A stretch of 64,000 bases of DNA, taken from NCBI RefSeq assembly GCF_001577755.1, contig NZ_CP010776.1, positions 3,410,001-3,474,000 on the forward strand, written 5' to 3'. Every line of letters starts with the position of its first letter. The stretch's first letter is position 1. The position numbers and the translations under genes are program-made. Of the stretch, positions 1 to 64,000 are shown piece by piece. The DNA comes from Rufibacter sp. DG15C (lineage in GTDB: Bacteria > Bacteroidota > Bacteroidia > Cytophagales > Hymenobacteraceae). The notes under the pieces are model-generated. The model did no database searches and was not told where the DNA came from. It saw only the letters and a list, made by a program, of their open reading frames with translations.

Positions 1-1066
1 GAACGATGAGCACATGGTCTACAACATGATCTATGTGGATGGAAAAACGGGCGTGGCCTATGCCAAGCGTTTTGCCGTGACGTCCATCACCAGAGACAAG
101 GAGTATGACTTAACCAAAGGCGAGAAAAATTCTAAGATTATCTACCTCACGGCCAACCCTAACTCTGAGTCTGAGTTGGTGAGCATTCAGTTGCAGCCGG
201 CCAGCACGGCTCGCGTGAAGCAGTTTGACTTTGATTTTGCAGAGTTGTTGATCAAAGGCAAAGGCTCACAAGGAAATATTGTGACTAAGTACCCTATCAA
301 AAAGGTAACGCAGAAAGCGCTGGGTGAATCTACCCGCGGAGGACGTGAAATCTATTATGATGAAGTGATTGGTCGTTTGAACACGGAGAGCCGTGGTCGT
401 TACTTGGGTAGCTTCAATACAGAGGATACCATTTTGGTCTTGTTCAAAGACGGGTCTTATGAGTTGACGTCCTTTGACTTGACCAACCATTATGATGTGG
501 CCAACATAGAAGCCATTCATAAGTTCTCGCCAGAGTTGGTGGTATCTGCATTGTACACTGAAGGGGAGACCAAGGTGACCTATGTGAAGCGGTTCTTAAT
601 TGAGACTACTACGGTTGGCAAACGCTTTACTTTCATCAGTGAGTCTAAAGGCTCTAAATTGTTGGCTGCCTCAGTAGCAGCAGAACCTAAGGCTGAAATT
701 AAATTCCAGCGGGATAAAAAGTCAGAGAAGGAATCTGAGGTATTGCTTCTGAATGAATTCATTGATGTGAAAGGCTGGCGCGCCATGGGAAATAAGCTCA
801 ACTACTTTAAAATCTTTGGGGTAACCATTGCCAAAGATGAAAAAATGGAGGTGGTGAAACCTAAGAATGGTACTAAAGCAATAAAAGCTGTAAAGGTAGA
901 GCCAAAATTAGCTGAAAAAATATCCTCAGGATATGAATCTGGAGCGGAAATAAACTTTGATATTTTGCCTACACAACCTGTAAAGGAGTTGCCCGTAGAA
1001 AGTGGACAAACGGAGGATCTACAAAAGCCACCTAAAAAGGAGAAAAAGCAATTGAATCTCTTTTAG
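1..1066 (+). CDS. parC: DNA topoisomerase IV subunit A, C-terminal part (5' truncated by window edge)
   Basis: This is the C-terminal beta-pinwheel part of a type IIA topoisomerase A subunit. ParC with ParE decatenates and relaxes DNA. The frame is open from base 2 (residues NDEHM...), so the start lies outside the window. Stretches such as DGKTGVAYAKRFAVTSITRDKEYDL, split here only for reference, and the glycine-rich strands of the pinwheel match Bacteroidota ParC rather than GyrA; gyrA itself lies at the other end of the window. After the folded domain comes a charged, low-complexity tail (about residues 285-345) ending in QLNLF, which fits the sliding-clamp-binding pentamer QLxLF. Family assignment is firm. 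The ParC-versus-GyrA choice rests on remembered family sequences. The clamp role is inference. Confidence 0.88.
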   Translation, partial: NDEHMVYNMIYVDGKTGVAYAKRFAVTSITRDKEYDLTKGEKNSKIIYLTANPNSESELVSIQLQPASTARVKQFDFDFAELLIKGKGSQGNIVTKYPIKKVTQKALGESTRGGREIYYDEVIGRLNTESRGRYLGSFNTEDTILVLFKDGSYELTSFDLTNHYDVANIEAIHKFSPELVVSALYTEGETKVTYVKRFLIETTTVGKRFTFISESKGSKLLAASVAAEPKAEIKFQRDKKSEKESEVLLLNEFIDVKGWRAMGNKLNYFKIFGVTIAKDEKMEVVKPKNGTKAIKAVKVEPKLAEKISSGYESGAEINFDILPTQPVKELPVESGQTEDLQKPPKKEKKQLNLF

Positions 1067-1125
1067 GAAATTTCAAAGAAAAGCTGTAGATTACCTTTTG
1101 TTGGACCCACGAATCTGAGAGGATC

Positions 1126-1911
1126 ATGACAAACATTACCAGGTACTTCTATCTACTTATACTATTTGTAAGTCTTCCGAGCCTACACGCCTTTGCGGGC
1201 GGTGTAGGCTCGGATCAGCTTTTATGGGAAGCAAACCAGCTGTTCAAAGAATTTAAAGACGCAGAAGCCCTTGAAAAATTTGAACAGCTTATTAAAGAAC
1301 AGCCTAATCACCAAGAAGCACTTTGTAAAGCATCTGTTTTAAGTACGCGTATTGGCGGAAGATTTGATGATGATACCCGCAAAGGGCAATATTTTGAAAA
1401 AGCTCTTTCACTTTCTTCAAGAGCCATAGGGGTAGACAGCACCAAAGCAGAAGCGAACTATGTGCGTGCTTTAGCTTTAGGAAGCATGTCGCAAGTGAGC
1501 GGTTTTAAGGACAGGTTGCTATATCTAGTTACCTCCAAGAGATATATTGACAGAACCTTGGCCATTGATGACAAACACGCGGGCGCCTGGCACTTGCAAG
1601 GCCGTTGGAGCTACAAAGTGGCTAATTTGACCATAGCTGAGAAAGCTGCCAGTAAATTTTTAATGTCCTCTGGCACACTGCCTATTGCCTCTAACCAGGA
1701 TGCGCTCAGTGCTATTTCTAAGGCCATTGATCTAGACCCTTCTAATTTGCTGTATTACTTTGACTTGGCTAGGGTACAGAAGGACGTTGACTTAAAGAGC
1801 GAGTGCATAGAAACGCTGCAAAAAGCATTAGACCAAAAACTAGTCACTACAGAAGATTTAGAATTAAGCAGAAGATGCAAGCTGCTGCTACAGCAAGTTC
1901 TTAAAGTGTAA
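1126..1911 (+). CDS. Secreted TPR-repeat protein of unknown function
   Basis: A 261-aa protein. The N-terminus (MTNITRYFYLLILFVSLPSL then HAFAGG) is a signal peptide with a probable cleavage site near residue 24, so it should act in the periplasm. The rest is helical with degenerate tetratricopeptide repeats: alternating small and large residues as in EANQLFKEFKDAEALEKFEQL, then AISKAIDLDPSNLLYYFDLA near the C-terminus. No catalytic motif is visible. It starts 59 bases after parC, so read-through from parC is possible. A strong hairpin follows its stop codon. Comparable TPR proteins near parC in Bacteroidota have no established role, and I assign none. Confidence 0.8.
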   Translation: MTNITRYFYLLILFVSLPSLHAFAGGVGSDQLLWEANQLFKEFKDAEALEKFEQLIKEQPNHQEALCKASVLSTRIGGRFDDDTRKGQYFEKALSLSSRAIGVDSTKAEANYVRALALGSMSQVSGFKDRLLYLVTSKRYIDRTLAIDDKHAGAWHLQGRWSYKVANLTIAEKAASKFLMSSGTLPIASNQDALSAISKAIDLDPSNLLYYFDLARVQKDVDLKSECIETLQKALDQKLVTTEDLELSRRCKLLLQQVLKV

Positions 1912-1924
1912 AACACCCTATTTT

Positions 1925-1970
1925 ATAAATCAGAAAAGGCCTCGTCAACACGGGGCCTTTTCTGATTTAT
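1925..1970 (+). terminator. Hairpin terminator after the TPR gene
   Basis: A perfect 17-bp inverted repeat (ATAAATCAGAAAAGGCC and its complement) encloses a 12-base loop and starts 14 bases after the stop codon. The stem's A-rich and T-rich flanks give a U-run within its 3' arm. Likely ends the parC-TPR transcript. Confidence 0.8.
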
Positions 1971-2125
1971 AGGAAAATATAATAGCCCCCTTGTAGGGGA
2001 AAAGGGAATTGGATTGTCTATGGATAAATCTTTGGCAGGTACTACTTTACCTCAAGTAGATTAATTCCTAAATACGTACGCTTAAAACCTATATTTTACT
2101 ATATTCGACTTCCAAACCCTTATTT

Positions 2126-4597
2126 GTGAAAAAAAGCTTACTGCTCTTTTTATTAGTCATTAAGGCGTTCTATCTCTTTGCCCAAACCGCCCCCCTCAGC
2201 GGCAAAGTTGTTGACTCCGAAACCCAAAAGCCCCTTGACTTTGTAACGGTCCAGCCGCACAGAGCCAAGGTTCCGGTGTTTACAGATGAGGCAGGGGTTT
2301 ATGCCCTTCGGCAATACCATGACAATGACAAAGTCTCCTTCACCTTGCTGGGCTATGGACAAGTAACCAAAACGGTTCAGGAATTAAAGCAACAACCAAA
2401 CATAAGCTTAGTACGGCAGTCAGTGTCCTTGCAAGAAATTGTGATTGGGCCACAGGAAAACCCTGCCTTTAAGATTGTAAGGGCGGCCGCCCGTAAGAAG
2501 GAGCAGTACCTGCCAGAGAACCAGAAGGCCATGGAGTTTGAGACTTACACCCTCATGAAAGGCAGTATTCTGGAGAGTGAAGCCAAAGACAAGAAACGCA
2601 GATTCTCCAAGCGCTTTGCCCCGTACCTTGACAGCTTATTGGTTGGAGACACCCCGGCTAAACTTGCCTCTATTCCCATTTTTCAGTCAGAAACGGTTAA
2701 GCTCAACTACTTCATTAAGGACCCCAAAAAAGCCAAGGAAGTCCTGAAGGCTAGTAAAGTAGTAGGAGTAGGGATTGAAAAGGAAGCCCAGATTGCCCAG
2801 TTGCTGAACGCGCAGGCAGAGCATTTCTCCTTTAACCAAAACTACCTGCGCATGTTTGACAAGGACTTTGTAAGTCCTATTGCCAGCGGCTGGTCCAATT
2901 ATTATGACTATGACCTGGAAGACAGCGTAGAGACGTCATCGGGCAAAGTCTATAAACTAAAGATCATCCCCAAGCGTCCGCAGGACCTTACCTTTTCTGG
3001 TACCATGTGGATTGCCGATGGCACGTTTGCCTTGCGCCGCATTGAGGTGAAAATGAGCCCTGCCGTGAAGCTGAATTTCATTACTGACTTGCGCATTGTG
3101 CAGGTGTGGGACGATAGTTATCTCTCCCTGCTGCCCATCTCCAGCAAGCGTAAATTCCAAATCTCGGGGCTGCCGGGTACAGAGGTGAAGTTGTTTGTGG
3201 AGACAGCCACGCATTACAGAGACTTGGTCCTGAACCAGCCTAGGGCAATAGACTTCTTTGACAACTCCCATGTGATGGGTGACTCGGTGCTGAAGTACAA
3301 GGATGCTTTTTGGCAAAGTGCCAGGCCAGCGTCCTTCGCGCCCGAAGATTTGAAGCGTGTAGAGTCCATTGCTCAAATCAACAAGCTGCCAGAAATCCAA
3401 AGCACAGTCAAACTGATTCGGGTAATTGTTGAAGGGCATTTGCCTGTCAATGACAAACTAGAATGGGGGCCCATCTTTGGAACCTATGTCTTTAATAACA
3501 TTGAAGGGCACAGATTTCAATTGGGCGCCAGAACCACCGAGGCATTCCATAAAAACTGGATTTTAAATGGCTATGTAGGCTATGGCACCAGAGACAAGTC
3601 TGTGAAAGGCTTACTCAACGTACGGTACGTGGCAAACCGGGAACGCTGGACAGAGTGGGGAGCCAGTTACCTAAATGACGTAGGCCCGGCGGCTATGGAC
3701 CTGAACAACACACGGGTGAATAGCCTGTTTTTCTCCGCGTTCAGATGGGGCGACATGAATTTCCCCTACAAACAAGAGCGTATCCAAGTATGGGCCGAGC
3801 GGGAGTGGGTGCAGTCCTTTACCCAGCGAATTACCTTGCGGCACTCTAAACACACGCCTGTCTTTTATTCAGCGCCCGTGGCCGAAGGGGAGTTTGCCAG
3901 GTTTGGAAAGTTTAGAACTACTGACTTGATCATCAACCTGCAATATACGCCCAACCGGAAAACCTTGATCAGGCATTGGGACAAAGTGGGCATCTCCAAC
4001 TCCAACTCACCGGTGATAGGGCTGGAAGTATCCTTGGGCATGGACGGATTGCTCAACTCAGATTTAAGTTACCAACAGGTTGCTTTCTCGGTTGAACAAC
4101 GCATTCGGGCAGGAGTCCTGGGGTATGGCCGTTATTACTTTAGAGCCGAGAAAACCTTTAACCAAGTGCCGTTACCCTTGTTGCAAGTGCCGGTGGGCAA
4201 TGAGACTCCCTTTTTCATTTTACATGGCTATAATCTGATGCCTTTCTTCTCCTTCGCCAATGATGAAATGGTGTCCCTGCGCTATGACCATCATTTTGAG
4301 GGAGCCCTTTCCTTGACTAACCGTATTCCTCTACTTAAGAAAACCCGCGCCCGGCTGGTGGCTGGCGGCGCCATGATGATGGGGCATCTCTCTGAGAAGA
4401 ATCAATCCACCGCCGTAGAGGGAGACCCTAATTTTGGAAACTTCAGAGGACTGGGCAAAGATCCGTACGCCGAGGTCAACGTGGGCTTGAAAAACCTCTT
4501 CCAATTGGTACGAGTGGATTTGGTACACAGACTTACCTACAAACAGCTGGACATGCCGCAGTGGGGTCTTAGAATGTCCATCTCTGTGAATCCGTAA
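2126..4597 (+). CDS. DUF5686 / carboxypeptidase-like regulatory domain outer-membrane protein
   Basis: 823 aa with a signal peptide (KKSLLLFLLVIKAFYLFAQ, cut after FAQ). It is followed by a carboxypeptidase-D regulatory-like beta domain (about 23-105: SGKVVDSETQKPLDFVTV, then TDEAGVYALR and VSFTLLGYG) and a long C-terminal region typical of DUF5686. The last 350 residues show alternating aromatic and polar strands ending in LRMSISVNP, consistent with an outer-membrane beta-barrel. The start is GTG at 2126, the only start placed before the hydrophobic segment. Function is unknown; the family is common in Bacteroidota genomes. A copy of the 38-bp palindrome begins three bases after the stop. 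Confidence 0.85.
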   Translation: MKKSLLLFLLVIKAFYLFAQTAPLSGKVVDSETQKPLDFVTVQPHRAKVPVFTDEAGVYALRQYHDNDKVSFTLLGYGQVTKTVQELKQQPNISLVRQSVSLQEIVIGPQENPAFKIVRAAARKKEQYLPENQKAMEFETYTLMKGSILESEAKDKKRRFSKRFAPYLDSLLVGDTPAKLASIPIFQSETVKLNYFIKDPKKAKEVLKASKVVGVGIEKEAQIAQLLNAQAEHFSFNQNYLRMFDKDFVSPIASGWSNYYDYDLEDSVETSSGKVYKLKIIPKRPQDLTFSGTMWIADGTFALRRIEVKMSPAVKLNFITDLRIVQVWDDSYLSLLPISSKRKFQISGLPGTEVKLFVETATHYRDLVLNQPRAIDFFDNSHVMGDSVLKYKDAFWQSARPASFAPEDLKRVESIAQINKLPEIQSTVKLIRVIVEGHLPVNDKLEWGPIFGTYVFNNIEGHRFQLGARTTEAFHKNWILNGYVGYGTRDKSVKGLLNVRYVANRERWTEWGASYLNDVGPAAMDLNNTRVNSLFFSAFRWGDMNFPYKQERIQVWAEREWVQSFTQRITLRHSKHTPVFYSAPVAEGEFARFGKFRTTDLIINLQYTPNRKTLIRHWDKVGISNSNSPVIGLEVSLGMDGLLNSDLSYQQVAFSVEQRIRAGVLGYGRYYFRAEKTFNQVPLPLLQVPVGNETPFFILHGYNLMPFFSFANDEMVSLRYDHHFEGALSLTNRIPLLKKTRARLVAGGAMMMGHLSEKNQSTAVEGDPNFGNFRGLGKDPYAEVNVGLKNLFQLVRVDLVHRLTYKQLDMPQWGLRMSISVNP

Positions 4598-4600
4598 GGC

Positions 4601-4638
4601 CGTTTTTGGCTTGTTTTCCAGAAAATAGGCCAAAATCG
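4601..4638. repeat. 38-bp palindromic repeat, copy 1
   Basis: Left half-site CGTTTTTGGC at 4601, inner TTTTCCAGAAAA, right half-site GGCCAAAATCG with one change. It sits three bases after the DUF5686 gene and before a co-directional gene. Confidence 0.9.
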
Positions 4639-4696
4639 GAAATCGGTTTTCTTAAAAAAGTGTACCTTCACATAGGTTTATCACTTGATCACATCC

Positions 4697-5767
4697 ATGC
4701 GCGGGATTTTCCAGCCCTTTCTTCTCATAGTATTTTTGATAGTGACAGGCTGTAGCCAGGAGAAAAGGCAAGAGCGCATGTTTTCGCCTAAGCGGGTGAA
4801 CAGCAGCACTGCCGTGCAGATCAATGAGATTACCAGGGCCATCAACCAAGGGAACGAGCAGCCAGAGTGGTTTGTGAAACGAGCCAAGCTGTACCTATCC
4901 ATAGAAAAAGAAGCGCAAGCGTTGGCAGATCTAAACACTGCCATCAAAGAAGATCCTTCTCTAGGCGAGGCGTATTTCTTAAAAGCAAAAGTTTTGGTGG
5001 CCCGGCAGCAGTACCAAGAGTCCATGAAACTCATGATGCAGGCCAAGGAATTCAATTACTACACCCCAGAGTCTGAGGCGGTGCTAGCTGAAACCTATGT
5101 GGGCTTGAAACAATATGACCGTGCGCTTTCTCACAGCAGCAAGGCCGTGCAGCTAAGCCCAGGCGAGGCCAAGTTTTATGTGCTTCTGGCCAATGCCCAG
5201 TCAGGTACCGGAGATACGGTCAGGGCCATTGCTAACCTGGGCAAGGCTTTACAGCGTGATTCTGTTTCCTTGCCAGCCTACCGCGAACTTTCTGCCATCT
5301 ACACCGCCCAGAAGCGCTTTGAGGAGGCGTACCCCATGGTGAATACTGGCGTGAAGCAACAACCCAAAGATGCTTTCTGGTGGAGACAACTGGGACAGTA
5401 CTTTATGGCGTACAATTTAACAGATACGGCCATGGCCAGCTTTAACCGCTCTGTGGCCTTTGACCCCAATCATCCAGCAGCCTATTTGGGTTTGGCTCAG
5501 GCATGGTATAAGAAACGCCAGTATGCCATTGCCTTGGAGAACATTGTCAAGGCCCAGGAACTAGGCGCACCCTTGAATGAAGAGAACCGTTTTCTATTGG
5601 CCCGATGCTATGAATACACTGGCCTGCGTGAACTGGCCCGAAGCCATTACGCATTTTTAGCAAGAAAATACCCGCAAAACCCGCGTTATATGGTAGCTTT
5701 GCGCAAGTTGCAAACGCCTATTAAGCGTCCAACTATAGATACGTTAAGCACAACTTCGGTTTTTTAA
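4697..5767 (+). CDS. TPR-repeat lipoprotein
   Basis: About 356 aa. MRGIFQPFLLIVFLIVTGCS is a lipoprotein signal with lipobox VTGC, so the mature protein is anchored to a membrane by Cys. An upstream TTG at 4685 in the same frame is possible, but ATG at 4697 fits the signal peptide better. Eight or so tetratricopeptide repeats follow (for example AYLGLAQAWYKKRQYAIALENIVKAQ), as in scaffolds for protein-protein contacts. The last codons and the stop lie in the left arm of a palindromic repeat (copy 2). A C-terminal Thr/Ser-rich tail has no recognisable domain. The partner is unknown. Confidence 0.82.
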   Translation: MRGIFQPFLLIVFLIVTGCSQEKRQERMFSPKRVNSSTAVQINEITRAINQGNEQPEWFVKRAKLYLSIEKEAQALADLNTAIKEDPSLGEAYFLKAKVLVARQQYQESMKLMMQAKEFNYYTPESEAVLAETYVGLKQYDRALSHSSKAVQLSPGEAKFYVLLANAQSGTGDTVRAIANLGKALQRDSVSLPAYRELSAIYTAQKRFEEAYPMVNTGVKQQPKDAFWWRQLGQYFMAYNLTDTAMASFNRSVAFDPNHPAAYLGLAQAWYKKRQYAIALENIVKAQELGAPLNEENRFLLARCYEYTGLRELARSHYAFLARKYPQNPRYMVALRKLQTPIKRPTIDTLSTTSVF

Positions 5768-5795
5768 CTAAATTTCCGAAAACAAGCCAAAAACG
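5758..5795. repeat. 38-bp palindromic repeat, copy 2 (straddles a stop codon)
   Basis: The right arm (CCGAAAACAAGCCAAAAACG) is intact and the left arm is degenerate. The left arm contains the last codons and the TAA of the TPR lipoprotein gene, so part of the element is translated. Confidence 0.75.
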
Positions 5796-5819
5796 AAGAA
5801 GCATTTTCTTTTGACCCAT

Positions 5820-7754
5820 ATGATCAATATTACCTTACCAGACGGCTCTGTCCGTGAGTTTCAGGAAGGGGTGACTGGCATTGAGATAGCCGCCTCTATT
5901 AGCGAGGGCCTTGCCCGCAACGTATTAGCTGCCAAAGTAAACGGACAGGTATGGGACCTGACGCGTCCTATCACGCAAGACGCCGCCGTACAGTTGCTCA
6001 CCTGGAACGATGATGAAGGTAAGTCTACGTACTGGCACTCTTCGGCTCACTTATTGGCCGAGGCCTTAGAAGCCTTATATCCAGATGTGAAATTCGGCAT
6101 TGGACCGCCTATTGAGAACGGCTTCTATTATGATATTGACTTGGGTGACAGAACGCTTTCTCAGGAAGAATTCCCGGCCATTGAGCAAAAGATGCTGGAA
6201 CTGGCCCGCCAAAAAAGCGAGTTCATCCGCCGCGAGGTAAGCAAGGACGAAGCCGTCGCGTACTTTACCCAGAAAGGCGACAAGTACAAACTGGACCTGT
6301 TAGAAGGACTGCAGGACGGTACCATCACCTTCTATTCGCAAGGAAACTTCGTAGACCTATGCCGTGGTCCGCACATCCCTAACACCGGTTTCATCAAAGC
6401 CGCCAAGCTCATGAACGTGGCCGGTGCCTACTGGCGCGGTGATGAGAAGAGCAAGCAGCTGACCCGCGTGTATGCTATCACGTTCCCTAAGCAGAAAGAC
6501 CTCACTGAATACCTGGAGCGTCTGGAAGAGGCCAAGCGCCGCGACCACCGCAAGCTAGGTAAAGAAATGGAGTTGTTCGCTTTCTCTGAGAAGGTGGGCA
6601 TGGGCTTGCCGTTGTGGTTACCTAAAGGCACCATGCTGCGCGAGCGTTTGGAGAACTTCATGCGTAAGGCTCAGATGAAAGCCGGCTACCAGCCCGTAGT
6701 TACCCCGCACATTGGATCCAAAGAATTGTATGTGACTTCTGGTCACTATGAGAAATACGGGGCAGACTCGTTCCAGCCTATCAAGACTCCTAATGAGAAT
6801 GAGGAGTTCTTCTTAAAGCCCATGAACTGCCCGCACCACTGCGAGATTTATAAGACGCGTCCACGGTCGTATAAAGAGTTGCCGGTACGTCTAGCCGAGT
6901 TTGGAACTGTTTATAGATATGAGCAGAGCGGCGAATTGCACGGCCTGACCCGCGTAAGAGGCTTTACCCAGGATGATGCGCACATTTTCTGCCGTCCAGA
7001 CCAGGTGAAAGAGGAATTCACTAAAGTAATTGACCTGGTGTTGTATGTGTTCAAGGCCTTAGGGTTTGAGAACTACACCGCCCAAATCTCTCTGCGCGAC
7101 CCAGAAAACAAAGCCAAGTACATTGGTTCTGATGACCTTTGGGAGAAGGCCGAGAGTGCCATTATTGAGGCTGCTACTGAAAAAGGTCTGCCAACGGTAA
7201 CTGAATTGGGTGAGGCTGCGTTCTACGGACCAAAGCTGGACTTCATGGTGAAGGATGCCTTAGGCCGCAAATGGCAGCTAGGAACCATCCAAGTAGACTA
7301 CAACTTGCCAGAGCGGTTCCAGTTGGAATACATTGGCGCAGACAATGAAAAACACCGGCCGGTAATGATTCACCGTGCGCCGTTTGGTTCTCTAGAGCGT
7401 TTTGTGGCCGTTTTGATTGAGCACTGCGCGGGTAACTTCCCGTTGTGGCTGAGCCCAGACCAAATTGCCATTCTGCCTATCTCTGAGAAGTACCATGATT
7501 ATGCACAAAAGGTATTTGCCCAGTTGCAGGATCAAGACATTAGAGGCTACATAGACTCACGTGATGAGAAGATTGGTCGTAAAATCAGAGACGCCGAAGT
7601 GGGCAAAGTTCCGTACATGATCATTGTAGGGGAGAAGGAGCAGGAAAACGAAATCATTTCTGTGCGTAAGCATGGATTTGGCGATATGGGCAGCTTGCGC
7701 GTAGACGCCTTTGTAGACAACTTTAGAGAGGTTCTGGCAGAAATGCTGAACTAA
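5820..7754 (+). CDS. thrS: Threonyl-tRNA synthetase
   Basis: 644 aa from ATG at 5820 (a TTG three codons upstream is less likely). It charges tRNA-Thr with threonine in the cytoplasm. Domains run in the family order: N-terminal TGS ([14 protein letters not shown]), the SAD editing domain with its HSSAHLL and DLCRGPH metal motifs, the class II catalytic core with zinc ligands in [10 protein letters not shown] and [11 protein letters not shown], and the C-terminal anticodon-binding domain. Length is normal. It heads the cluster thrS-infC-rpmI-rplT, an arrangement also seen in E. coli and many other bacteria. There is no T-box, as expected outside Firmicutes-type regulation. Confidence 0.98.
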
Positions 7755-7837
7755 AAAGAAAAAATACTTTTATTTTACAGGGTAAAAGGCGATATTCGCA
7801 CCCTGATTGTGAAACCTTAAATTTAGGAGGTACAACT

Positions 7838-8392
7838 ATTTCTACTAATAACAGACGCTACGTGCCACGTGGCAAGGTCGAAGAACCTTATCGGATCAAT
7901 CAGCGCATCACTGGCGTACGCGACGTACGAGTGGTGGGTGAGAACGTAGAGCCAGGAGTCTACAGCATAGACCAGGCCCGCCGTTTAGCCACAGAGCAGA
8001 ACCTTGACTTGGTGGAGATCTCGCCAAAAGCAGATCCACCGGTTTGCCGCATCATTGACTATTCTAAGTTCAAGTACGAACAAAAGAAGAAGCAACGCGA
8101 GATGAAAGCCAAAACCACCAAGGTGGTGATGAAGGAGATTCGTTTTGGTCCTAACACAGATGACCACGACTTTGAGTTCAAGCTGAAGCACGCCCGCCAG
8201 TTCCTGGCAGAAGGTGCCAAGGTAAAAGCGTACGTTCACTTTGTGGGCCGTACCATTGTATTTAAAGAGCGCGGTGAATTACTTTTGCTTAAATTTGCGC
8301 AAGCCTTGGAAGAGGTGGCCAAAGTAGAGCAACTGCCTAAGCTGGAAGGGAAACGGATGTTCCTGTTCCTGGGGCCTAAAGTGAAAAAATAA
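7838..8392 (+). CDS. infC: Translation initiation factor IF-3 (AUU start codon)
   Basis: 184 aa. IF-3 binds the 30S subunit, keeps the subunits apart and checks start-codon pairing. The N-domain ([45 protein letters not shown]) and the C-domain ([21 protein letters not shown] to the end) are complete. I place the start at ATT 7838: a perfect AGGAGG lies at 7825-7830, seven bases upstream, and the frame is open from there ([13 protein letters not shown]). The first conventional codon is GTG at 7862, which has no ribosome binding site. AUU starts on infC are known in other bacteria and let IF-3 repress its own synthesis. This is one of few strong Shine-Dalgarno sites in the window. Confidence 0.95.
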
Positions 8393-8412
8393 TTACCCTT
8401 AAATACACCTAG

Positions 8413-8607
8413 ATGCCTAAGATGAAAAGCAAATCAGGGGCTAAGAAGAGATTCACCCTGACAGGTACTGGCAAAGTAAAGCGTAAGCACGCCTACAAAA
8501 GCCACATCCTGACCAAGAAGACTACCAAGCAGAAGAGAAATCTGACTCACATTGGTTTAGTTAGCGAAGCTGACCAAGCGAACGTGAAGAGAATGCTTGC
8601 GTCTTAA
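8413..8607 (+). CDS. rpmI: 50S ribosomal protein L35
   Basis: 64 aa, highly basic, matching L35 over its whole length ([14 protein letters not shown], then [23 protein letters not shown]). It lies 20 bases after infC and 78 bases before rplT, in the conserved infC-rpmI-rplT order, and is surely co-transcribed with both. In E. coli this unit is repressed by L20 binding to the mRNA; I could not identify an L20-binding structure here. Confidence 0.97.
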
Positions 8608-8685
8608 TTCAATTTAATTATTGTTTCAACGAGAACTGGTAACTAAGAATTAAACCGAAATCACCAGCCTCAAAAAATTTCAGAA

Positions 8686-9030
8686 ATGCCTAGATCGGTA
8701 AACGTTGTGGCGGCCCGCCACAAAAGAAAAAGAATAATGAAAATGGCCAAAGGTTACTTTGGTCGTAGAAAAAACGTTTGGACAGTAGCCAAAAACGCAG
8801 TAGAGAAAGGTTTACTTTATGCCTACCGCGATAGAAAAGTTAAGAAGAGAGATTTCCGCGCTTTGTGGATTCAGCGTATCAACGCGGCTGCTCGTATTAA
8901 CGGCCTGTCTTACTCTCAATTCATGGGCGGTTTGAAAAAAGCCAACATCTCCTTGAACCGTAAGGTTTTAGCTGACTTAGCTTTGAACCATCCAGAAGCC
9001 TTCAAAGGAATTGTTGCAAAGGTGAAATAA
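8686..9030 (+). CDS. rplT: 50S ribosomal protein L20
   Basis: 114 aa. L20 binds 23S rRNA early in assembly of the large subunit. The N-terminus [32 protein letters not shown] is the basic extension, shown here only as an identifier of the family, and the globular C-domain ([19 protein letters not shown]) is complete. It is the last gene of the thrS-infC-rpmI-rplT group and is followed by an intrinsic terminator. Confidence 0.97.
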
Positions 9031-9050
9031 GCCTTTCTAACATATAGATT

Positions 9051-9085
9051 AAAAAAAAGCCCAGCTATCTGCTGGGCTTTTTTTT
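9051..9085 (+). terminator. Intrinsic terminator after rplT
   Basis: GCCCAG and CTGGGC form a GC-rich stem around CTATCTG. It is flanked by eight A residues on the left and a run of T residues on the right, a textbook bidirectional-looking hairpin 20 bases after the stop codon. Confidence 0.93.
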
Positions 9086-9123
9086 GTGCCTTCCAATTTT
9101 TTTGGTAAGAAATGAAGCATAGC

Positions 9124-9161
9124 CGTTTTTGGCTTCTTTTCTGGAAAACAGGCCAAAAACG
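9124..9161. repeat. 38-bp palindromic repeat, copy 3
   Basis: CGTTTTTGGC and GGCCAAAAACG half-sites with inner TTTTCTGGAAAA. It lies 38 bases beyond the rplT terminator, so it is not needed to end that transcript. Confidence 0.93.
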
Positions 9162-9265
9162 TAAGTTCAGACTGCCTACTTTTTTGATTTTGCTGGAAAT
9201 GTCCCTATACTTCCTGTTGCAAACAACAAACTATATAACCACTAAACTCCACTCCTAGATCTCTC

Positions 9266-10759
9266 ATGGATTTAACTGACGCAAAACTGCCCGAAGAGCA
9301 GACCTCCACTGGGCACCCAAAGCAACTATATATGCTCTTCTTCGCCGAGATGTGGGAACGCTTCTCCTTTTATGGTATGAAGGCCCTGTTGCTGGCTTAC
9401 ATGGTGACGGAGCTTAAGTTTGATGAGCCCAAGGGATACGCTATTCTGGGATCTTACGCCGCGTTGGTGTACACCATGCCCATGTTTGGCGGTATGATGG
9501 CAGATAAGTTTCTAGGCTTCAGGAAAGCGGTATTGTTTGGTGGCATCCTTATGACCATTGGCCACTTGGTGTTGGCGGTACCAGAGGATTGGAGCTTCTT
9601 TTACGGGATGGCGTTCATCATCTGCGGAAACGGTTTCTTCAAGCCTAACATTTCCAGCCTGGTAGGAACACTATACGCAGACAATGACCCAAGAAAAGAC
9701 AGTGCCTTTTCCATTTTCTACATGGGCATCAACATTGGGGCGGCCTTGGGAGGCTTGCTTTGCGGCTACGTGGGGCAGCAGATCAACTGGCACTATGGCT
9801 TCGGGTTGGCGGGTATCTTCATGATTGCGGGTTTAGTAGTCTTTTATATAGGCAGTAAGACCTTAAGTGAACGTGGGCTGCCTCCGCAGCCAGAGGTTTT
9901 AAAGCAGGGCTTGTTTTTAGGTATAAGTAGAGAGGTAATCATCTACCTGAGCGCGCTTGCCTTAATCCCTGTTATTGTGGCCTTGTTCCATAGGTATGAG
10001 ATCATGGATTTCATCATGTTTGGGCTGGGTGCGATGGCCTTGTTTTATATTCTATTTGTGGCCTTTCAATTGGAGAAGTTGGAAAGGAACAAGCTATTTG
10101 CCGCACTGGTGATGATCATCTTCTCGACTATGTTTTGGGCCTTTTATGAGCAGAATGCGGGTTCCCTTAATCTCTTTGCCATGCGCAACGTGGACATGCG
10201 CTTAGGGGATGTAAACCTGCCTGCCTTATCCGTAAACAACTTCCTGCCACCAGCCTGGGTAATTGTGTTGAGCTTCTTCTTTGCGTGGCTATGGCCCGCT
10301 TTGAACAGAAGAAATATGGAGCCGTCCACGCCGTTAAAATTTGCATTCTCATTCCTGTTGCTAGGCATTGGTTTTTACCTGTTCTACTTTGCCTGCACCA
10401 TGAATGAAGAGGTGGGCTTGATTCCTTTGTACGCCTTTATAGCCGGTTATTTCTTTATCATCTGTGGTGAGATGTGCCTGTCGCCCATTGGGCTTTCTAT
10501 GGTGACCAAGCTGGCACCCGCCAGGATGGTGGCCTTGATGATGGGCATCTGGTTCTTTGCCAGCGCCATTGGTGAGTTCTTGGCGGGCAAGATTGGCGCC
10601 ATGATGAGTGTGCCCGCCAATGTGGTAGACAATCCTTTTCAGTCCCTGCCATATTATGCCACCATTCTCAACCAGATTGGCATTGGCTCTATTGCCATTG
10701 GCTTCTTGTTAATCTGTTTGGTGCCTCTGCTTAAAAAATGGATGGGCAACGTTAGGTAG
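9266..10759 (+). CDS. POT-family proton-dependent oligopeptide transporter
   Basis: 497 aa with about 12-14 hydrophobic segments, in the inner membrane. It imports di- and tripeptides with protons. The POT signatures are clear: the first helix has the FAEMWERFSFYGMKALL type motif (E-x-x-E-R-F class), and the region SAFSIFYMGINIGAALGGL matches the second PTR2 signature. Length is normal for DtpA/DtpT-like carriers. It is transcribed alone, with a sequence resembling TTTG-N19-TATACTTC at 9183-9213 as a weak promoter candidate and a strong hairpin downstream. The exact substrate range cannot be read from sequence. Confidence 0.93.
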   Translation: MDLTDAKLPEEQTSTGHPKQLYMLFFAEMWERFSFYGMKALLLAYMVTELKFDEPKGYAILGSYAALVYTMPMFGGMMADKFLGFRKAVLFGGILMTIGHLVLAVPEDWSFFYGMAFIICGNGFFKPNISSLVGTLYADNDPRKDSAFSIFYMGINIGAALGGLLCGYVGQQINWHYGFGLAGIFMIAGLVVFYIGSKTLSERGLPPQPEVLKQGLFLGISREVIIYLSALALIPVIVALFHRYEIMDFIMFGLGAMALFYILFVAFQLEKLERNKLFAALVMIIFSTMFWAFYEQNAGSLNLFAMRNVDMRLGDVNLPALSVNNFLPPAWVIVLSFFFAWLWPALNRRNMEPSTPLKFAFSFLLLGIGFYLFYFACTMNEEVGLIPLYAFIAGYFFIICGEMCLSPIGLSMVTKLAPARMVALMMGIWFFASAIGEFLAGKIGAMMSVPANVVDNPFQSLPYYATILNQIGIGSIAIGFLLICLVPLLKKWMGNVR

Positions 10760-10791
10760 GGACGTCCACCACATATATAGTCCAATAAGAG

Positions 10792-10833
10792 GAAGCAAGG
10801 CCAGGAGAGGTTAACCAATCCTGGCCTTGCTTC
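10792..10833 (+). terminator. Long hairpin between the transporter and the Gre-like gene
   Basis: GAAGCAAGGCCAGGA pairs perfectly with its complement at 10819-10833 (15 bp, 12-base loop). No long U-run follows. It ends only 12 bases before the next start codon, so it may act as a terminator or as a structured leader. Confidence 0.75.
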
Positions 10834-10845
10834 GTTGTTAAGGGC

Positions 10846-11364
10846 ATGAGCAGAGCATTTGCCAAAGAAGACGATGCCGTAGAGGCGCCCATTATTCCGG
10901 CTAGGGCCGCCTTGCCGCCGGGCGTTACCAATTACGTGACGCCGCAGGGCTTGGCCCAGCTACGCGCAGAGGCCGAAGAGTTGGAGACTGAGCGCACCAA
11001 ACTTGAGACAAGCCAAGGCGAGGCGCTGGAGCGCACGCGGCAACTGACCATTATTAAAGGAAAAATTAAACAGTTGAATGACCGGTTGGCCACCGCTAAA
11101 TTAGTAGAAACCCAAGGCCAACCAGCAGATCAAATCCGGTTTGGGGCAACCGTTATACTTAAAACTACAGAAGGCGGCAAGCCCGGATTTGTCAGGAAGT
11201 TCACCATCGTGGGTGTAGACGAAGCCTCTATCACCGACGGAAAAATTGCCTTTGTCGCGCCCATCGCCAAAGCCGTGCAAGGGGCCAGAAAGGGAGATGT
11301 GGTAACTCTACAGGTAGGCGGTAAAGAAGAAAAAGTACTGGTTGAGGAGATTGCCTACACTTAA
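10846..11364 (+). CDS. GreA/GreB-family transcription elongation factor
   Basis: 172 aa. The family rescues backtracked RNA polymerase by stimulating transcript cleavage through its secondary channel. The N-terminus MSRAFAKEDD is typical of the GreB-like branch. Residues about 30-85 form the coiled coil (TPQGLAQLRAEAEELETER), and the C-terminal FKBP-like domain carries TIVGVDEASITDGKIAFVAPIAKAV, shown to identify the fold. The start ATG lies 12 bases after a 15-bp hairpin. Paralogues of this branch can have other roles at RNA polymerase, so I leave the symbol empty. Confidence 0.85.
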   Translation: MSRAFAKEDDAVEAPIIPARAALPPGVTNYVTPQGLAQLRAEAEELETERTKLETSQGEALERTRQLTIIKGKIKQLNDRLATAKLVETQGQPADQIRFGATVILKTTEGGKPGFVRKFTIVGVDEASITDGKIAFVAPIAKAVQGARKGDVVTLQVGGKEEKVLVEEIAYT

Positions 11365-11442
11365 AGTAAAAATAGCGTCAGCAATTACTAATTAGTTTAT
11401 AATCAATTAGACCACTGTTGTAAATCTGCATTCAGCATCATT

Positions 11443-11497
11443 CAAAAATGGAAGTGCCCATTGCCTTTATCTTGGACAACGGGCACTTCCATTTTTG
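11443..11497. terminator. Strong bidirectional hairpin terminator
   Basis: CAAAAATGGAAGTGCCC at 11443-11459 pairs with its exact complement at 11481-11497 (17 bp), with A and T runs on the outer ends. It lies between the Gre-like gene and the oppositely oriented tRNA. Its 3' arm overlaps palindromic repeat copy 4. The 440-base space 11365-11804 holds this hairpin, the repeat, the tRNA and the tRNA terminator; the remainder shows nothing I can name. Confidence 0.85.
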
Positions 11498-11527
11498 GCT
11501 TATTTTCCAGAAACTAGGGCAAAAACG
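11490..11527. repeat. 38-bp palindromic repeat, copy 4
   Basis: CATTTTTGGC and GGGCAAAAACG half-sites with inner TTTTCCAGAAA. It shares its first eight bases with the 3' arm of the adjacent terminator hairpin. Confidence 0.85.
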
Positions 11528-11566
11528 AGCACTGAAATTAAATTAGTAATCAGAAAAAATGGGCAC

Positions 11567-11600
11567 AAAAAAAAAGCCCCACTGGGTACGTGGAGCTTTT
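11567..11600 (-). terminator. Intrinsic terminator of the tRNA gene
   Basis: On the minus strand AAAAGCTCCAC pairs with GTGGGGCTTTT (one G-U pair) and ends in nine T residues. It lies directly downstream of the tRNA 3' end. Confidence 0.85.
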
Positions 11601-11603
11601 GTG

Positions 11604-11677
11604 TAGCGGGGAGCAGAATCGAACTGCCGACCTCAGGGTTATGAATCCTGCGCTCTAACCATCTGAGCTACCCCGCC
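11604..11677 (-). tRNA. tRNA-Met (CAT anticodon)
   Basis: The complement gives a full 74-nt cloverleaf: acceptor 5' GGCGGGG pairing with CCCCGCT plus discriminator A, D arm GCTC...GAGC, anticodon loop TTCATAA with anticodon CAT, variable loop, and T arm with GTTCGATTC. The CCA end is not encoded. Position 1-72 is a G-U pair rather than the unpaired C-A of bacterial initiators, so it is more likely elongator Met. A tRNA-Ile with lysidine-modified CAT cannot be excluded without identity-element comparison. The anticodon stem has one A-C mismatch next to the loop. Confidence 0.93.
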
Positions 11678-11804
11678 GAATTATGGTGCAAATGTAGGCG
11701 AAAGATTATTAATGGTACAAACTTTTTAGTGTAAAATATTTTCTCTTATTTGACCCCACAAGCTACCTACCTATACTACACCCTTTTACGTTGGCTCTTT
11801 TTTT

Positions 11805-12200
11805 ATGAGTAAAACTAAATTTATCAGAGAATACGCCTTGAACGCATCGCCTAAGATGATTTACCCTTATCTAAGCACCGCTTCTGGGTTAGAGCAATGG
11901 TTCTGTCAGTCTGTGAAAGTCATGGGAGACCGCGTTTTTAACTTCATCTGGGACAACCAGGATCATTTGGCAGAAATGAGCAGTCACCGCACCAACCGGT
12001 CGGCGCGGTTCACGTTTCTGGGGCCAAACAGAATGACCACCGCAGATTCTGGCTACATTGAATTCACCATAGACTCCAGTGAGTTGACCCAGGAACAATA
12101 TTTGCGCATTCTAGACTATACAGACGAAGGAGACGTTGAGCAGTTAACGGAACTGTGGGATAATTTAATTCAGAACCTGCGCGAGATCATTGGCGGCTAA
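11805..12200 (+). CDS. START-like / SRPBCC-fold domain protein
   Basis: 131 aa. It resembles the small Bacteroidota START-like family: an N-terminal strand and helix (KFIREYALNASPKMIYPYLS), then TASGLEQWFC, and a C-terminal helix EQLTELWDNLIQNLREIIGG. The fold forms a hydrophobic cavity in related AHSA1/START proteins and would bind a small hydrophobic ligand, but the ligand is unknown. There is no signal peptide, so it is cytoplasmic. It lies 101 bases before the LptF/G-type permease gene and could be co-transcribed with it. Confidence 0.78.
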   Translation: MSKTKFIREYALNASPKMIYPYLSTASGLEQWFCQSVKVMGDRVFNFIWDNQDHLAEMSSHRTNRSARFTFLGPNRMTTADSGYIEFTIDSSELTQEQYLRILDYTDEGDVEQLTELWDNLIQNLREIIGG

Positions 12201-12300
12201 GCATGCGGTTTCAGCGGCTTTTTGTAATTTCGGCCACGTTTCCGGCTTCATATTTAGGAATCGGCTTGTTGCCGGTTTTGGGTAGGAGTGGCCTCTTTGC

Positions 12301-13710
12301 ATGAAAAAATTAGATAAGCTTATACTTAAGTCCTTCATTGGACCATTCTTGCTCACGTTTGCCGTGGTAGAATTCATCTTTCTACTGCAGGTAATCCTTA
12401 AATACCTGGACGACCTGGTAGGAAAGGGCTTAGGCATAGCGGTAATAGGGGAGTTACTCTTCTATTTCAGCATCAACCTGGCGCCTAACGCTTTTCCGCT
12501 GGCCATTCTGCTGTCTTCGCTCATGACCTTCGGGAATTTGGGAGAGCACATGGAGTTGACGGCCATTAAAACCTCAGGCATCTCCTTGGTGCGTGCCTTG
12601 CGGCCGGTGTTTGTCTTTTCCCTGCTCTTGACCATTGCCGCCTTCTTCTTCAACAACACCATCGTGCCCAAGGCCAATTTGCGAGCCTACAGCTTGATGT
12701 GGGACATAAGGCAGAAGAAACCGTCTCTGGACATTAAAGAAGGGTCTTTCTACAACGGACTGCCCAACCGCAGCATACGCGTAGGCAAGAAGTTTGATGA
12801 CGGGCAGACGCTCAAGGACATCATGATCTATGACCACAGTGGCGGGCAAGGCAATACAGTGGTGGTGCTAGCAGATTCTGGCAAGATGTACACCCAGTAC
12901 AATGACCAATATCTGGTGCTGGAGATGTTTAACGGCAAAACCTTTGTAGAGGACGCCAGCAACCAAACCAACGTGTCGCAAAACGGTGGTTTTGCCAGGC
13001 AGGGGTTTACCGCTAACAAGTTGGTGGTGAATTTGTCCTCCTTCCAGCTGGATAGAAGCAACGTGCAGCAGTTCGCTGACAATAAGCTCATGAAGAACAT
13101 CACCCAGCTTAAGCAGGTGACAGATTCCTTAGAAAGCCAACAAGGGCGGGAGCGCCAGCTTTTAGCACCAAACGTGCGGCCGTTTTACAATCATTTTCAG
13201 GTGGCTAAAAGCGCTGATACGTTAAAGGCCCTGGCCAACTACAAAAAACCGTTGCCAGCAATTACCCTGGAAGACGTGCGCATGGCCTCCAGCGCGGCGC
13301 GCAACGTGAAGAGCTTTACCAGTAGTTATGCCTCCAGGTTGACCAGCATTGAGCGCGAGAAGAACAACTATGAGATAGAAATCTATAAGAAATTCACCCA
13401 GGCGCTGGCCTGCTTTATCATGTTCTTGATTGGTGCGCCGTTGGGAGCCATCATTAGGAAAGGCGGCTTGGGAATGCCGGTCATCATCTCCATTGCCTTC
13501 TTCATCATTTACTATGTGTTGAGCATACTAGGTGAGAAATGGGGCAGAGAGGGCGTGGCCCCAGTGCCGTTGGGCATGTGGGCAGCCAACATGGTGCTAT
13601 TCCCGGTGGGCATATTCTTCCTGATTCAAGCCCGTAATGACTCTAGTTTACTGGAGTTTGACTTCTGGCGCAAGATCAGTTCCAGACTCCAGAGAATGAA
13701 ATCACTATAA
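12301..13710 (+). CDS. LptF/LptG-family permease (YjgP/YjgQ)
   Basis: 469 aa. LptF and LptG form the inner-membrane part of the LptB2FG transporter that extracts lipopolysaccharide toward the outer membrane. Three membrane helices lie at the N-terminus (from LDKLILKSFIGPFLLTFAVV), a large periplasmic beta domain lies at about 130-370, and three helices end the protein (from FTQALACFIMFLIGAPLGAI). The GAPLGAIIRKGG loop is characteristic. The periplasmic domain is longer than in enterobacterial LptF. Bacteroidota often carry more than one such permease, so I do not choose F or G. Confidence 0.9.
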   Translation: MKKLDKLILKSFIGPFLLTFAVVEFIFLLQVILKYLDDLVGKGLGIAVIGELLFYFSINLAPNAFPLAILLSSLMTFGNLGEHMELTAIKTSGISLVRALRPVFVFSLLLTIAAFFFNNTIVPKANLRAYSLMWDIRQKKPSLDIKEGSFYNGLPNRSIRVGKKFDDGQTLKDIMIYDHSGGQGNTVVVLADSGKMYTQYNDQYLVLEMFNGKTFVEDASNQTNVSQNGGFARQGFTANKLVVNLSSFQLDRSNVQQFADNKLMKNITQLKQVTDSLESQQGRERQLLAPNVRPFYNHFQVAKSADTLKALANYKKPLPAITLEDVRMASSAARNVKSFTSSYASRLTSIEREKNNYEIEIYKKFTQALACFIMFLIGAPLGAIIRKGGLGMPVIISIAFFIIYYVLSILGEKWGREGVAPVPLGMWAANMVLFPVGIFFLIQARNDSSLLEFDFWRKISSRLQRMKSL

Positions 13711-13736
13711 ATCATTGGGTTTATTGCAGAGAAAGA

Positions 13737-13767
13737 TTTTACCGTTCGGGATTTTTATCTAACTTTG
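13737..13767 (+). promoter_or_regulatory. Bacteroidota-type promoter of rpsO
   Basis: TTTT at 13737 (consensus TTTG), 19-base spacer, then TAACTTTG at 13760-13767, matching the TANNTTTG -7 element of the primary sigma factor of this phylum. It lies 51 bases upstream of the rpsO start. Confidence 0.7.
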
Positions 13768-13818
13768 CGACTTATATTCGATACTGCGAAAAAAACGTAA
13801 GCCAAGTACTTTACACGC

Positions 13819-14094
13819 ATGAAATTAACAACTGAAGCGAAACAAGAGATCTTCGAAAACAAAGGATTTGCCAAAACAGCAACTGACACTGGGTCACCTG
13901 AATCGCAAATCGCATTGTTCACTACTCGGATCAACCACCTAACTGACCACTTAAAGGTTCATAAGAAAGACTTCTCCACTCGTTTGGGTCTTTTGAAATT
14001 GGTAGGTAAGAGAAGAAGACTGCTGAACTACCTAACTAAAACTGACATTGAGCGTTACCGTTCAATCATTGCAGAGCTAGGTATCCGTAAATAA
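13819..14094 (+). CDS. rpsO: 30S ribosomal protein S15
   Basis: 91 aa, complete. S15 binds 16S rRNA in the central domain and helps form an intersubunit bridge. The conserved core is present: [22 protein letters not shown], given to mark the family, and [23 protein letters not shown]. It has its own promoter and is closed by a terminator, then pnp follows, the same rpsO-pnp order as in E. coli. Confidence 0.98.
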
Positions 14095-14106
14095 CATCAT
14101 AAGAAG

Positions 14107-14144
14107 GATTAGGGAATTCATTACGGGATTCCCTAATCTTTTTT
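14107..14144 (+). terminator. Intrinsic terminator between rpsO and pnp
   Basis: GATTAGGGAAT pairs with ATTCCCTAATC (11 bp, 10-base loop), followed by a run of T residues. It starts 12 bases after the rpsO stop. Confidence 0.92.
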
Positions 14145-14233
14145 ATTGCCCTTTGCTTTCCTTGCAAATTTATTGACAGCGCCCCTGGCATAGCTAGTGG
14201 GTGCCTTTTACATTGATGCATTAGATAAATCAG

Positions 14234-16384
14234 ATGTCATATAACGCTATAAATAAAACTATCCGCATGGCCAACGGCCGTGACATTACTATTGAAACCG
14301 GTAAACTGGCCAAGCAGGCAGACGGTTCTGTGGTAGTGAGATGCGGTAACGCCATGTTACTGGCAACCGTGGTATCCAACGTGGGTGCCCGCGAAGGAGT
14401 AGATTTCCTACCCCTTTCTGTTGACTACCAAGAGAAATTTGCCTCTAGCGGTAAGATTCCAGGTGGTTTCTTGAAAAGAGAAGCCCGTCTTTCTGACTAT
14501 GAAGTATTGATCAGCCGTCTGGTGGATCGTATCCTTCGTCCTATGTTCCCAGAGGATTACCACTCTGAGACCCAGGTGATCATCAACTTGATTTCTGCCG
14601 ACCCAGAAATCATGCCGGACGCTTTAGCTGCTTTGGCCGCTTCTGCCGCCCTTTCTGTTTCTGACATTCCGTTCAACGGACCTATCTCTGAAGTGAGAGT
14701 AGCCCGCATTGACGGTCAGTTCCAAATCAACCCATTGCTTTCTGACCTTAGCCGCGCAGACATTGACCTGATTGTAGGTGGTTCTGCAGACAGCGTTGCC
14801 ATGGTGGAAGGTGAAATGAGCGAGGTTTCTGAAGAAGAGATGCTAGAGGCCATCAGAGTTGCCCATGATGCCATCAAGATTCAGGTAGCCGTTCAGCAAG
14901 AATTGGCAGAAGAAGTTGGTAAAACCACCAAGCGCGAATACAGCCACGAGAGTCATAATCCTGAACTAAAGGAGATGATCTACAAAGCGGTGTATGACAA
15001 AGCCTACGGTGTTGCTGCTTCTGGTAACAGAGTGAAAGGTGAGCGCAAGTCTTCTTTCAAAGCCATTAAAGACGAGTTTGTCGCTTCTCTAGGCGAAGAC
15101 CATACTTATGATGCTGCCTTGATTGGAAAATACTTCCATGATGCAGAGAAAGACGCAGTACGTGACGTAGTTTTAAAAGAGCGTCGTCGTTTGGACGGTC
15201 GTCAACTAGATGAGATTCGTCCTATCTGGTCAGAAATCAACTATCTGCCATCTGCGCACGGTTCAGCTGTGTTCACCCGCGGTGAGACCCAGTCTTTGAC
15301 GACGGTGACTTTGGGAACCAAGATGGATGAGCAGATGATTGACGGCGCCATGTTCTCTGGCTACAACAAATTCATGTTGCACTACAACTTCCCTCCATTC
15401 TCTACCGGTGAGGCCAAGCCTATGCGCGGTACGGGTCGAAGAGAAGTAGGGCACGGTAACCTGGCCATGCGTTCTTTGAAGAAGGTATTGCCGCCAGAAG
15501 ATACCAACCCATACACCATTCGTATTGTTTCTGACATCTTAGAATCTAACGGTTCTTCTTCTATGGCTACCGTTTGCGCGGGTACTTTGGCCTTGATGGA
15601 TGCCGGTATTCAGATCAAAGCACCAGTTTCTGGTATCGCCATGGGATTGATCATGGATGAGACCACGGGTAACTTTGCCGTTCTTTCTGACATCTTAGGT
15701 GACGAGGATCACTTGGGCGACATGGACTTTAAAGTAACAGGTACGGCTAAAGGTATAACGGCTTGCCAGATGGACATCAAGGTGAAAGGTCTTTCTTTTG
15801 AGATCTTGGGCCAGGCTTTGTCTCAGGCAAGAAACGGTCGTCTGCACATCTTGGGTGAGATGAACAAAACCATCTCTCAACCAGCCGCTGACTTCAAACC
15901 GCATGCTCCTCGTTCACAGAATATCATCATTGAAAAAGAATTCATTGGTGCGGTGATTGGACCAGGCGGTAAAGTTATCCAGCAGATCCAGCGTGACTCT
16001 GGTGCGGTGATCCAGATTGAAGAGAAGAATGACAAAGGCTACGTGAACGTATTTGCCACCAACCAGGAAGCCATGCAAATGGCGGTCTCTAAGATCAAGG
16101 CGATTGTGGCCGTTCCAGAGGTAGGCGAAGTGTACACGGGCAAAGTGAAATCTATCCAGCCTTACGGTGCGTTTGTGGAATTCATGGCAGGTAAAGACGG
16201 TTTGCTACACATTTCTGAAGTGAAGTGGGAGCGTCTTGAGAGCATGGAAGGAGTGTTGGAACTAGGTGAGGAAATCCAGGTTAAACTGGTGGACGTTGAC
16301 CCTAAAACCGGTAAGTTCAAGCTTTCTAGAAAGGCATTACTGCCTAAGCCAGAGAGAAATACAGAAGCTCCGCAAAATAACTAA
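14234..16384 (+). CDS. pnp: Polyribonucleotide nucleotidyltransferase (PNPase)
   Basis: 716 aa. It degrades RNA 3' to 5' using phosphate and works as a trimer. Two RNase PH domains are present, the second holding the catalytic stretch around [20 protein letters not shown], then a KH domain ([20 protein letters not shown]) and an S1 domain ([16 protein letters not shown]). Length is normal. A GC-rich hairpin with a U-run follows the gene. In E. coli pnp controls its own mRNA through RNase III cleavage of a leader hairpin; no such leader hairpin stands out here. Confidence 0.98.
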
Positions 16385-16400
16385 TTGAATTCATCCAGAA

Positions 16401-16447
16401 CCCAACCATACGCGTTCTATAGAAGAGAACCGGATGGTTGGGTTTTT
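16401..16447 (+). terminator. Intrinsic terminator after pnp
   Basis: CCCAACCAT pairs with ATGGTTGGG and is followed by TTTTT. The T-run is at the same time the left half-site of palindromic repeat copy 5, so the two elements overlap. Confidence 0.85.
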
Positions 16448-16478
16448 GGGCTTCTTTCCAGAAAGTAAGCCAAAAACG
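16441..16478. repeat. 38-bp palindromic repeat, copy 5
   Basis: GGTTTTTGGG and AGCCAAAAACG half-sites with inner TTTCCAGAAA. The left half-site is fused to the pnp terminator. Confidence 0.85.
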
Positions 16479-16583
16479 GATGATTCAAGGCTATCTTGAG
16501 GACAAGAGAACTTTTGGAGCATAGGAAGGTGTTATCTCACCAGTCCTTTATAACACAGAATTACACGATAGAAATACACTCCA

Positions 16584-17447
16584 ATGAGACAGCTGAAAAT
16601 AAGCAAGCAGATTACCAACCGTGAGAGCCAGTCCCTGGATAAGTACCTGCAGGAGATAGGGAAGGTAGACTTGCTCACCCCGGATGAGGAGGTAACGCTT
16701 GCCCAGCGCATCAAAGAAGGCGATCAGTTCGCGCTCGAAAAGTTAACAAAGGCCAACCTGCGCTTCGTGGTGTCAGTGGCCAAGCAATACCAGAACCAGG
16801 GCTTGTCTCTGGGGGACTTAATCAATGAAGGTAACCTGGGTTTGATCAAAGCCGCCAAACGTTTTGATGAGACCCGTGGTTTCAAATTTATCTCTTACGC
16901 CGTTTGGTGGATTCGTCAGTCTATTCTGCAGGCCTTGGCTGAGCAGTCCAGGATTGTGCGTTTGCCGTTGAACAGAGTAGGTTCTCTGAACAAAATCTCT
17001 AAATCTTTCTCTGAGCTTGAGCAGAAGTTTGAGCGTGAGCCTTCTCCAGAAGAAATTGCCGAGGTGTTGGAGTTGACTACCGCTGAAGTGGTAGATACGT
17101 TGAAAATCTCTGGCCGTCACGTGTCTGTAGATGCTCCGTTTGTGCAGGGCGAGGAAAACCGTTTATTGGACGTACTGGAAAACGAAGACGAAGAGTCTCC
17201 GGACACCGGCTTGATGAACGACTCTTTGCGCAAAGAAGTGCAGCGTGCCCTTTCTACCTTGACTAAGCGCGAGGCAGACGTGATTACTTTGTACTTCGGG
17301 TTGAACGGCGAGCATTCCCTGACCTTGGAAGAAATTGGAGAGAAATTCAACTTGACCCGCGAGCGCGTGCGCCAGATCAAAGAAAAAGCCATCAGAAGAC
17401 TAAGACACACATCACGCAGCAAAGCGTTGAAACCGTATTTGGGATAA
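16584..17447 (+). CDS. rpoD: Primary (housekeeping) RNA polymerase sigma factor, Bacteroidota type
   Basis: 287 aa, short because region 1.1 is absent, as is normal for primary sigma factors in this phylum. Region 1.2 begins the protein ([20 protein letters not shown]). Region 2 contains [20 protein letters not shown] and the -7 recognition helix [10 protein letters not shown]. Regions 3.0 and 3.1 follow, and region 4 has the helix-turn-helix [20 protein letters not shown]. The phylum's sigma reads TTTG and TANNTTTG rather than TTGACA and TATAAT, which agrees with the promoters noted here. It is transcribed alone and closed by an intrinsic terminator. Confidence 0.95.
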
Positions 17448-17467
17448 TCTTCCCCATCTTCATTAGA

Positions 17468-17499
17468 AAGCCTTGGCTCTTACCAGCCGAGGCTTTTTT
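17468..17499 (+). terminator. Intrinsic terminator after rpoD
   Basis: AAGCCTTGGCT pairs with AGCCGAGGCTT (one G-U pair) around CTTACC, followed by a T-run. It begins 20 bases after the stop codon. Confidence 0.9.
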
Positions 17500-17540
17500 A
17501 TTGGCTTTCGGTTCATAAATTCGCCTTTGGTTAGTAAAGT

Positions 17541-17578
17541 CGTTTTTGGCCTCTTTCCTAGAAACTAGGCCAAAAACG
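17541..17578. repeat. 38-bp palindromic repeat, copy 6
   Basis: Perfect outer half-sites CGTTTTTGGC and GCCAAAAACG with inner TTTCCTAGAAA. It lies after the rpoD terminator and about 105 bases before trxB. Confidence 0.93.
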
Positions 17579-17683
17579 AAAGGTTACCTGTTGTAAATCA
17601 AGTAGGTACACAGGATAGCGGCCAGTAGCAGGGGAGGACAAAGAATTTATTCGTAATATTGCACTCCCATTTTTTTACCTGAT

Positions 17684-18628
17684 ATGGAAACCCAGAAGGA
17701 AAAAGTAAAGTGTTTGATCATAGGGTCTGGACCGGCTGGCTATACCGCCGCCATCTATGCTTCCAGAGCTGGCTTGAAACCGGTGATGTACCAAGGCTTG
17801 CAACCTGGCGGCCAGTTGACCATCACCAATGACGTAGAGAACTACCCAGGCTATCCCACCGGCATCAACGGCCCACAGATGATGGAAGATTTCAAACAAC
17901 AGGCTGAACGCTTCGGGACGGATGTCAGATATGGTATCGCCACATCGGTGGACTTCTCAGGGAAGCCTCATAAAGTGACCATTGATGAGCAAACCGAGAT
18001 TGAGGCCGACACGGTCATTCTAGCCACCGGCGCCTCTGCCAAGTGGTTAGGCTTAGAGTCTGAAGCCAGACTGAACGGTAGCGGTGTTTCTGCCTGCGCC
18101 GTGTGTGACGGTTTCTTTTACCGCGGCCAAGAGGTAGCCATTGTGGGCGCTGGTGACACCGCCTGTGAAGAAGCCCATTACCTGTCTAACCTTTGCTCCA
18201 AGGTATACATGATTGTAAGACGTGACGAAATGCGCGCCTCACAGATCATGCAGAACCGCGTCAAGAACACGGCCAACATTGAAATCCTTTGGAACAGCGT
18301 CACTGAGGAAATCTTGGGAGAGCATGCGGTAGAAGGAGCCAGGATCAAGAACACCCATACCGGTGAAATCACAGAAATTAAAGTAACAGGTTTCTTTGTG
18401 GCCATTGGCCATGAGCCCAACTCCAAGATCTTCCAGCCTTACCTGGAGCATGATGAGAGTGGGTATCTAAAGACCATTCCGGGTACTTCTAAGACCAACG
18501 TAGACGGCGTCTTTGCCTGCGGCGACGTGCAGGACAACGTGTACCGCCAGGCCGTCACGGCGGCTGGAACCGGTTGTATGGCGGCTCTGGACGCTGAGCG
18601 TTATTTGGCCTCACTAGAAGATCATTAA
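17684..18628 (+). CDS. trxB: Thioredoxin-disulfide reductase
   Basis: 314 aa. It passes electrons from NADPH through FAD to thioredoxin in the cytoplasm. The FAD-binding GSGPAGYTAAIYASRAG lies at the N-terminus, the redox-active CAVCDG (CxxC) near residue 137, the NADPH-binding GAGDTACEEA after it, and the second FAD motif TNVDGVFACGDVQD near the C-terminus. Length and domain order are standard for low-molecular-weight TrxB. In bacillithiol-containing bacteria related enzymes can reduce other thiols; bshB1 lies nearby at 19.8 kb, but the CxxC and flanking residues fit TrxB. Confidence 0.95.
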   Translation: METQKEKVKCLIIGSGPAGYTAAIYASRAGLKPVMYQGLQPGGQLTITNDVENYPGYPTGINGPQMMEDFKQQAERFGTDVRYGIATSVDFSGKPHKVTIDEQTEIEADTVILATGASAKWLGLESEARLNGSGVSACAVCDGFFYRGQEVAIVGAGDTACEEAHYLSNLCSKVYMIVRRDEMRASQIMQNRVKNTANIEILWNSVTEEILGEHAVEGARIKNTHTGEITEIKVTGFFVAIGHEPNSKIFQPYLEHDESGYLKTIPGTSKTNVDGVFACGDVQDNVYRQAVTAAGTGCMAALDAERYLASLEDH

Positions 18629-18731
18629 TAGAAAGACAAGCCTCTGTTGTTGCGTGTGCAATAATACAGGGGCTTGTTCAGTTTTAAGTCCGGATGTAGA
18701 AACGGCTCTGCCCGGAGATGAATAGAATTGA

Positions 18732-19784
18732 ATGCTTTTAAGAAAAATACCTTTCTTCCTGTTACTAAGTCTATGCACCTTGTTGGGGCAGCAGGCGGCC
18801 GTAGCCCAAAAAGGAGTTAAGAAGGACTTGTTCAAAGGCAAAGCGCCCAAGATCAAATACGTAAAGCCAGACACCACGGTCCTCATCAAACATGAGGAGC
18901 TGCAGGAAAACACAGACAAGAAGAAAGCCGGGTTCAGCCCGGTGCGCAAGCTTTCCATTGTCAGTGAAGACACTAGTTCTCTAAACCTTGGGGAGCAAAG
19001 CATTGTGGAGATGTCTGAAGAGGTGCAGATGAACGACAGTGTCTGGGTGAAGATTGCCGGGTATTACGCCATCTGGGACACGCACAACATCAACCCTTAC
19101 CGCAAGGACGGCCGCACCCTAAAAGAGACGGTTCCAATTAAACTGGTAGACCCTGCCAAAAACCACCATTACAAGATGCCATTAGTTAAGACACCGGTTA
19201 CCTCAGACTTTGGGTTTAGAGGCTACCGCTGGCACTATGGCACTGATTTGGACTTAGATACTGGCGACTCCGTGAAGGCAGCATTTGACGGCGTGGTCCG
19301 GATCTCTAAGTGGGATGGCGGTGGCTACGGCAACTACCTAGTTGTGCGCCATGTGAACGGTCTGGAGACCCTGTACGGCCACTTGAGCAAAGCCTTGGTA
19401 AAACCTGGGCAATTGGTAAAGGCGGGCCAGCTGTTAGGGAAGGGAGGAAGCACCGGCCGTAGCTCTGGTCCCCACTTGCACTATGAGGTACGCTACGAAG
19501 GCAATCCCATTGACCCAGAAGAGATTTACAACTTCCCAGATTATCTACTCAAAGGCCAGAACTTTGAAGTAACCTCGGCGCTGTTCAACTATTATAACAA
19601 GACCAAGCGCTCCTCCTCACAGCCCTCCAGAGCCAGAAGGACGGTGTATCATAGGGTAAGAAGCGGTGAAGTATTGGGTTCTATTGCGCGTAAGTATGGC
19701 GTGCCCGTTTCTCAGATTACTCGTTTGAACAGAATCTCCACCAGAACCACCTTGAAAGTAGGCCGTAGTCTACGCATAAAATAA
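18732..19784 (+). CDS. Periplasmic M23-family peptidase with LysM domain
   Basis: 350 aa with a signal peptide (LLRKIPFFLLLSLCTLLGQ to about AVAQ). The central M23 domain (about 150-255) has the zinc-site motifs HYGTDLD and HLHYEV, with GHLSKALVKPGQLVKAGQ between them, typical of lysostaphin-type endopeptidases that cut peptidoglycan cross-links. A LysM domain ends the protein (YHRVRSGEVLGSIARKYGV, to the final SLRIK) and would bind glycan strands. Zinc ligands look intact, so it is probably active rather than an activator only. It precedes bshB1 by 14 bases, so the two may share a transcript. Confidence 0.9.
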   Translation: MLLRKIPFFLLLSLCTLLGQQAAVAQKGVKKDLFKGKAPKIKYVKPDTTVLIKHEELQENTDKKKAGFSPVRKLSIVSEDTSSLNLGEQSIVEMSEEVQMNDSVWVKIAGYYAIWDTHNINPYRKDGRTLKETVPIKLVDPAKNHHYKMPLVKTPVTSDFGFRGYRWHYGTDLDLDTGDSVKAAFDGVVRISKWDGGGYGNYLVVRHVNGLETLYGHLSKALVKPGQLVKAGQLLGKGGSTGRSSGPHLHYEVRYEGNPIDPEEIYNFPDYLLKGQNFEVTSALFNYYNKTKRSSSQPSRARRTVYHRVRSGEVLGSIARKYGVPVSQITRLNRISTRTTLKVGRSLRIK

Positions 19785-19798
19785 GCTATCCCACCCCT

Positions 19799-20527
19799 AT
19801 GAAACTAGACCTGTTGGCGTTTGCCTCGCACCCAGATGACGCTGAATTAGGCTGCGTGGGTACCATCTTGGCCCATAAAGCCCAAGGCAAAAAAGTGGGA
19901 GTCATAGATTTAACCCGCGGCGAACTAGGAACCAGAGGAACCCCTGAAACCAGAGCCCAGGAGTCTGCCGATGCCACTAGAACCTTAGGATTAGATGCCC
20001 GTGAGAATTTAGGATTGGCAGACGGCTTTTTTAGAAATGATGAGGAAAGCCAGCGCAAGGTCATTGCCATGGTGCGCAAGTACCGCCCCGAGGTTGTCTT
20101 GTTGAACGCCATCCATGACCGGCACCCAGACCATGGCCGCGGCAGCCAACTGGTGTCAGAGGCGTGTTTCTATGCGGGCTTGCGGCAGGTGAAAACCCAA
20201 AACGAGGCAGGAGAGGAGCAGGAAGCTTGGCGACCGAAGGCGGTCTACCATTACATTCAAGACAGGCTCATCACGCCAGACCTCATCGTGGATGTGACCC
20301 CGTATTGGGAAAAGAAAGTTGAAGCCATCAGAGCTTTCAAGTCTCAGTTCTTCACTACACCCAATCCAGAAGACAACGAACCGGCTACATACATTTCCAG
20401 CCCCGAGTTTATGCGGTTCATAGAAGCAAGAGCCTTAGAACTGGGACACGCCATTGGCGTCACTTATGGCGAAGGATTTACCAAGGAAAGGCATATTGGC
20501 GTTAAAAGCCTGTTTGATTTAATCTAG
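19799..20527 (+). CDS. bshB1: Bacillithiol biosynthesis deacetylase BshB1
   Basis: 242 aa, PIG-L/LmbE family. It removes the acetyl group from N-acetylglucosaminyl malate to give glucosaminyl malate, the second step of bacillithiol synthesis. The zinc-binding AHPDD-type motif is ASHPDDAELG near residue 10, and the second motif is HDRHPDHGRG near 110. The residues around TRGELGTRGTPETRAQES are characteristic of the BshB1 subgroup rather than general PIG-L enzymes. Bacteroidota commonly make bacillithiol. bshA and bshC are not in this window. Confidence 0.9.
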   Translation: MKLDLLAFASHPDDAELGCVGTILAHKAQGKKVGVIDLTRGELGTRGTPETRAQESADATRTLGLDARENLGLADGFFRNDEESQRKVIAMVRKYRPEVVLLNAIHDRHPDHGRGSQLVSEACFYAGLRQVKTQNEAGEEQEAWRPKAVYHYIQDRLITPDLIVDVTPYWEKKVEAIRAFKSQFFTTPNPEDNEPATYISSPEFMRFIEARALELGHAIGVTYGEGFTKERHIGVKSLFDLI

Positions 20528-20545
20528 GCTTCACTTACATAAAAG

Positions 20546-20599
20546 AAGAGCTCCGTCTTTGGCCTGTTTTCTGTAAAACAGGTCAAAAACGGAGCTCTT
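20546..20599. terminator. Extended palindrome acting as a convergent terminator
   Basis: Repeat copy 7 is lengthened by matching flanks AAGAGCTC and GAGCTCTT, giving a nearly perfect inverted repeat of 54 bases. It lies between the convergent bshB1 and accC genes. Confidence 0.7.
20554..20591. repeat. 38-bp palindromic repeat, copy 7
   Basis: CGTCTTTGGC and GGTCAAAAACG half-sites, inner TTTTCTGTAAAA. It sits between convergent genes and is embedded in a longer inverted repeat. Confidence 0.92.
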
Positions 20600-20620
20600 T
20601 ACTTTGGTAGTAGTACTTGA

Positions 20621-22135
20621 CTATTTCAGTCTATTCTTCCGCCAGTCAGACATACCGCCTGTAGCTTGGGCAGAAGTTTCAGTTGACGTTGCCGTTTGTG
20701 CTGTTTTAGCTTGACCAGAGAAAATAGCGGCCAGCACGGCGGCAATCTCTTCTTCGTCTGGATTAGGAGCCGATCTTAAAACAGATGGGTCTGTGAAGTA
20801 GCGGTTGATGAACTTGGTGTCAAAGTTGCCAGACCGGAAAGCCTCATGTTCCATCACAAATTTACCAAACGGCAAAGTTGTCTCAATACCGGTGATCTGG
20901 TACTCATCAATAGCCCTGATCATTTTCTCAATAGCTTCTTGGCGGTCTTTGCCATAGGTCACCAATTTGGCGATCATCGGGTCATAATAGATAGGAATCT
21001 CCATGCCTTCCTCAAAACCATCATCCACGCGCACGCCTAATCCTTGTGGACGCTTGTAAGTGGTTAAGGTTCCTATGTCTGGCAAGAAGTTATTGGTGGG
21101 ATCCTCGGCGTATACGCGTAGTTCCATGGCGTGGCCGGTGATGGTCAGGTCTTCCTGGGTGAAGGAAAGAGGTTCACCTTGGGCTACTTTAATCTGTTCT
21201 TTCACTAAATCCAGGCCAGTGATTTGTTCCGTAACTGGGTGCTCTACCTGCAAACGCGTGTTCATTTCCAGGAAGTAAAAGTTAAGGTTCTCATCCACCA
21301 AGAATTCCACGGTCCCGGCGCCTTTGTAATCACAGGCCTTGGCCACGTTTACGGCGCAGCGGCCCATTTCGGCGCGCAGTTCGGGTGTAAGGATAGCCGA
21401 AGGAGCTTCTTCAATCACTTTCTGGTGACGGCGCTGGATAGAGCATTCGCGCTCAAACAAATGAACGATGTTGCCATGCGTATCACCTAATACTTGAATT
21501 TCAATATGCCTGGGTGAACCAATGTACTTCTCAATAAAAACAGAGCCGTCGCCAAACGCCGAGGTAGCCTCACTCACAGCCATGGACATTTGCTGCTCAA
21601 ACTCCTCTACGTTCTCCACCACTCGCATTCCTTTTCCGCCACCCCCGGCACTGGCTTTAATCAAGATTGGGAAACCTATGCTGGTGGCAATGGTCTTGGC
21701 TTCTTCCACGTCCGTGATGGCGCCTTCGGTGCCTGGAACCATGGGAATGTTATACGTGGCCACGGCGGCCTTGGCGGCCAGCTTACTGCCCATCAGGTCA
21801 ATGGCTTCCGGTGACGGGCCAATGAAGATAATTCCCGCTTCCTCGGCCATTTTAGCGAAACCTGCATTCTCAGAGAGGAAACCATAGCCCGGGTGAATGG
21901 CGTCCACGCCCAAGTTTTTACAAACTTCTAGGATGACATCACCGCGCAGATAGGATTGGTTAGAAGGGGGAGGCCCCACGCAAACAGCCTCATCCGCGAA
22001 GCGCACGTGCAAGGCCTGGCGGTCTGCCTCTGAGTAGATGGCTACGGTTTTGATGCCCATTTCCTTGGCAGAGCGCATGACGCGCAAGGCAATTTCGCCG
22101 CGGTTGGCTACCAAAATTTTATTTATTTTTTTCAT
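20621..22135 (-). CDS. accC: Biotin carboxylase subunit of acetyl-CoA carboxylase
   Basis: 504 aa from ATG at 22135 (an in-frame TTG two codons upstream is less likely). It carboxylates biotin on the carrier protein with ATP and bicarbonate, the first half of malonyl-CoA synthesis. The N-terminal domain has ILVANRGEIALRVMRSAKEM. The ATP-grasp glycine loop is KASAGGGGKGMR, and the catalytic stretch is EMNTRLQVEHPVTE. A Thr/Ala-rich tail of about 30 residues after position 470 is longer than in E. coli AccC. No accB is adjacent, so a role with another biotin carrier (propionyl-CoA or pyruvate type) is possible. Confidence 0.92.
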   Translation of the reverse strand: MKKINKILVANRGEIALRVMRSAKEMGIKTVAIYSEADRQALHVRFADEAVCVGPPPSNQSYLRGDVILEVCKNLGVDAIHPGYGFLSENAGFAKMAEEAGIIFIGPSPEAIDLMGSKLAAKAAVATYNIPMVPGTEGAITDVEEAKTIATSIGFPILIKASAGGGGKGMRVVENVEEFEQQMSMAVSEATSAFGDGSVFIEKYIGSPRHIEIQVLGDTHGNIVHLFERECSIQRRHQKVIEEAPSAILTPELRAEMGRCAVNVAKACDYKGAGTVEFLVDENLNFYFLEMNTRLQVEHPVTEQITGLDLVKEQIKVAQGEPLSFTQEDLTITGHAMELRVYAEDPTNNFLPDIGTLTTYKRPQGLGVRVDDGFEEGMEIPIYYDPMIAKLVTYGKDRQEAIEKMIRAIDEYQITGIETTLPFGKFVMEHEAFRSGNFDTKFINRYFTDPSVLRSAPNPDEEEIAAVLAAIFSGQAKTAQTATSTETSAQATGGMSDWRKNRLK

Positions 22136-22227
22136 CGTCAAATGTCCATTCAGTTTGATACTTCAAAGAAATGCCTTTCTGTGCTAAGATAAAAGCCATA
22201 AGATTAAATCATCTTATAATAGCGCGC

Positions 22228-22258
22228 TTTGTATTTGAGCACAATCAATGTAAATTTG
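22228..22258 (+). promoter_or_regulatory. Bacteroidota-type promoter of the alpha-oxoamine synthase gene
   Basis: TTTG at 22228-22231, exactly 19 bases, then TAAATTTG at 22251-22258. This is a perfect match to TTTG-N19-TANNTTTG. It lies 86 bases upstream of the GTG start, in the divergent space shared with accC. Confidence 0.85.
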
Positions 22259-22344
22259 CAGGTCTTCGTGCCTTAAACTGTACCAAGATGACTACATGAC
22301 GGCTTTCGTCTAGATGATCTTCAACCGCCTTAATTTTATCTAAA

Positions 22345-23583
22345 GTGGATTTATTTGAAAAGTTATTAGCCAACCGCGGACCGCTTGGCAGCCATTCACA
22401 CTATGCTCACGGTTATTTCACGTTCCCAAAATTAGAAGGAGAGATTGCTCCCCGCATGACGTTCAGGGGCAAACAGGTGTTGACCTGGAGCTTGAATAAC
22501 TACCTGGGCTTAGCCAACCACCCAGAAGTGCGCAAGGCAGATGCTGACGCCGCCGCTGAGTTTGGAATGGCCCTGCCTATGGGCGCCCGCATCATGTCTG
22601 GTAACTCAAATAACCATGAGCGTCTAGAAAGCGAGCTAGCCGAGTTTGTGCAGAAGGAAGATGCTTTCTTATTGAACTTCGGATACCAAGGCGTAGTGTC
22701 CATCATTGACGCCTTAGTGGATCGTCATGACGTGATTGTGTACGATGCCGAGTCTCATGCCTGCATCATTGACGGTGTCCGTCTGCACCAAGGCAAGCGC
22801 TTTGTGTACCAGCACAACGACATGGAAAGCCTGGAGAAGCAATTGCAGCGCGCCACGCGCTTGACCAATGAGTCTGGTGGAGCCATCCTGGTGATCTCTG
22901 AAGGCGTGTTTGGCATGAGCGGCAATCTAGGCGACTTGCAAGGCATCATTGCCCTGAAAGAGAAATATAGCTTTAGACTGTTCATTGACGATGCTCATGG
23001 TTTTGGTACGATGGGTACCACCGGTGCGGGCACGGGTGAACACCTAGGCGTGCAGGATGGCATTGACATCTACTTCTCTACGTTTGCCAAGTCTATGGCC
23101 AGCATTGGTGCATTTGTGGCTAGCAATGAAGATGTAATCACTTACCTGCGCTACAACATGCGCTCTCAGACCTACGCTAAGTCATTGCCTATGACGCTAG
23201 TGGTGGGTGCTTTGAAGCGTTTAGAGTTATTGCGTTCTAAGCCTGAGTTGAAAGACAATCTTTGGACCATTGTAAAAGCATTGCAATCTGGTCTGCGTGA
23301 GAAAGGATTTAACATTGGTACCACCACGTCACCAGTGACACCGGTGTTGTTGAACGGCCAGATTCCAGACGCTACTGCCTTGACGTTGGACCTGCGTGAG
23401 AACTACAACATCTTCTGTTCCATTGTTGTGTACCCAGTAGTACCTAAGGATGTGATCATGTTGCGTTTGATCCCAACGGCTGCGCACACCCTAGAGGATG
23501 TGGCTGAGACCATCGCTGCCTTTGAAGCCATCGCTTCTAAATTAGACAAGGGACTTTACTCAAAAACTACGGTTACAGCCTAG
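22345..23583 (+). CDS. Alpha-oxoamine synthase family PLP enzyme (serine palmitoyltransferase / cysteate acyltransferase type)
   Basis: 412 aa, start GTG. Members join an amino acid to an acyl-CoA with loss of CO2. The fold-type I pattern is clear: substrate loop SLNNYLGLANHP, His-139 in YDAESHACIIDG for stacking on PLP, IDDAHG (Asp-216 and His-218) for the pyridinium nitrogen and ring oxygen, and Lys-249 in STFAKSMASIGAF for the Schiff base. In Bacteroidota the plausible roles are serine palmitoyltransferase (sphingolipids) or cysteate acyltransferase (sulfonolipids); 2-amino-3-ketobutyrate CoA ligase or KBL-like annotation is also common. I cannot choose from sequence alone. Confidence 0.85.
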   Translation: MDLFEKLLANRGPLGSHSHYAHGYFTFPKLEGEIAPRMTFRGKQVLTWSLNNYLGLANHPEVRKADADAAAEFGMALPMGARIMSGNSNNHERLESELAEFVQKEDAFLLNFGYQGVVSIIDALVDRHDVIVYDAESHACIIDGVRLHQGKRFVYQHNDMESLEKQLQRATRLTNESGGAILVISEGVFGMSGNLGDLQGIIALKEKYSFRLFIDDAHGFGTMGTTGAGTGEHLGVQDGIDIYFSTFAKSMASIGAFVASNEDVITYLRYNMRSQTYAKSLPMTLVVGALKRLELLRSKPELKDNLWTIVKALQSGLREKGFNIGTTTSPVTPVLLNGQIPDATALTLDLRENYNIFCSIVVYPVVPKDVIMLRLIPTAAHTLEDVAETIAAFEAIASKLDKGLYSKTTVTA

Positions 23584-23694
23584 AAAAGCGGTTCTTTCTT
23601 GTAAAAAGAGCTTCTGTAATTTTTTTGCACCTTATTTTATAATTCCTATATTAGAGCCATTAAACGAAATGTTAAACCTTAAAAACAAGCTCTA

Positions 23695-23886
23695 ATGAAC
23701 AATTTTTCTAAAATTAAGGACCTGGTTCTGTCTCTAGAAGGTGACTTTGAGAAGTTCTATGACAAAGGCAATTCAGCAGCTGGTACTCGCGTGAGAAAAG
23801 GTATGCAGGATTTGAAAAACATGGCTCAGGACATCCGTAAGGAAGTACAGGACATGAAGAACAGCGAAGGTGCTGAGAAAAAATAA
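23695..23886 (+). CDS. Small histone H1-like protein
   Basis: 63 aa, helical and lysine-rich: FSKIKDLVLSLEGDFEKFYD, then GNSAAGTRVRKGMQDLKNMA and a charged C-terminus ending GAEKK. It matches the Bacteroidota histone H1-like (Hc1-type) family of very small nucleoid-associated proteins. The long basic tail of chlamydial Hc1 is missing, so DNA compaction by the same mechanism is unproven. It is followed by a strong terminator shared with the convergent tyrS. Family members are generally abundant; strength of expression here is not visible from sequence. Confidence 0.85.
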   Translation: MNNFSKIKDLVLSLEGDFEKFYDKGNSAAGTRVRKGMQDLKNMAQDIRKEVQDMKNSEGAEKK

Positions 23887-23909
23887 GTTGCTAGCAACCA
23901 ATAAGTTAT

Positions 23910-23943
23910 AAAAAAAGGCAGGTGTCAAAACCTGCCTTTTTTT
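23910..23943. terminator. Bidirectional intrinsic terminator between H1-like gene and tyrS
   Basis: AAAAAAAGGCAGGT pairs with ACCTGCCTTTTTTT around six bases. A-runs and T-runs on both sides allow it to end transcripts from both convergent genes. Confidence 0.93.
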
Positions 23944-23967
23944 ATGCTCAATTTGTAAAGTCAGTGC

Positions 23968-25272
23968 CTAAAGCGCCTTTACCAAATAATAATTCTTTTT
24001 GCCTTTCTGCACTACCAGGTATTTGCCTTGTAGCAGGTCAGAAGTGATGGTTTCATCAGGCGTAGCCACCTTCTGGCGGTTAATGCTCACGCCTCCGTTC
24101 TGGATCATTTTCTTGGCTTCGCCTTTTGACTCAAAAATCTGGTTTTGGGTCAATTCAGACAAGAAATCCACGGCTTGGGCGCCGTTTGCTAAATTTTCTT
24201 TAGAAATTTCTATCTGCGGAACGCCTTCAAAAACGGCCAGCAGGGTAGACTCTGGCAAACCGCGCAACGTCTCCAAATCGCCCTTGCCAAACAGAATCTG
24301 CGAAGCCTCCACCGCGCTCTCAAACTCCTCAGCCGAGTGCACTGTGGTAGTCACTTCCTTGGCTAAGGCTTTCTGCAGGACGCGTAGGTGCGGTGCTTGG
24401 GCGTGCTCTTCTACTAAAGCAGCAATTTCTTCCTGCGTTAGCAAAGTAAAGCGCTTAATCAGGTTCTCGGCTTCGTCATCTCCTACGTTCAGCCAGAACT
24501 GGTAAAACTTGTAGGGGCTGGTCATGACAGGGTCCAACCACACGTTGCCGCTTTCAGACTTACCAAACTTGCTGCCGTCTGCCTTGGTCACCAAAGGAGT
24601 GGTCAAGGCATAAGCCTTGCCGCCTTCCATGCGTCTTATGAGCTCAGTGCCAGAGGTGATGTTTCCCCACTGGTCAGAGCCACCCATCTGCAGGCGCACA
24701 TTCTTGTGTTTGTACAGGTGCATGTAGTCATATCCCTGCAACAACTGGTAAGAGAACTCCGTGAACGAAAGACCTTCGGCGCCGTCTTCGCCTTCCTGCG
24801 CGGTGATGCGCTTTTTGACGGAGTCTTTCTTCATCATGTAGTTCACCGTGAGGTGCTTGCCCACATGGCGCAAGAAGTCCAGGAAGGAGAACTCTTTGAA
24901 CCAGTCATAGTTGTTGACCATCTCTGCCGCGTTGGGCACATTCCCGAAGTTCAGGAACTTCTCCAACTGCTTTTTAATGCCGGCTTGGTTGTCTCTCAAA
25001 ACATCCTCAGACAAGAGGTTACGCTCCGCTGATTTACCGGAAGGGTCACCAATCATACCCGTGGCACCGCCCACCAAAGCGACAGGCTTGTGTCCAGCGC
25101 GCTGCAGGTGCACCAACAGCATGATGGTGGCCAGGTTGCCTATGTGCAGCGAAGATGCCGTGGGGTCAAAGCCAATGTAGGCCGTGGTCATCTCTTTCTG
25201 CAGTTGTTCTTCTGTGCCTGGCATGGTGTCTTGTAACATTCCGCGCCAGCGCAGTTCTTCAATCAAATTCAT
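23968..25272 (-). CDS. tyrS: Tyrosyl-tRNA synthetase
   Basis: 434 aa from ATG at 25272. An upstream extension of the open frame reads through palindromic repeat copy 8 and is not part of the protein. It charges tRNA-Tyr. The class I signatures are HIGN (in [12 protein letters not shown]) and KFGKS (in [16 protein letters not shown]). A tyrosine-binding core with GYDYMHLYK and MGGSDQWGN lies between them, and a C-terminal S4-like RNA-binding domain ([15 protein letters not shown]) is complete. A TATCTTTG element at 25294-25301 fits a promoter about 20-30 bases upstream of the start. Confidence 0.97.
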
Positions 25273-25293
25273 GTAGCTCAGTTTTAACTGGTC

Positions 25294-25301
25294 CAAAGAT
25301 A
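25294..25301 (-). promoter_or_regulatory. Possible -7 element for tyrS
   Basis: On the minus strand the bases read TATCTTTG, a full match to TANNTTTG, about 22 bases upstream of the tyrS start. No TTTG is found 19 bases further upstream, so it is tentative. Confidence 0.4.
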
Positions 25302-25353
25302 CACCACATCTTTTAATTTGACAGAAGCATATAGCGGCCATCCCCAAGACAGT

Positions 25354-25391
25354 CGTTTTTGGCTTGTTTTCTGGGAAACAGGCCAAAAATG
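25354..25391. repeat. 38-bp palindromic repeat, copy 8
   Basis: CGTTTTTGGC and GGCCAAAAATG half-sites, inner TTTTCTGGGAAA. It lies in the space between a lipoprotein gene and tyrS, both on the minus strand. Confidence 0.92.
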
Positions 25392-25420
25392 TTTGCTAAG
25401 GAAAGTGCAGCGTAACCGGC

Positions 25421-25819
25421 TTACTCTTGAGGTGAGGAATTCTGGACTTTCTTGAAAGATATAAAGGATGCGGCCTCAGTACTTGAGCTTGGTTCCTTGG
25501 TGAACTTTATTTCAATGCAATCTAGTTTTCTACTTTCTGGGTCTTGTCTATGCAGAAAGGATTCTACTTTGTTGGCCAAAGTGTCTAACTCTTTATAGGA
25601 AGTTGTTTCTACTGGATAGCTATAAAAGGTAATGGTTGTATAATTGTCATTCTCCCTAGTTCCTCTGTGCATGCTAAGATTCACATCCTCATGATGAAAA
25701 GCTGCGGCTAAATCCTTTTTTAGTTGCATCATCTTCTCAAATTTTTCTTTTAAGTCACAAGAGGTAACTAAAATCAAAAATATGAGACTTATCCAATGGC
25801 TTTTCTTTACAGCGTTCAT
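25421..25819 (-). CDS. Small lipoprotein of unknown function
   Basis: 132 aa from ATG at 25819 (a TTG two codons upstream is possible). KKSHWISLIFLILVTSCD is a lipoprotein signal with lipobox LVTSC. The mature part has a charged helix, DLKEKFEKMMQLKKDLAAAF, followed by a region with mixed strands (NYTTITFYSYPVE). No domain is recognised. It is divergent from holA, and two palindromic repeats flank the gene (copies 8 and 9). Its base composition is somewhat richer in A and T than its neighbours. Confidence 0.7.
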   Translation of the reverse strand: MNAVKKSHWISLIFLILVTSCDLKEKFEKMMQLKKDLAAAFHHEDVNLSMHRGTRENDNYTTITFYSYPVETTSYKELDTLANKVESFLHRQDPESRKLDCIEIKFTKEPSSSTEAASFISFKKVQNSSPQE

Positions 25820-25898
25820 ATACAATAGGGATGGGACAGGTAGGAATTAAGTAAGTAAATTAAAACAATCTTTCTTTCTGTTTACCTTTATAGCTTGC

Positions 25899-25936
25899 CG
25901 TTTTTGGCTTGTTTCCTGAGAAACAAGCCAAAAACG
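25899..25936. repeat. 38-bp palindromic repeat, copy 9
   Basis: CGTTTTTGGC and GCCAAAAACG, with GGCTTG in the left arm matched by CAAGCC in the right arm, a paired change from the GGCCTG/CAGGCC form. It lies between divergent genes, where a terminator would serve neither. Confidence 0.93.
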
Positions 25937-25987
25937 CGATCACGTTATTTTGTCATCAGGCATAGTGCTTTGGTTTGCGGGCATGCG

Positions 25988-25995
25988 TAACTTTG
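25988..25995 (+). promoter_or_regulatory. Possible -7 element for holA
   Basis: TAACTTTG, a full match to TANNTTTG, 34 bases before the holA start. The best TTTG upstream is at 15 bases rather than 19, so confidence is limited. Confidence 0.45.
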
Positions 25996-26029
25996 GGTTC
26001 TTGTTTGACCAATCCCGTACCTTGCATCC

Positions 26030-27082
26030 ATGGCGCTGACCGCTGACGATATTCTTAATCAACTCAAGAACCGCGAATTTGCCCCAGTGTATTTTCTTCA
26101 GGGCGAAGAACCGTACTACATTGACCTCATCTCTGATTACATAGAGCAACACGCTTTAAATGACATGGAGAAAGGTTTCAACCAGGTAGTGATGTACGGC
26201 AAGGACACGGACATCTCTAATGTGTTATTGCAGGCCAAGCGGTTTCCTATGATGTCTGATAGACAAGTGGTCATTGTCAAGGAAGCCCAGAACCTGCAGA
26301 ACCTGGAAGCCGACCCAGAGAAAGATCCGGCGGCCAAGCAACTGGATGCCTATCTGGCCAATCCGCTGCCGTCCACCATTCTGGTGTTCTGCCACAAGCA
26401 CAAAGTCTTGGACGGCCGTAAACGCTTGAGCAAGGTGTTGAGCAAGCAAGCCGTGCTACTCACTACCAAGAAGCTGTATGACAACCAGGTGCCCGCCTGG
26501 ATCACCAGTTACCTCAAGTCCAAGAACCTGCAGGCCACGCCGCAGGCCGTCATGATGCTGGCAGAATACATTGGCGCCGACTTGTCCAGGCTCACCAATG
26601 AGATTGAGAAACTCACCATCAACCTCAAGCCCGGCCAGACCATTGATGACGGCGTGGTGCAGGAAAACATAGGCATCAGCAAGGAGTTCAACATCTTTGA
26701 GTTGCAGACCGCCATTATCAAACAGGATGTGCTCAAGGCTAACCGCATCTTGAACTACTTCGCGTCCAATCCCAAAGACAACCCTTTGATTCCTAACCTG
26801 GTTTTGCTGTTTTCGTTCTTCTCTAAGCTGTTGACCCTGCACATGCTACCGCAGGTGAACGAGCAGACGGTGGCTAAGAGCTTGGGCAACCGCGGCTTTC
26901 TGGCCAAGGAATACATGCTGGCCCTTAGAAACTACCCGTACCGCAGGGTGCTGCAGATCATCGGGTTTCTGAGAAAGGCAGATTTGCAGAGCAAAGGCGT
27001 GGAGGGCGGCAGCCTGCCCGACGATGCCATTTTAAAGGAGCTGGTTTTCAAAATCATCCATCCGGTGCCCGTGATCAAGTAA
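26030..27082 (+). CDS. holA: DNA polymerase III delta subunit
   Basis: 350 aa. Delta is the part of the clamp loader that opens the beta sliding clamp during loading. The N-terminal stretch FAPVYFLQGEEPYYIDLISDYI corresponds to the P-loop-like region of the AAA+ fold (not a working Walker A), followed by the RFPMMSDRQVVIVKEAQ strand, the helical lid, and the C-terminal collar domain LKELVFKI. Length is normal. A palindromic repeat begins three bases after the stop codon. Confidence 0.93.
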   Translation: MALTADDILNQLKNREFAPVYFLQGEEPYYIDLISDYIEQHALNDMEKGFNQVVMYGKDTDISNVLLQAKRFPMMSDRQVVIVKEAQNLQNLEADPEKDPAAKQLDAYLANPLPSTILVFCHKHKVLDGRKRLSKVLSKQAVLLTTKKLYDNQVPAWITSYLKSKNLQATPQAVMMLAEYIGADLSRLTNEIEKLTINLKPGQTIDDGVVQENIGISKEFNIFELQTAIIKQDVLKANRILNYFASNPKDNPLIPNLVLLFSFFSKLLTLHMLPQVNEQTVAKSLGNRGFLAKEYMLALRNYPYRRVLQIIGFLRKADLQSKGVEGGSLPDDAILKELVFKIIHPVPVIK

Positions 27083-27085
27083 ATC

Positions 27086-27123
27086 CGTTTTTGGCCTACT
27101 TTCCAGAAAACAAGCCAAAAACG
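27086..27123. repeat. 38-bp palindromic repeat, copy 10
   Basis: CGTTTTTGGC and AGCCAAAAACG half-sites with inner CTTTCCAGAAAA. It begins three bases after the holA stop, before the co-directional envelope operon. Confidence 0.93.
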
Positions 27124-27225
27124 GTCAAGAAAGTAGGAGGCGGCAAATGCTAAAATCCGAATTCTTGCGTTGAAGAAACATCAGGAAAAGGCCGGGGTTT
27201 GGGCCGCTTCCAACCAATAATTTCC

Positions 27226-27233
27226 TATTTTTG
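27226..27233 (+). promoter_or_regulatory. Possible -7 element for the envelope operon
   Basis: TATTTTTG, a full match to TANNTTTG, 64 bases before the first gene of the operon. TTTG at 27198 is 24 bases away rather than 19, so the -33 box is uncertain. Confidence 0.4.
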
Positions 27234-27297
27234 AAGGAACGGCTTTGGCTCCAGTGAGATTTTTCTGCCTGGTGCCCATTTTCTAATACACCAACCT

Positions 27298-30200
27298 ATG
27301 AAAATACCCCACAAGTTAGCTTTGGCTACGGCCTTGCTGGGAGGCGCCCATGCCGCTCAGGCTCAGCAGCCCCAGACATTCCGTTCCGAGGAGCGCTTTT
27401 ACCAGGAAGGTCTGGAACTGTATGACCGCGAAAAGTTTGGGGCCGCGCAGCAGGCCTTCGCGGAATACATACGGCTCATTAAGGATCCCACCAAAACGGC
27501 AGACGCCCAATACTACTACGCCGTCAGCGGCTTGCATTTGTTTCACCCGGACGCAGAGCAGTTGGTGTTGCAGTTTGCCCAGCGCTACCCATCCCATCCG
27601 AAGGCTGCCTCCGCGTTCTTTGAACTGGGAACGGCTTTTTTTGACAAGAAGAGCTATGACAAAGCCATACAGTACCTGGAGAAAGCACCTGCTGACCGCC
27701 TGGATGAGGCCCAACTGAAAGAAGCCGAATTCAAGCTGGGGTATTCTTACTTCGGGAAGAAGGATTTTGAAAAGGCCAAGACGCTTTTTGATAGAAATAA
27801 AAAGGGCTCGCATGCCTATTCCTTCGCCTCTAGCTATTACGCTGGCTACCTGGCCTACCGCGCCGGGGACTACATCGGCGCCAAGCTTGACTTGAAGGTT
27901 GCCGAGCAGAGCGATGATTATAGAACCATTGTGCCGTACATGCTTACAGAGGTGTTGTACAAGGAAGGCAACTTTGCGGAGGTGATCACTTACGGAGAAA
28001 AGTCCCTTAAAATCACCCCGAAGGTGCAGAACCCGGATGAAATCTCCCTGTTGGTGGGGGATGCCTATTTTCAGCGCAATGATTTCAAGAAGGCTTCTCA
28101 GTATTTCAAGGCCTACGCCGAAGGCAAGAAGAACCTGGACAAGACGGTCCAGTACAAAATAGGTTTCTCTGACTATAAGACCGGTAACTTTAAAGGAGCC
28201 ATTCAAAACTTAAAGCCAGTGGCTTTCCAGTCAGATTCTCTGGGCCAGAACGCTTCTTACCATTTGGGTCTGAGTTACCTCAAGGACAACAACAAGCAAT
28301 TTGCGCTGGGGGCTTTTGACCAGGCCCGCAAACTCAACATAGACAAGAATGTAAAGGAGGGCGCTACGGTTAAATACGCGCAGCTGAATTTTGAGCTGGG
28401 TAATTTCTCTGAGGTGATCAACTCCCTGGCAGCCTTCAACAAAGACTTCCCTAACTCTAAGTTTGGTGATGAAGCGGATGACCTGATCAGTGAGGCCTAC
28501 CTGAACTCCAGCAATTACTTGGAGGCCATCCAGCACATTGAGAGCCTGCCCAAGCGCAGCCACCGCATCAATGAGACCTACCAGCGGGTCACGTATTACC
28601 AGGCAGTGAAACTATACAACGACCAGTTGTTCCAGCAGGCGGTCGCCTTACTGGATAAGTCACTTGGCTTCCCGTATGACAAGGAGATTCAAGCAGGTAG
28701 TAACTTCCTGAAAGGCGAGGCATTTTCCATTGGCCAGCGCTGGCCGCAGGCCGTCAACAGCTACGGTGCCGTCTTCCAGACACCCAATTCGGGCCGCACC
28801 GAGTTTTATGTGAAGTCCCGCTACGGCATTGGCTACGCCTATTACAACAACAAGGAATACGAGAAGGCCTTGACGCATTTCAAAGCCTACCTCAACGACA
28901 ACTCGGTGAAAGCTGGCAATCCCAACTACGCAGACGCCATGCTGCGCCTAGCCGACTGCTATTATGTGACCAAGGATTATGGTAACGCATTGGAATGGTA
29001 TGACAAGGCGCTGGCCGCCAAAACCCCAGACGCAGATTACGCCTTGTTTCAGAAGGGCGTGGTGTACAGCTTGACCAACCGCCGGGATGACGCCATCAAG
29101 AGTTTGCAGACAGTGATCAGGTCGTATCCAAAATCCCGTTACGCAGATGACGCCGTGTACCAGAAGGGGATCATTGATTTCGAGAACTCCAATTACGCGC
29201 CGGCCATAGCCAGCTTTAGTGACCTTATAGACAACAGACCCGGCAGTTCATTGGTGCCTAGCGCCCTGCAGAAAAGAGGCGTGGCCAACATGAACCTGCG
29301 CAAGATGCCAGAGGCCATTGCAGACTTTAAGCGGGTGATAGACCAGTACCCTACGCACCCCATCGCCAACAACGCTATCTACAGCTTACAAGAGGCCTTG
29401 GGTGAAAGCAACCAAACCGAACAGCTGGATACCTACCTGGGTAAATTCAAGTCTGCTAACCCAGAAAGCGATGCTTTAGAAAGTGTTGAATATGAAGCGG
29501 CTAAATCGCTTTATTTCAATGAGAAATACAAGCTGGCTATCCCTAAATTTGAAGCCTTCTTGAAGGCCTATCCGGCGAGTGCCTCGGTGGCCAACGCCCG
29601 CTACTTCCTGGGGGATTCCTACTTTAGGAACGGTGACAAGGCCAATGCCCTGCGAAGCTTGAAAGAGGTGGCCCTGGAAGGCAAGTCAGAATACCTGAGC
29701 AAGGCCGTGCAACGTGTGGCAGACATGGAGTTTGAGGTCGGCAACTACGCCGAGGCCGCCAGCTTCTATTCCAGATTGCGTGATTTGGCGGTGAACAAGA
29801 AGGAGCAGGCCAATGCCTTAAAAGGGTTGATGCAGAGCTTCTACTACACCAATGACTTCAACAACACCATCTTGATCGCTGATGAGCTGATTGCGCGCGG
29901 CAATGCTACCTTGGACGCCTATAACTCGGCCTTGCTGTTTAGAGGAAAAGCAAACTACGCTCAAGGACGTTTGGACCAGGCCATTAAGGAGTTTACCACG
30001 GCCGCCACGTCAGCCACGGATGTGAACGGCGCCGAGGCGCATTACCTGGTGGCCGAGATTTACTACAAGCAACAGAAATATAAGGAAGCCTTGGACCAAG
30101 CCTTCGCGTTTAGTAAGACCTTCGGGGATTATGAGAACCTGCTGGGCAAGTCCTTCCTGCTGATTGCAGAAGTGTATGTAGCCCAGAACGAGGTGTTCCA

Positions 30201-30330
30201 AGCCAAGGCCACGTTGAACTCCATTATTGAAAACTCGCCCGACAAAGAGATTGTAGAAGCCGCCAAAGTGAAATTGGCCGAGCTGGAAAACAAGGTGAAC
30301 ACCCCATCTTCTAACGAATCAGAGCAATGA
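27298..30330 (+). CDS. Large periplasmic TPR protein of the ExbBD-TonB envelope operon
   Basis: 1010 aa with a signal peptide (KIPHKLALATALLGGAHAAQAQ). The remainder is a solenoid of more than twenty tetratricopeptide repeats, for example AQYYYAVSGLHLFHPDAEQL, FELGTAFFDKKSYDKAIQYL and ADCYYVTKDYGNALEWYDKA, in the manner of the Sel1/BamD/YbgF type of periplasmic scaffold. No enzyme motif is visible. The stop codon overlaps the next start in the four bases ATGA, so translation of the outer-membrane barrel protein is coupled. Its place at the head of the cluster suggests a scaffold between peptidoglycan, outer membrane and the ExbBD motor, which is inference. Confidence 0.88.
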   Translation: MKIPHKLALATALLGGAHAAQAQQPQTFRSEERFYQEGLELYDREKFGAAQQAFAEYIRLIKDPTKTADAQYYYAVSGLHLFHPDAEQLVLQFAQRYPSHPKAASAFFELGTAFFDKKSYDKAIQYLEKAPADRLDEAQLKEAEFKLGYSYFGKKDFEKAKTLFDRNKKGSHAYSFASSYYAGYLAYRAGDYIGAKLDLKVAEQSDDYRTIVPYMLTEVLYKEGNFAEVITYGEKSLKITPKVQNPDEISLLVGDAYFQRNDFKKASQYFKAYAEGKKNLDKTVQYKIGFSDYKTGNFKGAIQNLKPVAFQSDSLGQNASYHLGLSYLKDNNKQFALGAFDQARKLNIDKNVKEGATVKYAQLNFELGNFSEVINSLAAFNKDFPNSKFGDEADDLISEAYLNSSNYLEAIQHIESLPKRSHRINETYQRVTYYQAVKLYNDQLFQQAVALLDKSLGFPYDKEIQAGSNFLKGEAFSIGQRWPQAVNSYGAVFQTPNSGRTEFYVKSRYGIGYAYYNNKEYEKALTHFKAYLNDNSVKAGNPNYADAMLRLADCYYVTKDYGNALEWYDKALAAKTPDADYALFQKGVVYSLTNRRDDAIKSLQTVIRSYPKSRYADDAVYQKGIIDFENSNYAPAIASFSDLIDNRPGSSLVPSALQKRGVANMNLRKMPEAIADFKRVIDQYPTHPIANNAIYSLQEALGESNQTEQLDTYLGKFKSANPESDALESVEYEAAKSLYFNEKYKLAIPKFEAFLKAYPASASVANARYFLGDSYFRNGDKANALRSLKEVALEGKSEYLSKAVQRVADMEFEVGNYAEAASFYSRLRDLAVNKKEQANALKGLMQSFYYTNDFNNTILIADELIARGNATLDAYNSALLFRGKANYAQGRLDQAIKEFTTAATSATDVNGAEAHYLVAEIYYKQQKYKEALDQAFAFSKTFGDYENLLGKSFLLIAEVYVAQNEVFQAKATLNSIIENSPDKEIVEAAKVKLAELENKVNTPSSNESEQ

Positions 30331-32000
30331 GATATACCACAGCGTTAGCGGGCGTTTCGGCCCTGTTTTTCCTTGGATTAGTGCCGGCCACCTCCCAGGC
30401 CCAAACCGGTTGGGGAGAAGGCGGTAAGTTGGAAAGCACCGAGATTGTAGTAGAGAAGAACCGCACCCTGGAACTGCCCGAGGCCAACCGCAATTTTGAG
30501 AAGTTCAGGATTGCGCCGCCAAAGCTGCAGGACCGCCAGGTGACCTATCGGTTTAATGAGTACCGCCTGCCAGAGCATTTCATCAACCTGCCCATGCGGG
30601 TCTTGACCATCCGGCAGGAAGACTTAACCAAGCTGTACGGCAATTACGTGAAAGGCGGGATAGGCACCATTGGAACGGTGTACCTGCGGGGCTATTTCCA
30701 TAACAAGCGGGACAACAACGCAGCATACGGAGCAGAGGTGGCGCACGTATCTTCTGGTGACGGACCCATTCAAAATTCAAACGCTGCCAGCAGCTTTGTA
30801 CAGGCACACGGCGAGATGTACAGCGGCCCATTGACCTTGGGCGGACGCGTAAAATATGAGCGGGACCAGAACAATTTTTACGGCTTTGACCGCTTTGTAG
30901 AAGTGGATAGGGACTCTCTTAAACAAGTATATAACCGCTTTACGGTAGAGGGTCACTTGAATAACTTAACCGACGTAAAGGCGCCGTTCCAGTTCAATGC
31001 CAAGGTAGGATTGAATTACACGGCAGACAATTTCTCGGCGAAGGAGACCAACCTTTATGGTACCGCTTCCAGCAACTATGAATTGGGAGTAGGCTCAAAG
31101 ATTAACGTAAACCTGGAAGCCGGCTATACCAATCTGAAAGACTCCAGCTCCACGGGCCGCGGTTTCTTCAAGGTGCGCCCGGCGTACACTAAACAAATTG
31201 ATAAACTAGGCTTGGTGTTGGGCGCTACCATTGCGTATACCGGTGATACCATCAATGATGCGCGTCAATTCTACATCTACCCAGCCTTAGAGGTCAATTA
31301 TCAGGCCATTGAAAGCAAACTAGTCTTGTTTGCCGGGGCGGGTGGGGACTTGCAGCGTACTTCCCTGTATAGCCTGAGCAAAGAAAATCCTTGGTTGAAC
31401 CACAACGTGCAGATTGCTGATGTGAGCAAAGGCCTGGAGTTGTACGGTGGAGTAACGGGTAGCTTGGGCAAAAACGTGCAGTTCACCGGTAGGTTAGCGC
31501 ACCAAAGCTTTAGAAACCTGTACTTCTTCAACAACGCCGCCAAGGACTCCTCCAGGTTTGACGTGGTGTATGATGACGGCGTGACCCAGGTGTTCCATCT
31601 CTATGGGGAGGTTTCGTACAACCAATCAGATAAATTTAGAGTGGGACTGAAGGCAGAAAATAACAGCTATACAACTGCCTCACTGGCAGAGGCCTTCCAT
31701 AGACCAGGTACCGTCCTGACGGCTTTTGGGTCGTACAATCTTTATGATAAGATTCTCTTCAACACCGAACTTTATTATATTAGCAGTTCCTTTGGGCAAA
31801 TCACGCGTCCAGACGGCTCCTTAGCTTTGCATGAGACAGACTCCATCATGGACCTGAACATCAAAGCCGACTACCGTTTCTCACCTAGGTTCTCTGCCTT
31901 TTTAATGGGCAATAACCTGTTGAGCAACGAGTATGAGCGGTTTGTAAACTACAGGACCCAGGGAATATCAGTGATAGGTGGCGTCACCTATTCATTTTAA
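30327..32000 (+). CDS. Outer-membrane beta-barrel protein (TonB-receptor-like, no plug)
   Basis: 557 aa with a signal peptide ending at SQAQ near residue 26. A short N-terminal segment is followed by repeated amphipathic strands (for example GGRVKYERDQNNFYGFDRFV and KFRVGLKAENNSYTTASL) ending in GISVIGGVTYSF, with the terminal Phe typical of outer-membrane barrels. There is no full plug domain of a classical TonB-dependent receptor. It is coupled to the TPR gene by a four-base overlap and lies six bases before the HU-CCDC81/SPOR gene. Confidence 0.85.
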   Translation: MRYTTALAGVSALFFLGLVPATSQAQTGWGEGGKLESTEIVVEKNRTLELPEANRNFEKFRIAPPKLQDRQVTYRFNEYRLPEHFINLPMRVLTIRQEDLTKLYGNYVKGGIGTIGTVYLRGYFHNKRDNNAAYGAEVAHVSSGDGPIQNSNAASSFVQAHGEMYSGPLTLGGRVKYERDQNNFYGFDRFVEVDRDSLKQVYNRFTVEGHLNNLTDVKAPFQFNAKVGLNYTADNFSAKETNLYGTASSNYELGVGSKINVNLEAGYTNLKDSSSTGRGFFKVRPAYTKQIDKLGLVLGATIAYTGDTINDARQFYIYPALEVNYQAIESKLVLFAGAGGDLQRTSLYSLSKENPWLNHNVQIADVSKGLELYGGVTGSLGKNVQFTGRLAHQSFRNLYFFNNAAKDSSRFDVVYDDGVTQVFHLYGEVSYNQSDKFRVGLKAENNSYTTASLAEAFHRPGTVLTAFGSYNLYDKILFNTELYYISSSFGQITRPDGSLALHETDSIMDLNIKADYRFSPRFSAFLMGNNLLSNEYERFVNYRTQGISVIGGVTYSF

Positions 32001-32006
32001 GAGCAT

Positions 32007-33215
32007 ATGATTCAGCGGCACATAAAATCTTTGTTGTACACGTATGATTGCGTGATCATCCCAGAGTTTGGGGGATTGATTATGCATTATGCGTCGGCTA
32101 AAATCCATCCGGTAAAGCACACGTTTTCACCGCCCTCTAAGCGCATTGCCTTCAATGAACAATTGAAGGTGAACGATGGCTTGCTCATTACCACCCTGGC
32201 CCATCAACAACAGTGGCCCATGGCCAAAGCGCAACAGACCGTAAACGAGTTTGTGCGGGACTTGAAGGAGCAGCTGCAGACCAAGCACCAGTTTGAGTTA
32301 AGCGAGATAGGGACGTTCCGGTACAATGCGGAGCACAAGCTGGTGTTTGAAAGCCTGGACCAGGAGAACTTTTTGGAGCACAGCTTCGGCTTGCCGGAGT
32401 TGGTGTCTAAGCCAATCTTAGGAAGAGACACCTTGGTACTACGTGGTAAATTCCAGGACCAACCAGCCAAGTATGAAACCGGGTTAAAGGTAGGCAGCCG
32501 TTTGCGTAAGCTGTTAAAAGTAGGTGCGGGATTGGTAATTGGCGGTATTGCCATCTCAGGCGTGTACTTGTATTCCTTGCAAAAGGACGTAGCCTTAAGC
32601 TCGCTCAACCCATTTGAATTGGTTTTTTCCTCTAATCAAGTAGAGCCTGCGCCAGTGACCAAAGTAGACTCTCCAGTCTCAGAAAAATCTGCCGCCATGG
32701 ACGCCTATGAGCAATCCTTGCTTGCCGCCCAATCTGAAGCAGACACAACTTTGGTAGAAGAAGATGCATTAGGATCTCAGGAGGCTGAATCAGTTTCAGG
32801 CCAATTCTCAGAAAATAGCCCGAAAACGGAAGTGGTTAATCCAGAGCCTGTTGCCTTGCCTGAAGTAAAGGAAGAGGTGAAGACAGTAGGGCCCACAGTA
32901 GCTCCTAAAACAGCCGTTGCCGCTCCAAAAGTAGAGGTAAAGGCTAAAACGAAAGTTGCCAACACCACTACAATTAAAGGCAAAACCAATCGTTTCTATA
33001 TCATTATGGGCGCATTTGCAGAGAATGAGTTTGCGCGCATGAACCAGAAGAGCCTCAGCAAAAAAGGATTCAACGCCAAAACCATTCTTCCTTCCAGACA
33101 AAGCAAATGGCACAGAGTCTCTGTCGCAGATTTCGCCACGGAGGCAGAAGCTATGGACGCCTTGCCAACCTTACGTAAAGACGTAAGCCAAGAACTTTGG
33201 GTACTAAACTATTAA
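32007..33215 (+). CDS. HU-CCDC81 / SPOR domain protein with a transmembrane helix
   Basis: 402 aa. Residues about 1-130 match the HU-CCDC81 class of the HU/IHF fold: IQRHIKSLLYTYDCVIIPEF, then FNEQLKVNDGLLITTLA and FELSEIGTFRYNAEHKL. A single helix at 171-190 (KVGAGLVIGGIAISGVYLYS) crosses the membrane. A Pro/Glu/Val-rich linker of about 130 residues follows, then a SPOR domain at 325-402 (FYIIMGAFAENEFARMNQKS, ending KDVSQELWVLNY). SPOR domains bind glycan strands lacking stem peptides at division sites. The topology puts the HU-like domain in the cytoplasm and SPOR in the periplasm. DNA binding is suggested by the fold but not shown for this protein. Confidence 0.9.
   Translation: MIQRHIKSLLYTYDCVIIPEFGGLIMHYASAKIHPVKHTFSPPSKRIAFNEQLKVNDGLLITTLAHQQQWPMAKAQQTVNEFVRDLKEQLQTKHQFELSEIGTFRYNAEHKLVFESLDQENFLEHSFGLPELVSKPILGRDTLVLRGKFQDQPAKYETGLKVGSRLRKLLKVGAGLVIGGIAISGVYLYSLQKDVALSSLNPFELVFSSNQVEPAPVTKVDSPVSEKSAAMDAYEQSLLAAQSEADTTLVEEDALGSQEAESVSGQFSENSPKTEVVNPEPVALPEVKEEVKTVGPTVAPKTAVAAPKVEVKAKTKVANTTTIKGKTNRFYIIMGAFAENEFARMNQKSLSKKGFNAKTILPSRQSKWHRVSVADFATEAEAMDALPTLRKDVSQELWVLNY
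32792..32828. repeat. Degenerate palindromic repeat inside the linker of the HU-CCDC81/SPOR gene
   Basis: GTTTCAGGCC and GCCCGAAAACG flank CTCAGAAAATA, about 37 bases, one base shorter than the family. It encodes part of the poorly conserved linker (VSGQFSENSPKTEVV). Match to the consensus is weak and may be chance. Confidence 0.35.
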
Positions 33216-33216
33216 C

Positions 33217-33918
33217 ATGAACCTATTTCTCTTACAGATCACCACGGCTGCTGATACAGCCGTGAACGTTGCCGCCTCTGTCACAGACCCTGCCCAGCCA
33301 GCGCCCTCTATTTCCTTATTGGACATGGTATACCGGGGTGGTTGGGTAATGATTCCAATTGGGATTCTAGCTTTTGCCGCTATCTACATCATGATTGAGC
33401 GGTATTTGGCCATTAAAAGGGCAAGCCGTGAACCTTCTAATTTCATGGACAATGTGAAGACCATGGTGTTGCGCGGTGATCTGCAAGGGGCTAAAATGCT
33501 CTGCCTGCAAACGGCCACTCCGTTGAGCAGAATGATTGAGAAAGGTATTAGACGGATTGGTTCTCCCTTGAAAGACATTGAAACCTCTATTGAGGCCGTT
33601 GGCAGATTGGAAATCTCCCGTCTGGAGAAAAACATCAGCGTGCTGGGCATCATTGCCGGTATTGCGCCCATGCTAGGTTTCGTGGGTACCATCTCAGGGG
33701 TAATTAAAATATTCTATCAGATCTCCGTATCAAATGACTTTGGTATCAATCAGATATCCGGTGGTTTGTATGAGAAACTGGTAACGTCGGCGGCTGGTCT
33801 AATCGTCGGGATTATCGCTCACATTGGGTATCACTACCTAGGCTTAATGGTAGAGCGCGTCGTATATAAGATTGAATACAACGCACTAGAGTTTACCGAC
33901 TTACTGCAGGAGAACTAA
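33217..33918 (+). CDS. ExbB/TolQ/MotA-family proton channel protein
   Basis: 233 aa with three membrane helices: about 40-60 (GWVMIPIGILAFAAIYIMIE), 140-165 (ISVLGIIAGIAPMLGFVGTI) and 190-215 (GLIVGIIAHIGYHYLGLMVE). The last two contain the family pattern of small residues and Thr/Ser lining the proton path (APMLGFVGTISGVI, TSAAGLIVGI). It works with ExbD below as a proton-driven motor. It lies between the SPOR protein (1-base gap) and exbD (4-base gap), all in one operon. Not TolQ proper, since no tolB or pal is present here. Confidence 0.92.
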   Translation: MNLFLLQITTAADTAVNVAASVTDPAQPAPSISLLDMVYRGGWVMIPIGILAFAAIYIMIERYLAIKRASREPSNFMDNVKTMVLRGDLQGAKMLCLQTATPLSRMIEKGIRRIGSPLKDIETSIEAVGRLEISRLEKNISVLGIIAGIAPMLGFVGTISGVIKIFYQISVSNDFGINQISGGLYEKLVTSAAGLIVGIIAHIGYHYLGLMVERVVYKIEYNALEFTDLLQEN

Positions 33919-33922
33919 GCTT

Positions 33923-34339
33923 ATGAATCTTCGCCGAAAGAGAGGATCTTCCTCACACGTGGAAACAGGGGCCATGAATGACATCATGTTCTTTTTACTG
34001 CTGTTCTTTTTGATTGCCTCTACCATGGCCAATCCAAATGCAGTGAAGCTTCTGTTGCCAAGTGCCCGTTCCTCTAAAGAAGTAGCGCAAGAGCCCATCA
34101 ACGTTTCAGTGACGGCCAATGGTGAGTACTTTGTCAATAAGCGTCCCATTGCGCCAGAGAACCTAGAGACGGAACTATCAAAAGAACTGGCCGGTTCTAA
34201 CATTGAAAAGGCCACCGTTGTATTACGGGTAGACGCTTCACTCAATGTCCAGAAACTAGTAGATATTCTAGAAGTGGGCTCTAAGCTGAAAGTGAAAATG
34301 ATCATGGCCACGCAAAGCCCTAGCGGGGCCGCTTCTTAA
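33923..34339 (+). CDS. ExbD/TolR-family protein
   Basis: 138 aa. One N-terminal membrane helix (about 21-38, FFLLLFFLIAS) preceded by the conserved Asp-20 in AMNDIMFFLL, the proton-carrying residue in ExbD, TolR and MotB. The rest (about 45-138) is the periplasmic domain. With the adjacent ExbB-type protein it forms the motor, which probably energises the TonB-like protein encoded next. Confidence 0.92.
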   Translation: MNLRRKRGSSSHVETGAMNDIMFFLLLFFLIASTMANPNAVKLLLPSARSSKEVAQEPINVSVTANGEYFVNKRPIAPENLETELSKELAGSNIEKATVVLRVDASLNVQKLVDILEVGSKLKVKMIMATQSPSGAAS

Positions 34340-34345
34340 AGAATT

Positions 34346-35233
34346 ATGCAAACTACCGTAGAATCAAAAGACCGCTTAAAAGCATTGGTAGGCGCCAGCC
34401 TGTTCTACCTGCTGCTTTTTATTGTCTTCTATTTTGTGGTATTTAAATCTCCCATTCAGGAAATTGGGGGTGGCGATGGCATCGTATTAAACTACGGGGT
34501 AGATGCTGAAGGTTCTGGGGACCTACAGACCACGGCCAGTGCCAATGATTCTAAGAATCCTGAGGACAGTAAACCTGCTCCACAGCAGGATAGGGAAATC
34601 ACCCCAACGCCTAATAGAGCCGAACCAACTCCGGTTGCGTCTGCGGCACAAGACAAGGTGGTGACTACAGATGACGAAGGTCCTGTTTCCATACCACCTA
34701 AAGAAGAGCCGAAAACGGTTGTGTCACCTAGAGAAATAGCTAAGGCAGAACCCACACCCGTGGCGGAAAAGCCGAAGGCCTTGTACCCGGGCAAAAGCGC
34801 TAATACCTCTGGCGCAAACGGCAAAAGTGGCACCAGCAACAATCCTACTGGTAATAACAACGGCGACCGACCTGGCAAGGTGGGGGACCAAGGCGATCCC
34901 AATGGCTCCATGGACTCAAGAGCCTTGTATGGCACTCCGGGTAAGGGAACGGGCGGCAGCGGAGGCGGAGGTTTGAACCTGCCGGGCTGGCGCTATGACG
35001 TGGCTCCACAACCAGATCCATTTGACAATGAATCTGGCATGATCAGGTTCCAGATCAAGATTGACGGAAACGGGGATTTAGTGAGCGTGAAAGTGTTGGA
35101 AAGCACCGTCTCACCGCAGGTAGCTAACTGGTACAAAAACCAAGTCCAGAAAACAACGTTTAGCCGTACCACCGCCGGAAATACCAGCAGTGGCGCCACC
35201 GGTACCATCACATTTATCATTCGATCTAACTAA
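34346..35233 (+). CDS. TonB-like energy transducer
   Basis: 295 aa. An N-terminal helix (about 12-33, KALVGASLFYLLLFIVFYFV) anchors it in the inner membrane. A Pro/Glu/Lys-rich and then Gly/Asn-rich linker spans about 45-210, and a small C-terminal domain (about 215-295, MIRFQIKIDGNGDLVSVKVL) has the TonB-C/TolA-C-like fold. It would couple the ExbBD motor to an outer-membrane partner, possibly the barrel two genes upstream. Because the linker is longer and glycine-rich, it resembles TolA in layout as much as TonB. Target is inferred from position only. Confidence 0.85.
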   Translation: MQTTVESKDRLKALVGASLFYLLLFIVFYFVVFKSPIQEIGGGDGIVLNYGVDAEGSGDLQTTASANDSKNPEDSKPAPQQDREITPTPNRAEPTPVASAAQDKVVTTDDEGPVSIPPKEEPKTVVSPREIAKAEPTPVAEKPKALYPGKSANTSGANGKSGTSNNPTGNNNGDRPGKVGDQGDPNGSMDSRALYGTPGKGTGGSGGGGLNLPGWRYDVAPQPDPFDNESGMIRFQIKIDGNGDLVSVKVLESTVSPQVANWYKNQVQKTTFSRTTAGNTSSGATGTITFIIRSN

Positions 35234-35250
35234 ACCATACGCCTCTATTC

Positions 35251-36540
35251 GTGACCTACGAACAAGCCTTAGAATACTTATACCAGCAGTTGCCGATGTT
35301 TCACCGCATCGGCAATTCTGCTTTTACGAAGAGCCTGGACAACATCCTGGCGCTCACGCAGGCCTTAGACAATCCCCAGCAGCACTTTAAGACGGTGCAC
35401 GTGGCCGGAACCAACGGCAAGGGAAGCTCCTCCTCTATGCTGGCAGCTATTTTACAGGCGGCTGGCTACAAAACCGGTCTGTATACCTCGCCCCATTTAA
35501 AGGATTTCGCAGAGCGGATTAAGGTCAACGGCGAGATGATCTCCAAGGAGAAGGTGACGCGCTTCACAGAGCAGCACCAGCCCTTGTTTGAAAAGGTGAA
35601 ACCCTCTTTTTTTGAGATGACGGTGGCCTTGGCCTTTGAGCATTTCAAGGAAGAGCAGGTAGACATCGCTATCATAGAGGTGGGCTTGGGCGGCCGCTTA
35701 GATTCCACCAACATCATCACGCCGCTGGTGTCACTTATCACCAACATTGGGCTTGACCACCAGAGCCTGTTAGGGAATACATTGCAGGACATTGCCCGAG
35801 AGAAAGCCGGCATCATTAAGGCAGGCGTTCCGGCCGTGATCAGTACCACCCAAGAGGTAGTTTTGGCCCAATTCCAGGAAAAGAGCAAGGAAACGGCCAG
35901 CCCTTTGTTTTATGCAGATCAGGAATACCGCGCTGATCCCAAAGGCCAACAGGGGCTTCTGGCAGTATATGATGTTTATAAGGATGATAGTCTTTTCTTA
36001 AAAGACCTTGAACTAGCCTTGTTGGGCAAATACCAGAAGCAGAACCTGCCTGGGGTTTTGAAAACCAGTGAGTTGCTGCAAGGCCAGGGTTTTACTATTA
36101 CGGAGAGCCACATCAGGGAAGGATTGAAGAATCTGCAGGCGCTCACCGGCTTGAAAGGTCGTTGGCAGATTTTAGGTCAGGAGCCGTTGACCATCTGCGA
36201 CACTGGTCACAACATAGACGGCATACGGCAGGTGGTGGAGCAATTATGGGCTTTGCAGAAACCCGTCCATTTTGTGTTTGGGGCTGTGAATGACAAGGAC
36301 GTTTCCAGTATTCTTAGGTTATTGCCGGTTTCTTACAAGTATTATTTCTGTCAGGCGCAGATCCCAAGGGCCTTACCGGTCCAGGAACTCTGGGAGGAGG
36401 CTCAGTTTGCGGGTTTGAAAGGAGCCGCGTACCCCACTGTAGAAGACGCCATCCTAGCTGCCAAAGCTCATGCCTTGCCAGATGAGGTAATATTCATTGG
36501 CGGTAGTACCTTTGTAGTGGCAGAAATAGCCGAACTATAA
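35251..36540 (+). CDS. folC: Folylpolyglutamate synthase / dihydrofolate synthase
   Basis: 429 aa, start GTG. It adds glutamate to folates, and often also makes dihydrofolate. The ATP-binding P-loop HVAGTNGKGSSSSML lies near residue 47, followed by GLYTSPHLKDFAERIKVNG, the lysine-binding region and the C-terminal Mur-ligase domain (TICDTGHNIDGIRQV). Length is normal. It is the first housekeeping gene after the ExbBD-TonB module, separated from it by only 17 bases, and runs straight into trmB. Confidence 0.94.
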   Translation: MTYEQALEYLYQQLPMFHRIGNSAFTKSLDNILALTQALDNPQQHFKTVHVAGTNGKGSSSSMLAAILQAAGYKTGLYTSPHLKDFAERIKVNGEMISKEKVTRFTEQHQPLFEKVKPSFFEMTVALAFEHFKEEQVDIAIIEVGLGGRLDSTNIITPLVSLITNIGLDHQSLLGNTLQDIAREKAGIIKAGVPAVISTTQEVVLAQFQEKSKETASPLFYADQEYRADPKGQQGLLAVYDVYKDDSLFLKDLELALLGKYQKQNLPGVLKTSELLQGQGFTITESHIREGLKNLQALTGLKGRWQILGQEPLTICDTGHNIDGIRQVVEQLWALQKPVHFVFGAVNDKDVSSILRLLPVSYKYYFCQAQIPRALPVQELWEEAQFAGLKGAAYPTVEDAILAAKAHALPDEVIFIGGSTFVVAEIAEL

Positions 36541-36543
36541 TTC

Positions 36544-37200
36544 ATGGGTAGAGGAAAACTAGAGAAATTTGCCGTCAACGCCACCCGCGCCAACGTGGTG
36601 GAACCCGGCAAGGAGAATTTTGAAAAACTGAAAGGCCGCTGGAACAGCGACTTCTTCTTGAAAGACCAGCCGCTCATCTTAGAAGTAGGCTGCGGCAAAG
36701 GCGAATACACTGTGGGTATGGCCAAGATATTCCCTGATAAAAACTACATCGGGATAGACATCAAAGGCAACCGCATCTGGAAGGGAAGCTCCTTAGCCGA
36801 AGAAGCTGGGCTTTACAACGTAGGCTTCCTGCGTATATTCCTGGAGAACCTGGACCAGCACTTCGGGGAGAAGGAAGTAGACGAGATTTGGATCACCTTC
36901 CCAGACCCGCAGCCCCGTAAGCGGGACATCAAGCGCCGCCTTACCTCGCCTAGGTTCTTGCAGATGTATGAGCGTATACTAAAGCCCGGTGGCAAGCTCC
37001 ATTTAAAGACAGACAGCGACTTGTTGTTTGAATACTCTTTGGAAGTGTTGCAGGAACGAAAAGCTTCTAATCTGCTGCATACCAGTGACCTATATCAGTC
37101 AGAATTGCAAGAGCACACCATGGGCATTTACACGACTTTTGAGAAAAAGTATTTAGATCTGAGCGTTCCTATCAAATACCTGCAGTACACGGTGTATTAA
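36544..37200 (+). CDS. trmB: tRNA (guanine-N7)-methyltransferase
   Basis: 218 aa. It methylates G46 in the variable loop of tRNAs with S-adenosylmethionine. The SAM-binding motif I is LEVGCGKGEYTVGMA, with IGIDIKGNRIWKG next, and ITFPDPQPRKRDIKRRLTSP is the TrmB signature near residue 120. The N-terminus (MGRGKLEKFAVNATRANVVE) is the usual Bacteroidota form. It is four bases after folC and closes the long operon beginning at 27.3 kb. Confidence 0.95.
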   Translation: MGRGKLEKFAVNATRANVVEPGKENFEKLKGRWNSDFFLKDQPLILEVGCGKGEYTVGMAKIFPDKNYIGIDIKGNRIWKGSSLAEEAGLYNVGFLRIFLENLDQHFGEKEVDEIWITFPDPQPRKRDIKRRLTSPRFLQMYERILKPGGKLHLKTDSDLLFEYSLEVLQERKASNLLHTSDLYQSELQEHTMGIYTTFEKKYLDLSVPIKYLQYTVY

Positions 37201-37241
37201 TGTGCTGATTTGAAGTACTACTTAAGTGAAACGTATTAAGC

Positions 37242-37279
37242 AAATTTTGGCTTATTTCCTGGAAAGTAGGCCAAAAACG
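37242..37279. repeat. 38-bp palindromic repeat, copy 11
   Basis: AAATTTTGGC and GGCCAAAAACG half-sites with inner TTTCCTGGAAA. It lies between convergent trmB and the TrpF-like gene, directly before a terminator hairpin. Confidence 0.88.
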
Positions 37280-37313
37280 AAAAGAGCGCTGATCTTTATC
37301 AGCGCTCTTTTTT
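37280..37313. terminator. Bidirectional hairpin terminator
   Basis: AAAGAGCGCTGAT pairs with ATCAGCGCTCTTT around CTTT, with A-run before and T-run after. It ends the trmB transcript and could also end the minus-strand TrpF-like gene, which is convergent. Confidence 0.9.
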
Positions 37314-37421
37314 ATTGTCAAGTATTGAAGGTGTTCTGGGACTAAGCTCTCCTGCCAATTTTCATGTTCAATTATTACTGAGCATCAGGTCAAATTAGCA
37401 CATTAAGCCAATAGCCCATAA

Positions 37422-38042
37422 CTAATCTTCCAGTTCTTCGAAGATTTCCTGCAATTCGTCGAAGTCTTTGAAGCCAGGTCTGATCTCTTGTCCACCTTTT
37501 AAGGCAATGCCTGCGGGGTGTATTTTCTCAAGTGCTTCTTTGGTGTTCTCCTTGGTTAATCCGAAGCCAACCAGAACAGAGTATTTGTCTGAGATATTGC
37601 GCAGCAAACCGTGCGTGGCAGAATCTATGGAAGTAAGCTCCGTAGAGTCAATCAAGAAATACTCCACATGCGGTTGGTAAAGTTCCAGGAACTGCAATAG
37701 GTTTTGCTCATCTGTGTCTTTGTCTATCAAGACCCGAAGGATAACCGGCAAAGGAATCTGCTCCAGTTCCTCAATGAGGTAAACGGTATTTAATTGCAGC
37801 ATGTCCAATGGGTACTTCTGCAAAAGCGGTTGAATGTCTTCTACAGGCATCTCATCAATCTCACCTACCAGCTTCACGCCAGCTACCCAGCCAGAAATTT
37901 CTTTGAAAGCCTCAGGAGAGGTATACGCCGGCGTGTTTTCTTCCACCGAGAAACCCAGCATTTCAACGCCCATACCAGCGCAATAGCGGGCATCGCTTAG
38001 GTTAGAGATTTGATTTACTAAAACTATTGTGCTGAGTGCCAT
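37422..38042 (-). CDS. TrpF-like beta/alpha-barrel protein lacking the catalytic cysteine
   Basis: 206 aa, with strand and loop order of phosphoribosylanthranilate isomerase: LSDARYCAGMGVEMLGFSVE, then MLQLNTVYLIEELEQI, VEYFLIDST (the Asp equivalent is kept), and GFGLTKENTKEALEKIHPAG with IALKGGQEIRPGFKDFDELQ. The KICG motif that holds the general-base cysteine at the start of TrpF is replaced by VLVNQI, so normal isomerase activity is doubtful. No other trp genes are near. It may be a repurposed barrel; the ligand is unknown. A palindromic repeat (copy 12) begins two bases before its start codon. Confidence 0.75.
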   Translation of the reverse strand: MALSTIVLVNQISNLSDARYCAGMGVEMLGFSVEENTPAYTSPEAFKEISGWVAGVKLVGEIDEMPVEDIQPLLQKYPLDMLQLNTVYLIEELEQIPLPVILRVLIDKDTDEQNLLQFLELYQPHVEYFLIDSTELTSIDSATHGLLRNISDKYSVLVGFGLTKENTKEALEKIHPAGIALKGGQEIRPGFKDFDELQEIFEELED

Positions 38043-38043
38043 G

Positions 38044-38081
38044 CGTTTTTATCGTGTTTTACTGGAAATAGACCAAAAATG
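38044..38081. repeat. 38-bp palindromic repeat, copy 12 (diverged)
   Basis: CGTTTTTATC and GACCAAAAATG half-sites, inner TTTTACTGGAAA. It abuts the start codon of the TrpF-like gene in a divergent intergenic space, so it would be transcribed in that gene's 5' leader. Confidence 0.7.
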
Positions 38082-38260
38082 AAGGGTTGTTAAACCAAAT
38101 GTAATTCTTTGTATGGTTTTAACTATTGAGGTGGTAGAAAAAGTATCTCAACCCGGATATTTATGGAGTGAAGTGGGTAACTATTTTGTTTTATGCGTGT
38201 TTTGGCAGGAACTATCCTTCAGGGAACGACGCTAAACCACCAACTGCCTGGTATTTTAGC

Positions 38261-38268
38261 TATATTTG
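38261..38268 (+). promoter_or_regulatory. Possible -7 element for mnmA
   Basis: TATATTTG, a full match to TANNTTTG, 46 bases before the mnmA start. No TTTG is found 19 bases upstream. The 272-base divergent space here otherwise holds only repeat copy 12. Confidence 0.5.
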
Positions 38269-38314
38269 CACATTGTTTCGGCAGGACTTTGAATCCTGTT
38301 TAAATTAAGAAAAA

Positions 38315-39421
38315 ATGACTTCAAAAGGAAGAGTATTGGTCGCCATGAGTGGCGGCATTGACAGCTCAGTAGCAGCAGTTCTGTTGCACGAGCAAGGGTA
38401 TGATGTGATAGGCATGACCATGAAAACATGGGACTACGCCAGCGCCGGAGGCAGCAAGAAGGAAACTGGATGTTGCAGCCTGGACTCCATCAATGACGCC
38501 CGAGACATAGCGGTTCAGCTAGGATTCCCGCATTACATCATAGACATCAGAGAAGAGTTTGGCGATTACGTTATAAATCACTTCACAGATGAATACATTG
38601 CTGGCCGCACGCCCAATCCGTGTGTTCTGTGCAACACCCACATTAAATGGGACGCCCTTTTGCGCCGCGCCGACAAACTGGGCTGTGATTTTATTGCCAC
38701 CGGGCACTACGCCAACATCAGGGAGGAGAATGGTCGTCATGTCATCTCTAAAGGCAAGGACCACAACAAAGACCAGTCGTATGCTCTCTGGGGAATTTCA
38801 CAGGAGAGCCTAAGCCGTACCATTTTCCCATTGGGGCACCTGCACAAAACGGAGATCAGACAGATGGCCATGGACCGTGGGTTTGAAGCCTTGGTGAAGA
38901 AGGCTGAGTCATATGAAATCTGTTTTATTCCTGACAATGACTACCGCGGGTTCTTGAAGCGCCGGGTGCCGGGCTTGGAAGAGCAGGTAGCCGGTGGCGA
39001 GTTTGTGCTAGAAGATGGCACCGTGGTGGGCAAGCATGAAGGGTATCCGTTTTACACCATTGGCCAACGGAAGGGTCTGGGTGTAGCCCTTGGTTTTCCG
39101 GCGTTTGTAACCCGCATTGAGAAAGATACGAATAGGGTTATATTGGGCAACTATGAGCAGTTGGCCAAGAACGGTATGAACGTGGGCAAGCTGAACATGG
39201 TCAAGTATGAGAACTTACTTGGCCTGCCTACCGAGACCATCACCAAAGTGCGCTACAATGATCTTGGCACCGCCGCGGTGATTGAGCAGGTGGGGGACAA
39301 AATGCTGGTGCAGTTCCATGCCGGCGTAAATGCCATAGCCCCTGGCCAGGCCGCCGTCTTCTACGAAGGCGATGACGTGATTGGCGGTGGATGGATTGAA
39401 ACCAGCTTTAACCTAGACTAA
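38315..39421 (+). CDS. mnmA: tRNA 2-thiouridine(34) synthase
   Basis: 368 aa. It transfers sulfur to U34 of tRNA-Lys, -Glu and -Gln using ATP. The PP-loop is AMSGGIDSSVAAVLL near the N-terminus. The first catalytic cysteine is in NPCVLCNTHIKW and the second in SYEICFIPDNDYRGFL. GKDHNKDQSYALWGI and IGQRKGLG are further family marks. Length is normal. A lipoprotein gene follows 14 bases later, so the two may be co-transcribed. Confidence 0.95.
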   Translation: MTSKGRVLVAMSGGIDSSVAAVLLHEQGYDVIGMTMKTWDYASAGGSKKETGCCSLDSINDARDIAVQLGFPHYIIDIREEFGDYVINHFTDEYIAGRTPNPCVLCNTHIKWDALLRRADKLGCDFIATGHYANIREENGRHVISKGKDHNKDQSYALWGISQESLSRTIFPLGHLHKTEIRQMAMDRGFEALVKKAESYEICFIPDNDYRGFLKRRVPGLEEQVAGGEFVLEDGTVVGKHEGYPFYTIGQRKGLGVALGFPAFVTRIEKDTNRVILGNYEQLAKNGMNVGKLNMVKYENLLGLPTETITKVRYNDLGTAAVIEQVGDKMLVQFHAGVNAIAPGQAAVFYEGDDVIGGGWIETSFNLD

Positions 39422-39435
39422 AGTCTACATTCTTT

Positions 39436-40182
39436 ATGAAAAAACTTCTGTTTACCCTTGCTTTACTGGTAGGTTTCCTTTCTTCCTGCGGGGACGAGGA
39501 AGTAATACTGGATCCTGATACCATTGGTACTGCGTATTACCCTTTAGAGGTAGGTACTTATACCATTTTCAATGTAAAGGAGACGGTTTATTCAGAGAAC
39601 GAAGGAGTGACTTCTCTCTTTCAGGTAAGGGAAGCCATCAATGAGTTCTATAAAGACCAGGCTGGCAAGGAATGGTTTAGAATAGAGATAAGCAGAAGAG
39701 ATTCTGAGGAAGGGGCATGGCGCGTCATAGGGGTGAAAACCGTTTCAAAAACCATGTTGGGTAAAAGCACTGGTAACCTGCTAATTCAGGAGAATAACAA
39801 AGCAGTAGTGAATATGGTGTATCCGGTAGCAGAAGGTAAAACCTGGAACCCTAATGCGTTCAATACCGCCTATTATCCAAATCAAGAAGATACCAATCTT
39901 CGGGAAGAATTTGTATACCAAAGCGTAGGAAAGTCTTTTGAAAAAGATGGCCAGACGTTTTCCAACACGGTCACTATCTTAAAATCTGAGGTGAACACAT
40001 CATTAGAGGTTTTGGAGCAATCTGAGGTCTTTTCCTTTAACCAAGGTCCCGTGTACCGGTATTTCAAGCAATTGGAATACTGCAGTGATTCTAGCGGAGA
40101 AACCTGTCCTTACCTGGAAGATTATATCGTGACGGGCACTGAAAGGATTGAAACGTTTGAAAGCTCTGGTAAAATTGACTGA
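39436..40182 (+). CDS. Lipoprotein of unknown function
   Basis: 248 aa. MKKLLFTLALLVGFLSSCGD carries a lipobox LSSC, so the mature protein is anchored through Cys-18 or so. The rest is rich in beta strands (YYPLEVGTYTIFNVKETVYS; EWFRIEISRRDSEEGAWRVI) and has no recognised domain; one pair of cysteines, YCSDSSGETC near the C-terminus, could form a disulfide. It is common for Bacteroidota to have several such unrelated lipoproteins. Terminated by a strong hairpin. Confidence 0.78.
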   Translation: MKKLLFTLALLVGFLSSCGDEEVILDPDTIGTAYYPLEVGTYTIFNVKETVYSENEGVTSLFQVREAINEFYKDQAGKEWFRIEISRRDSEEGAWRVIGVKTVSKTMLGKSTGNLLIQENNKAVVNMVYPVAEGKTWNPNAFNTAYYPNQEDTNLREEFVYQSVGKSFEKDGQTFSNTVTILKSEVNTSLEVLEQSEVFSFNQGPVYRYFKQLEYCSDSSGETCPYLEDYIVTGTERIETFESSGKID

Positions 40183-40201
40183 TCCATTCCTATAGCATTT
40201 T

Positions 40202-40239
40202 TAAAAGCCCTGTCTATCTTTTGATAGGCAGGGCTTTTA
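40202..40239 (+). terminator. Intrinsic terminator after the lipoprotein gene
   Basis: TAAAAGCCCTGTCTATC pairs with GATAGGCAGGGCTTTTA (17 bp with one G-U pair) around four bases. It starts 20 bases after the stop codon. Confidence 0.9.
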
Positions 40240-40305
40240 TATTCCATTGAATTGGTTTTTGCCTCCAGAAAGTGTTGTTTTGTAGAAGCTAAATCTTTCC
40301 TAAAT

Positions 40306-40962
40306 ATGTCTCATCTTATTGCTCCCTCTGTACTTTCCGCTGATTTTGGTCAACTGGCCACAGACGTTCAAATGCTCAATGACAGCACTTGTGACTGGAT
40401 TCACTGTGATGTGATGGACGGGCGGTTTGTGCCTAATATTTCCTTCGGGTTCCCGGTATTACAGGCAATTAAGGCCCATGCTAGTAAGACATTGGATGTA
40501 CATTTGATGATTGAGGCGCCAGAGCAGTACATTGAGCAATTCCAGAAGGCTGGGGCAGACATCATTACGGTGCATGAAGAGGCTTGTATTCACTTGCATC
40601 GCACCATTCAGCAAATAAAGGCCACGGGCGCTAAAGCAGGCGTGGCCTTAAATCCACACACGCCTATTCAGGTTCTATCTGAAATCATTGAAGACCTGGA
40701 CGTGGTGTGCCTTATGTCGGTGAATCCAGGATTTGGCGGGCAGAAGTTTATCCAGAATACGTACCGCAAAATAGAACAGCTTAAGGCGCTCATTCAAGAA
40801 AGAAACGCAGGCACTTTGATTGAGATTGACGGGGGCGTGAACCAAGAAAATGCTCCCTTGCTGTTAAAAGCTGGCGCTGATGTGTTGGTGGCCGGAAGCT
40901 TTGTGTTTAATTCCTCCAACCCTAGCAGCACCATCCAGGACCTTAAAAACATCACGCTTTAG
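40306..40962 (+). CDS. rpe: Ribulose-phosphate 3-epimerase
   Basis: 218 aa from ATG at 40306 (the frame is open further upstream, but MSHLIAPSVLSADFG is the family N-terminus). It interconverts ribulose 5-phosphate and xylulose 5-phosphate in the pentose phosphate pathway. Metal-binding and catalytic motifs include SADFGQLATDV, WIHCDVMDGRFVPNISFG, DVHLMIEAPEQYI, SVNPGFGGQKFI and the phosphate-binding EIDGGVNQEN. Full-length TIM barrel. It ends four bases before the TonB-type receptor gene, which may be co-transcribed. Confidence 0.96.
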   Translation: MSHLIAPSVLSADFGQLATDVQMLNDSTCDWIHCDVMDGRFVPNISFGFPVLQAIKAHASKTLDVHLMIEAPEQYIEQFQKAGADIITVHEEACIHLHRTIQQIKATGAKAGVALNPHTPIQVLSEIIEDLDVVCLMSVNPGFGGQKFIQNTYRKIEQLKALIQERNAGTLIEIDGGVNQENAPLLLKAGADVLVAGSFVFNSSNPSSTIQDLKNITL

Positions 40963-40966
40963 GCTC

Positions 40967-43420
40967 ATGGGCAAGCGCTGGGGTTGGTGCCTATGCTTCC
41001 TGTTACTGGGCTTGCCGGCCTGGGCACAGCCGGCCTTTATCCAAGGCCAGGTAACCAATGCCCTGCAACAGCCCTTGGCAGGGGCTACCATATCCCTGCA
41101 GAATTCTCCAAACTCTACTTTGGCAGATGGTCAGGGCAAGTTTACGCTGACCGTAGAGCCAAATCAGCAATATACCGTCTGGGTCACCTACATTGGCTAT
41201 TTACAGTTTGAGAAACAGCTCACCTTATTGCCAGGCGAAACCCGATATCTATCGGTGGAGCTCTCGGCCAACGCCAAAGAATTGCAGGCCGTTGAGGTGC
41301 GTGGCAAATCTGCCAATGACACCCGTGAGGTGGTCAGCATCACTAAAATTGACCCGCGGCTGACCCAGTCGCTTCCCAGCCCTTTCCAGGAGTTTAACAA
41401 AATTCTAGTCACCTTGCCCGGAGTCACCAGCAACAATGAACTGTCCTCGGCCTACTCTGTGCGGGGTGGCAATTATGACGAGAATCTGGTGTATGTGAAC
41501 GGCATGGAAGTGTACCGTCCATTCCTAAGTATGTCTGGGCAGCAAGAAGGATTGAGCTTTGTGAGCCCAGACTTGGTGGAAGAAGTGACATTTTCTTCGG
41601 GTGGATGGCAACCCAAGTACGGGGATAAACTATCCTCCGTCCTGGACATCCAATATCGTACTCCGCAAAAGTTTAGAGGATCGGTTTCGGGTAGTTTAAC
41701 CGGCGGCTCAGTGCACGCAGAAGGGACTGCCTTTAACAAGCGATTAGGGTATTTGGTAGGGGTAAGGCATAAGAATGCAGGGTATGTCCTGAATAGCCTG
41801 GAAGTGGAAGGCGATTACCAACCCATCTTCACCGATGTGCAGACGTACCTGACCTATGACTTGTCTAAAGCGGCCCCCCGGGCCACCGGCGCAGCACCCA
41901 TCACTCAGATAAGCCTTCTTGCCAACATCGCCCAAAACGATTACCTGGTTAGGCCAGAGACCCGCGAAACCACTTTTGGGACGCAGGCGCAGGTGTTGCG
42001 GTTGCTGGTGGGCTATGACGGCCAAGAACAGATGAAGTATACCACGTGGCAGAGCGGCCTGCGGCTTGAGCATGAATTTTCTTCTGACTTGAAAGGGGAA
42101 CTGATCTATTCTACCCTGTACAGCCAGGAGCGCGAGTACCGTGATTTGGAGTCTGGCTACCGTTTCTGCGATGTCATGCCCATGCCTAGTGTGTCCCCCT
42201 TCAACAGGTGCGCCGGAGAGCGGGGCGTAGGTTCCACCTACAATTATTCCAGAAACAAATTGCGCGCAGCCATCCAGGCCTTAGAAGGCAAAATTAGTTA
42301 TCGCCTTGGTCCACAACATACCTTTTCTGCGGGATTAAAATCGGGTAGGGAATCTATCAAAGATGAATTACAGGAATATGCCTTCACAGACTCTGCTGAT
42401 TATGTAAGCGATCTAAACACTCTGTCCATTAACCAAACCCTTACTTCCACCAGATGGCAAGGATATATGCAGAATGAATGGGCTATTGACAGTTCGCAGA
42501 CGCTCACCTTTGGCGCGCGGCTCCATTACTGGTCTGGTAATAAGCAGCTTTCCATTAGCCCAAGGGTACAATATGCCGTGCGCTTACCTTCATTGCCTGA
42601 CTGGTCCTTTAAGGCCGCTGCAGGATCTTATGTGCAAGCTCCGCTGTACAGAGAATTGAGAACCGCCAACGGTATTTTGAAAAGGGACTTGGATAACCAA
42701 CAAGCCTGGCATTTTATCACCGGCACCGAATATCAGTTTAAAAAGTGGGGCAGGCCATTTAAGCTTACCACCGAGGCCTACGTGAAATACATGCCTTCTG
42801 TGATACCTTTTGAGCAGGAGAACATGCGCCTCCGGTATTTGCCCAATGTGAAAGCCACCGCTTACGCCGTTGGAGCAGACGTGCGGGTGAACGGCGAGTT
42901 CATAAAAGGAGAGGAGTCTTGGTTCAGCGTCGGGTTCTTGAGTACCAGAGAGAATCTGGAAGGTGATTCTACAGAAGTGAGAGACGCGGTCACTGGTGAA
43001 GTAGAGGCAGTGGCAGCCAAAGGCTACATCAGAAGACCCACTGACCAGCGCCTGAACTTCGGGATTTTCTTCCAGGACCATTTACCCAATTATCCTACCT
43101 GGAAGATGTACTTGAACCTAGCCTTTAGTACGGGCTTGCCATTTGGTCCTCCGGGTTTGCTAAACCACAGAAGTGCCTTTAACGGCCCCGCCTACCGGAG
43201 GGTGGACTTGGGTATCTCTAAGCTGATCTCCATGAGAGGACCAGACGCTGCAGGATTTGGACTGGAAAGTTTTTGGTTGAGTTTAGAAGTCCTGAACCTG
43301 ATAGCCGCCAATAACGTGATCTCCTACAACTACGTGAAAGACACCAGTGGCATCACCTATGCAGTGCCCAATTACCTGACGGGAAGATTGGTGAATGTAC
43401 GGTTCATTGCCAGGTTTTAA
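40967..43420 (+). CDS. TonB-dependent receptor with carboxypeptidase-like N-terminal domain
   Basis: 817 aa from ATG at 40967. The signal peptide is GKRWGWCLCFLLLGLPAWAQ. Residues about 22-105 are the CarboxypepD_reg-like domain (IQGQVTNALQQPLAGATISL, GQGKFTLTV, YTVWVTYIGY). The plug follows at about 110-230 (VRGGNYDENLVYVNGMEVYR is the SusC-like VNG motif region), then a 22-strand type barrel ending RLVNVRFIARF with terminal Phe. It imports a ligand across the outer membrane with TonB energy; the ligand is unknown and there is no SusD partner. Convergent to the DUF2911 gene. Confidence 0.9.
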   Translation: MGKRWGWCLCFLLLGLPAWAQPAFIQGQVTNALQQPLAGATISLQNSPNSTLADGQGKFTLTVEPNQQYTVWVTYIGYLQFEKQLTLLPGETRYLSVELSANAKELQAVEVRGKSANDTREVVSITKIDPRLTQSLPSPFQEFNKILVTLPGVTSNNELSSAYSVRGGNYDENLVYVNGMEVYRPFLSMSGQQEGLSFVSPDLVEEVTFSSGGWQPKYGDKLSSVLDIQYRTPQKFRGSVSGSLTGGSVHAEGTAFNKRLGYLVGVRHKNAGYVLNSLEVEGDYQPIFTDVQTYLTYDLSKAAPRATGAAPITQISLLANIAQNDYLVRPETRETTFGTQAQVLRLLVGYDGQEQMKYTTWQSGLRLEHEFSSDLKGELIYSTLYSQEREYRDLESGYRFCDVMPMPSVSPFNRCAGERGVGSTYNYSRNKLRAAIQALEGKISYRLGPQHTFSAGLKSGRESIKDELQEYAFTDSADYVSDLNTLSINQTLTSTRWQGYMQNEWAIDSSQTLTFGARLHYWSGNKQLSISPRVQYAVRLPSLPDWSFKAAAGSYVQAPLYRELRTANGILKRDLDNQQAWHFITGTEYQFKKWGRPFKLTTEAYVKYMPSVIPFEQENMRLRYLPNVKATAYAVGADVRVNGEFIKGEESWFSVGFLSTRENLEGDSTEVRDAVTGEVEAVAAKGYIRRPTDQRLNFGIFFQDHLPNYPTWKMYLNLAFSTGLPFGPPGLLNHRSAFNGPAYRRVDLGISKLISMRGPDAAGFGLESFWLSLEVLNLIAANNVISYNYVKDTSGITYAVPNYLTGRLVNVRFIARF

Positions 43421-43458
43421 TTTAGTTTCTTTACAAAACGTCCTCGCCTAACCACATT

Positions 43459-43497
43459 AAAAAAAGCCTTCTCATTTCTGAGAAGGCTTTTCGTTTT
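43459..43497. terminator. Bidirectional terminator after the TonB-type receptor
   Basis: AAAAGCCTTCTCA pairs with TGAGAAGGCTTTT around TTTC (13 bp), followed by T residues that merge with repeat copy 13. It lies between convergent genes. Confidence 0.88.
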
Positions 43498-43529
43498 TGG
43501 CCTGTTTTCAAGAAAATAGCCTGAAACTG
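43492..43529. repeat. 38-bp palindromic repeat, copy 13
   Basis: CGTTTTTGGC is intact, while the right arm AGCCTGAAACTG is degenerate. Inner TTTTCAAGAAAA is kept. The left half-site overlaps the tail of the terminator. Confidence 0.8.
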
Positions 43530-43536
43530 GTTTTCA

Positions 43537-44406
43537 TTAATTGGCTTGAAACCGCTTTTCTTTCCATAGCACGGCGGCGTCCTCTATCTCCTGGGCATAA
43601 GTCTTGTAGGTCTTTTCATCATTCTTGCCCAACCGCTGGGCTTTCTTGTTGAGCTCTAGTGCCTCGTCAAACTCGCTTTTTTGGGCCAGCAACCGGGCCT
43701 TAAGCCAAGTGTTGTAAAAATTCTCTTCTATGCCTATGGACTTGTTTATCCATTCCAAAGCCAGTTCATGCTCCGTGTTCTGTTGCAATAAGTAATTGAC
43801 CGCTTGCGCAAAAACCGACCAATCGTCTGGTTTAGTAGTAGCTAGAGAGTCTTTGATTGATTTTAATGTTTGCGCATGGACCTCCACCCGAATAGGAATG
43901 GCCAGCTGTTTTTTCTCCCAATTCAACACTAGCCGGCCACTGGTTGGCTGCACATCATTGAACGAGTACTTAAGCGTTTCATGGAAATCACTTTCCTGGG
44001 GACTAAACGGCAACCTGATCAAATCCTTGCTTTGGTCATAGCCGTCGGTGCCCCAGAGTCCTAGTTGCTTGTTCAATACCAGGTACCAGTTGCTGGAGTC
44101 GGCTGGAAAAATAAAGAAGGAATAAGTGCCGGCCGGGATGTTCTCTTGCAAAATGCGCACATCTGTGGAGAAGGCTATTTTAGTGGCCTCATTGGCGCCC
44201 GCCCGCCAAATCTTGCCGTAAGGCACCAGCTTGCCCCATACTTCGCGCTTCTTCACGCCAGGGGCGCTGTAGTTGATAGTGACTTCTGTAATGCCAATGG
44301 TATGGGTCAGTTTTACCTTAGGGCTGGCTTGGGGCAGTTTTAGCTTGGTTTGGGCCGCAAGGGTAAAGGAGAAAAAGAGTAAAAAGGCTGTGAGAAATAA
44401 CTTCAT
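43537..44406 (-). CDS. DUF2911 domain protein with TPR-like C-terminus
   Basis: 289 aa from ATG at 44406. KLFLTAFLLFFSFTLAAQ is a signal peptide. The DUF2911 region (about 25-165) includes VTINYSAPGVKKREVWGKLV, GKIWRAGANEATKIAFST, and IPAGTYSFFIFP, and is found widely in Bacteroidota and some other bacteria with no known biochemical role. Residues about 180-289 look like tetratricopeptide helices. The gene faces the TonB-type receptor gene and is divergent from the his leader. Two short palindromic elements (terminator and copy 13) lie just beyond its stop. Confidence 0.85.
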   Translation of the reverse strand: MKLFLTAFLLFFSFTLAAQTKLKLPQASPKVKLTHTIGITEVTINYSAPGVKKREVWGKLVPYGKIWRAGANEATKIAFSTDVRILQENIPAGTYSFFIFPADSSNWYLVLNKQLGLWGTDGYDQSKDLIRLPFSPQESDFHETLKYSFNDVQPTSGRLVLNWEKKQLAIPIRVEVHAQTLKSIKDSLATTKPDDWSVFAQAVNYLLQQNTEHELALEWINKSIGIEENFYNTWLKARLLAQKSEFDEALELNKKAQRLGKNDEKTYKTYAQEIEDAAVLWKEKRFQAN

Positions 44407-44587
44407 ATCTATACAGGGTACAAGGCAGTCAATACGTACTAGTCCAAACAAAACGCTAGGCTGGCCAGTTTAGGTCAAGAAAACTTAGAAAAAATGGTGC
44501 CACACCTAGGGTTATAAAAACACCTTCTTCAAAATGACCTTGAACAAGCAGGTATGGTGTTTTGGGAGCAGAAAGTTTAAAAAAATA

Positions 44588-44617
44588 TTTGACTTTTCAA
44601 TTTCCTGTTTACCTTTG
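44588..44617 (+). promoter_or_regulatory. Promoter of the his leader and operon
   Basis: TTTG at 44588-44591, an 18-base spacer, then TACCTTTG at 44610-44617, matching TTTG-N18/19-TANNTTTG. Transcription should begin just before the leader-peptide ATG at 44628, leaving about 220 bases of leader before hisG. The 443-base space 44407-44849 holds this promoter, the leader peptide and its downstream hairpins. Confidence 0.8.
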
Positions 44618-44627
44618 AGCCAGCAAT

Positions 44628-44717
44628 ATGAACCGCACTACCCAAAATATCTTCCTTTCTTCTGCCGCACCTGCGGTACAGGGAGTGCATTGCCATCATT
44701 TCCATCATTCCTCTTAG
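44628..44717 (+). CDS. hisL: Candidate his operon leader peptide
   Basis: 29 codons from ATG at 44628 to TAG at 44715-44717. The end of the peptide is HCHHFHHSS: five histidine codons in seven positions, far above chance. The ORF is between a well-matched promoter and hisG. This is the layout of a transcription attenuator in which a ribosome stalled at His codons for lack of charged tRNA-His changes RNA folding downstream. The symbol is used by analogy with enterobacteria; sequence similarity to their hisL is not claimed. There is no Shine-Dalgarno sequence before it, which is usual in this phylum. Confidence 0.85.
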   Translation: MNRTTQNIFLSSAAPAVQGVHCHHFHHSS

Positions 44718-44724
44718 GAGGAAT
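44707..44724 (+). promoter_or_regulatory. Hairpin at the leader-peptide stop codon
   Basis: ATTCCTC at 44707-44713 pairs with GAGGAAT at 44718-44724 around TTAG. It overlaps the last codons and the stop of the leader ORF, so a ribosome at the His codons would cover or free it. Confidence 0.65.
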
Positions 44725-44738
44725 CATAACATCATATC

Positions 44739-44815
44739 GCCCAATCTGGGGCTGGGCCCCGTGTATATCCAGTACTTGTCAAACAACAAGTCCAGCTGGC
44801 TGTTTACTTCATTGT
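44739..44815 (+). promoter_or_regulatory. Alternative hairpins of the putative his attenuator
   Basis: GCCCA (44739-44743) can pair with TGGGC (44753-44757), or GGGGC (44748-44752) can pair with GCCCC (44756-44760); the two are mutually exclusive. Further on, CCAG-T-ACTTGT (44769-44779) pairs with ACAAGT (44786-44791) and CTGG (44796-44799), followed by a moderately T-rich stretch that could be the terminator. Which hairpin ends transcription is inferred. Confidence 0.5.
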
Positions 44816-44849
44816 TTCGTACCTACTCTTTTCGTTATACCTAATTTTC

Positions 44850-45701
44850 ATGATCCGGTTAGCCATCCAAAAATCCGGTCGCTTGTCAGACGACTCCCTC
44901 AAGTTGATTCGTGAGTGCGGCATTTCCTTCATCAGTACCACCTCCAAACTTAAAACCGAAGCCACCAATTTCCCCCTTGAAATTCTATACCTGCGCGATG
45001 ATGACATACCGGGCTATGTAGCGGACGGCGTGGCCGACATTGGCATTGTGGGCCAGAATGTATTGGTGGAAGAAGGCTTGCAGCAATTGACTGTAAAGGC
45101 CTTGGGCTTTAGTAAATGCCGCCTATCTCTGGCCGTGTCTAAAGGCGATGTGTATGACGATGTCACTACATTGGCTGGTAAAAGCATTGCCACGTCCTAC
45201 CCCAACTTACTAAAGGAGTTTTTAACGTCTAAAGGCGTGGAGGCTGACATTCATACCATTTCTGGATCGGTGGAGATTGCCCCCAGCATCGGCCTGGCAG
45301 ATGCGGTTTGTGACATTGTCTCCTCTGGCTCAACCCTCATTAGCAATGGTCTGCGCGAGGTAGAAACAGTCTTCAAGTCTGAGGCGGTCTTGATTGCCAA
45401 CCAGAACTTAAATGAGCAGAAAAGCCGCCTGTTGCAGCAACTGTTATTTAGGATGGAAGCAGTTCAGAAGGCTCAGAAATCTAAATACGTAGTCTTGAAC
45501 GCTCCCAACTCAGCCATTACCCAAATCAAGACCTTGCTGCCCGGCATTAAATCGCCTACCATCATTCCCCTAGCGGAGGAAGGCTGGAGTTCTCTGCACT
45601 CGGTGGTAAATGAGGACGATTTCTGGGACATCATTCAGAAACTGAAAGAGGCCGGCGCCGAGGGCATTCTGGTGGTTCCCATTGAAAAGATGATTGGCTA
45701 A
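44850..45701 (+). CDS. hisG: ATP phosphoribosyltransferase, long form
   Basis: 283 aa. First step of histidine synthesis: ATP plus PRPP to phosphoribosyl-ATP. It is the long form with its own C-terminal regulatory domain (about 210-283: VVLNAPNSAITQIKTLLPGI to the end EGILVVPIEKMIG), so no HisZ is needed and histidine feedback is expected. The catalytic part has DVADIGIVGQNVLVEE-type residues (VADGVADIGIVGQNV) and the PRPP-binding SGSVEIAPSIGLADAVCDIV. Ends one base before hisD. Confidence 0.96.
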   Translation: MIRLAIQKSGRLSDDSLKLIRECGISFISTTSKLKTEATNFPLEILYLRDDDIPGYVADGVADIGIVGQNVLVEEGLQQLTVKALGFSKCRLSLAVSKGDVYDDVTTLAGKSIATSYPNLLKEFLTSKGVEADIHTISGSVEIAPSIGLADAVCDIVSSGSTLISNGLREVETVFKSEAVLIANQNLNEQKSRLLQQLLFRMEAVQKAQKSKYVVLNAPNSAITQIKTLLPGIKSPTIIPLAEEGWSSLHSVVNEDDFWDIIQKLKEAGAEGILVVPIEKMIG

Positions 45702-45702
45702 G

Positions 45703-46983
45703 ATGAAGACGTATCTATATCCAGCCCTAACAGAATGGGCAAGATTGATGCAACGGCCGGTCCAGCGATTGGATCAATTGCGGACCGGCGTGCAGGAAAC
45801 CTTTGACTTAGTTAAGGAAAAAGGAGACGCAGCCTTGATAGAACTGGCTGCCAAGTTTGACAAATCTGACTTGCAATCTGTTTGGGTCTCAGAAGAAGAA
45901 ATTACCGAAGCGCTGCCCCAGGTTACTCAGGAATTGAAAGACGCTATTGAAGTGGCGTATGCCAATATCAGCAAGTTCCATGAATCCCAACACGAGCCAG
46001 TACAACAGATAGAAACCATGCCGGGCGTGACCTGCTGGCGTAAGTCGGTGGGCATTCAAAAAGTTGGTTTATACATTCCAGGTGGCACGGCGCCTTTGTT
46101 CTCTACCTTGTTGATGTTGGGAATCCCGGCGCAGCTTGCCGGTTGTAAAGAAATCATTTTGGCTACGCCGCCCAGCGCAGATGGCTCCATCAACGCAACT
46201 ATTCTGTACACGGCCCACCGTTTAGGCATCAAGCGCATTCTAAAAGCAGGAGGGGCCCAGGCCATTGCGGCTCTGGCCTTCGGGACGGAGACGGTGCCAG
46301 CCGTGGACAAGATCTTCGGACCGGGTAACCAATACGTGACGGCCGCCAAGCAAATGGTAACCCAGCTAGGCGTAGCCATTGACATGCCCGCTGGCCCTTC
46401 AGAGGTGTTGGTGATAGCAGATGACTCCGCTGACGCAGACTTCGTGGCCGCTGACCTTTTATCTCAGGCAGAACACGGCCCAGACTCTCAAGTCGTTTTT
46501 GTCACGAATTCTGAAAAACAGCTCAAAAACGTGCAAGAAGCCATGCAAAGACAAGTAGCGGTATTACCCCGGCAGACCGTAGCCCAGCAGGCACTGGACA
46601 ACAGCATAGGAGTGGTGCTTTCTTCACTAGAGGAGGCTTTAGACTTCTCTAATCTTTATGCTCCTGAGCACTTGATTCTGTCCGTAGACAAACCAGAAAA
46701 AATGGCCGCGCAGGTGACGCAAGCTGGATCGGTGTTTATGGGACACTTTAGCCCGGAGAGCGTAGGAGATTATGCTTCAGGGACTAATCACACATTGCCC
46801 ACCAACGGATATGCCCGAAACTATAGCGGTGTTTCTCTGGATAGCTTCGTGAAGAAAATCACGTTCCAGCAACTGACCAAAGAAGGATTACAGCGCATTG
46901 GCCCCGCCGTAGAAACCATGGCCGACGCCGAAGGCCTGCACGCGCACAAAAACGCGGTCACCATTCGCTTAGCGAAGATTTAA
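45703..46983 (+). CDS. hisD: Histidinol dehydrogenase
   Basis: 426 aa from ATG at 45703. It oxidises histidinol to histidine in the last two steps, with NAD and zinc. Motifs include [64 protein letters not shown] and the zinc and catalytic region YAPEHLIL. Length is normal. A 38-bp stretch at 46494-46531 matches the palindromic repeat family in about 30 of 38 bases yet sits inside a normally sized part of the protein ([14 protein letters not shown]). Confidence 0.97.
46494..46531. repeat. Palindromic repeat-like sequence inside hisD
   Basis: CGTTTTTGTC and CTCAAAAACG ends exactly 38 bases apart with TTCTGAAAAACAG in the middle, about 30 of 38 consensus positions by hand count. The reading frame and the apparent length of the protein are unaffected. 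Confidence 0.6.
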
Positions 46984-47028
46984 AAAATTTGCAGGGAATA
47001 GCATATTACTCAATTAGCACATTAACCA

Positions 47029-48090
47029 ATGTTTTCAATAGAGAAGATTATCCGTCCGCACTTATTGGGGCTCAAGCCGTACTCTTCGGCAAGGGACGAG
47101 TTTGAGGGCGAGGCCAGCGTCTACCTGGACGCAAACGAGAATAACCTGGGCAGCCTGGCCGGTGGCGTAGACTACAACCGCTACCCAGACCCCTACCAAA
47201 AAGCCATCAAAGAGAAACTGGCCAAATTGAAAGGTGTAAGGCCAGAGCAGATTTTCATTGGCAACGGCTCTGACGAGGCTATTGATTTACTGGTGCGCCT
47301 GGTATGCGAGCCCGGTCAGGACGAGGTCCTACTGCTTCCGCCAACGTACGGCATGTATGAGGTAAGCGCCAACATCCACAACATAGGAATCCAGCGCGTG
47401 GCTTTGGATGAGCGTTTTCAGCCTGATTTCCAGAAAATAGGCCAAAAACAGACGGAGCGCACCAAAATCCTTTTCCTCTGCTCGCCTAATAATCCCACCG
47501 GGAATATTCTGGACCCGGCCACCGTAGAGCAGCTTATTACCTCTTTCAACGGGTTGGTAGTAGTGGATGAGGCCTATATTGATTTCACCGAGCAGCCCAG
47601 CTGGAGCACCCGCTTAGACGAGTTTCCCAATCTGGTGGTGTTGCAGACACTTTCCAAAGCCTGGGGCATGGCCGGGTTGCGCCTGGGCATGGCCTTTGCC
47701 TCGCCGGACATCATCAGCTTCCTCAACAAAATCAAGCCGCCGTACAACGTCAATGTAGTGACACAGGAGTTGGTCAGCGATGCCTTGGACAAAACCGCCC
47801 AGTTAAATGACATGCTGCAAGTGATTGTTGGGGAGCGCGCCCGGGTGATGGAGGCCTTTGACGCCATGGACCTCATTGAAAAGGTGTATCCCTCAGACGC
47901 CAACTTCGTGCTAGTGCAGGTTCCTAATGCGAATCAATTATATGCCTTTCTGTTGGAGCGGGGTGTGGTGGTCAGGAACCGTTCTACCCAGCCCGGCTGT
48001 ACCAATTGCCTCCGAATTACCATTGGCACGCCTGCAGAAAACGACCACTTGTTGGAGTCCTTACACGCTTACAAGGCGCATACAGTCTAA
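47029..48090 (+). CDS. hisC: Histidinol-phosphate aminotransferase
   Basis: 353 aa. It converts imidazole acetol phosphate to histidinol phosphate with PLP. Family motifs: YLDANENNLG near the N-terminus, IGNGSDEAIDLLVR, LCSPNNPTGNIL, VVDEAYIDF, and the PLP lysine in LQTLSKAWGMAGLRLG. The motif RSTQPGCTNCLRITIG closes the protein. Length is normal. A 38-bp stretch at 47413-47450 matches the palindromic repeat family in about 31 of 38 positions and encodes FQPDFQKIGQKQ, where homologues have a segment of the same length. Confidence 0.97.
   Translation: MFSIEKIIRPHLLGLKPYSSARDEFEGEASVYLDANENNLGSLAGGVDYNRYPDPYQKAIKEKLAKLKGVRPEQIFIGNGSDEAIDLLVRLVCEPGQDEVLLLPPTYGMYEVSANIHNIGIQRVALDERFQPDFQKIGQKQTERTKILFLCSPNNPTGNILDPATVEQLITSFNGLVVVDEAYIDFTEQPSWSTRLDEFPNLVVLQTLSKAWGMAGLRLGMAFASPDIISFLNKIKPPYNVNVVTQELVSDALDKTAQLNDMLQVIVGERARVMEAFDAMDLIEKVYPSDANFVLVQVPNANQLYAFLLERGVVVRNRSTQPGCTNCLRITIGTPAENDHLLESLHAYKAHTV
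47413..47450. repeat. Palindromic repeat-like sequence inside hisC
   Basis: CGTTTTCAGCCTG at the left and TAGGCCAAAAACA at the right, with inner ATTTCCAGAAAA, exactly 38 bases; about 31 of 38 consensus positions by hand. It is the best intragenic match and lies wholly in the coding frame. Confidence 0.75.
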
Positions 48091-48097
48091 CCCATAG

Positions 48098-48135
48098 CGT
48101 TTTTGGCCTCATATTCAGAAATCAGGCCAAAAACG
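48098..48135. repeat. 38-bp palindromic repeat, copy 14
   Basis: CGTTTTTGGCCTC and CAGGCCAAAAACG half-sites with inner ATATTCAGAAAT. It starts seven bases after hisC, within the his operon, where a terminator would cut off hisBHAFI. Confidence 0.93.
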
Positions 48136-48190
48136 GATTTTCTACATTCTAAGCTGGCCTTGGCCATCGTTGTATAAGTATTCACATGCG

Positions 48191-48206
48191 CCAAGGTTCT
48201 CCTTGG
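48191..48206 (+). promoter_or_regulatory. Small hairpin upstream of hisB
   Basis: CCAAGG TTCT CCTTGG forms a perfect six-pair hairpin 20 bases before the hisB start, with GC next to AGC extending it by context. It could influence translation of hisB or be incidental. Confidence 0.35.
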
Positions 48207-48226
48207 AGCTTGCTACCACCAACCAC

Positions 48227-49321
48227 ATGAAAAAAGTCTTATTCATTGACCGCGACGGGACCATTTTACTGGAGCCGCCCACCGATTACCAGGTAGACTC
48301 CTTCGAGAAATTCTCCTTTTACCCTAAAGTCATCCGTAACCTTTACAAGATTTTCACCGAGCTGGACTATGAGTTCGTGATGGTGACCAACCAAGACGGA
48401 CTCGGCACTGATTCCTACCCGGAAGACATCTTTTGGCCGTACCAGGACAAAATGCTAGAGATTCTGGAAGGCGAGGGCATTTCGTTCGCGCACATCCACA
48501 TTGACCGTAGCTTTGAGCACGAAAACAGCCCCAACCGCAAACCACGGCTGGGCATGATGCAGCAATACCTTTCGGGGGAGTATGACTTGGCCAATTCTTA
48601 TGTGATTGGCGACCGCCTCACCGATGTACAGATGGCGCAAAACCTGGGGGCCAAGAGTATTTTACTGCAAACAGACCAAAACGAGGACGCCACCTTCACC
48701 AGCACCGACTGGGACGATATTTACAATTTCCTACGCCTGCCGGCCCGCAAAGCCACCATCCAGCGCAACACCAATGAGACGCAAATCACCGTTGAGATCA
48801 ACCTGGACGGCGAAGGCAAATCTGAGATGCAAACCGGCTTGGGGTTCTTTGATCACATGCTGGACCAACTGGCCCGCCACTCGGGTGTAGACATGCGCAT
48901 TCAGGTGAAAGGTGATTTGCACATTGACGAACATCACACCATTGAAGACACCGCCCTTGCACTGGGAGAGGCGTTCGCCCAAGCCATTGGGGACAAGCGC
49001 GGCATCAACCGCTATGGCTTCCTGCTACCCATGGATGATGCCTTGGTGCACGCCGCCATTGACTTCTCCGGAAGACCCTGGTTGGTGTGGGACGCCAAAT
49101 TCAGCCGCGAGAAGATTGGCGATATGCCCACCGAGATGTTTATGCACTTCTTCAAGTCGTTCTCAGACACGTCCAAGTCCAACCTAAACATCAAAGCCGA
49201 GGGCGAGAACGAGCACCACAAGATAGAAGCCATCTACAAGGCTGTGGCCAAAGCCATGAAAATGGCCCTGGTGCGCGACGTGAACAAAATGGAAATCCCC
49301 AGCACCAAAGGCATTCTATAA
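48227..49321 (+). CDS. hisB: Bifunctional histidinol-phosphatase / imidazoleglycerol-phosphate dehydratase
   Basis: 364 aa from ATG at 48227. The N-terminal part (about 1-165) is a HAD phosphatase with nucleophile loop [18 protein letters not shown] and the motif [17 protein letters not shown]. The C-terminal part (about 175-364) is the dehydratase: [16 protein letters not shown], the manganese-binding [14 protein letters not shown], and [18 protein letters not shown]. Both ends of the pathway are in one chain, as in enterobacteria and many Bacteroidota. It ends directly at the hisH start with no gap, so the two are translationally coupled. Confidence 0.97.
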
Positions 49322-49903
49322 ATGAAAACGGTCATTGTTGATTATAAAGCTGGCAACGTGCAGAGCGTGTTATTCGCGCTGGAGCGGCTGGGCGTGAACG
49401 CCACCGTTTCCTGTGAGGCAGAGGAAATTCAAAGTGCGGACAAGGTGATTTTCCCGGGCGTGGGCGAGGCATCCTCGGCTATGCGCGCGCTTAAAGCCCA
49501 TAACCTGGACAAGCTTCTGCCTACCTTGACCCAGCCGTTTCTGGGTGTTTGCCTGGGCATGCAGTTGCTTTGCCAGCACTCAGAAGAAGGTGACACAGAA
49601 ATGCTGGGCATCATTCCGGTTCCCGTGAAGCGCTTTGAGATTGACTTGAAAGTGCCGCACATGGGCTGGAACAACCTGCATCATTTACAATGCGAATTAT
49701 TCGCTGGCATACAGGAAGATGAGTATGCGTACTTCGTGCACAGCTTTTATGCGCCTGTTACTGAATTCACCATCGCTCAGAGCTCGTATCCAGAACCGTT
49801 TAGTGCCGCCTTGCAGTACAAAAACTTCTACGCAGTCCAGTTCCACACCGAGAAAAGCGGAGCCCCGGGCGCGCAGATTCTCCAGAACTTTTTAAACCTC
49901 TAA
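49322..49903 (+). CDS. hisH: Imidazole glycerol phosphate synthase, glutaminase subunit
   Basis: 193 aa. It hydrolyses glutamine and passes ammonia to HisF. The catalytic cysteine is in FLGVCLGMQLLCQHSEEGD, and the His-Glu pair in VQFHTEKSG near the C-terminus. The N-terminus VIVDYKAGNVQSVLFALERLG is typical. It starts at the base after the hisB stop codon and ends three bases before hisA. Confidence 0.96.
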   Translation: MKTVIVDYKAGNVQSVLFALERLGVNATVSCEAEEIQSADKVIFPGVGEASSAMRALKAHNLDKLLPTLTQPFLGVCLGMQLLCQHSEEGDTEMLGIIPVPVKRFEIDLKVPHMGWNNLHHLQCELFAGIQEDEYAYFVHSFYAPVTEFTIAQSSYPEPFSAALQYKNFYAVQFHTEKSGAPGAQILQNFLNL

Positions 49904-49906
49904 GCC

Positions 49907-50626
49907 ATGGAAATCATCCCGGCCATTGACTTGATTGGCGGCCAGTGCGTCCGCCTCACCGAAGGCGACTTTGCCCAACAGACCACCTACCACTCCGACC
50001 CTGTAGAAGTAGCCAAACAATTTGAAGGCCTTGGCTTAAAGAGGCTGCACTTGGTGGACTTGGACGGTGCCCGCGCCAAGCAACCGGTCAATCTGCCCAT
50101 TCTGGCGCGCATTGCCCGTGAAACCAAACTACACATTGACTACGGCGGAGGGCTGCAAAGCTTGGAGGCGGTGCAACAAGCTTTTGACGCTGGGGCCAAA
50201 CAGATCACTGCCGGCAGCATTGCCGTGCGCGAGCCTAAGACGGTGCAGAAATGGCTGAAGGAATTTGGGGCAGACCGCATCATTGTGGGCGCCGACTTTA
50301 AAGACAACCGCATCGCGATCAATGCCTGGGCTGAGCAGAGTGATTTGACCTTGGAGGCGTTTTTGGCCTCTTTTTCAGAAAAGGGCGCAAAAACGTTCAT
50401 CTGCACAGATGTAAGTAAGGATGGCAAACTGCAAGGTTCGTCTATAGACATCTACCAAAAGTTGATTGCGCAGTTCCCGACGTTGCAGTTCATTGCCAGC
50501 GGCGGGGTGACTACCATTGAGGAAGTCCGGGAGCTGCGGGCGGCGGGATTGCATGGCGCTATCATTGGCAAGGCCATCTATGAAGGGACCATCACCCTGG
50601 AGGATTTAGCCAAAGAAGTGGTTTAG
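49907..50626 (+). CDS. hisA: ProFAR isomerase (phosphoribosylformimino-AICAR ribotide isomerase)
   Basis: 239 aa, TIM barrel. Isomerises ProFAR to PRFAR. It has the first catalytic Asp in IPAIDLIGGQCVRL, the phosphate-binding IDYGGGLQSLEAVQ, and the second catalytic Asp in ICTDVSKDGKLQGSSIDIY. The C-terminal IASGGVTTIEEVRELRAAG completes the barrel. A 38-bp stretch at 50358-50395 matches the palindromic repeat family in about 30 of 38 positions and encodes AFLASFSEKGAKTFI, where family members have a segment of equal length. Confidence 0.97.
   Translation: MEIIPAIDLIGGQCVRLTEGDFAQQTTYHSDPVEVAKQFEGLGLKRLHLVDLDGARAKQPVNLPILARIARETKLHIDYGGGLQSLEAVQQAFDAGAKQITAGSIAVREPKTVQKWLKEFGADRIIVGADFKDNRIAINAWAEQSDLTLEAFLASFSEKGAKTFICTDVSKDGKLQGSSIDIYQKLIAQFPTLQFIASGGVTTIEEVRELRAAGLHGAIIGKAIYEGTITLEDLAKEVV
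50358..50395. repeat. Palindromic repeat-like sequence inside hisA
   Basis: CGTTTTTGGCCTC at the left and GGGCGCAAAAACG at the right, exactly 38 bases, about 30 of 38 consensus positions by hand. In frame, with no visible disturbance of the protein. Confidence 0.7.
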
Positions 50627-50714
50627 GTAATTAATAATTAAAGACCTCAAGGTGCGGCTGAATAGGATACTCTAGTCTTGTGTCTTATAACTTGTATCTT
50701 GAACCTGAAAAAAT

Positions 50715-51467
50715 ATGTTAACCAAACGAATTATTCCCTGCCTGGACATTAAAAACGGCCGCACCGTGAAAGGTGTGCGCTTTGAGGACATCAGGGATGC
50801 GGGTGACCCGGTGGAATTGGCCGCGCTGTACGCCAAGCAGGGCGCCGATGAATTGGTGTTTCTGGACATCACGGCCACCAATGAGAAACGGAAAACCCTT
50901 AGAGAACTAGTGAGGGAAGTAGCCCGGCACATAGACATCCCGTTTACCGTGGGCGGCGGCATCAGTGCCGTAGAAGACGTGGAGCTGCTCTTGCAAAACG
51001 GCGCTGATAAAGTTTCCGTGAATTCCTCAGCTCTGCACCGGCCTGAGCTCATCACCGAATTGGCCAACCGGTTTGGCAGCCAGTGCGTGACGGTGGCTAT
51101 TGACACCAAAAACACGCCCGAAGGCTGGAAGGTCTTCAGTAAGGCAGGCACCGTTGATACGGGTTTGCTTGCGGTAGACTGGGCCAGAGAAGTGGTGGAG
51201 CGCGGCGCCGGCGAAATCCTGCTCACCTCCATGAGCAACGACGGCACCAAAGGCGGCTTTGCGCTGAACATTACCGGAGAGATTTCCAGGAACGTGCTGG
51301 TGCCGGTGATTGCCTCTGGCGGCGCAGGAAACATGCAGCATTTTTTGGACGTCTTTGAAGCCGGGGCAGACGCGGCGTTGGCCGCCAGTATCTTCCACTT
51401 CCAGGAAGTTCCGCTGCCTGAGTTGAAGCAGTTTTTAAAGCAGCATCATCTTGACATCCGGCTCTAA
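50715..51467 (+). CDS. hisF: Imidazole glycerol phosphate synthase, cyclase subunit
   Basis: 250 aa. It forms the imidazole ring from PRFAR and ammonia delivered by HisH. Motifs: [19 protein letters not shown] (catalytic Asp), [69 protein letters not shown] (second catalytic Asp) and [19 protein letters not shown]. Length is normal. It is 88 bases after hisA; no promoter was found in this gap, so it is probably in the same transcript. Confidence 0.97.
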
Positions 51468-51507
51468 ATGGCATTATCACTGCTTGCTGGCTGTAAATCA
51501 ATCATAT

Positions 51508-51545
51508 CGTTTTTGGCCTAATTTGGATAAAACAGGCCAAAAACG
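51508..51545. repeat. 38-bp palindromic repeat, copy 15
   Basis: CGTTTTTGGCCTA and CAGGCCAAAAACG half-sites with a diverged middle (ATTTGGATAAAA). It lies between hisF and hisIE, inside the operon. Confidence 0.93.
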
Positions 51546-51579
51546 CAATTTCATATCCATTCAGAATTAGGCGAATTAC

Positions 51580-52230
51580 ATGACCATAGATTTCAAAAAA
51601 GGCGAAGGGCTGGTACCGGCCATCATTCAGAATGCCACTTCGGGGAAAGTGTTGATGCTGGGCTATATGAACCAGGAAGCCTTTGAGCAGACACAGCAGA
51701 CCGGGCTAGTCACGTTTTTTTCCCGTTCTAAAAACCGGCTGTGGACCAAAGGCGAAACCTCTGGCAATACGCTTAAGGTCGTTAAAATGGAACTGGATTG
51801 TGACCAGGACACGCTTTTGGTCTTGGTGAACCCCACCGGACCGGCCTGCCACCGCAACACAGAAACCTGCTTTGACAAAGAGGGAGACGCTTCTTCCTAC
51901 CATTTGCAAAGCTTCCAGAACGGATCACCTACGCACCAGGCCTTGCAGTTCATTGCGCAACTGGAGCAGACTATCAAAGAGCGCAGGCAAACTCCCCTAG
52001 AAGGCTCTTACACCAATTTCCTGTTTGACCGAGGCCTCAACAAAATAGCCCAGAAAGTAGGAGAAGAAGCCGTGGAAGTAGTAATTGATGCCGTGGCCGG
52101 CCAAACCGAGACCATGAAAGGCGAGGCCGCCGATTTGATTTTCCACTTGTTGGTGCTCTTAGAAGCTTCCAATTTATCTCTAGCCGAAGTAGTAGAAGTC
52201 TTAGAAAGCAGACACAAACCCCGCGAATAA
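51580..52230 (+). CDS. hisI: Bifunctional phosphoribosyl-AMP cyclohydrolase / phosphoribosyl-ATP pyrophosphatase
   Basis: 216 aa. The N-terminal HisI domain (about 1-115) has VLMLGYMNQEAF, FFSRSKNRLWTKGETSGN and the zinc-site cysteines in VNPTGPACHRNTETCF. The C-terminal HisE domain (about 120-216) has SYTNFLFDRGLNKIAQKVGE and EEAVEVVIDAVAGQTETMKG with DLIFHLLVLL. The pair catalyses the second and third steps. It is the last gene of the operon, followed by a hairpin and a convergent tetR gene. Confidence 0.96.
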   Translation: MTIDFKKGEGLVPAIIQNATSGKVLMLGYMNQEAFEQTQQTGLVTFFSRSKNRLWTKGETSGNTLKVVKMELDCDQDTLLVLVNPTGPACHRNTETCFDKEGDASSYHLQSFQNGSPTHQALQFIAQLEQTIKERRQTPLEGSYTNFLFDRGLNKIAQKVGEEAVEVVIDAVAGQTETMKGEAADLIFHLLVLLEASNLSLAEVVEVLESRHKPRE

Positions 52231-52262
52231 CAGCTTACTCGTTGAATACTTCCATATAATAA

Positions 52263-52303
52263 TAGCCCCTAGAGATCAGAAACCATCCGACTTTTAGGGG
52301 CTA
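52263..52303. terminator. Hairpin between hisIE and tetR (convergent)
   Basis: TAGCCCCTA at 52263-52271 pairs with TAGGGGCTA at 52295-52303 around a 23-base loop. The 3' arm overlaps the last codon of the tetR gene. Weak U-run; moderate support as a bidirectional terminator. Confidence 0.6.
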
Positions 52304-52894
52304 ATTCGTTTTTAAATGGTTCTTCAATTGCACCACGTATCTGATTAAAACATCCTGCAAAGGATAGTTGGGCTGAATTAGAAACTGTTGTGCTATCCCA
52401 TCCAAAGTGGCTACCAATAAGTTGGCCTCGGCGGAAGGAGAGGTGGAGCCCGCTTCGGCTAGATGATGCGTAAGTGCCTGCAACACCTTTTGATTTTCTG
52501 CATGCAGCTCCTGCTCCATGCTTTTTACCACCTCAGACTGTAGCCTCAGGCTGTAGAACAACTTACAAAAGTTCTTATGCTGGTCCAGGGCTTTAAACGT
52601 GGTTTTAATATGATGCTCCAAATAGGGAAGGCCCGTCAATTTCTCTTGAGAATCAAACGCCTTCACATACTCCCTTCGGCCCCTAAGAATAATTTCCCTG
52701 AGTACCTCGTCTTTACCATTGAAATAATTGTACAGCAAACCAAGGGAGATTCCTGTCTTCTCGGCAATCTGCCTGATGGAAGTACAATCATAGCCTTGTT
52801 CTGAAAATAATTCTGTAGCCGATTCTAATATATTCTGAAGGCTTATCTCTTTCTGTAATACGCGTTTACTCACACTGATTGAACGTTTGTTCAC
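52301..52894 (-). CDS. TetR/AcrR-family transcriptional regulator
   Basis: 197 aa, start GTG (NKRSISVSKRVLQ). The N-terminal helix-turn-helix at about 15-65 is typical: NILESATELFSEQGYDCTSI, then RQIAEKTGISLGLLYNYFNG with the recognition helix, and KDEVLREIILRGRREYV. The C-terminal domain (about 70-197) should bind a small ligand that releases DNA, but is too diverged to name. No efflux pump or enzyme is adjacent, and the operator is not evident. Likely a repressor, inferred from the family. Confidence 0.88.
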   Translation of the reverse strand: MNKRSISVSKRVLQKEISLQNILESATELFSEQGYDCTSIRQIAEKTGISLGLLYNYFNGKDEVLREIILRGRREYVKAFDSQEKLTGLPYLEHHIKTTFKALDQHKNFCKLFYSLRLQSEVVKSMEQELHAENQKVLQALTHHLAEAGSTSPSAEANLLVATLDGIAQQFLIQPNYPLQDVLIRYVVQLKNHLKTN

Positions 52895-52924
52895 CTAAAG
52901 GAAAATGGTTATGCTGTAACGCAA

Positions 52925-52974
52925 AACTCCCGTTTTTGGCCTGTTTCCTGGAAAAGAAGCCAAAAACGGGAGTT
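52925..52974. terminator. Extended palindrome around repeat copy 16
   Basis: Repeat copy 16 is lengthened by AACTCC and GGAGTT flanks to a nearly perfect 50-base inverted repeat. It lies between the LytTR and tetR genes (both minus strand) and may end the LytTR transcript, though no U-run follows. Confidence 0.5.
52931..52968. repeat. 38-bp palindromic repeat, copy 16
   Basis: CGTTTTTGGCCTG and AAGCCAAAAACG half-sites, inner TTTCCTGGAAA. One of two copies with extra complementary flanks. Confidence 0.93.
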
Positions 52975-52991
52975 AAGTTAATTTGCTTGCT

Positions 52992-53702
52992 TTATAGCTT
53001 ATTGATGCGGCCGTAGAATTTGCTTTGGTAAGAACCGCCAATAGGAATGTACTTGTCCTGCATGAATACTGAATCGTCCTCAATCAATTCAATGCGCTTT
53101 AGGTTGATGATGAACGACCTATGGATGCGCATGAACTGGTCTGCCGGCAGTTTCTGGTCAATGGCACTCATGGTGGTGTACACAATGTGCTTCTTAGTGT
53201 CCGTGTTGATGACCACATAGTCCCCACGCGCTTCAATAAAGGCAATGCTCTGCAGGTTCACCTTGATGATCTTGTTGTCTACCTTCACAAACAACTCATC
53301 TGGCTGCACGGCGGCAATGGCATTGGAAGACTCCAACTTCTTGACAGTGTTAATGACCGCCTGGGTGAAGCGCGTAAAATCAACCGGCTTGAGCAGATAG
53401 TCAGAGACTTGCAGCTCAAAGGCCTGAATGGCGAAGTCTTTATGTGAGGTAATTAAAATGGTGTGCGGCTTTTTGGGCAACGTGCGTAACAGCTCCAAGC
53501 CAGACATTTCTGGCATCTCCACGTCCAGAAAAAGGATGTCTACGTCGTCATTGGTGAGGAGCCAGGCCAGGCCTTCTTTGCTGGAGTTAAAACTCTTAAT
53601 CAGTTCCAGGGACGGGGTAGCCTGAATGTGACGTTCCAGAATTAAACGACTGAGGTCGTCATCATCAATAACTATGGCCCGGTAAGTAGTTTCTTTTTTC
53701 AA
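52992..53702 (-). CDS. LytTR-family response regulator
   Basis: 236 aa, start TTG. The receiver domain (about 8-125) has the acidic pocket VIDDDD, the phosphate-accepting Asp-60 in ILFLDVEMPEMSG, the Thr/Ser of LITSHKDF, and Lys of LLKPVDF. The LytTR DNA-binding domain (about 140-236) includes LFVKVDNKIIKVNLQSIAFI, IEARGDYVVINTD, FMRIHRSFIINLKRIELI. Bacteroidota LytTR regulators usually pair with a LytS-type kinase, but none is adjacent. A TATATTTG -7 element lies at 53828-53835. Divergent from the amide-ligase cluster, so it could control it; this is inference. Confidence 0.92.
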   Translation of the reverse strand: MKKETTYRAIVIDDDDLSRLILERHIQATPSLELIKSFNSSKEGLAWLLTNDDVDILFLDVEMPEMSGLELLRTLPKKPHTILITSHKDFAIQAFELQVSDYLLKPVDFTRFTQAVINTVKKLESSNAIAAVQPDELFVKVDNKIIKVNLQSIAFIEARGDYVVINTDTKKHIVYTTMSAIDQKLPADQFMRIHRSFIINLKRIELIEDDSVFMQDKYIPIGGSYQSKFYGRINKL

Positions 53703-53827
53703 GATGTCAGGCGTTGGTGAATCAGAGAATGCCTATGGGCATTTGGTCTCAAGCACTTTTAAATACCACCAAGAGAGCAAATGGTTTTTATCTGGTTAAA
53801 CAAATTGGACAAAGCTCCCTTGTCTCT

Positions 53828-53835
53828 CAAATATA
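53828..53835 (-). promoter_or_regulatory. Possible -7 element for the LytTR gene
   Basis: On the minus strand the bases read TATATTTG, a full match to TANNTTTG, about 125 bases before the LytTR start. No TTTG is at the right distance. The 267-base divergent space otherwise shows nothing I can name. Confidence 0.4.
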
Positions 53836-53969
53836 AGGCAAAGAAAGCCAGCCTGTAAGTATCTCTGGCTTTAATTCTACGCGTTTATACGAAAAACTTC
53901 CCTCAGATAGTTTACAACCCAGTTATTTAAACTCGTATAAGAGGCACTAAGAACCACTAATCATATTCT

Positions 53970-54716
53970 GTGCTACCTGTATCTCTTTTAAACAAGCTTC
54001 AAATCTTAACCCAGCCTGATGACTCTACTTGCGGACCTACCAGCCTGCATGCGGTCTATCAGTATTTTAAAGATGACGTTTCGCTGGAACAGGTAATCTC
54101 TGAAGTCTCTTTCTTGGAAGAAGGCGGTACGTTGGCCGTTTTATTGGGATCTCATGCCTTGCGCCGCGGGTACAAAGTGCACATCTATTCTTATAACCTG
54201 CACGTGTTTGACCCTACCTGGTTTAAGATGCCCAATGAAAAAATCATCCAGAACCTGCAGGAACAACTCTTATATAAGAAAGACGCCAAATTGCAGATGG
54301 CCACCCATGCCTACATAGAGTTTTTAGGCTTGGGCGGCGAATTAAGGTACAAGGACCTCACACATGACCTGCTGGACCAATACTTCTCCAAGGGAATACC
54401 CATGTTGTCTGGCCTAAGTGCCACCTACCTGTACAACTGCGCCAGAGAAAGAACCAATGAACGTGATGAGTCCATCTTTGATGATGTACGCGGCGAACCC
54501 ATGGGACATTTTGTGGTGCTGGCCGGTTTTGTAGATGACCAAGACAAAGAGCACGTGATAGTGGCAGACCCGTACCAGGAGAATCCGCTGTTCAGGAACA
54601 ACTATTACAACGTACCCATCTCCAGGTTAATCAACGCCATTATGCTAGGCATTGTAACCTATGATGCAAACCTACTGGTAATACAACCCAAAGATTCTAA
54701 TTCCCCTTTAGCTTAA
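53970..54716 (+). CDS. C39-like papain-fold protein
   Basis: 248 aa, start GTG. The N-terminus QPDDSTCGPTSLHAVYQYF has the oxyanion Gln-15 and the putative nucleophile Cys-21 as in bacteriocin-processing C39 peptidases. His-180 in PMGHFVVLAGF and Asp-200 in VIVADPYQENP complete a triad. No signal peptide or ABC transporter domain, so this is a stand-alone cytoplasmic form. It could be a peptidase or a transglutaminase-like ligase. It lies ten bases before the ATP-grasp gene and forms one unit with it. Confidence 0.82.
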   Translation: MLPVSLLNKLQILTQPDDSTCGPTSLHAVYQYFKDDVSLEQVISEVSFLEEGGTLAVLLGSHALRRGYKVHIYSYNLHVFDPTWFKMPNEKIIQNLQEQLLYKKDAKLQMATHAYIEFLGLGGELRYKDLTHDLLDQYFSKGIPMLSGLSATYLYNCARERTNERDESIFDDVRGEPMGHFVVLAGFVDDQDKEHVIVADPYQENPLFRNNYYNVPISRLINAIMLGIVTYDANLLVIQPKDSNSPLA

Positions 54717-54726
54717 CCCCTAATCC

Positions 54727-56205
54727 ATGCGCAAACTAGTAGTAGTCAATAACCCTAAGGACTGGGACATTGACATTGAGGAGGTGGAAGTGATAGACGC
54801 GCAACGCTATCTCACAGACCCAGCTTATATTGAGATGAAGAGTGCGCGGGTGTTCAACCTGTGCCGTTCCTATAAATACCAAAGCAGCGGATACTACGTG
54901 TCTTTGCTAGCCGAGGCGCGGGGCCACCGGGCCATCCCCAATGTGACCACCATCCAGGACATGAAGTCGCAGACCATTGTGAGGGCCATCACAGATGAGA
55001 TCAACGAGACCATACAGAAGAGTCTGTCCAAGCTCAAGTCTAAGAGCTTTACCTTGAGTATTTACTTCGGGCAGAACGTGGCCAAGCAGTATGAGAAGTT
55101 AAGCAAGCAGTTACATGACTTGTTTCAGGCTCCGTTGTTGCGGGCGCAGTTTGTGTACAACAAGGAGTGGGTATTGGAAAGTATTTCGCCTATTCCGGTT
55201 AATGAGGTACCTGAGCACCACATGCGCTACATGATGAAGTACGCCAAAGCTTATTTTGCCCGCAACCGCTTTTCCAGCGCCCGCGTGAGTAAGAAGGTCT
55301 ATGACCTGGCCATTCTGGTGAACCCCACAGAGAAGGATCCACCTTCTAATGACAAGGCCCTGCAGAATTTTATTGATGCGGCTGGCTCTTTGGGCTTCTA
55401 TACTGAGCTCATTACCAAAGAAGACTACCGTCGTCTTTCTGAGTTTGATGCCTTGCTCATTAGGGAAACCACCTCTGTGAATCACCATACCTACCGTTTT
55501 GCACGCCGTGCCCACGCAGATGGGTTGGTGGTCATTGATGACCCGGTTTCAATTTTGCGGTGCACCAACAAAGTATACTTGGCAGAGCTATTGACCAAGG
55601 CCAAAGTCAGCATTCCTAAAACCATGATCATCCATAGAGACAACTGCGTGAAAGTGGTGGAGGAATTAGGCTTGCCGTGCGTCCTCAAAAAACCAGACAG
55701 TTCTTTCTCACAAGGCGTGGTAAAGGTGAAAACAGAGGAAGAATTGCAAGAGCAGCTAAAAGATATGCTTTATGAGTCTGATTTGATCATTGGACAGGAA
55801 TTTACACCCACCGACTTTGACTGGCGCATTGGCATCTTAGACAAACAGCCGCTGTATGCCTGCAAGTACTTCATGGCCAAAGACCACTGGCAGATCTACA
55901 ACTGGGAAGGTAAGAAAAAGGACGTGAGCGGTAATTTTGAAACGGTTCCGTTTGCAGATGTTCCCTTTAATGTATTGCATACTGCACTGAAGGCCGCCAA
56001 CCTCATAGGCGATGGTTTGTATGGCGTGGACCTAAAGGAAATTGACGGCAAGGCTTACATCATTGAGGTGAATGACAATCCAAACATAGACGCCGGCGTA
56101 GAAGACCAAATCCTGAAAAAGGAGTTGTACCTCACCATTTTAAAGTCCATTAAGCGCCGAATTGAGCTTCAGAAAAACATAGTGAACAACAATGAGCCCA
56201 GCTAA
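54727..56205 (+). CDS. RimK-type ATP-grasp amide ligase
   Basis: 492 aa. An N-terminal RimK-associated domain (about 1-180, with MRKLVVVNNPKDWDIDIEEV and VFNLCRSYKYQSSGYYVSLL, AEARGHRAIPNV) precedes an ATP-grasp fold at about 282-480: PCVLKKPDSSFSQGVVKV for the nucleotide, QEFTPTDFDWRIGILDKQPL, and metal-binding IIEVNDNPNIDAGVED at 446-461. Such enzymes join a carboxylate to an amine through an acyl phosphate, for example adding glutamates to a protein or peptide. The acceptor is unknown. The stop overlaps the next gene by 14 bases, so translation is coupled. Confidence 0.9.
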   Translation: MRKLVVVNNPKDWDIDIEEVEVIDAQRYLTDPAYIEMKSARVFNLCRSYKYQSSGYYVSLLAEARGHRAIPNVTTIQDMKSQTIVRAITDEINETIQKSLSKLKSKSFTLSIYFGQNVAKQYEKLSKQLHDLFQAPLLRAQFVYNKEWVLESISPIPVNEVPEHHMRYMMKYAKAYFARNRFSSARVSKKVYDLAILVNPTEKDPPSNDKALQNFIDAAGSLGFYTELITKEDYRRLSEFDALLIRETTSVNHHTYRFARRAHADGLVVIDDPVSILRCTNKVYLAELLTKAKVSIPKTMIIHRDNCVKVVEELGLPCVLKKPDSSFSQGVVKVKTEEELQEQLKDMLYESDLIIGQEFTPTDFDWRIGILDKQPLYACKYFMAKDHWQIYNWEGKKKDVSGNFETVPFADVPFNVLHTALKAANLIGDGLYGVDLKEIDGKAYIIEVNDNPNIDAGVEDQILKKELYLTILKSIKRRIELQKNIVNNNEPS

Positions 56206-57433
56206 GAAACTAGGATTGTTTGCCGGTTATGGGGTAGAGATGGAATACATGATAGTAGACCAGGACACCTTGAACGTTCTGCCCATCACCGACCAAGTGC
56301 TCACGGCCCAGGCCGGTGAACTGACTTCTGATGTGGAGCGCGGCGACATGGCATGGTCCAATGAATTGGTCATGCATGTGCTGGAACTAAAAACCAACGG
56401 ACCTGCGTCCAATTTAGCCGGTTTGCATCATAAATTCCACCAAGAAGTACAACGCATAAATGAGCTGTTGGCGTCCATGAATGCCATGCTTTTGCCTACG
56501 GGGGCGCATCCGTTCATGGACCCTTTCACCGAAACCAAATTGTGGCCGCATGATTATAGTGAGATTTATGAAGCCTATAACAAAGTATTCAATTGCCAGG
56601 GGCACGGCTGGGCCAACCTGCAAAGCACGCACCTAAACCTTCCTTTTTCCTCAGACGAAGAATTTGGACGATTGCACGCAGCCATACGGTTAGTGTTGCC
56701 TTTAATTCCGGCTTTGTCTGCCGCATCTCCTTTACTAGATGGAAAGGTCTCCGGCCTATTAGACACCAGGCTGGAAGTCTACCGCAAAAACCAGCAGAAG
56801 GTGCCGCAAATTGCCGGCGATGTGGTGCCTGAAGCCGTATTTACTGAGCAGGAGTATGATGATCAAATCTTCCAGCCCATGTTCCAGGCCATTGCCCCAT
56901 ATGACCCCGAGGGCATTCTGCAGGAAGAGTTCTTAAATTCCAGAGGAGCGATTGCCCGATTTAGCCGGGGAGCCATTGAAATCAGAATCATAGACAACCA
57001 GGAATGCCCGCTAGCAGACATAGCCATAGTCATGGTAATCACTGAAGTTTTGAAAATGCTGGTAGCTGAAAATTGGAGTTCTTGGCGGCAGCAAAAAGAA
57101 ATAGAAACTTCTCCACTAGCGTCAGTTTTTGTCCAAAGTCTTAAAAACGGCCGAAAAACGACGGTAACTCAATCTTCCTATTTGAAAGCCCTTGGTCTTC
57201 CTGAAGAACCAACAACCCTAGGTGAAATTTGGCAACAGCTTTGGGAGAAAGTAAAAGACAATGGGGCTTTTGATAAAGAAACTTCCCAGGCCATCCAGGT
57301 TCTCCTTGAGCAAGGAAATCTGGCTGAGCGTATGTTGCGGGTTTTGGGAACTTCGCCTGATTTAACAGAAATAAAAACTATTTACCGTCATTTAGCGAAT
57401 TGCTTAAGTAGTAACCAACTTTTCATTCCATGA
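56192..57433 (+). CDS. Glutamate-cysteine ligase family (GCS2) carboxylate-amine ligase
   Basis: 413 aa. It has the GCS2 pattern: LFAGYGVEMEYMIVD at the N-terminus for glutamate and metal binding, ELVMHVLELKTNGPASNLAG, and NLQSTHLNLPFSSDEEFGRL, then FSRGAIEIRIIDNQECPLADIA. Family members form gamma-glutamyl or similar amide bonds with ATP. Length is near the YbdK/COG2170 group. It starts inside the end of the ATP-grasp gene and ends overlapping the next gene by four bases. A weak palindromic-repeat-like stretch at 57123-57160 (about 24 of 38) is probably chance. Confidence 0.88.
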   Translation: MSPAKKLGLFAGYGVEMEYMIVDQDTLNVLPITDQVLTAQAGELTSDVERGDMAWSNELVMHVLELKTNGPASNLAGLHHKFHQEVQRINELLASMNAMLLPTGAHPFMDPFTETKLWPHDYSEIYEAYNKVFNCQGHGWANLQSTHLNLPFSSDEEFGRLHAAIRLVLPLIPALSAASPLLDGKVSGLLDTRLEVYRKNQQKVPQIAGDVVPEAVFTEQEYDDQIFQPMFQAIAPYDPEGILQEEFLNSRGAIARFSRGAIEIRIIDNQECPLADIAIVMVITEVLKMLVAENWSSWRQQKEIETSPLASVFVQSLKNGRKTTVTQSSYLKALGLPEEPTTLGEIWQQLWEKVKDNGAFDKETSQAIQVLLEQGNLAERMLRVLGTSPDLTEIKTIYRHLANCLSSNQLFIP

Positions 57434-58137
57434 GTCTAAGCAGAAGGAAGGTGATATTTACTTGTGAGCATGGCGGTAATGAACTGCCGTCTGAGTTTAA
57501 TGCCGCCTTTGATGGGGCAGAAGAGGCACTTACTTCGCATAGAGGCTATGACATTGGCGCTTTGGAGCTGTTCCAGAAGTTCGCAGAATCCAAGGTGGCA
57601 GACGTTTCCTTTTCCAGCACTACCAGCCGGTTACTCATTGAGTTGAACAGATCCAGGCATCATCCAAAACTCTTCTCAGAATTTACCCAACCTCTAAGCG
57701 AAGAAGAGAAACGTAAAATTGTAACCCAGCATTATGCGCCGTACAGGGACAAGGTAGAAGGGCAGATCAATGAATGGATTCAGGATGGCTTCTATGTGTT
57801 CCATCTTTCTGTGCACAGTTTTACGCCCGTGTTGGATGGTGACAAACGGAAGGCCGACATAGGATTGCTGTATAATCCCAGCCGCGAGGTAGAACAGCTG
57901 TTTGCCTCTAAATGGCGGCAAGAAATCAACAAACTGAACAGTGATTACAAAGTGCGGTACAACTATCCTTACAAAGGCACCTCAGATGGGTTTGTGACAC
58001 TGCTACGACGCAAGCATGGTGCGGACCAATACGCTGGTCTGGAACTAGAGGTAAACCAAAAGTTTGCGTTGGGCAACCAAGAGGAGTGGAGCCAATTGCA
58101 AGAGGTTTTGGTTCAGTCTTTTGAGCAGGCGCTTTAA
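57430..58137 (+). CDS. N-formylglutamate amidohydrolase family protein
   Basis: 235 aa. The zinc-dependent FGase fold is indicated by VIFTCEHGGNELPSEF (His and Glu near residue 13), SHRGYDIGALELFQKFA, LIELNRSRHH and FHLSVHSFTPVLDGDKRKAD, with GLELEVNQKF at the C-terminus. In histidine degradation HutG removes formate from N-formylglutamate, but no other hut gene is near, so another N-acyl or amide substrate is likely. It overlaps the GCS2 gene in ATGA, the third coupled junction in the cluster. Perhaps it removes or trims the group added by the ligases. Confidence 0.87.
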   Translation: MSLSRRKVIFTCEHGGNELPSEFNAAFDGAEEALTSHRGYDIGALELFQKFAESKVADVSFSSTTSRLLIELNRSRHHPKLFSEFTQPLSEEEKRKIVTQHYAPYRDKVEGQINEWIQDGFYVFHLSVHSFTPVLDGDKRKADIGLLYNPSREVEQLFASKWRQEINKLNSDYKVRYNYPYKGTSDGFVTLLRRKHGADQYAGLELEVNQKFALGNQEEWSQLQEVLVQSFEQAL

Positions 58138-58218
58138 CCTTCCTGTGCTTTGTAGAGTATAAGAGGCAAATTGAAATATAGTCCAATCAATATTCTGTTC
58201 TACCTAAACTAAAAAACT

Positions 58219-58620
58219 ATGAATTTTCTTCTTGACCTATTGGTAAGCGCCGGTGTGCTTTTGCTCATGGCCTACATCCTGCCCCAGGTAACCATTAAAA
58301 GTTTCTGGACTGCCTTATGGGTAGCCATCTTGGTGGGTATTCTCAATGTCTTAATTGGCTGGTTGCTTTCTTTTGTGTTAAACCTGTTCACTTTCTTCTT
58401 GTTAGAGTTTATTGTGAAGGTGATAGTGTCTGCCATTGTCATCAAGATAGCAGATAAACTGGTACGCAACTTTGAGATCAGAGGCTTCTGGCCAGCATTG
58501 GTAATTGCCTTGGCCTTGTCGGCGGCCAGCACCTTGGTCAATCGTTCAGACGAAGACGAAGTACGCGATGAGGAGTATGGTATTGTCCTTCCGGCAGAGC
58601 CAATGCACCTGAAAGCGTAA
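58219..58620 (+). CDS. Phage holin family 4 (YvlD-like) membrane protein
   Basis: 133 aa with four hydrophobic segments (about 3-22, 30-52, 56-78 and 92-110), e.g. LLDLLVSAGVLLLMAYILPQ and AILVGILNVLIGWLLSFVLN, and a short charged C-terminal tail (NRSDEDEVRDEEYG). It fits the YvlD/phage-holin-4-2 family, a misleading name for chromosomal membrane proteins with no lysis role shown. It lies 81 bases after the ligase cluster and is closed by a strong terminator. Whether it belongs with that cluster is open. Confidence 0.82.
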   Translation: MNFLLDLLVSAGVLLLMAYILPQVTIKSFWTALWVAILVGILNVLIGWLLSFVLNLFTFFLLEFIVKVIVSAIVIKIADKLVRNFEIRGFWPALVIALALSAASTLVNRSDEDEVRDEEYGIVLPAEPMHLKA

Positions 58621-58640
58621 AACTCTTTTAAATAGCATAC

Positions 58641-58682
58641 AAACAGAAAGGCCGTCCTGGTAATAGGGCGGCCTTTCTGTTT
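58641..58682 (+). terminator. Intrinsic terminator after the YvlD-like gene
   Basis: AAACAGAAAGGCCGTCC pairs with GGGCGGCCTTTCTGTTT (17 pairs with one G-U) around eight bases. It starts 20 bases after the stop codon. Confidence 0.92.
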
Positions 58683-58716
58683 GAATTTAAGAATTACGGA
58701 AGGAGAGAAGCGCTCT

Positions 58717-58754
58717 CGTTTTTGGCTTGTTTGCTGGAAAAGAGGCCAAAAACG
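58717..58754. repeat. 38-bp palindromic repeat, copy 17
   Basis: CGTTTTTGGC and GGCCAAAAACG half-sites with inner TTTGCTGGAAA. It ends two bases before the stop codon of the convergent nucleoid-associated-protein gene. Confidence 0.93.
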
Positions 58755-58756
58755 GG

Positions 58757-59806
58757 TTAGCTAACTTCTTCTTCGTCAAAGTAAAGTTTATAGAACTTGC
58801 GGCCATCTGCGTCTTCGCCTTTCACAATCATGTCCTTGTTGCCGTGAATGTACACGTGAAAGTTCTTGTCCAGCTTTAGGACGCTCTTAAACACCCTAGA
58901 CTGCTTCTTGACGGCTTGCGAAGAAATCCCGAAACTGTCTTCAATCTCCACCTCATAGTTTTGCCGGTACTCGCCGTCAAAGTTTCTGAAAGATTCAATC
59001 AGCTCGGGTTGCTGGCCGAAGACTTCGGTCTCAAATTCTTCCTTGTCAAAGGTCTCATGCTTGGTGAAGTATTCCGCTGATTTGTTCAAGAGCAGAATCT
59101 GGTCGGTTTTCTCTACTTCAAACTCTTCTGTGAGGCGCTCAGAGATGAATTCTTTGGTGAGGTTCAGGAAATGGCTGGTCTGGTGAAACTCGTTGCTAAT
59201 CTGGGTGAGGCCCAAAAAATTCTGTCGCCAGTATTGTGCTTCTTCGCCGCGGTTCTGGTTGTCAATGATGGCTGCCACGTAACCCTCTTCGCGCTCAATA
59301 TTGAAGATGATACAACCTTTGTCAAACTTGTTGCTGTCAATGCCTTCCAGGTAGGAGATGGTAAAATCACGGTTCTTGCGCTGTACGTCAAAGTACCCGT
59401 TCTTAACCTCGGTCTTGAAAATGCCCACGGCCTCTACCACGCGCTCGTCAATTTCGCAGTTTATGAAATGACAAACGTACAATTCGCCGGGTTTTATTTT
59501 AGGGTGGCTGGAGCTTTCAAATAAGTGGCGGGCAATGCTCCTTGAGTTCTCCTGAAAATTGTCCTTGTCTGCGAAGATATTGTCACAGTAACTATACACC
59601 TCATTAAACTTTAACGAAGAGGCATGCGTGAACTTGAACCGCTCATGGGCCGTGGCAAATTTGTTCAGGAAGAACTTCTCCAGTTTTTCTGTAAGCCCAT
59701 CGCCCGGCGCGAAGGGGTTTTCAGAAAGAGTCAGTTTCTGCTCAAGACCTTTGTTGCCCACATGGTGAACAGATAAACTGGTAAGCGAGGCGGTGTCAAA
59801 TTTCAT
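58757..59806 (-). CDS. 37-kDa nucleoid-associated protein family (NdpA/YejK-like)
   Basis: 349 aa. It matches the 37-kDa nucleoid-associated protein family over most of its length: SLTSLSVHHVGNKGLEQKLT, an N-terminal LKFNEVYSYCDNIFADKD, GELYVCHFINCEIDERVVEA, and the C-terminal DRVVTEQ-type region here given as NFLGLTQISNEFHQTSHFLN. Members associate with DNA in E. coli (YejK) with no agreed role. The gene lies between two palindromic repeats (copies 17 and 18). A TATTTTTG -7 element at 59853-59860 on the minus strand is a promoter candidate. Confidence 0.85.
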   Translation of the reverse strand: MKFDTASLTSLSVHHVGNKGLEQKLTLSENPFAPGDGLTEKLEKFFLNKFATAHERFKFTHASSLKFNEVYSYCDNIFADKDNFQENSRSIARHLFESSSHPKIKPGELYVCHFINCEIDERVVEAVGIFKTEVKNGYFDVQRKNRDFTISYLEGIDSNKFDKGCIIFNIEREEGYVAAIIDNQNRGEEAQYWRQNFLGLTQISNEFHQTSHFLNLTKEFISERLTEEFEVEKTDQILLLNKSAEYFTKHETFDKEEFETEVFGQQPELIESFRNFDGEYRQNYEVEIEDSFGISSQAVKKQSRVFKSVLKLDKNFHVYIHGNKDMIVKGEDADGRKFYKLYFDEEEVS

Positions 59807-59852
59807 CTGCTAAACTATGTGCGTAATTGATTTAGAAAGAAAATAGGGAGGA

Positions 59853-59860
59853 CAAAAATA
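59853..59860 (-). promoter_or_regulatory. Possible -7 element for the nucleoid-associated-protein gene
   Basis: TATTTTTG on the minus strand, a full match to TANNTTTG, 47 bases upstream of the start. No TTTG at the expected distance. In the 340-base divergent space 59807-60146, only this element and repeat copy 18 are recognisable. Confidence 0.4.
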
Positions 59861-59919
59861 CAGTTTCTTGCCTGAACTGTGCCTATTTATTCTTTGACCA
59901 TAAGTAGGGTGAGGCACGT

Positions 59920-59957
59920 CGTTTTTGACCTGTTTTCTGGAAAGTAGCCTAAAACTG
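59920..59957. repeat. 38-bp palindromic repeat, copy 18
   Basis: CGTTTTTGAC and GCCTAAAACTG half-sites, inner TTTTCTGGAAA. It lies in a divergent intergenic space. Confidence 0.82.
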
Positions 59958-60146
59958 GCCTAATTTCAATAAATGCTATTATAGAACAGGAGGGAGGTTT
60001 CTTTTTAAAATCCTTGAAGGAAAATCTAGTTTTTTAAAGAAGATTGGTAATAGGAGAGCGAGCATCCATAAATTATATTCAAGGTTTTGAATCTTTAATG
60101 CGTAGATGGTAGTAAGGAAAAGGACTTAAACCCTGTTCCACTAAAA

Positions 60147-60821
60147 TTGAAATCTGCCTTGATGATTGCCGGTTATGTGTTTCTGTCCATCTGTGCGTTT
60201 GTACTAGTATATTTTTTGGTGGCGTTTATTTTGTCTAGATGGGGCGTGGCTAAAGAGCCGCAAACCAAAGAAGAAGTCACTATTTACATACTTACCAATG
60301 GCGTGCACACAGACTTGGTGGTACCTGTTAAGCATGCACTTTTTGACTGGAATAAGTACATCAATTACCAGCACACCAAAGGAAAAGACAGCACGGCCAA
60401 CTGGGTGGCCTTTGGTTGGGGCGATAAAGGCTTTTACCTGGAAACGCCTACCTGGGCCGATTTGAAAGTGAGCACCGCCTTTAAAGCCGCTACGGGCTTA
60501 AGCAATTCGGCCATTCATGCCACGTTTTATCAAAACATGGAAGTGTCTGAAGATTGCAAACGCATTCAAATCAGCGTTCAGCAATACATCCGTCTCATCA
60601 AATTCATTAAAAATAGGTTTGACCTAGACTCTAAAGGCAAGCCCATCCATATCCAAACCAATGCCAACTATGGTCTCAATGACGCTTTCTATGAGGCCAA
60701 AGGCAGCTACAATCTCTTTTACACATGTAACACCTGGGCCAACAACGGCCTAAAAGCCTCAGGCCAAAAAGCCAGCGTCTGGACACCATTTTATCAAGGC
60801 ATATTTTACCAATATCAGTAA
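60147..60821 (+). CDS. TIGR02117 / DUF2459 family protein
   Basis: 224 aa from TTG at 60147; ATG at 60162 is an alternative that would shorten the N-terminus by five residues. An N-terminal membrane helix (SALMIAGYVFLSICAFVLVY) anchors it. The rest has the DUF2459 pattern: IYILTNGVHTDLVVPVKH, VAFGWGDKGFYLETPTWADL, and NLFYTCNTWANNGLKASGQK at the C-terminus, a possible Cys-His pair. The fold is predicted to be NlpC/P60-like, but no activity is known. It does not belong to an operon with its neighbours. Confidence 0.82.
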   Translation: MKSALMIAGYVFLSICAFVLVYFLVAFILSRWGVAKEPQTKEEVTIYILTNGVHTDLVVPVKHALFDWNKYINYQHTKGKDSTANWVAFGWGDKGFYLETPTWADLKVSTAFKAATGLSNSAIHATFYQNMEVSEDCKRIQISVQQYIRLIKFIKNRFDLDSKGKPIHIQTNANYGLNDAFYEAKGSYNLFYTCNTWANNGLKASGQKASVWTPFYQGIFYQYQ

Positions 60822-60845
60822 TTCTTCTTAAGCATTCTTCTTAAA

Positions 60846-60883
60846 CCGTTTTTGGCCTAATTTTGAGGACATAGGCCAAAAAC
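60846..60883. repeat. 38-bp palindromic repeat, copy 19
   Basis: CGTTTTTGGCCTA and TAGGCCAAAAACG: the left-arm change to CTA is matched in the right arm (TAG), so pairing is preserved. The middle (ATTTTGAGGACA) is diverged. Confidence 0.93.
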
Positions 60884-60914
60884 GGATTTTCGTTCAATTA
60901 GGGTATAGAAGCGA

Positions 60915-61364
60915 ATGCAATTAAGTGAGGATTATATAACACTTTCCAGTAAAACGACTGTTATTCAAAAGCTTATTTTTCCTATAGGTGGTTTCATTCT
61001 ATGGATTGGTATTAGTACCTATGTTTTTCTCTTCACAGACAAGTTTACAATAGTTTTGCCCGCCATCATTTTCGCTGCATTCATATTGCTATTAGCATTT
61101 AGCATCAATAAAAAGCTCCATTATATATACTATGATGAAAAAATGGTTAGGCTAAAAAACTATTGGTCTGTTAAGGACGTGTCATTTTCTGAAATCATGG
61201 AAGTTAGATGGGTTTCAATGAATTACTATGAGATAACACTTGATGATGATTCAACTTTTATGTTTTTGCCTTCTTTTAGTGAAAACCTAAATTATTTATT
61301 ATCATCTGAACTACCCAGTATAGTTGCATTCAGAAAAAGAGTTGGTTTGCACAACTGGAATTAA
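60915..61364 (+). CDS. Hypothetical membrane protein with two hydrophobic segments
   Basis: 149 aa. Two membrane helices at about 19-38 (LIFPIGGFILWIGISTYVFL) and 43-65 (FTIVLPAIIFAAFILLLAFS) precede a soluble part of about 80 residues (YDEKMVRLKNYWSVKDVSFS; EITLDDDSTFMFLPSF) with strands reminiscent of bacterial PH-like domains. I do not recognise the family with certainty. The gene and its flanks (60.9-62.2 kb) are clearly richer in A and T than the rest of the window, a possible sign of later acquisition. Confidence 0.65.
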   Translation: MQLSEDYITLSSKTTVIQKLIFPIGGFILWIGISTYVFLFTDKFTIVLPAIIFAAFILLLAFSINKKLHYIYYDEKMVRLKNYWSVKDVSFSEIMEVRWVSMNYYEITLDDDSTFMFLPSFSENLNYLLSSELPSIVAFRKRVGLHNWN

Positions 61365-61550
61365 ATTATAAATGGGTTGCGTGCTACTTAACATATAATA
61401 AGCTATAGTGCTTTTAATAATTTCTAAATTGAGATATTTTTAAAAGTCTTATAATTTATATTATGTTAAGTACAGTTTGTGAAGTGTTAGATTTCTCTTA
61501 GCTAAACTATTCCTTTAATTTCTCTTGAATTTTACCAACCACCAGCACAT

Positions 61551-62093
61551 TTAATGAATCCTTCTAAGTAAAGCTTGGATGGTTTTAGAAATTCTCTCTT
61601 GACTGTTTTCCTCCTTCTTAGGGATTACAGTTTCTGCCTCACCTTTCCAGACAAGTTGATTTTTTGTTGGGTCCACTAGATGCAAGGATAAAGTACCAGC
61701 CTTATACGTACCCACTTCTACCTCTTTGCTTTGCCAAGTATATCTGCGCTGACCGGTATACCGCGGCGGATCTGTGGTGAAATTAGTCTCTCTTGTCTGA
61801 GTTTTGTCTTGAATAACAATACCTAAGTTCACTATCAAATCTGGACTATTGGATTGCAAACTTAAACCTCTATTTTCTAACTGGCTTTTAATTTCGGCCC
61901 GTGCATACTCTGTTTGCAGCTTGTATTCTTGGGAGGCATTCGCAAGCAGTGAATCCTCTACAGCAAAATCAAAAGTCTTATAATTTTTCAAGGCGAATCC
62001 ATTCTCACCTTCTGCATTGATTACATTCACCGGCGCGCAACCTACTCCATACACCATTAGGCAAAGCATTAATATTAAGTTTATGCGTATCAT
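61551..62093 (-). CDS. DUF4136 lipoprotein
   Basis: 180 aa. IRINLILMLCLMVYGVGCAP has lipobox GVGC, so the protein is lipid-anchored. The rest matches DUF4136: NYKTFDFAVEDSLLANASQE, PDLIVNLGIVIQDKTQTRET, and TLSLHLVDPTKNQLVWKGEA, and ends ISKTIQALLRRIH. Family members are frequent in Bacteroidota and Proteobacteria with no known biochemical role. It lies in the AT-rich patch at 60.9-62.2 kb, alone on the minus strand and without a clear promoter. Confidence 0.82.
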   Translation of the reverse strand: MIRINLILMLCLMVYGVGCAPVNVINAEGENGFALKNYKTFDFAVEDSLLANASQEYKLQTEYARAEIKSQLENRGLSLQSNSPDLIVNLGIVIQDKTQTRETNFTTDPPRYTGQRRYTWQSKEVEVGTYKAGTLSLHLVDPTKNQLVWKGEAETVIPKKEENSQERISKTIQALLRRIH

Positions 62094-62230
62094 AATGTCA
62101 ATAGTTATGTTTAGTACACTTTATCACAATTTGCTAAATAACAAGCGTGCGCTCCATTGGATTCACCAATATTGATTTTGTTAATATCTATTGCTATCAG
62201 TTATAATTGAACCCCGAATGTGTTTAAAAC

Positions 62231-62258
62231 AAAAAAGGGAGCTAATAGCTCCCTTTTT
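62231..62258 (-). terminator. Intrinsic terminator of the TPR gene at 62.3 kb
   Basis: AAAAAGGGAGCT pairs with AGCTCCCTTTTT around AAT (12 bp), 20 bases after the stop codon of the minus-strand TPR gene; the final T-run in that direction continues to TTTTTTG. Confidence 0.9.
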
Positions 62259-62277
62259 GATATTGATGTTCGTAAGA

Positions 62278-63429
62278 TTATAAAGTCTCTAGTAAGGCAT
62301 CCATCCGCTTAGCGTCAGCTGGCCTGTCCAAAGCAGTGTACACTTTCAACAAAGATTGAACCACCGTACGGTCTTTTGGATTAGCCTTCAATGCAGCTTC
62401 AAAATAAGGCAAGGCCATCACGAATTGCTTTTTAGCATCGGCTTGTAAAGCCTTCCCGTTTTTTTGGAACTCCGCCAAGGTCATTTTGTTGGCTTTGTTG
62501 TTCAAGTTAGCACCTTTATTGAAGTAGTAAACCCCTAGGTTATACTGGGCATCAAAGTTGGCTGGCTCTAATTGAGCGGCTTTTTTATAGGCGGCCAAGG
62601 CTTCTTCAGGCTTTTTAGTACGCTCTAACAAGTTGCCTTTCACGGTGAGCAAGTTGGCATTGTTTGGATCTGCGGCAATGGCAGCGTCCAACTTGGCCAT
62701 GGACTCTTGCTCCTTCCCTGCCTTCAGATAAAGGTCTAGTTCTTGCAACATAAAGGTTCTGTTGTCTGGATACGCTGCTCTGGCCTTTGAAATGATATCC
62801 AATGTCTCTTTTTCGTTTTTGTCAACGGTTGAAGAGATGTACAACAGTTGGTTGTATACCTGCGGCGATGCTTGTTTCATCTCCACTAGCTTGTTGTACA
62901 TTTTCTTGGCTGAGGCGTAATCCTCCTTACCCGCTGCGGCATAAGCAGCATACAAATAGGCAATGGTGTCTTGAGGCTTATAGCTGGCAGCTTCTACATA
63001 CGCTTTGTAGGCTTCGTCAAACTTCTTGTTGTTGTAGTTGTCTACCCCAGCGTTCAATGCATAGGCGTACATATTGCCCATCAAGATTTCTTTGCGTTTG
63101 TTTGCCTCTTCTGTGTACTGCTTCTTTTTGGTTTCTAAGGCTGGAACTTTCTCAAACGCTTGAAAAGCCTCTTTGCTCACCTGGGCCGGGTCTAACGTCT
63201 TACCATAAATGGGGTGACTAGCCATATCCATGTAGATAAGACCTTTGTAATACCAAGCTTTGGCGTCTTCTTTGGTTTTCTCATGAACAACCGCTTTGTC
63301 TATTTCAACTTTGGCTTTGTCAAGAGTACCTTTTTGGTGCAGCATCACTGCTGACGTTACTGCGGAAGTCTGCGCATTCGCGACTTGGAGGGAAATTACC
63401 GCCGCAGCCGTTAAAAGAAATTTTTTCAT
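62278..63429 (-). CDS. Secreted TPR-repeat protein downstream of gyrA
   Basis: 383 aa with a signal peptide (KKFLLTAAAVISLQVANAQ). The rest is tetratricopeptide-repeat helices (for example AWYYKGLIYMDMASHPIYGK; AYAAAGKEDYASAKKMYNKL; AQYNLGVYYFNKGANLNNKA) ending in PADAKRMDALLETL. No enzyme motif. It starts 69 bases downstream of the end of gyrA on the same strand and is probably read from gyrA or its own promoter. In Bacteroidota a TPR protein next to gyrA is common, but its function is unknown. Confidence 0.82.
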   Translation of the reverse strand: MKKFLLTAAAVISLQVANAQTSAVTSAVMLHQKGTLDKAKVEIDKAVVHEKTKEDAKAWYYKGLIYMDMASHPIYGKTLDPAQVSKEAFQAFEKVPALETKKKQYTEEANKRKEILMGNMYAYALNAGVDNYNNKKFDEAYKAYVEAASYKPQDTIAYLYAAYAAAGKEDYASAKKMYNKLVEMKQASPQVYNQLLYISSTVDKNEKETLDIISKARAAYPDNRTFMLQELDLYLKAGKEQESMAKLDAAIAADPNNANLLTVKGNLLERTKKPEEALAAYKKAAQLEPANFDAQYNLGVYYFNKGANLNNKANKMTLAEFQKNGKALQADAKKQFVMALPYFEAALKANPKDRTVVQSLLKVYTALDRPADAKRMDALLETL

Positions 63430-63498
63430 CTCTCTTCTGTTTTTTGGTTAACGTTTGTGCTTGTCTTTACTATTATAATTTATCATTCCCAGAAGAGC

Positions 63499-64000
63499 TT
63501 AGTTTTCACTAAGCATCTCTGGGTCTGTCAAATCCTCTGGGTTTAGGGCCTCCCCTGCAGTCAGTTCAGACTCGTTCAGAATTGCTTCCTCCTTGTCTTC
63601 TACCTCAATCTTAGCTACAGATGAAATTTCATCTCCTTCGTTGATTTTCAAGAGTCTTACCCCCTGCGACACACGACCGATTACTCTTAAATCTGCTACT
63701 CTCAATCTAATGGTGATGCCGGATTTGTTGATGATCATTAAGTCATCCGAATCTACCACACCTTTAATGGAAACCAGGTGACCAGTCTTTTCAGTAACGT
63801 TCAAGGTTTTCACGCCTTTACCGCCACGGTTGGTGATTCTGTACTCTTCCAGCAACGAACGCTTTCCAAAACCTTTCTCAGAAACTACCAAAAGGTTGGT
63901 CTCCAGGTTATGTACACAAACCATACCAACAACTTTATCATCAGGCCCAGCCAAGGTGATACCTCTCACCCCTGCCGCCGTACGGCCCATCACGCGAACC
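63499..64000 (-). CDS. gyrA: DNA gyrase subunit A, C-terminal end (5' truncated by window edge)
   Basis: About 167 residues are visible; the frame stays open to the window edge. This is the last part of the GyrA beta-pinwheel: VRVMGRTAAGVRGI (the GyrA-box type strand region of the final blades), LLVVSEKGFGKRSLLEEYRI, TNRGGKGVKTLNV and the acidic tail DLTDPEMLSEN. Gyrase introduces negative supercoils with ATP, GyrA cutting and passing DNA. The strand repeats with GGKG and GITIRL separate it from the parC end at the start of the window. Confidence 0.93.
   Translation of the reverse strand, partial: VRVMGRTAAGVRGITLAGPDDKVVGMVCVHNLETNLLVVSEKGFGKRSLLEEYRITNRGGKGVKTLNVTEKTGHLVSIKGVVDSDDLMIINKSGITIRLRVADLRVIGRVSQGVRLLKINEGDEISSVAKIEVEDKEEAILNESELTAGEALNPEDLTDPEMLSEN

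Follow-up and report, generated by a model that had tools for sequence, protein, structure and literature searches.

Palindromes bound by dimeric proteins, as the Rufibacter site described here may be, include the matS, parS, SlmA and Noc sites; unlike the Rufibacter site, these are far fewer, shorter and regionally placed, and are not known to come in species dialects. The closest parallel is the dialects of DNA-uptake sequences. As described in PMC3630211 and PMC2397512, the DUS of Neisseriaceae resemble the Rufibacter element in that they occur in thousands of chromosomal copies and in dialects, are concentrated in those stretches of the core genome that tolerate them and often also occur as inverted pairs. 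DUS are also scarce in acquired DNA (acquired genes in PMC2397512), with which the site-poor second contig and the defence island described below may compare. In the same accounts, however, a DUS is a 10–12-mer of which one copy suffices, whereas the Rufibacter unit is a near-obligatory 38-bp palindrome, and a PF00437 search for pilus ATPases in Rufibacter had no match over the cut-off. The USS of Pasteurellaceae likewise combine a recognised core and adjoining rigid AT-tracts with genome-wide dispersal, but are described as non-palindromic and enter the cell through type IV pilus machinery (PMC7811141, PMC1939737); PMC1939737 presents known uptake sequences as non-palindromic and unevenly spaced. 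REP and REPIN elements with RAYT transposases are, according to PMC3733652 and PMC6006769, short, numerous, species-specific palindromes that are mostly extragenic, with some intragenic copies. In contrast to these, the Rufibacter site has no GTAG-type tag, no Y1 transposase was detected in the genome studied, covariation between the arms is slight in most copies and copies in coding sequence show no net insertion.

A fixed-length palindrome in Rufibacter sp. DG15C

The window, a 64-kb stretch of DNA from Rufibacter sp. DG15C (genome G000), contains 22 sites, each 38 bp long, that score ≥24 against the 32 stem positions of the consensus, whereas 20 Markov-1 simulations of 64 kb produced none at ≥22 of 32. 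The fixed-length palindromes noticed in the original prediction are present at the coordinates given there. A looser score (18 core bases plus 7 pairs, threshold ≥18) again returned 22 sites, where 25 simulations led one to expect 0.12 per 64 kb, and three matches in 540 kb from five other genera. The two sets differ by one site each (5758..5795 with the first score only, 32791..32828 with the second only), giving 23 places in total; the 19 copies of the original prediction may be site 5758 together with the 18 that lie outside ORFs. A search for L and R half-sites no more than 120 bp apart, allowing up to 2 mismatches in each, gave 23 pairs, of which 18 spanned 38 bp, two could be read as 37 bp and three were longer; 37-bp forms are rare and were seen in relatives. 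Genome-wide, 243 copies carried both exact 10-bp half-sites, compared with none for a reversed-pattern control. Extrapolation from ten of twenty G000 stretches (200 kb, picked without regard to known hits, except that L105 was already known to be without exact hits; the other ten were picked where hits were known) gave a total of ∼1,600–1,650 copies, with ∼0.4 sites per kb along the sampled chromosome. Density ranged from 0.2 to 0.7 per kb across the 20 stretches, with no clear trend along the chromosome; perfect copies were sparser at 1.45–2.34 Mb (4 of 49), between bounds picked post hoc.

Each element consists of two mirror-image half-sites (CGTTTTTGGCCTGTTTT in G000) at fixed spacing, and T- and A-tracts recur ∼11 bp apart inside each half. 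Strong half-sites had a partner in 301 of 315 cases and stood alone in six, so that the unit is not a single short non-palindromic motif of the DUS or USS kind. The two half-sites vary mostly independently of each other, as was seen in 172 copies at those positions that change most, and the half-scores of the two arms were uncorrelated (r = −0.003, 178 copies). Covariation reached z values of 2.5–2.8 at positions 7, 8 and 12 in G000; the high values at positions 6 and 16 each rest on one doubly changed copy. In genome G012, 22 of 36 copies are paired at position 7, where 12 would be expected (z 3.6). Neither a transcription-strand bias nor an imbalance of 5′/3′ halves or loop orientation was seen in 86 co-directional copies. 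The near-obligatory pairing suggests a symmetric double-stranded site that is probably read by a protein, and the mostly independent, nearly always paired halves favour the earlier proposal that a protein binds here through two half-sites set apart from each other.

Gaps between sites had a coefficient of variation (CV) of 0.75, compared with 1.19 for random placement in non-coding DNA. Even spacing as a sign of compaction was nevertheless rejected, since the effect vanishes under a one-per-junction null (0.80 vs 0.87 ± 0.08, unremarkable); the low CV mostly reflects that there is at most one site per junction.

Placement relative to genes

In 464 kb of G000, 128 of 274 gene junctions, about half, hold a site, usually no more than one each. 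Convergent junctions do so most commonly (34 of 50, compared with 16 of 45 divergent ones), coding DNA is avoided, and co-directional copies follow closely on the stop codon of the preceding gene, at a median distance of 26 bp. ORFs derive from a simple longest-ORF script, so coding and intergenic labels are rough near gene starts; the context table behind the inverted-repeat, flank-pairing and T-tract counts given below covers 168 of the 178 copies, ten being omitted as unclassifiable or too near a stretch end. Within the window, convergent junctions contain the sites at 20554..20591 (also in relatives G013, G006 and G005, and weaker in G008), 37242..37279 and 43492..43529 (also in G013, G006, G012 and G005), while divergent ones contain those at 25899..25936, 38044..38081 (which falls short of the threshold in four of the five relatives) and 59920..59957, as had been predicted for both placements. 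Sites at 9124..9161, 17541..17578 (also in G013, G006 and G005) and 60847..60884 occupy co-directional junctions, and 52931..52968 lies between two minus-strand genes. Several copies are very close to stop codons: 4601..4638 begins 3 bp past the stop of 2126–4597, 58717..58754 lies 2 bp beyond that of a NA37 nucleoid-protein gene (58757–59806, minus strand), and 27086..27123, again 3 bp past a stop codon, recurs in G013, G006, G012 and G005, each time at offset 7 counted from the tblastn gene end, and was not found in G008. Further copies are near tRNA-Met (11490..11527; tRNA at 11603–11677), downstream of a PNPase-like gene (16441..16478; gene at 14234–16384), between hisC and a hisB-like gene (48098..48135) and downstream of hisF (51508..51545), where G012 alone of five relatives has a site.

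The original prediction had all copies intergenic, which does not hold. Three sites lie in frame within hisD (46494..46531), hisC (47413..47450) and hisA (50358..50395), and the weaker site at 32791..32828 is within ORF 32007–33215, which encodes a HU-CCDC81/SPOR protein. Two more overlap ORF ends, namely 5758..5795 at the 3′ end of ORF 4685–5767 (24/32, second score 17, with a similar site in G013) and 25354..25391 at the longest-ORF start of 23968–25386 (minus strand), for which relatives could not be mapped by the script. Three of the four coding copies keep the same codon position in relatives. The hisD site does so with no net gap in G013, G006, G012, G005 and G008 (scores 14–19), the hisC site in the same five genomes, weakly in G012, and the hisA site in 16 of 16 Rufibacter genomes (22–27 of 32); the position of the fourth, 32791, shifts between species. 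The alignable coding copies thus arose without insertion. More broadly, 28 of the 178 G000 copies overlap ORFs by >80%, and 20 are wholly within ORFs of ≥100 aa, compared with 4.7–7.0 after synonymous-codon shuffles; at scores of ≥21, 13 were observed vs 0.1–0.4. A low-GC 12-kb defence island contains no sites, and the three other site gaps of >9 kb comprise accessory-looking genes, a giant surface-protein gene and ordinary genes.

Distribution and species dialects

A relaxed core was present in 16 of 16 Rufibacter genomes and in none of 84 genomes from five other genera (control 0); these pattern counts are not densities, as G012 had six by pattern yet 0.39 sites per kb by score. Among five genomes (G000, G013, G006, G012 and G005) we found four consensus half-sites at the same 38 bp, with G000 and G013 sharing one and the dialect matrices for the other genomes and G013 built on 16–27 copies each. 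The inner spelling differs among the species compared, while the sites tend to hold the same junctions in the single 64–80-kb region to which the comparison of orthologous junctions and coding sites was confined. There, G000 and G013 have sites at 12 common junctions, with 2 and 1 held singly and 15 by neither (p = 1e-5), and G006 and G005 at 10, with 0 and 1 held singly and 13 by neither (p = 6e-6); sharing was not significant in pairs with G012 (9–10 junctions) or G008 (p = 0.07). At coding sites, a species' own dialect scored best in 8 of 12 species–site cases and that of another species higher in 4 of 12. What looks like compensatory change between species is in large part dialect difference. 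The second contig of G012 (155 kb, 120 kb read) contained 4 sites, compared with 31 in 80 kb of chromosome; the G012 matrix had been trained on chromosome copies, and an untrained score gave the same counts. That of G008 had 2 in 67.5 kb vs 9 in 80 kb, so that depletion is clear only in G012. Dialects, common junctions and this near-absence all lay out of sight of the original prediction.

A genome-contig collection gave no match to the exact consensus and 36 stretches with a degenerate pattern. A viral source was rejected: the exact half-site pattern of the G000 dialect produced two isolated matches in IMG/VR, neither of them with the inner core, which was also missing from three stray matches in Alphaproteobacteria, Roseovarius and Hymenobacter MAGs. 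Search listings of the open-licence literature on Rufibacter palindromes, palindromic repeats and uptake specificity did not contain the element, nor did they hold a relevant report on natural transformation in Hymenobacter.

Possible roles of the site

Of the roles considered, we hold the likeliest, with a probability of roughly 0.4, to be that of a signal by which the cell may recognise its own DNA in uptake and recombination, much as the DUS of Neisseriaceae and the USS of Pasteurellaceae work, but served by a candidate pilus-independent receptor. The double-stranded site would be read by a protein specific for its sequence, probably in the form of a symmetric dimer, and when the specificity of this protein changed, the sites would follow by molecular drive. 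The independent, paired half-sites, the restriction to the genus, the dialects, the common junctions and the coding sites in excess of shuffles argue for an uptake role, which the site-poor second contig of G012 and the site-free defence island would fit too. Against it stand the lack of PF00437 matches over the cut-off, the absence of DUF5689 from G000, the palindromy, the even gaps and the nearness to upstream stops, together with some arm covariation, the four foreign-dialect wins and the non-significant sharing with G012 and G008. PF00437, the T4P/T2SS ATPase family, exceeded the cut-off in 0 of 16 Rufibacter genomes and in 13 of 14 controls, with sub-threshold matches in 8 of 16, in a search confined to the ATPase. 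ComEC and DprA are encoded in 16 of 16, which is weak evidence because both also occur in E. coli. In PMC8459023 and PMC7965970, Riemerella (Bacteroidota) is described as competent although pilus homologues were not found, and transformation of R. columbina as being outcompeted by DNA of R. columbina itself but not by the same quantity of foreign DNA. Of the 16 Rufibacter genomes, 8 have the DUF5689 gene that Riemerella requires and 8 lack it, G000, G013 and G012 among them; for these three, this route was rejected. No uptake or competence data on Rufibacter were found in the open-licence literature.

Nearly as likely, the site would be bound inside the cell, at about half of the junctions, by a protein that organises the chromosome or sets boundaries in it, in a nucleoid-associated, domain or insulator role, and whose co-evolution with its sites would have produced the dialects. 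Mirror symmetry and near-obligatory pairing suit a soluble dimer, and the tracts ∼11 bp apart, the avoidance of coding DNA, the preference for convergent over divergent junctions and the gap CV below that of random placement are all consistent with it; but the spacing is unremarkable under the one-per-junction null, a coordinated change of specificity at >1,000 sites would be hard to explain without drive, the second contig of G012 is nearly without sites, and a candidate binding protein was not found. Both this role and the uptake signal had been among those originally suggested, and both survive. The third, an RNA-stability hairpin, is weakened because the arms of G000 copies covary weakly, or do so in a minority only, and because there is no strand bias. 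More generally, an RNA hairpin that would end transcription or shield the mRNA at the 3′ ends of transcripts appears unlikely, and the near-independence of the two halves in G000 speaks against it as the main role. It would fit the short distance of co-directional copies from upstream stops, the 22 of 168 classified copies that sit in longer inverted repeats, the covarying arms of 32 copies with flank pairing of ≥5 of 8 and position 7 in G012, whereas the 118 copies without flank pairing show excess pairing only at position 8 (z 3.0), halves and loop are unbiased in orientation, and sites also occur in divergent junctions and within genes. The T-run is 5′ and the A-run 3′ of the centre, a T-tract accompanies only 2 of 22 extended copies, and instead of the GC-rich stem and U-tract of an intrinsic terminator, a downstream T-rich stretch was found in just 5–20% of copies, depending on context. 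Terminator-like hairpins, some of which may include the site itself, were equally common at G000 junctions with and without a site (convergent 37/64 vs 14/34; co-directional 18/73 vs 16/88; counts in relatives were small and mixed), bearing out the earlier view that termination alone does not explain the copies and leaving replacement of intrinsic terminators unsupported in G000. A REP- or MITE-type mobile palindrome spread by a transposase is highly improbable, for all that copy number is high, placement mainly extragenic and occurrence confined to the genus, and that 15 of 16 Rufibacter genomes have Y1 transposases. A genome-wide search for transposases of the Y1 kind (PF01797) had no match in G000, a GT[AG]G tag was near only 6 of 178 copies, three of four coding copies keep their codon position, and at the same junctions other species carry sites spelled in a different dialect. 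The version with a Y1 transposase was rejected for G000, in line with the original view that this is not a described REP/RAYT element.

If the site is a self-DNA signal, uptake-sequence biology would reach Bacteroidota without detected type IV pili, and the genus would offer natural dialect variation for finding the receptor; if it organises the chromosome, it would be a dense, protein-read landmark with a code that varies by species. Under either reading, the concerted change of >1,000 sites, an extrapolated number, would be a rare and directly testable case of molecular drive. We tentatively consider, as a rather doubtful extension, that such elements are genome signatures with which lineages mark their own DNA, comprising a long, obligatorily dimeric site, a candidate pilus-independent receptor and a spelling rewritten in concert at >1,000 positions per species, and that some sister-genus species may use unrelated ones, such as GCCCTAGGTG, to the same end. 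This different dispersed word occurs in 821–1,064 copies in three species of one sister genus.

Abundance and genus-wide spread of the 38-bp palindrome

The dispersed 38-bp palindromic repeat claimed in the original prediction proved real: the window holds 22 copies with at least 24 of 32 stem matches, and 20 simulated windows gave none at ≥22 matches. Across the window's own genome (a single contig of 4.14 Mb, in which the window occupies positions 3,410,001–3,474,000), we found 243 copies with both 10-bp half-sites exact and none with the reversed control; among the matches listed (up to 1.53 Mb), these copies were 38 bp long. Ten 20-kb stretches of this genome, not selected for known matches, contained 80 copies, extrapolating to ∼1,650 per genome, compared with 3 copies in 540 kb of five other genera at the same score. 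The consensus, CGTTTTTGGCCTGTTTTC-YN-GAAAACAGGCCAAAAACG, is built of two mirror-image half-sites, 17 bp each, that flank a loose centre; its T- and A-tracts lie ∼11 bp apart.

A relaxed core (CGTTTT-N7-TTT-N6-AAA-N7-AAAACG) was present in all 16 Rufibacter genomes, at 5 to 888 copies each, and in none of 84 genomes from five other genera; the control pattern gave 0 matches. With the half-sites required exactly, a narrower search, 13 of these Rufibacter genomes had matches and none of 43 others did; in named genomes, 33 of the 36 stretches matched in this way were Rufibacter. By score, fifteen relatives carried from 0.10 (G015) and 0.11 (G008) up to 0.42 sites per kb. Five relatives were read across the window's region: G013 spells the site as the window does, and G006, G012 and G005 have their own spellings, at unchanged length (TGTTTTGGGCCTG, CGTTTTCGGGCTCA and CGTTTAGGGGCTG, respectively). 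The fifth relative, G008, and likewise G015 have sparse, degenerate sites (stretches L099–L102 and L123–L124), which look decayed, as they might after loss of the system that reads them.

Placement and largely independent variation of the two arms

In 464 kb of the window genome we located 178 copies. Considering junctions of at least 38 bp, a copy was present at 34/50 convergent, 78/179 co-directional and 16/45 divergent ones, co-directional copies lying a median of 26 bp downstream of the preceding stop; 28 of the 178 overlapped ORFs by >80%. A junction usually held one copy at most, and gaps <300 bp made up 4% of spacings versus 25–32% in the nulls. Terminator-like hairpins were equally frequent with or without a copy (37/64 versus 14/34 at convergent and 18/73 versus 16/88 at co-directional junctions), with low numbers and mixed direction in the relatives, and the 5′ T-run and 3′ A-run stand in the opposite order to an intrinsic terminator. 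An Rfam search of the window returned only a tRNA. Perfect-consensus copies were scarce (4/49) between 1.45 and 2.34 Mb of the contig, possibly the terminus half, at normal total density. In the window, one site lies 2 bp past the stop of a gene for an NA37-type nucleoid-associated protein (58757–59806, minus strand); we found no evidence that this protein reads the site.

To compare the arms we used 172 copies of the window genome chosen on core bases alone. At the five most variable positions (10, 11, 13, 14 and 17) the arms were independent, with 103, 108, 70, 85 and 119 pairs observed and 100, 107, 73, 91 and 115 expected. A slight pairing excess was seen at positions 1, 7, 8 and 12 (z 2.0–2.8) and also in the flanking bases (maximum z 4.4), and high z values at positions 6 and 16 each stemmed from a single doubly changed copy. 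Largely, this excess came from a minority of copies lying in longer inverted repeats: the arms covaried in the 32 copies with flank pairing, and the 118 without it retained a signal only at position 8 (z 3.0). Covariation was clearer in G012 (36 copies) at position 7, with 22 pairs versus 12 expected, and likewise at positions 1 and 17; in G013, G006 and G005 (27–32 copies) z reached at most 2.5 within the motif. The scores of the two half-sites did not correlate, and in the 86 co-directional copies examined neither the halves nor the centre showed a bias with respect to transcription. Strong half-sites numbered 315, of which 301 were partnered, 8 had a weak partner and 6 stood alone. A base-paired element would be expected to covary throughout, unlike these arms, whereas largely independent, unbiased and nearly always paired half-sites are the pattern expected from a symmetric protein reading double-stranded DNA. 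We predict that the element is a double-stranded dimer site read by a protein, with a probability of roughly 0.85.

Sites within genes, shared junctions and site-free regions

The hisD, hisC and hisA sites keep an identical codon position with no net gap in the five relatives, and the hisA position is kept in 16 of 16 Rufibacter species; judging from sequence comparison, these coding sites arose by substitution, not insertion. A fourth coding site, at 32791, is weaker, shifts between species and is uninformative; its ORF (32007–33215, plus strand) encodes two HU-CCDC81 prokaryotic domains and a SPOR domain. Synonymous codon resampling at the three his sites gave much lower scores (p ≤ 2e-4 in 14 of 15 species-site cases; p 0.011 for hisC of G012). 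Since these sites had been picked by their match, all 370 ORFs provide the fair test: they contained 20 copies, against means of 4.7 when synonymous codons were resampled by usage (at most 8 in any of 12 runs) and 7.0 when they were permuted within genes (at most 11), and 13 copies at a score of at least 21 against 0.1–0.4 in the randomised sets. Counting the window genome and G013 as a single dialect, the 12 coding species-site cases split into 8 in which the species' own spelling scored highest and 4 in which another dialect did.

At orthologous junctions of the window's region, occupancy was common to species above expectation. Junctions occupied in both, in either one only and in neither numbered 12, 2, 1 and 15 for the window genome and G013 (p 1e-5), 10, 3, 2 and 10 with G006 (p 0.004), 8, 3, 3 and 11 with G005 (p 0.015), and 10, 0, 1 and 13 for G006 and G005 (p 6e-6). 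Sharing was not significant with G012 (9–10 junctions per pair) or with G008 (p 0.07). The site after ORF 26030–27082 has an identical offset in four relatives and is absent in G008.

Sites were rare on the 155-kb second contig of G012, with 4 in 120 kb read versus 31 in 80 kb of chromosome; for the smaller contigs of G008 the contrast was weaker (2 in 67.5 kb versus 9 in 80 kb). Four site-free gaps >9 kb were found in the stretches of the window genome: a low-GC defence island (L122:1–12404) with GmrSD, an N6/N4 DNA methylase, a PLD-like protein and a non-specific endonuclease; mostly a giant, repeat-rich surface-protein gene; luciferase-like monooxygenases with an efflux pump; and ordinary genes. 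Foreign DNA is therefore not the source of every gap.

Candidate roles and dispersed words in other genera

The RAYT-type REP/MITE element named as the refuting case in the original prediction was looked for: a search for Y1/RAYT-family transposases, some of which occur in 15 of 16 Rufibacter genomes, gave nothing in the window genome, and a REP tag was missing near 172 of the 178 copies; we rejected a REP/RAYT identity for this genome. No transposase was among the 20 window proteins first scanned, and the two pattern matches in viral contigs both lacked the inner core.

An uptake or self-recognition signal is, on our analysis, the leading though tentative candidate. The site resembles DNA uptake sequences (DUS), as described in PMC3630211 and PMC2397512, in its dialects, shared permissive positions, in-gene sites beyond protein demands and the near-empty second contig of G012. 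It differs in that the 38-bp unit is a nearly obligatory palindrome and in that pilus ATPases were not detected in Rufibacter genomes. According to PMC8459023 and PMC7965970, Riemerella, of the same phylum, is competent without pilus homologues and favours its own DNA, although one surface gene required there is absent here. Binding by a chromosome-organising dimer protein, a tentative alternative of almost equal probability, would account for symmetry and placement as well as uptake does, but not easily for the change of dialect or the empty second contig.

Dispersed lineage-specific signatures may be common across the family. GCCCTAGGTG, an extended CCTAGG(T), had 821, 1,035 and 1,064 copies in three of eight genomes of a sister genus (G019, G028 and G062; control word, 0–1) and at most 50 in the other 97 of 100 family genomes. 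In the G019 stretches read (L150–L152, L164–L167), CCTAGG occurred 125 times in 140 kb (0.9 per kb) versus 47 expected from base composition, 77 inside called ORFs and 48 outside; four other genera had 0–5 versus 18–39 expected. Separately, over-represented intergenic words overlapping AAAACGCTATGG were seen in G016 (L143–L145, L168–L170) and others overlapping AGCCATATATAA in G017 (L146, L156–L159), in each case in one genome of its genus.
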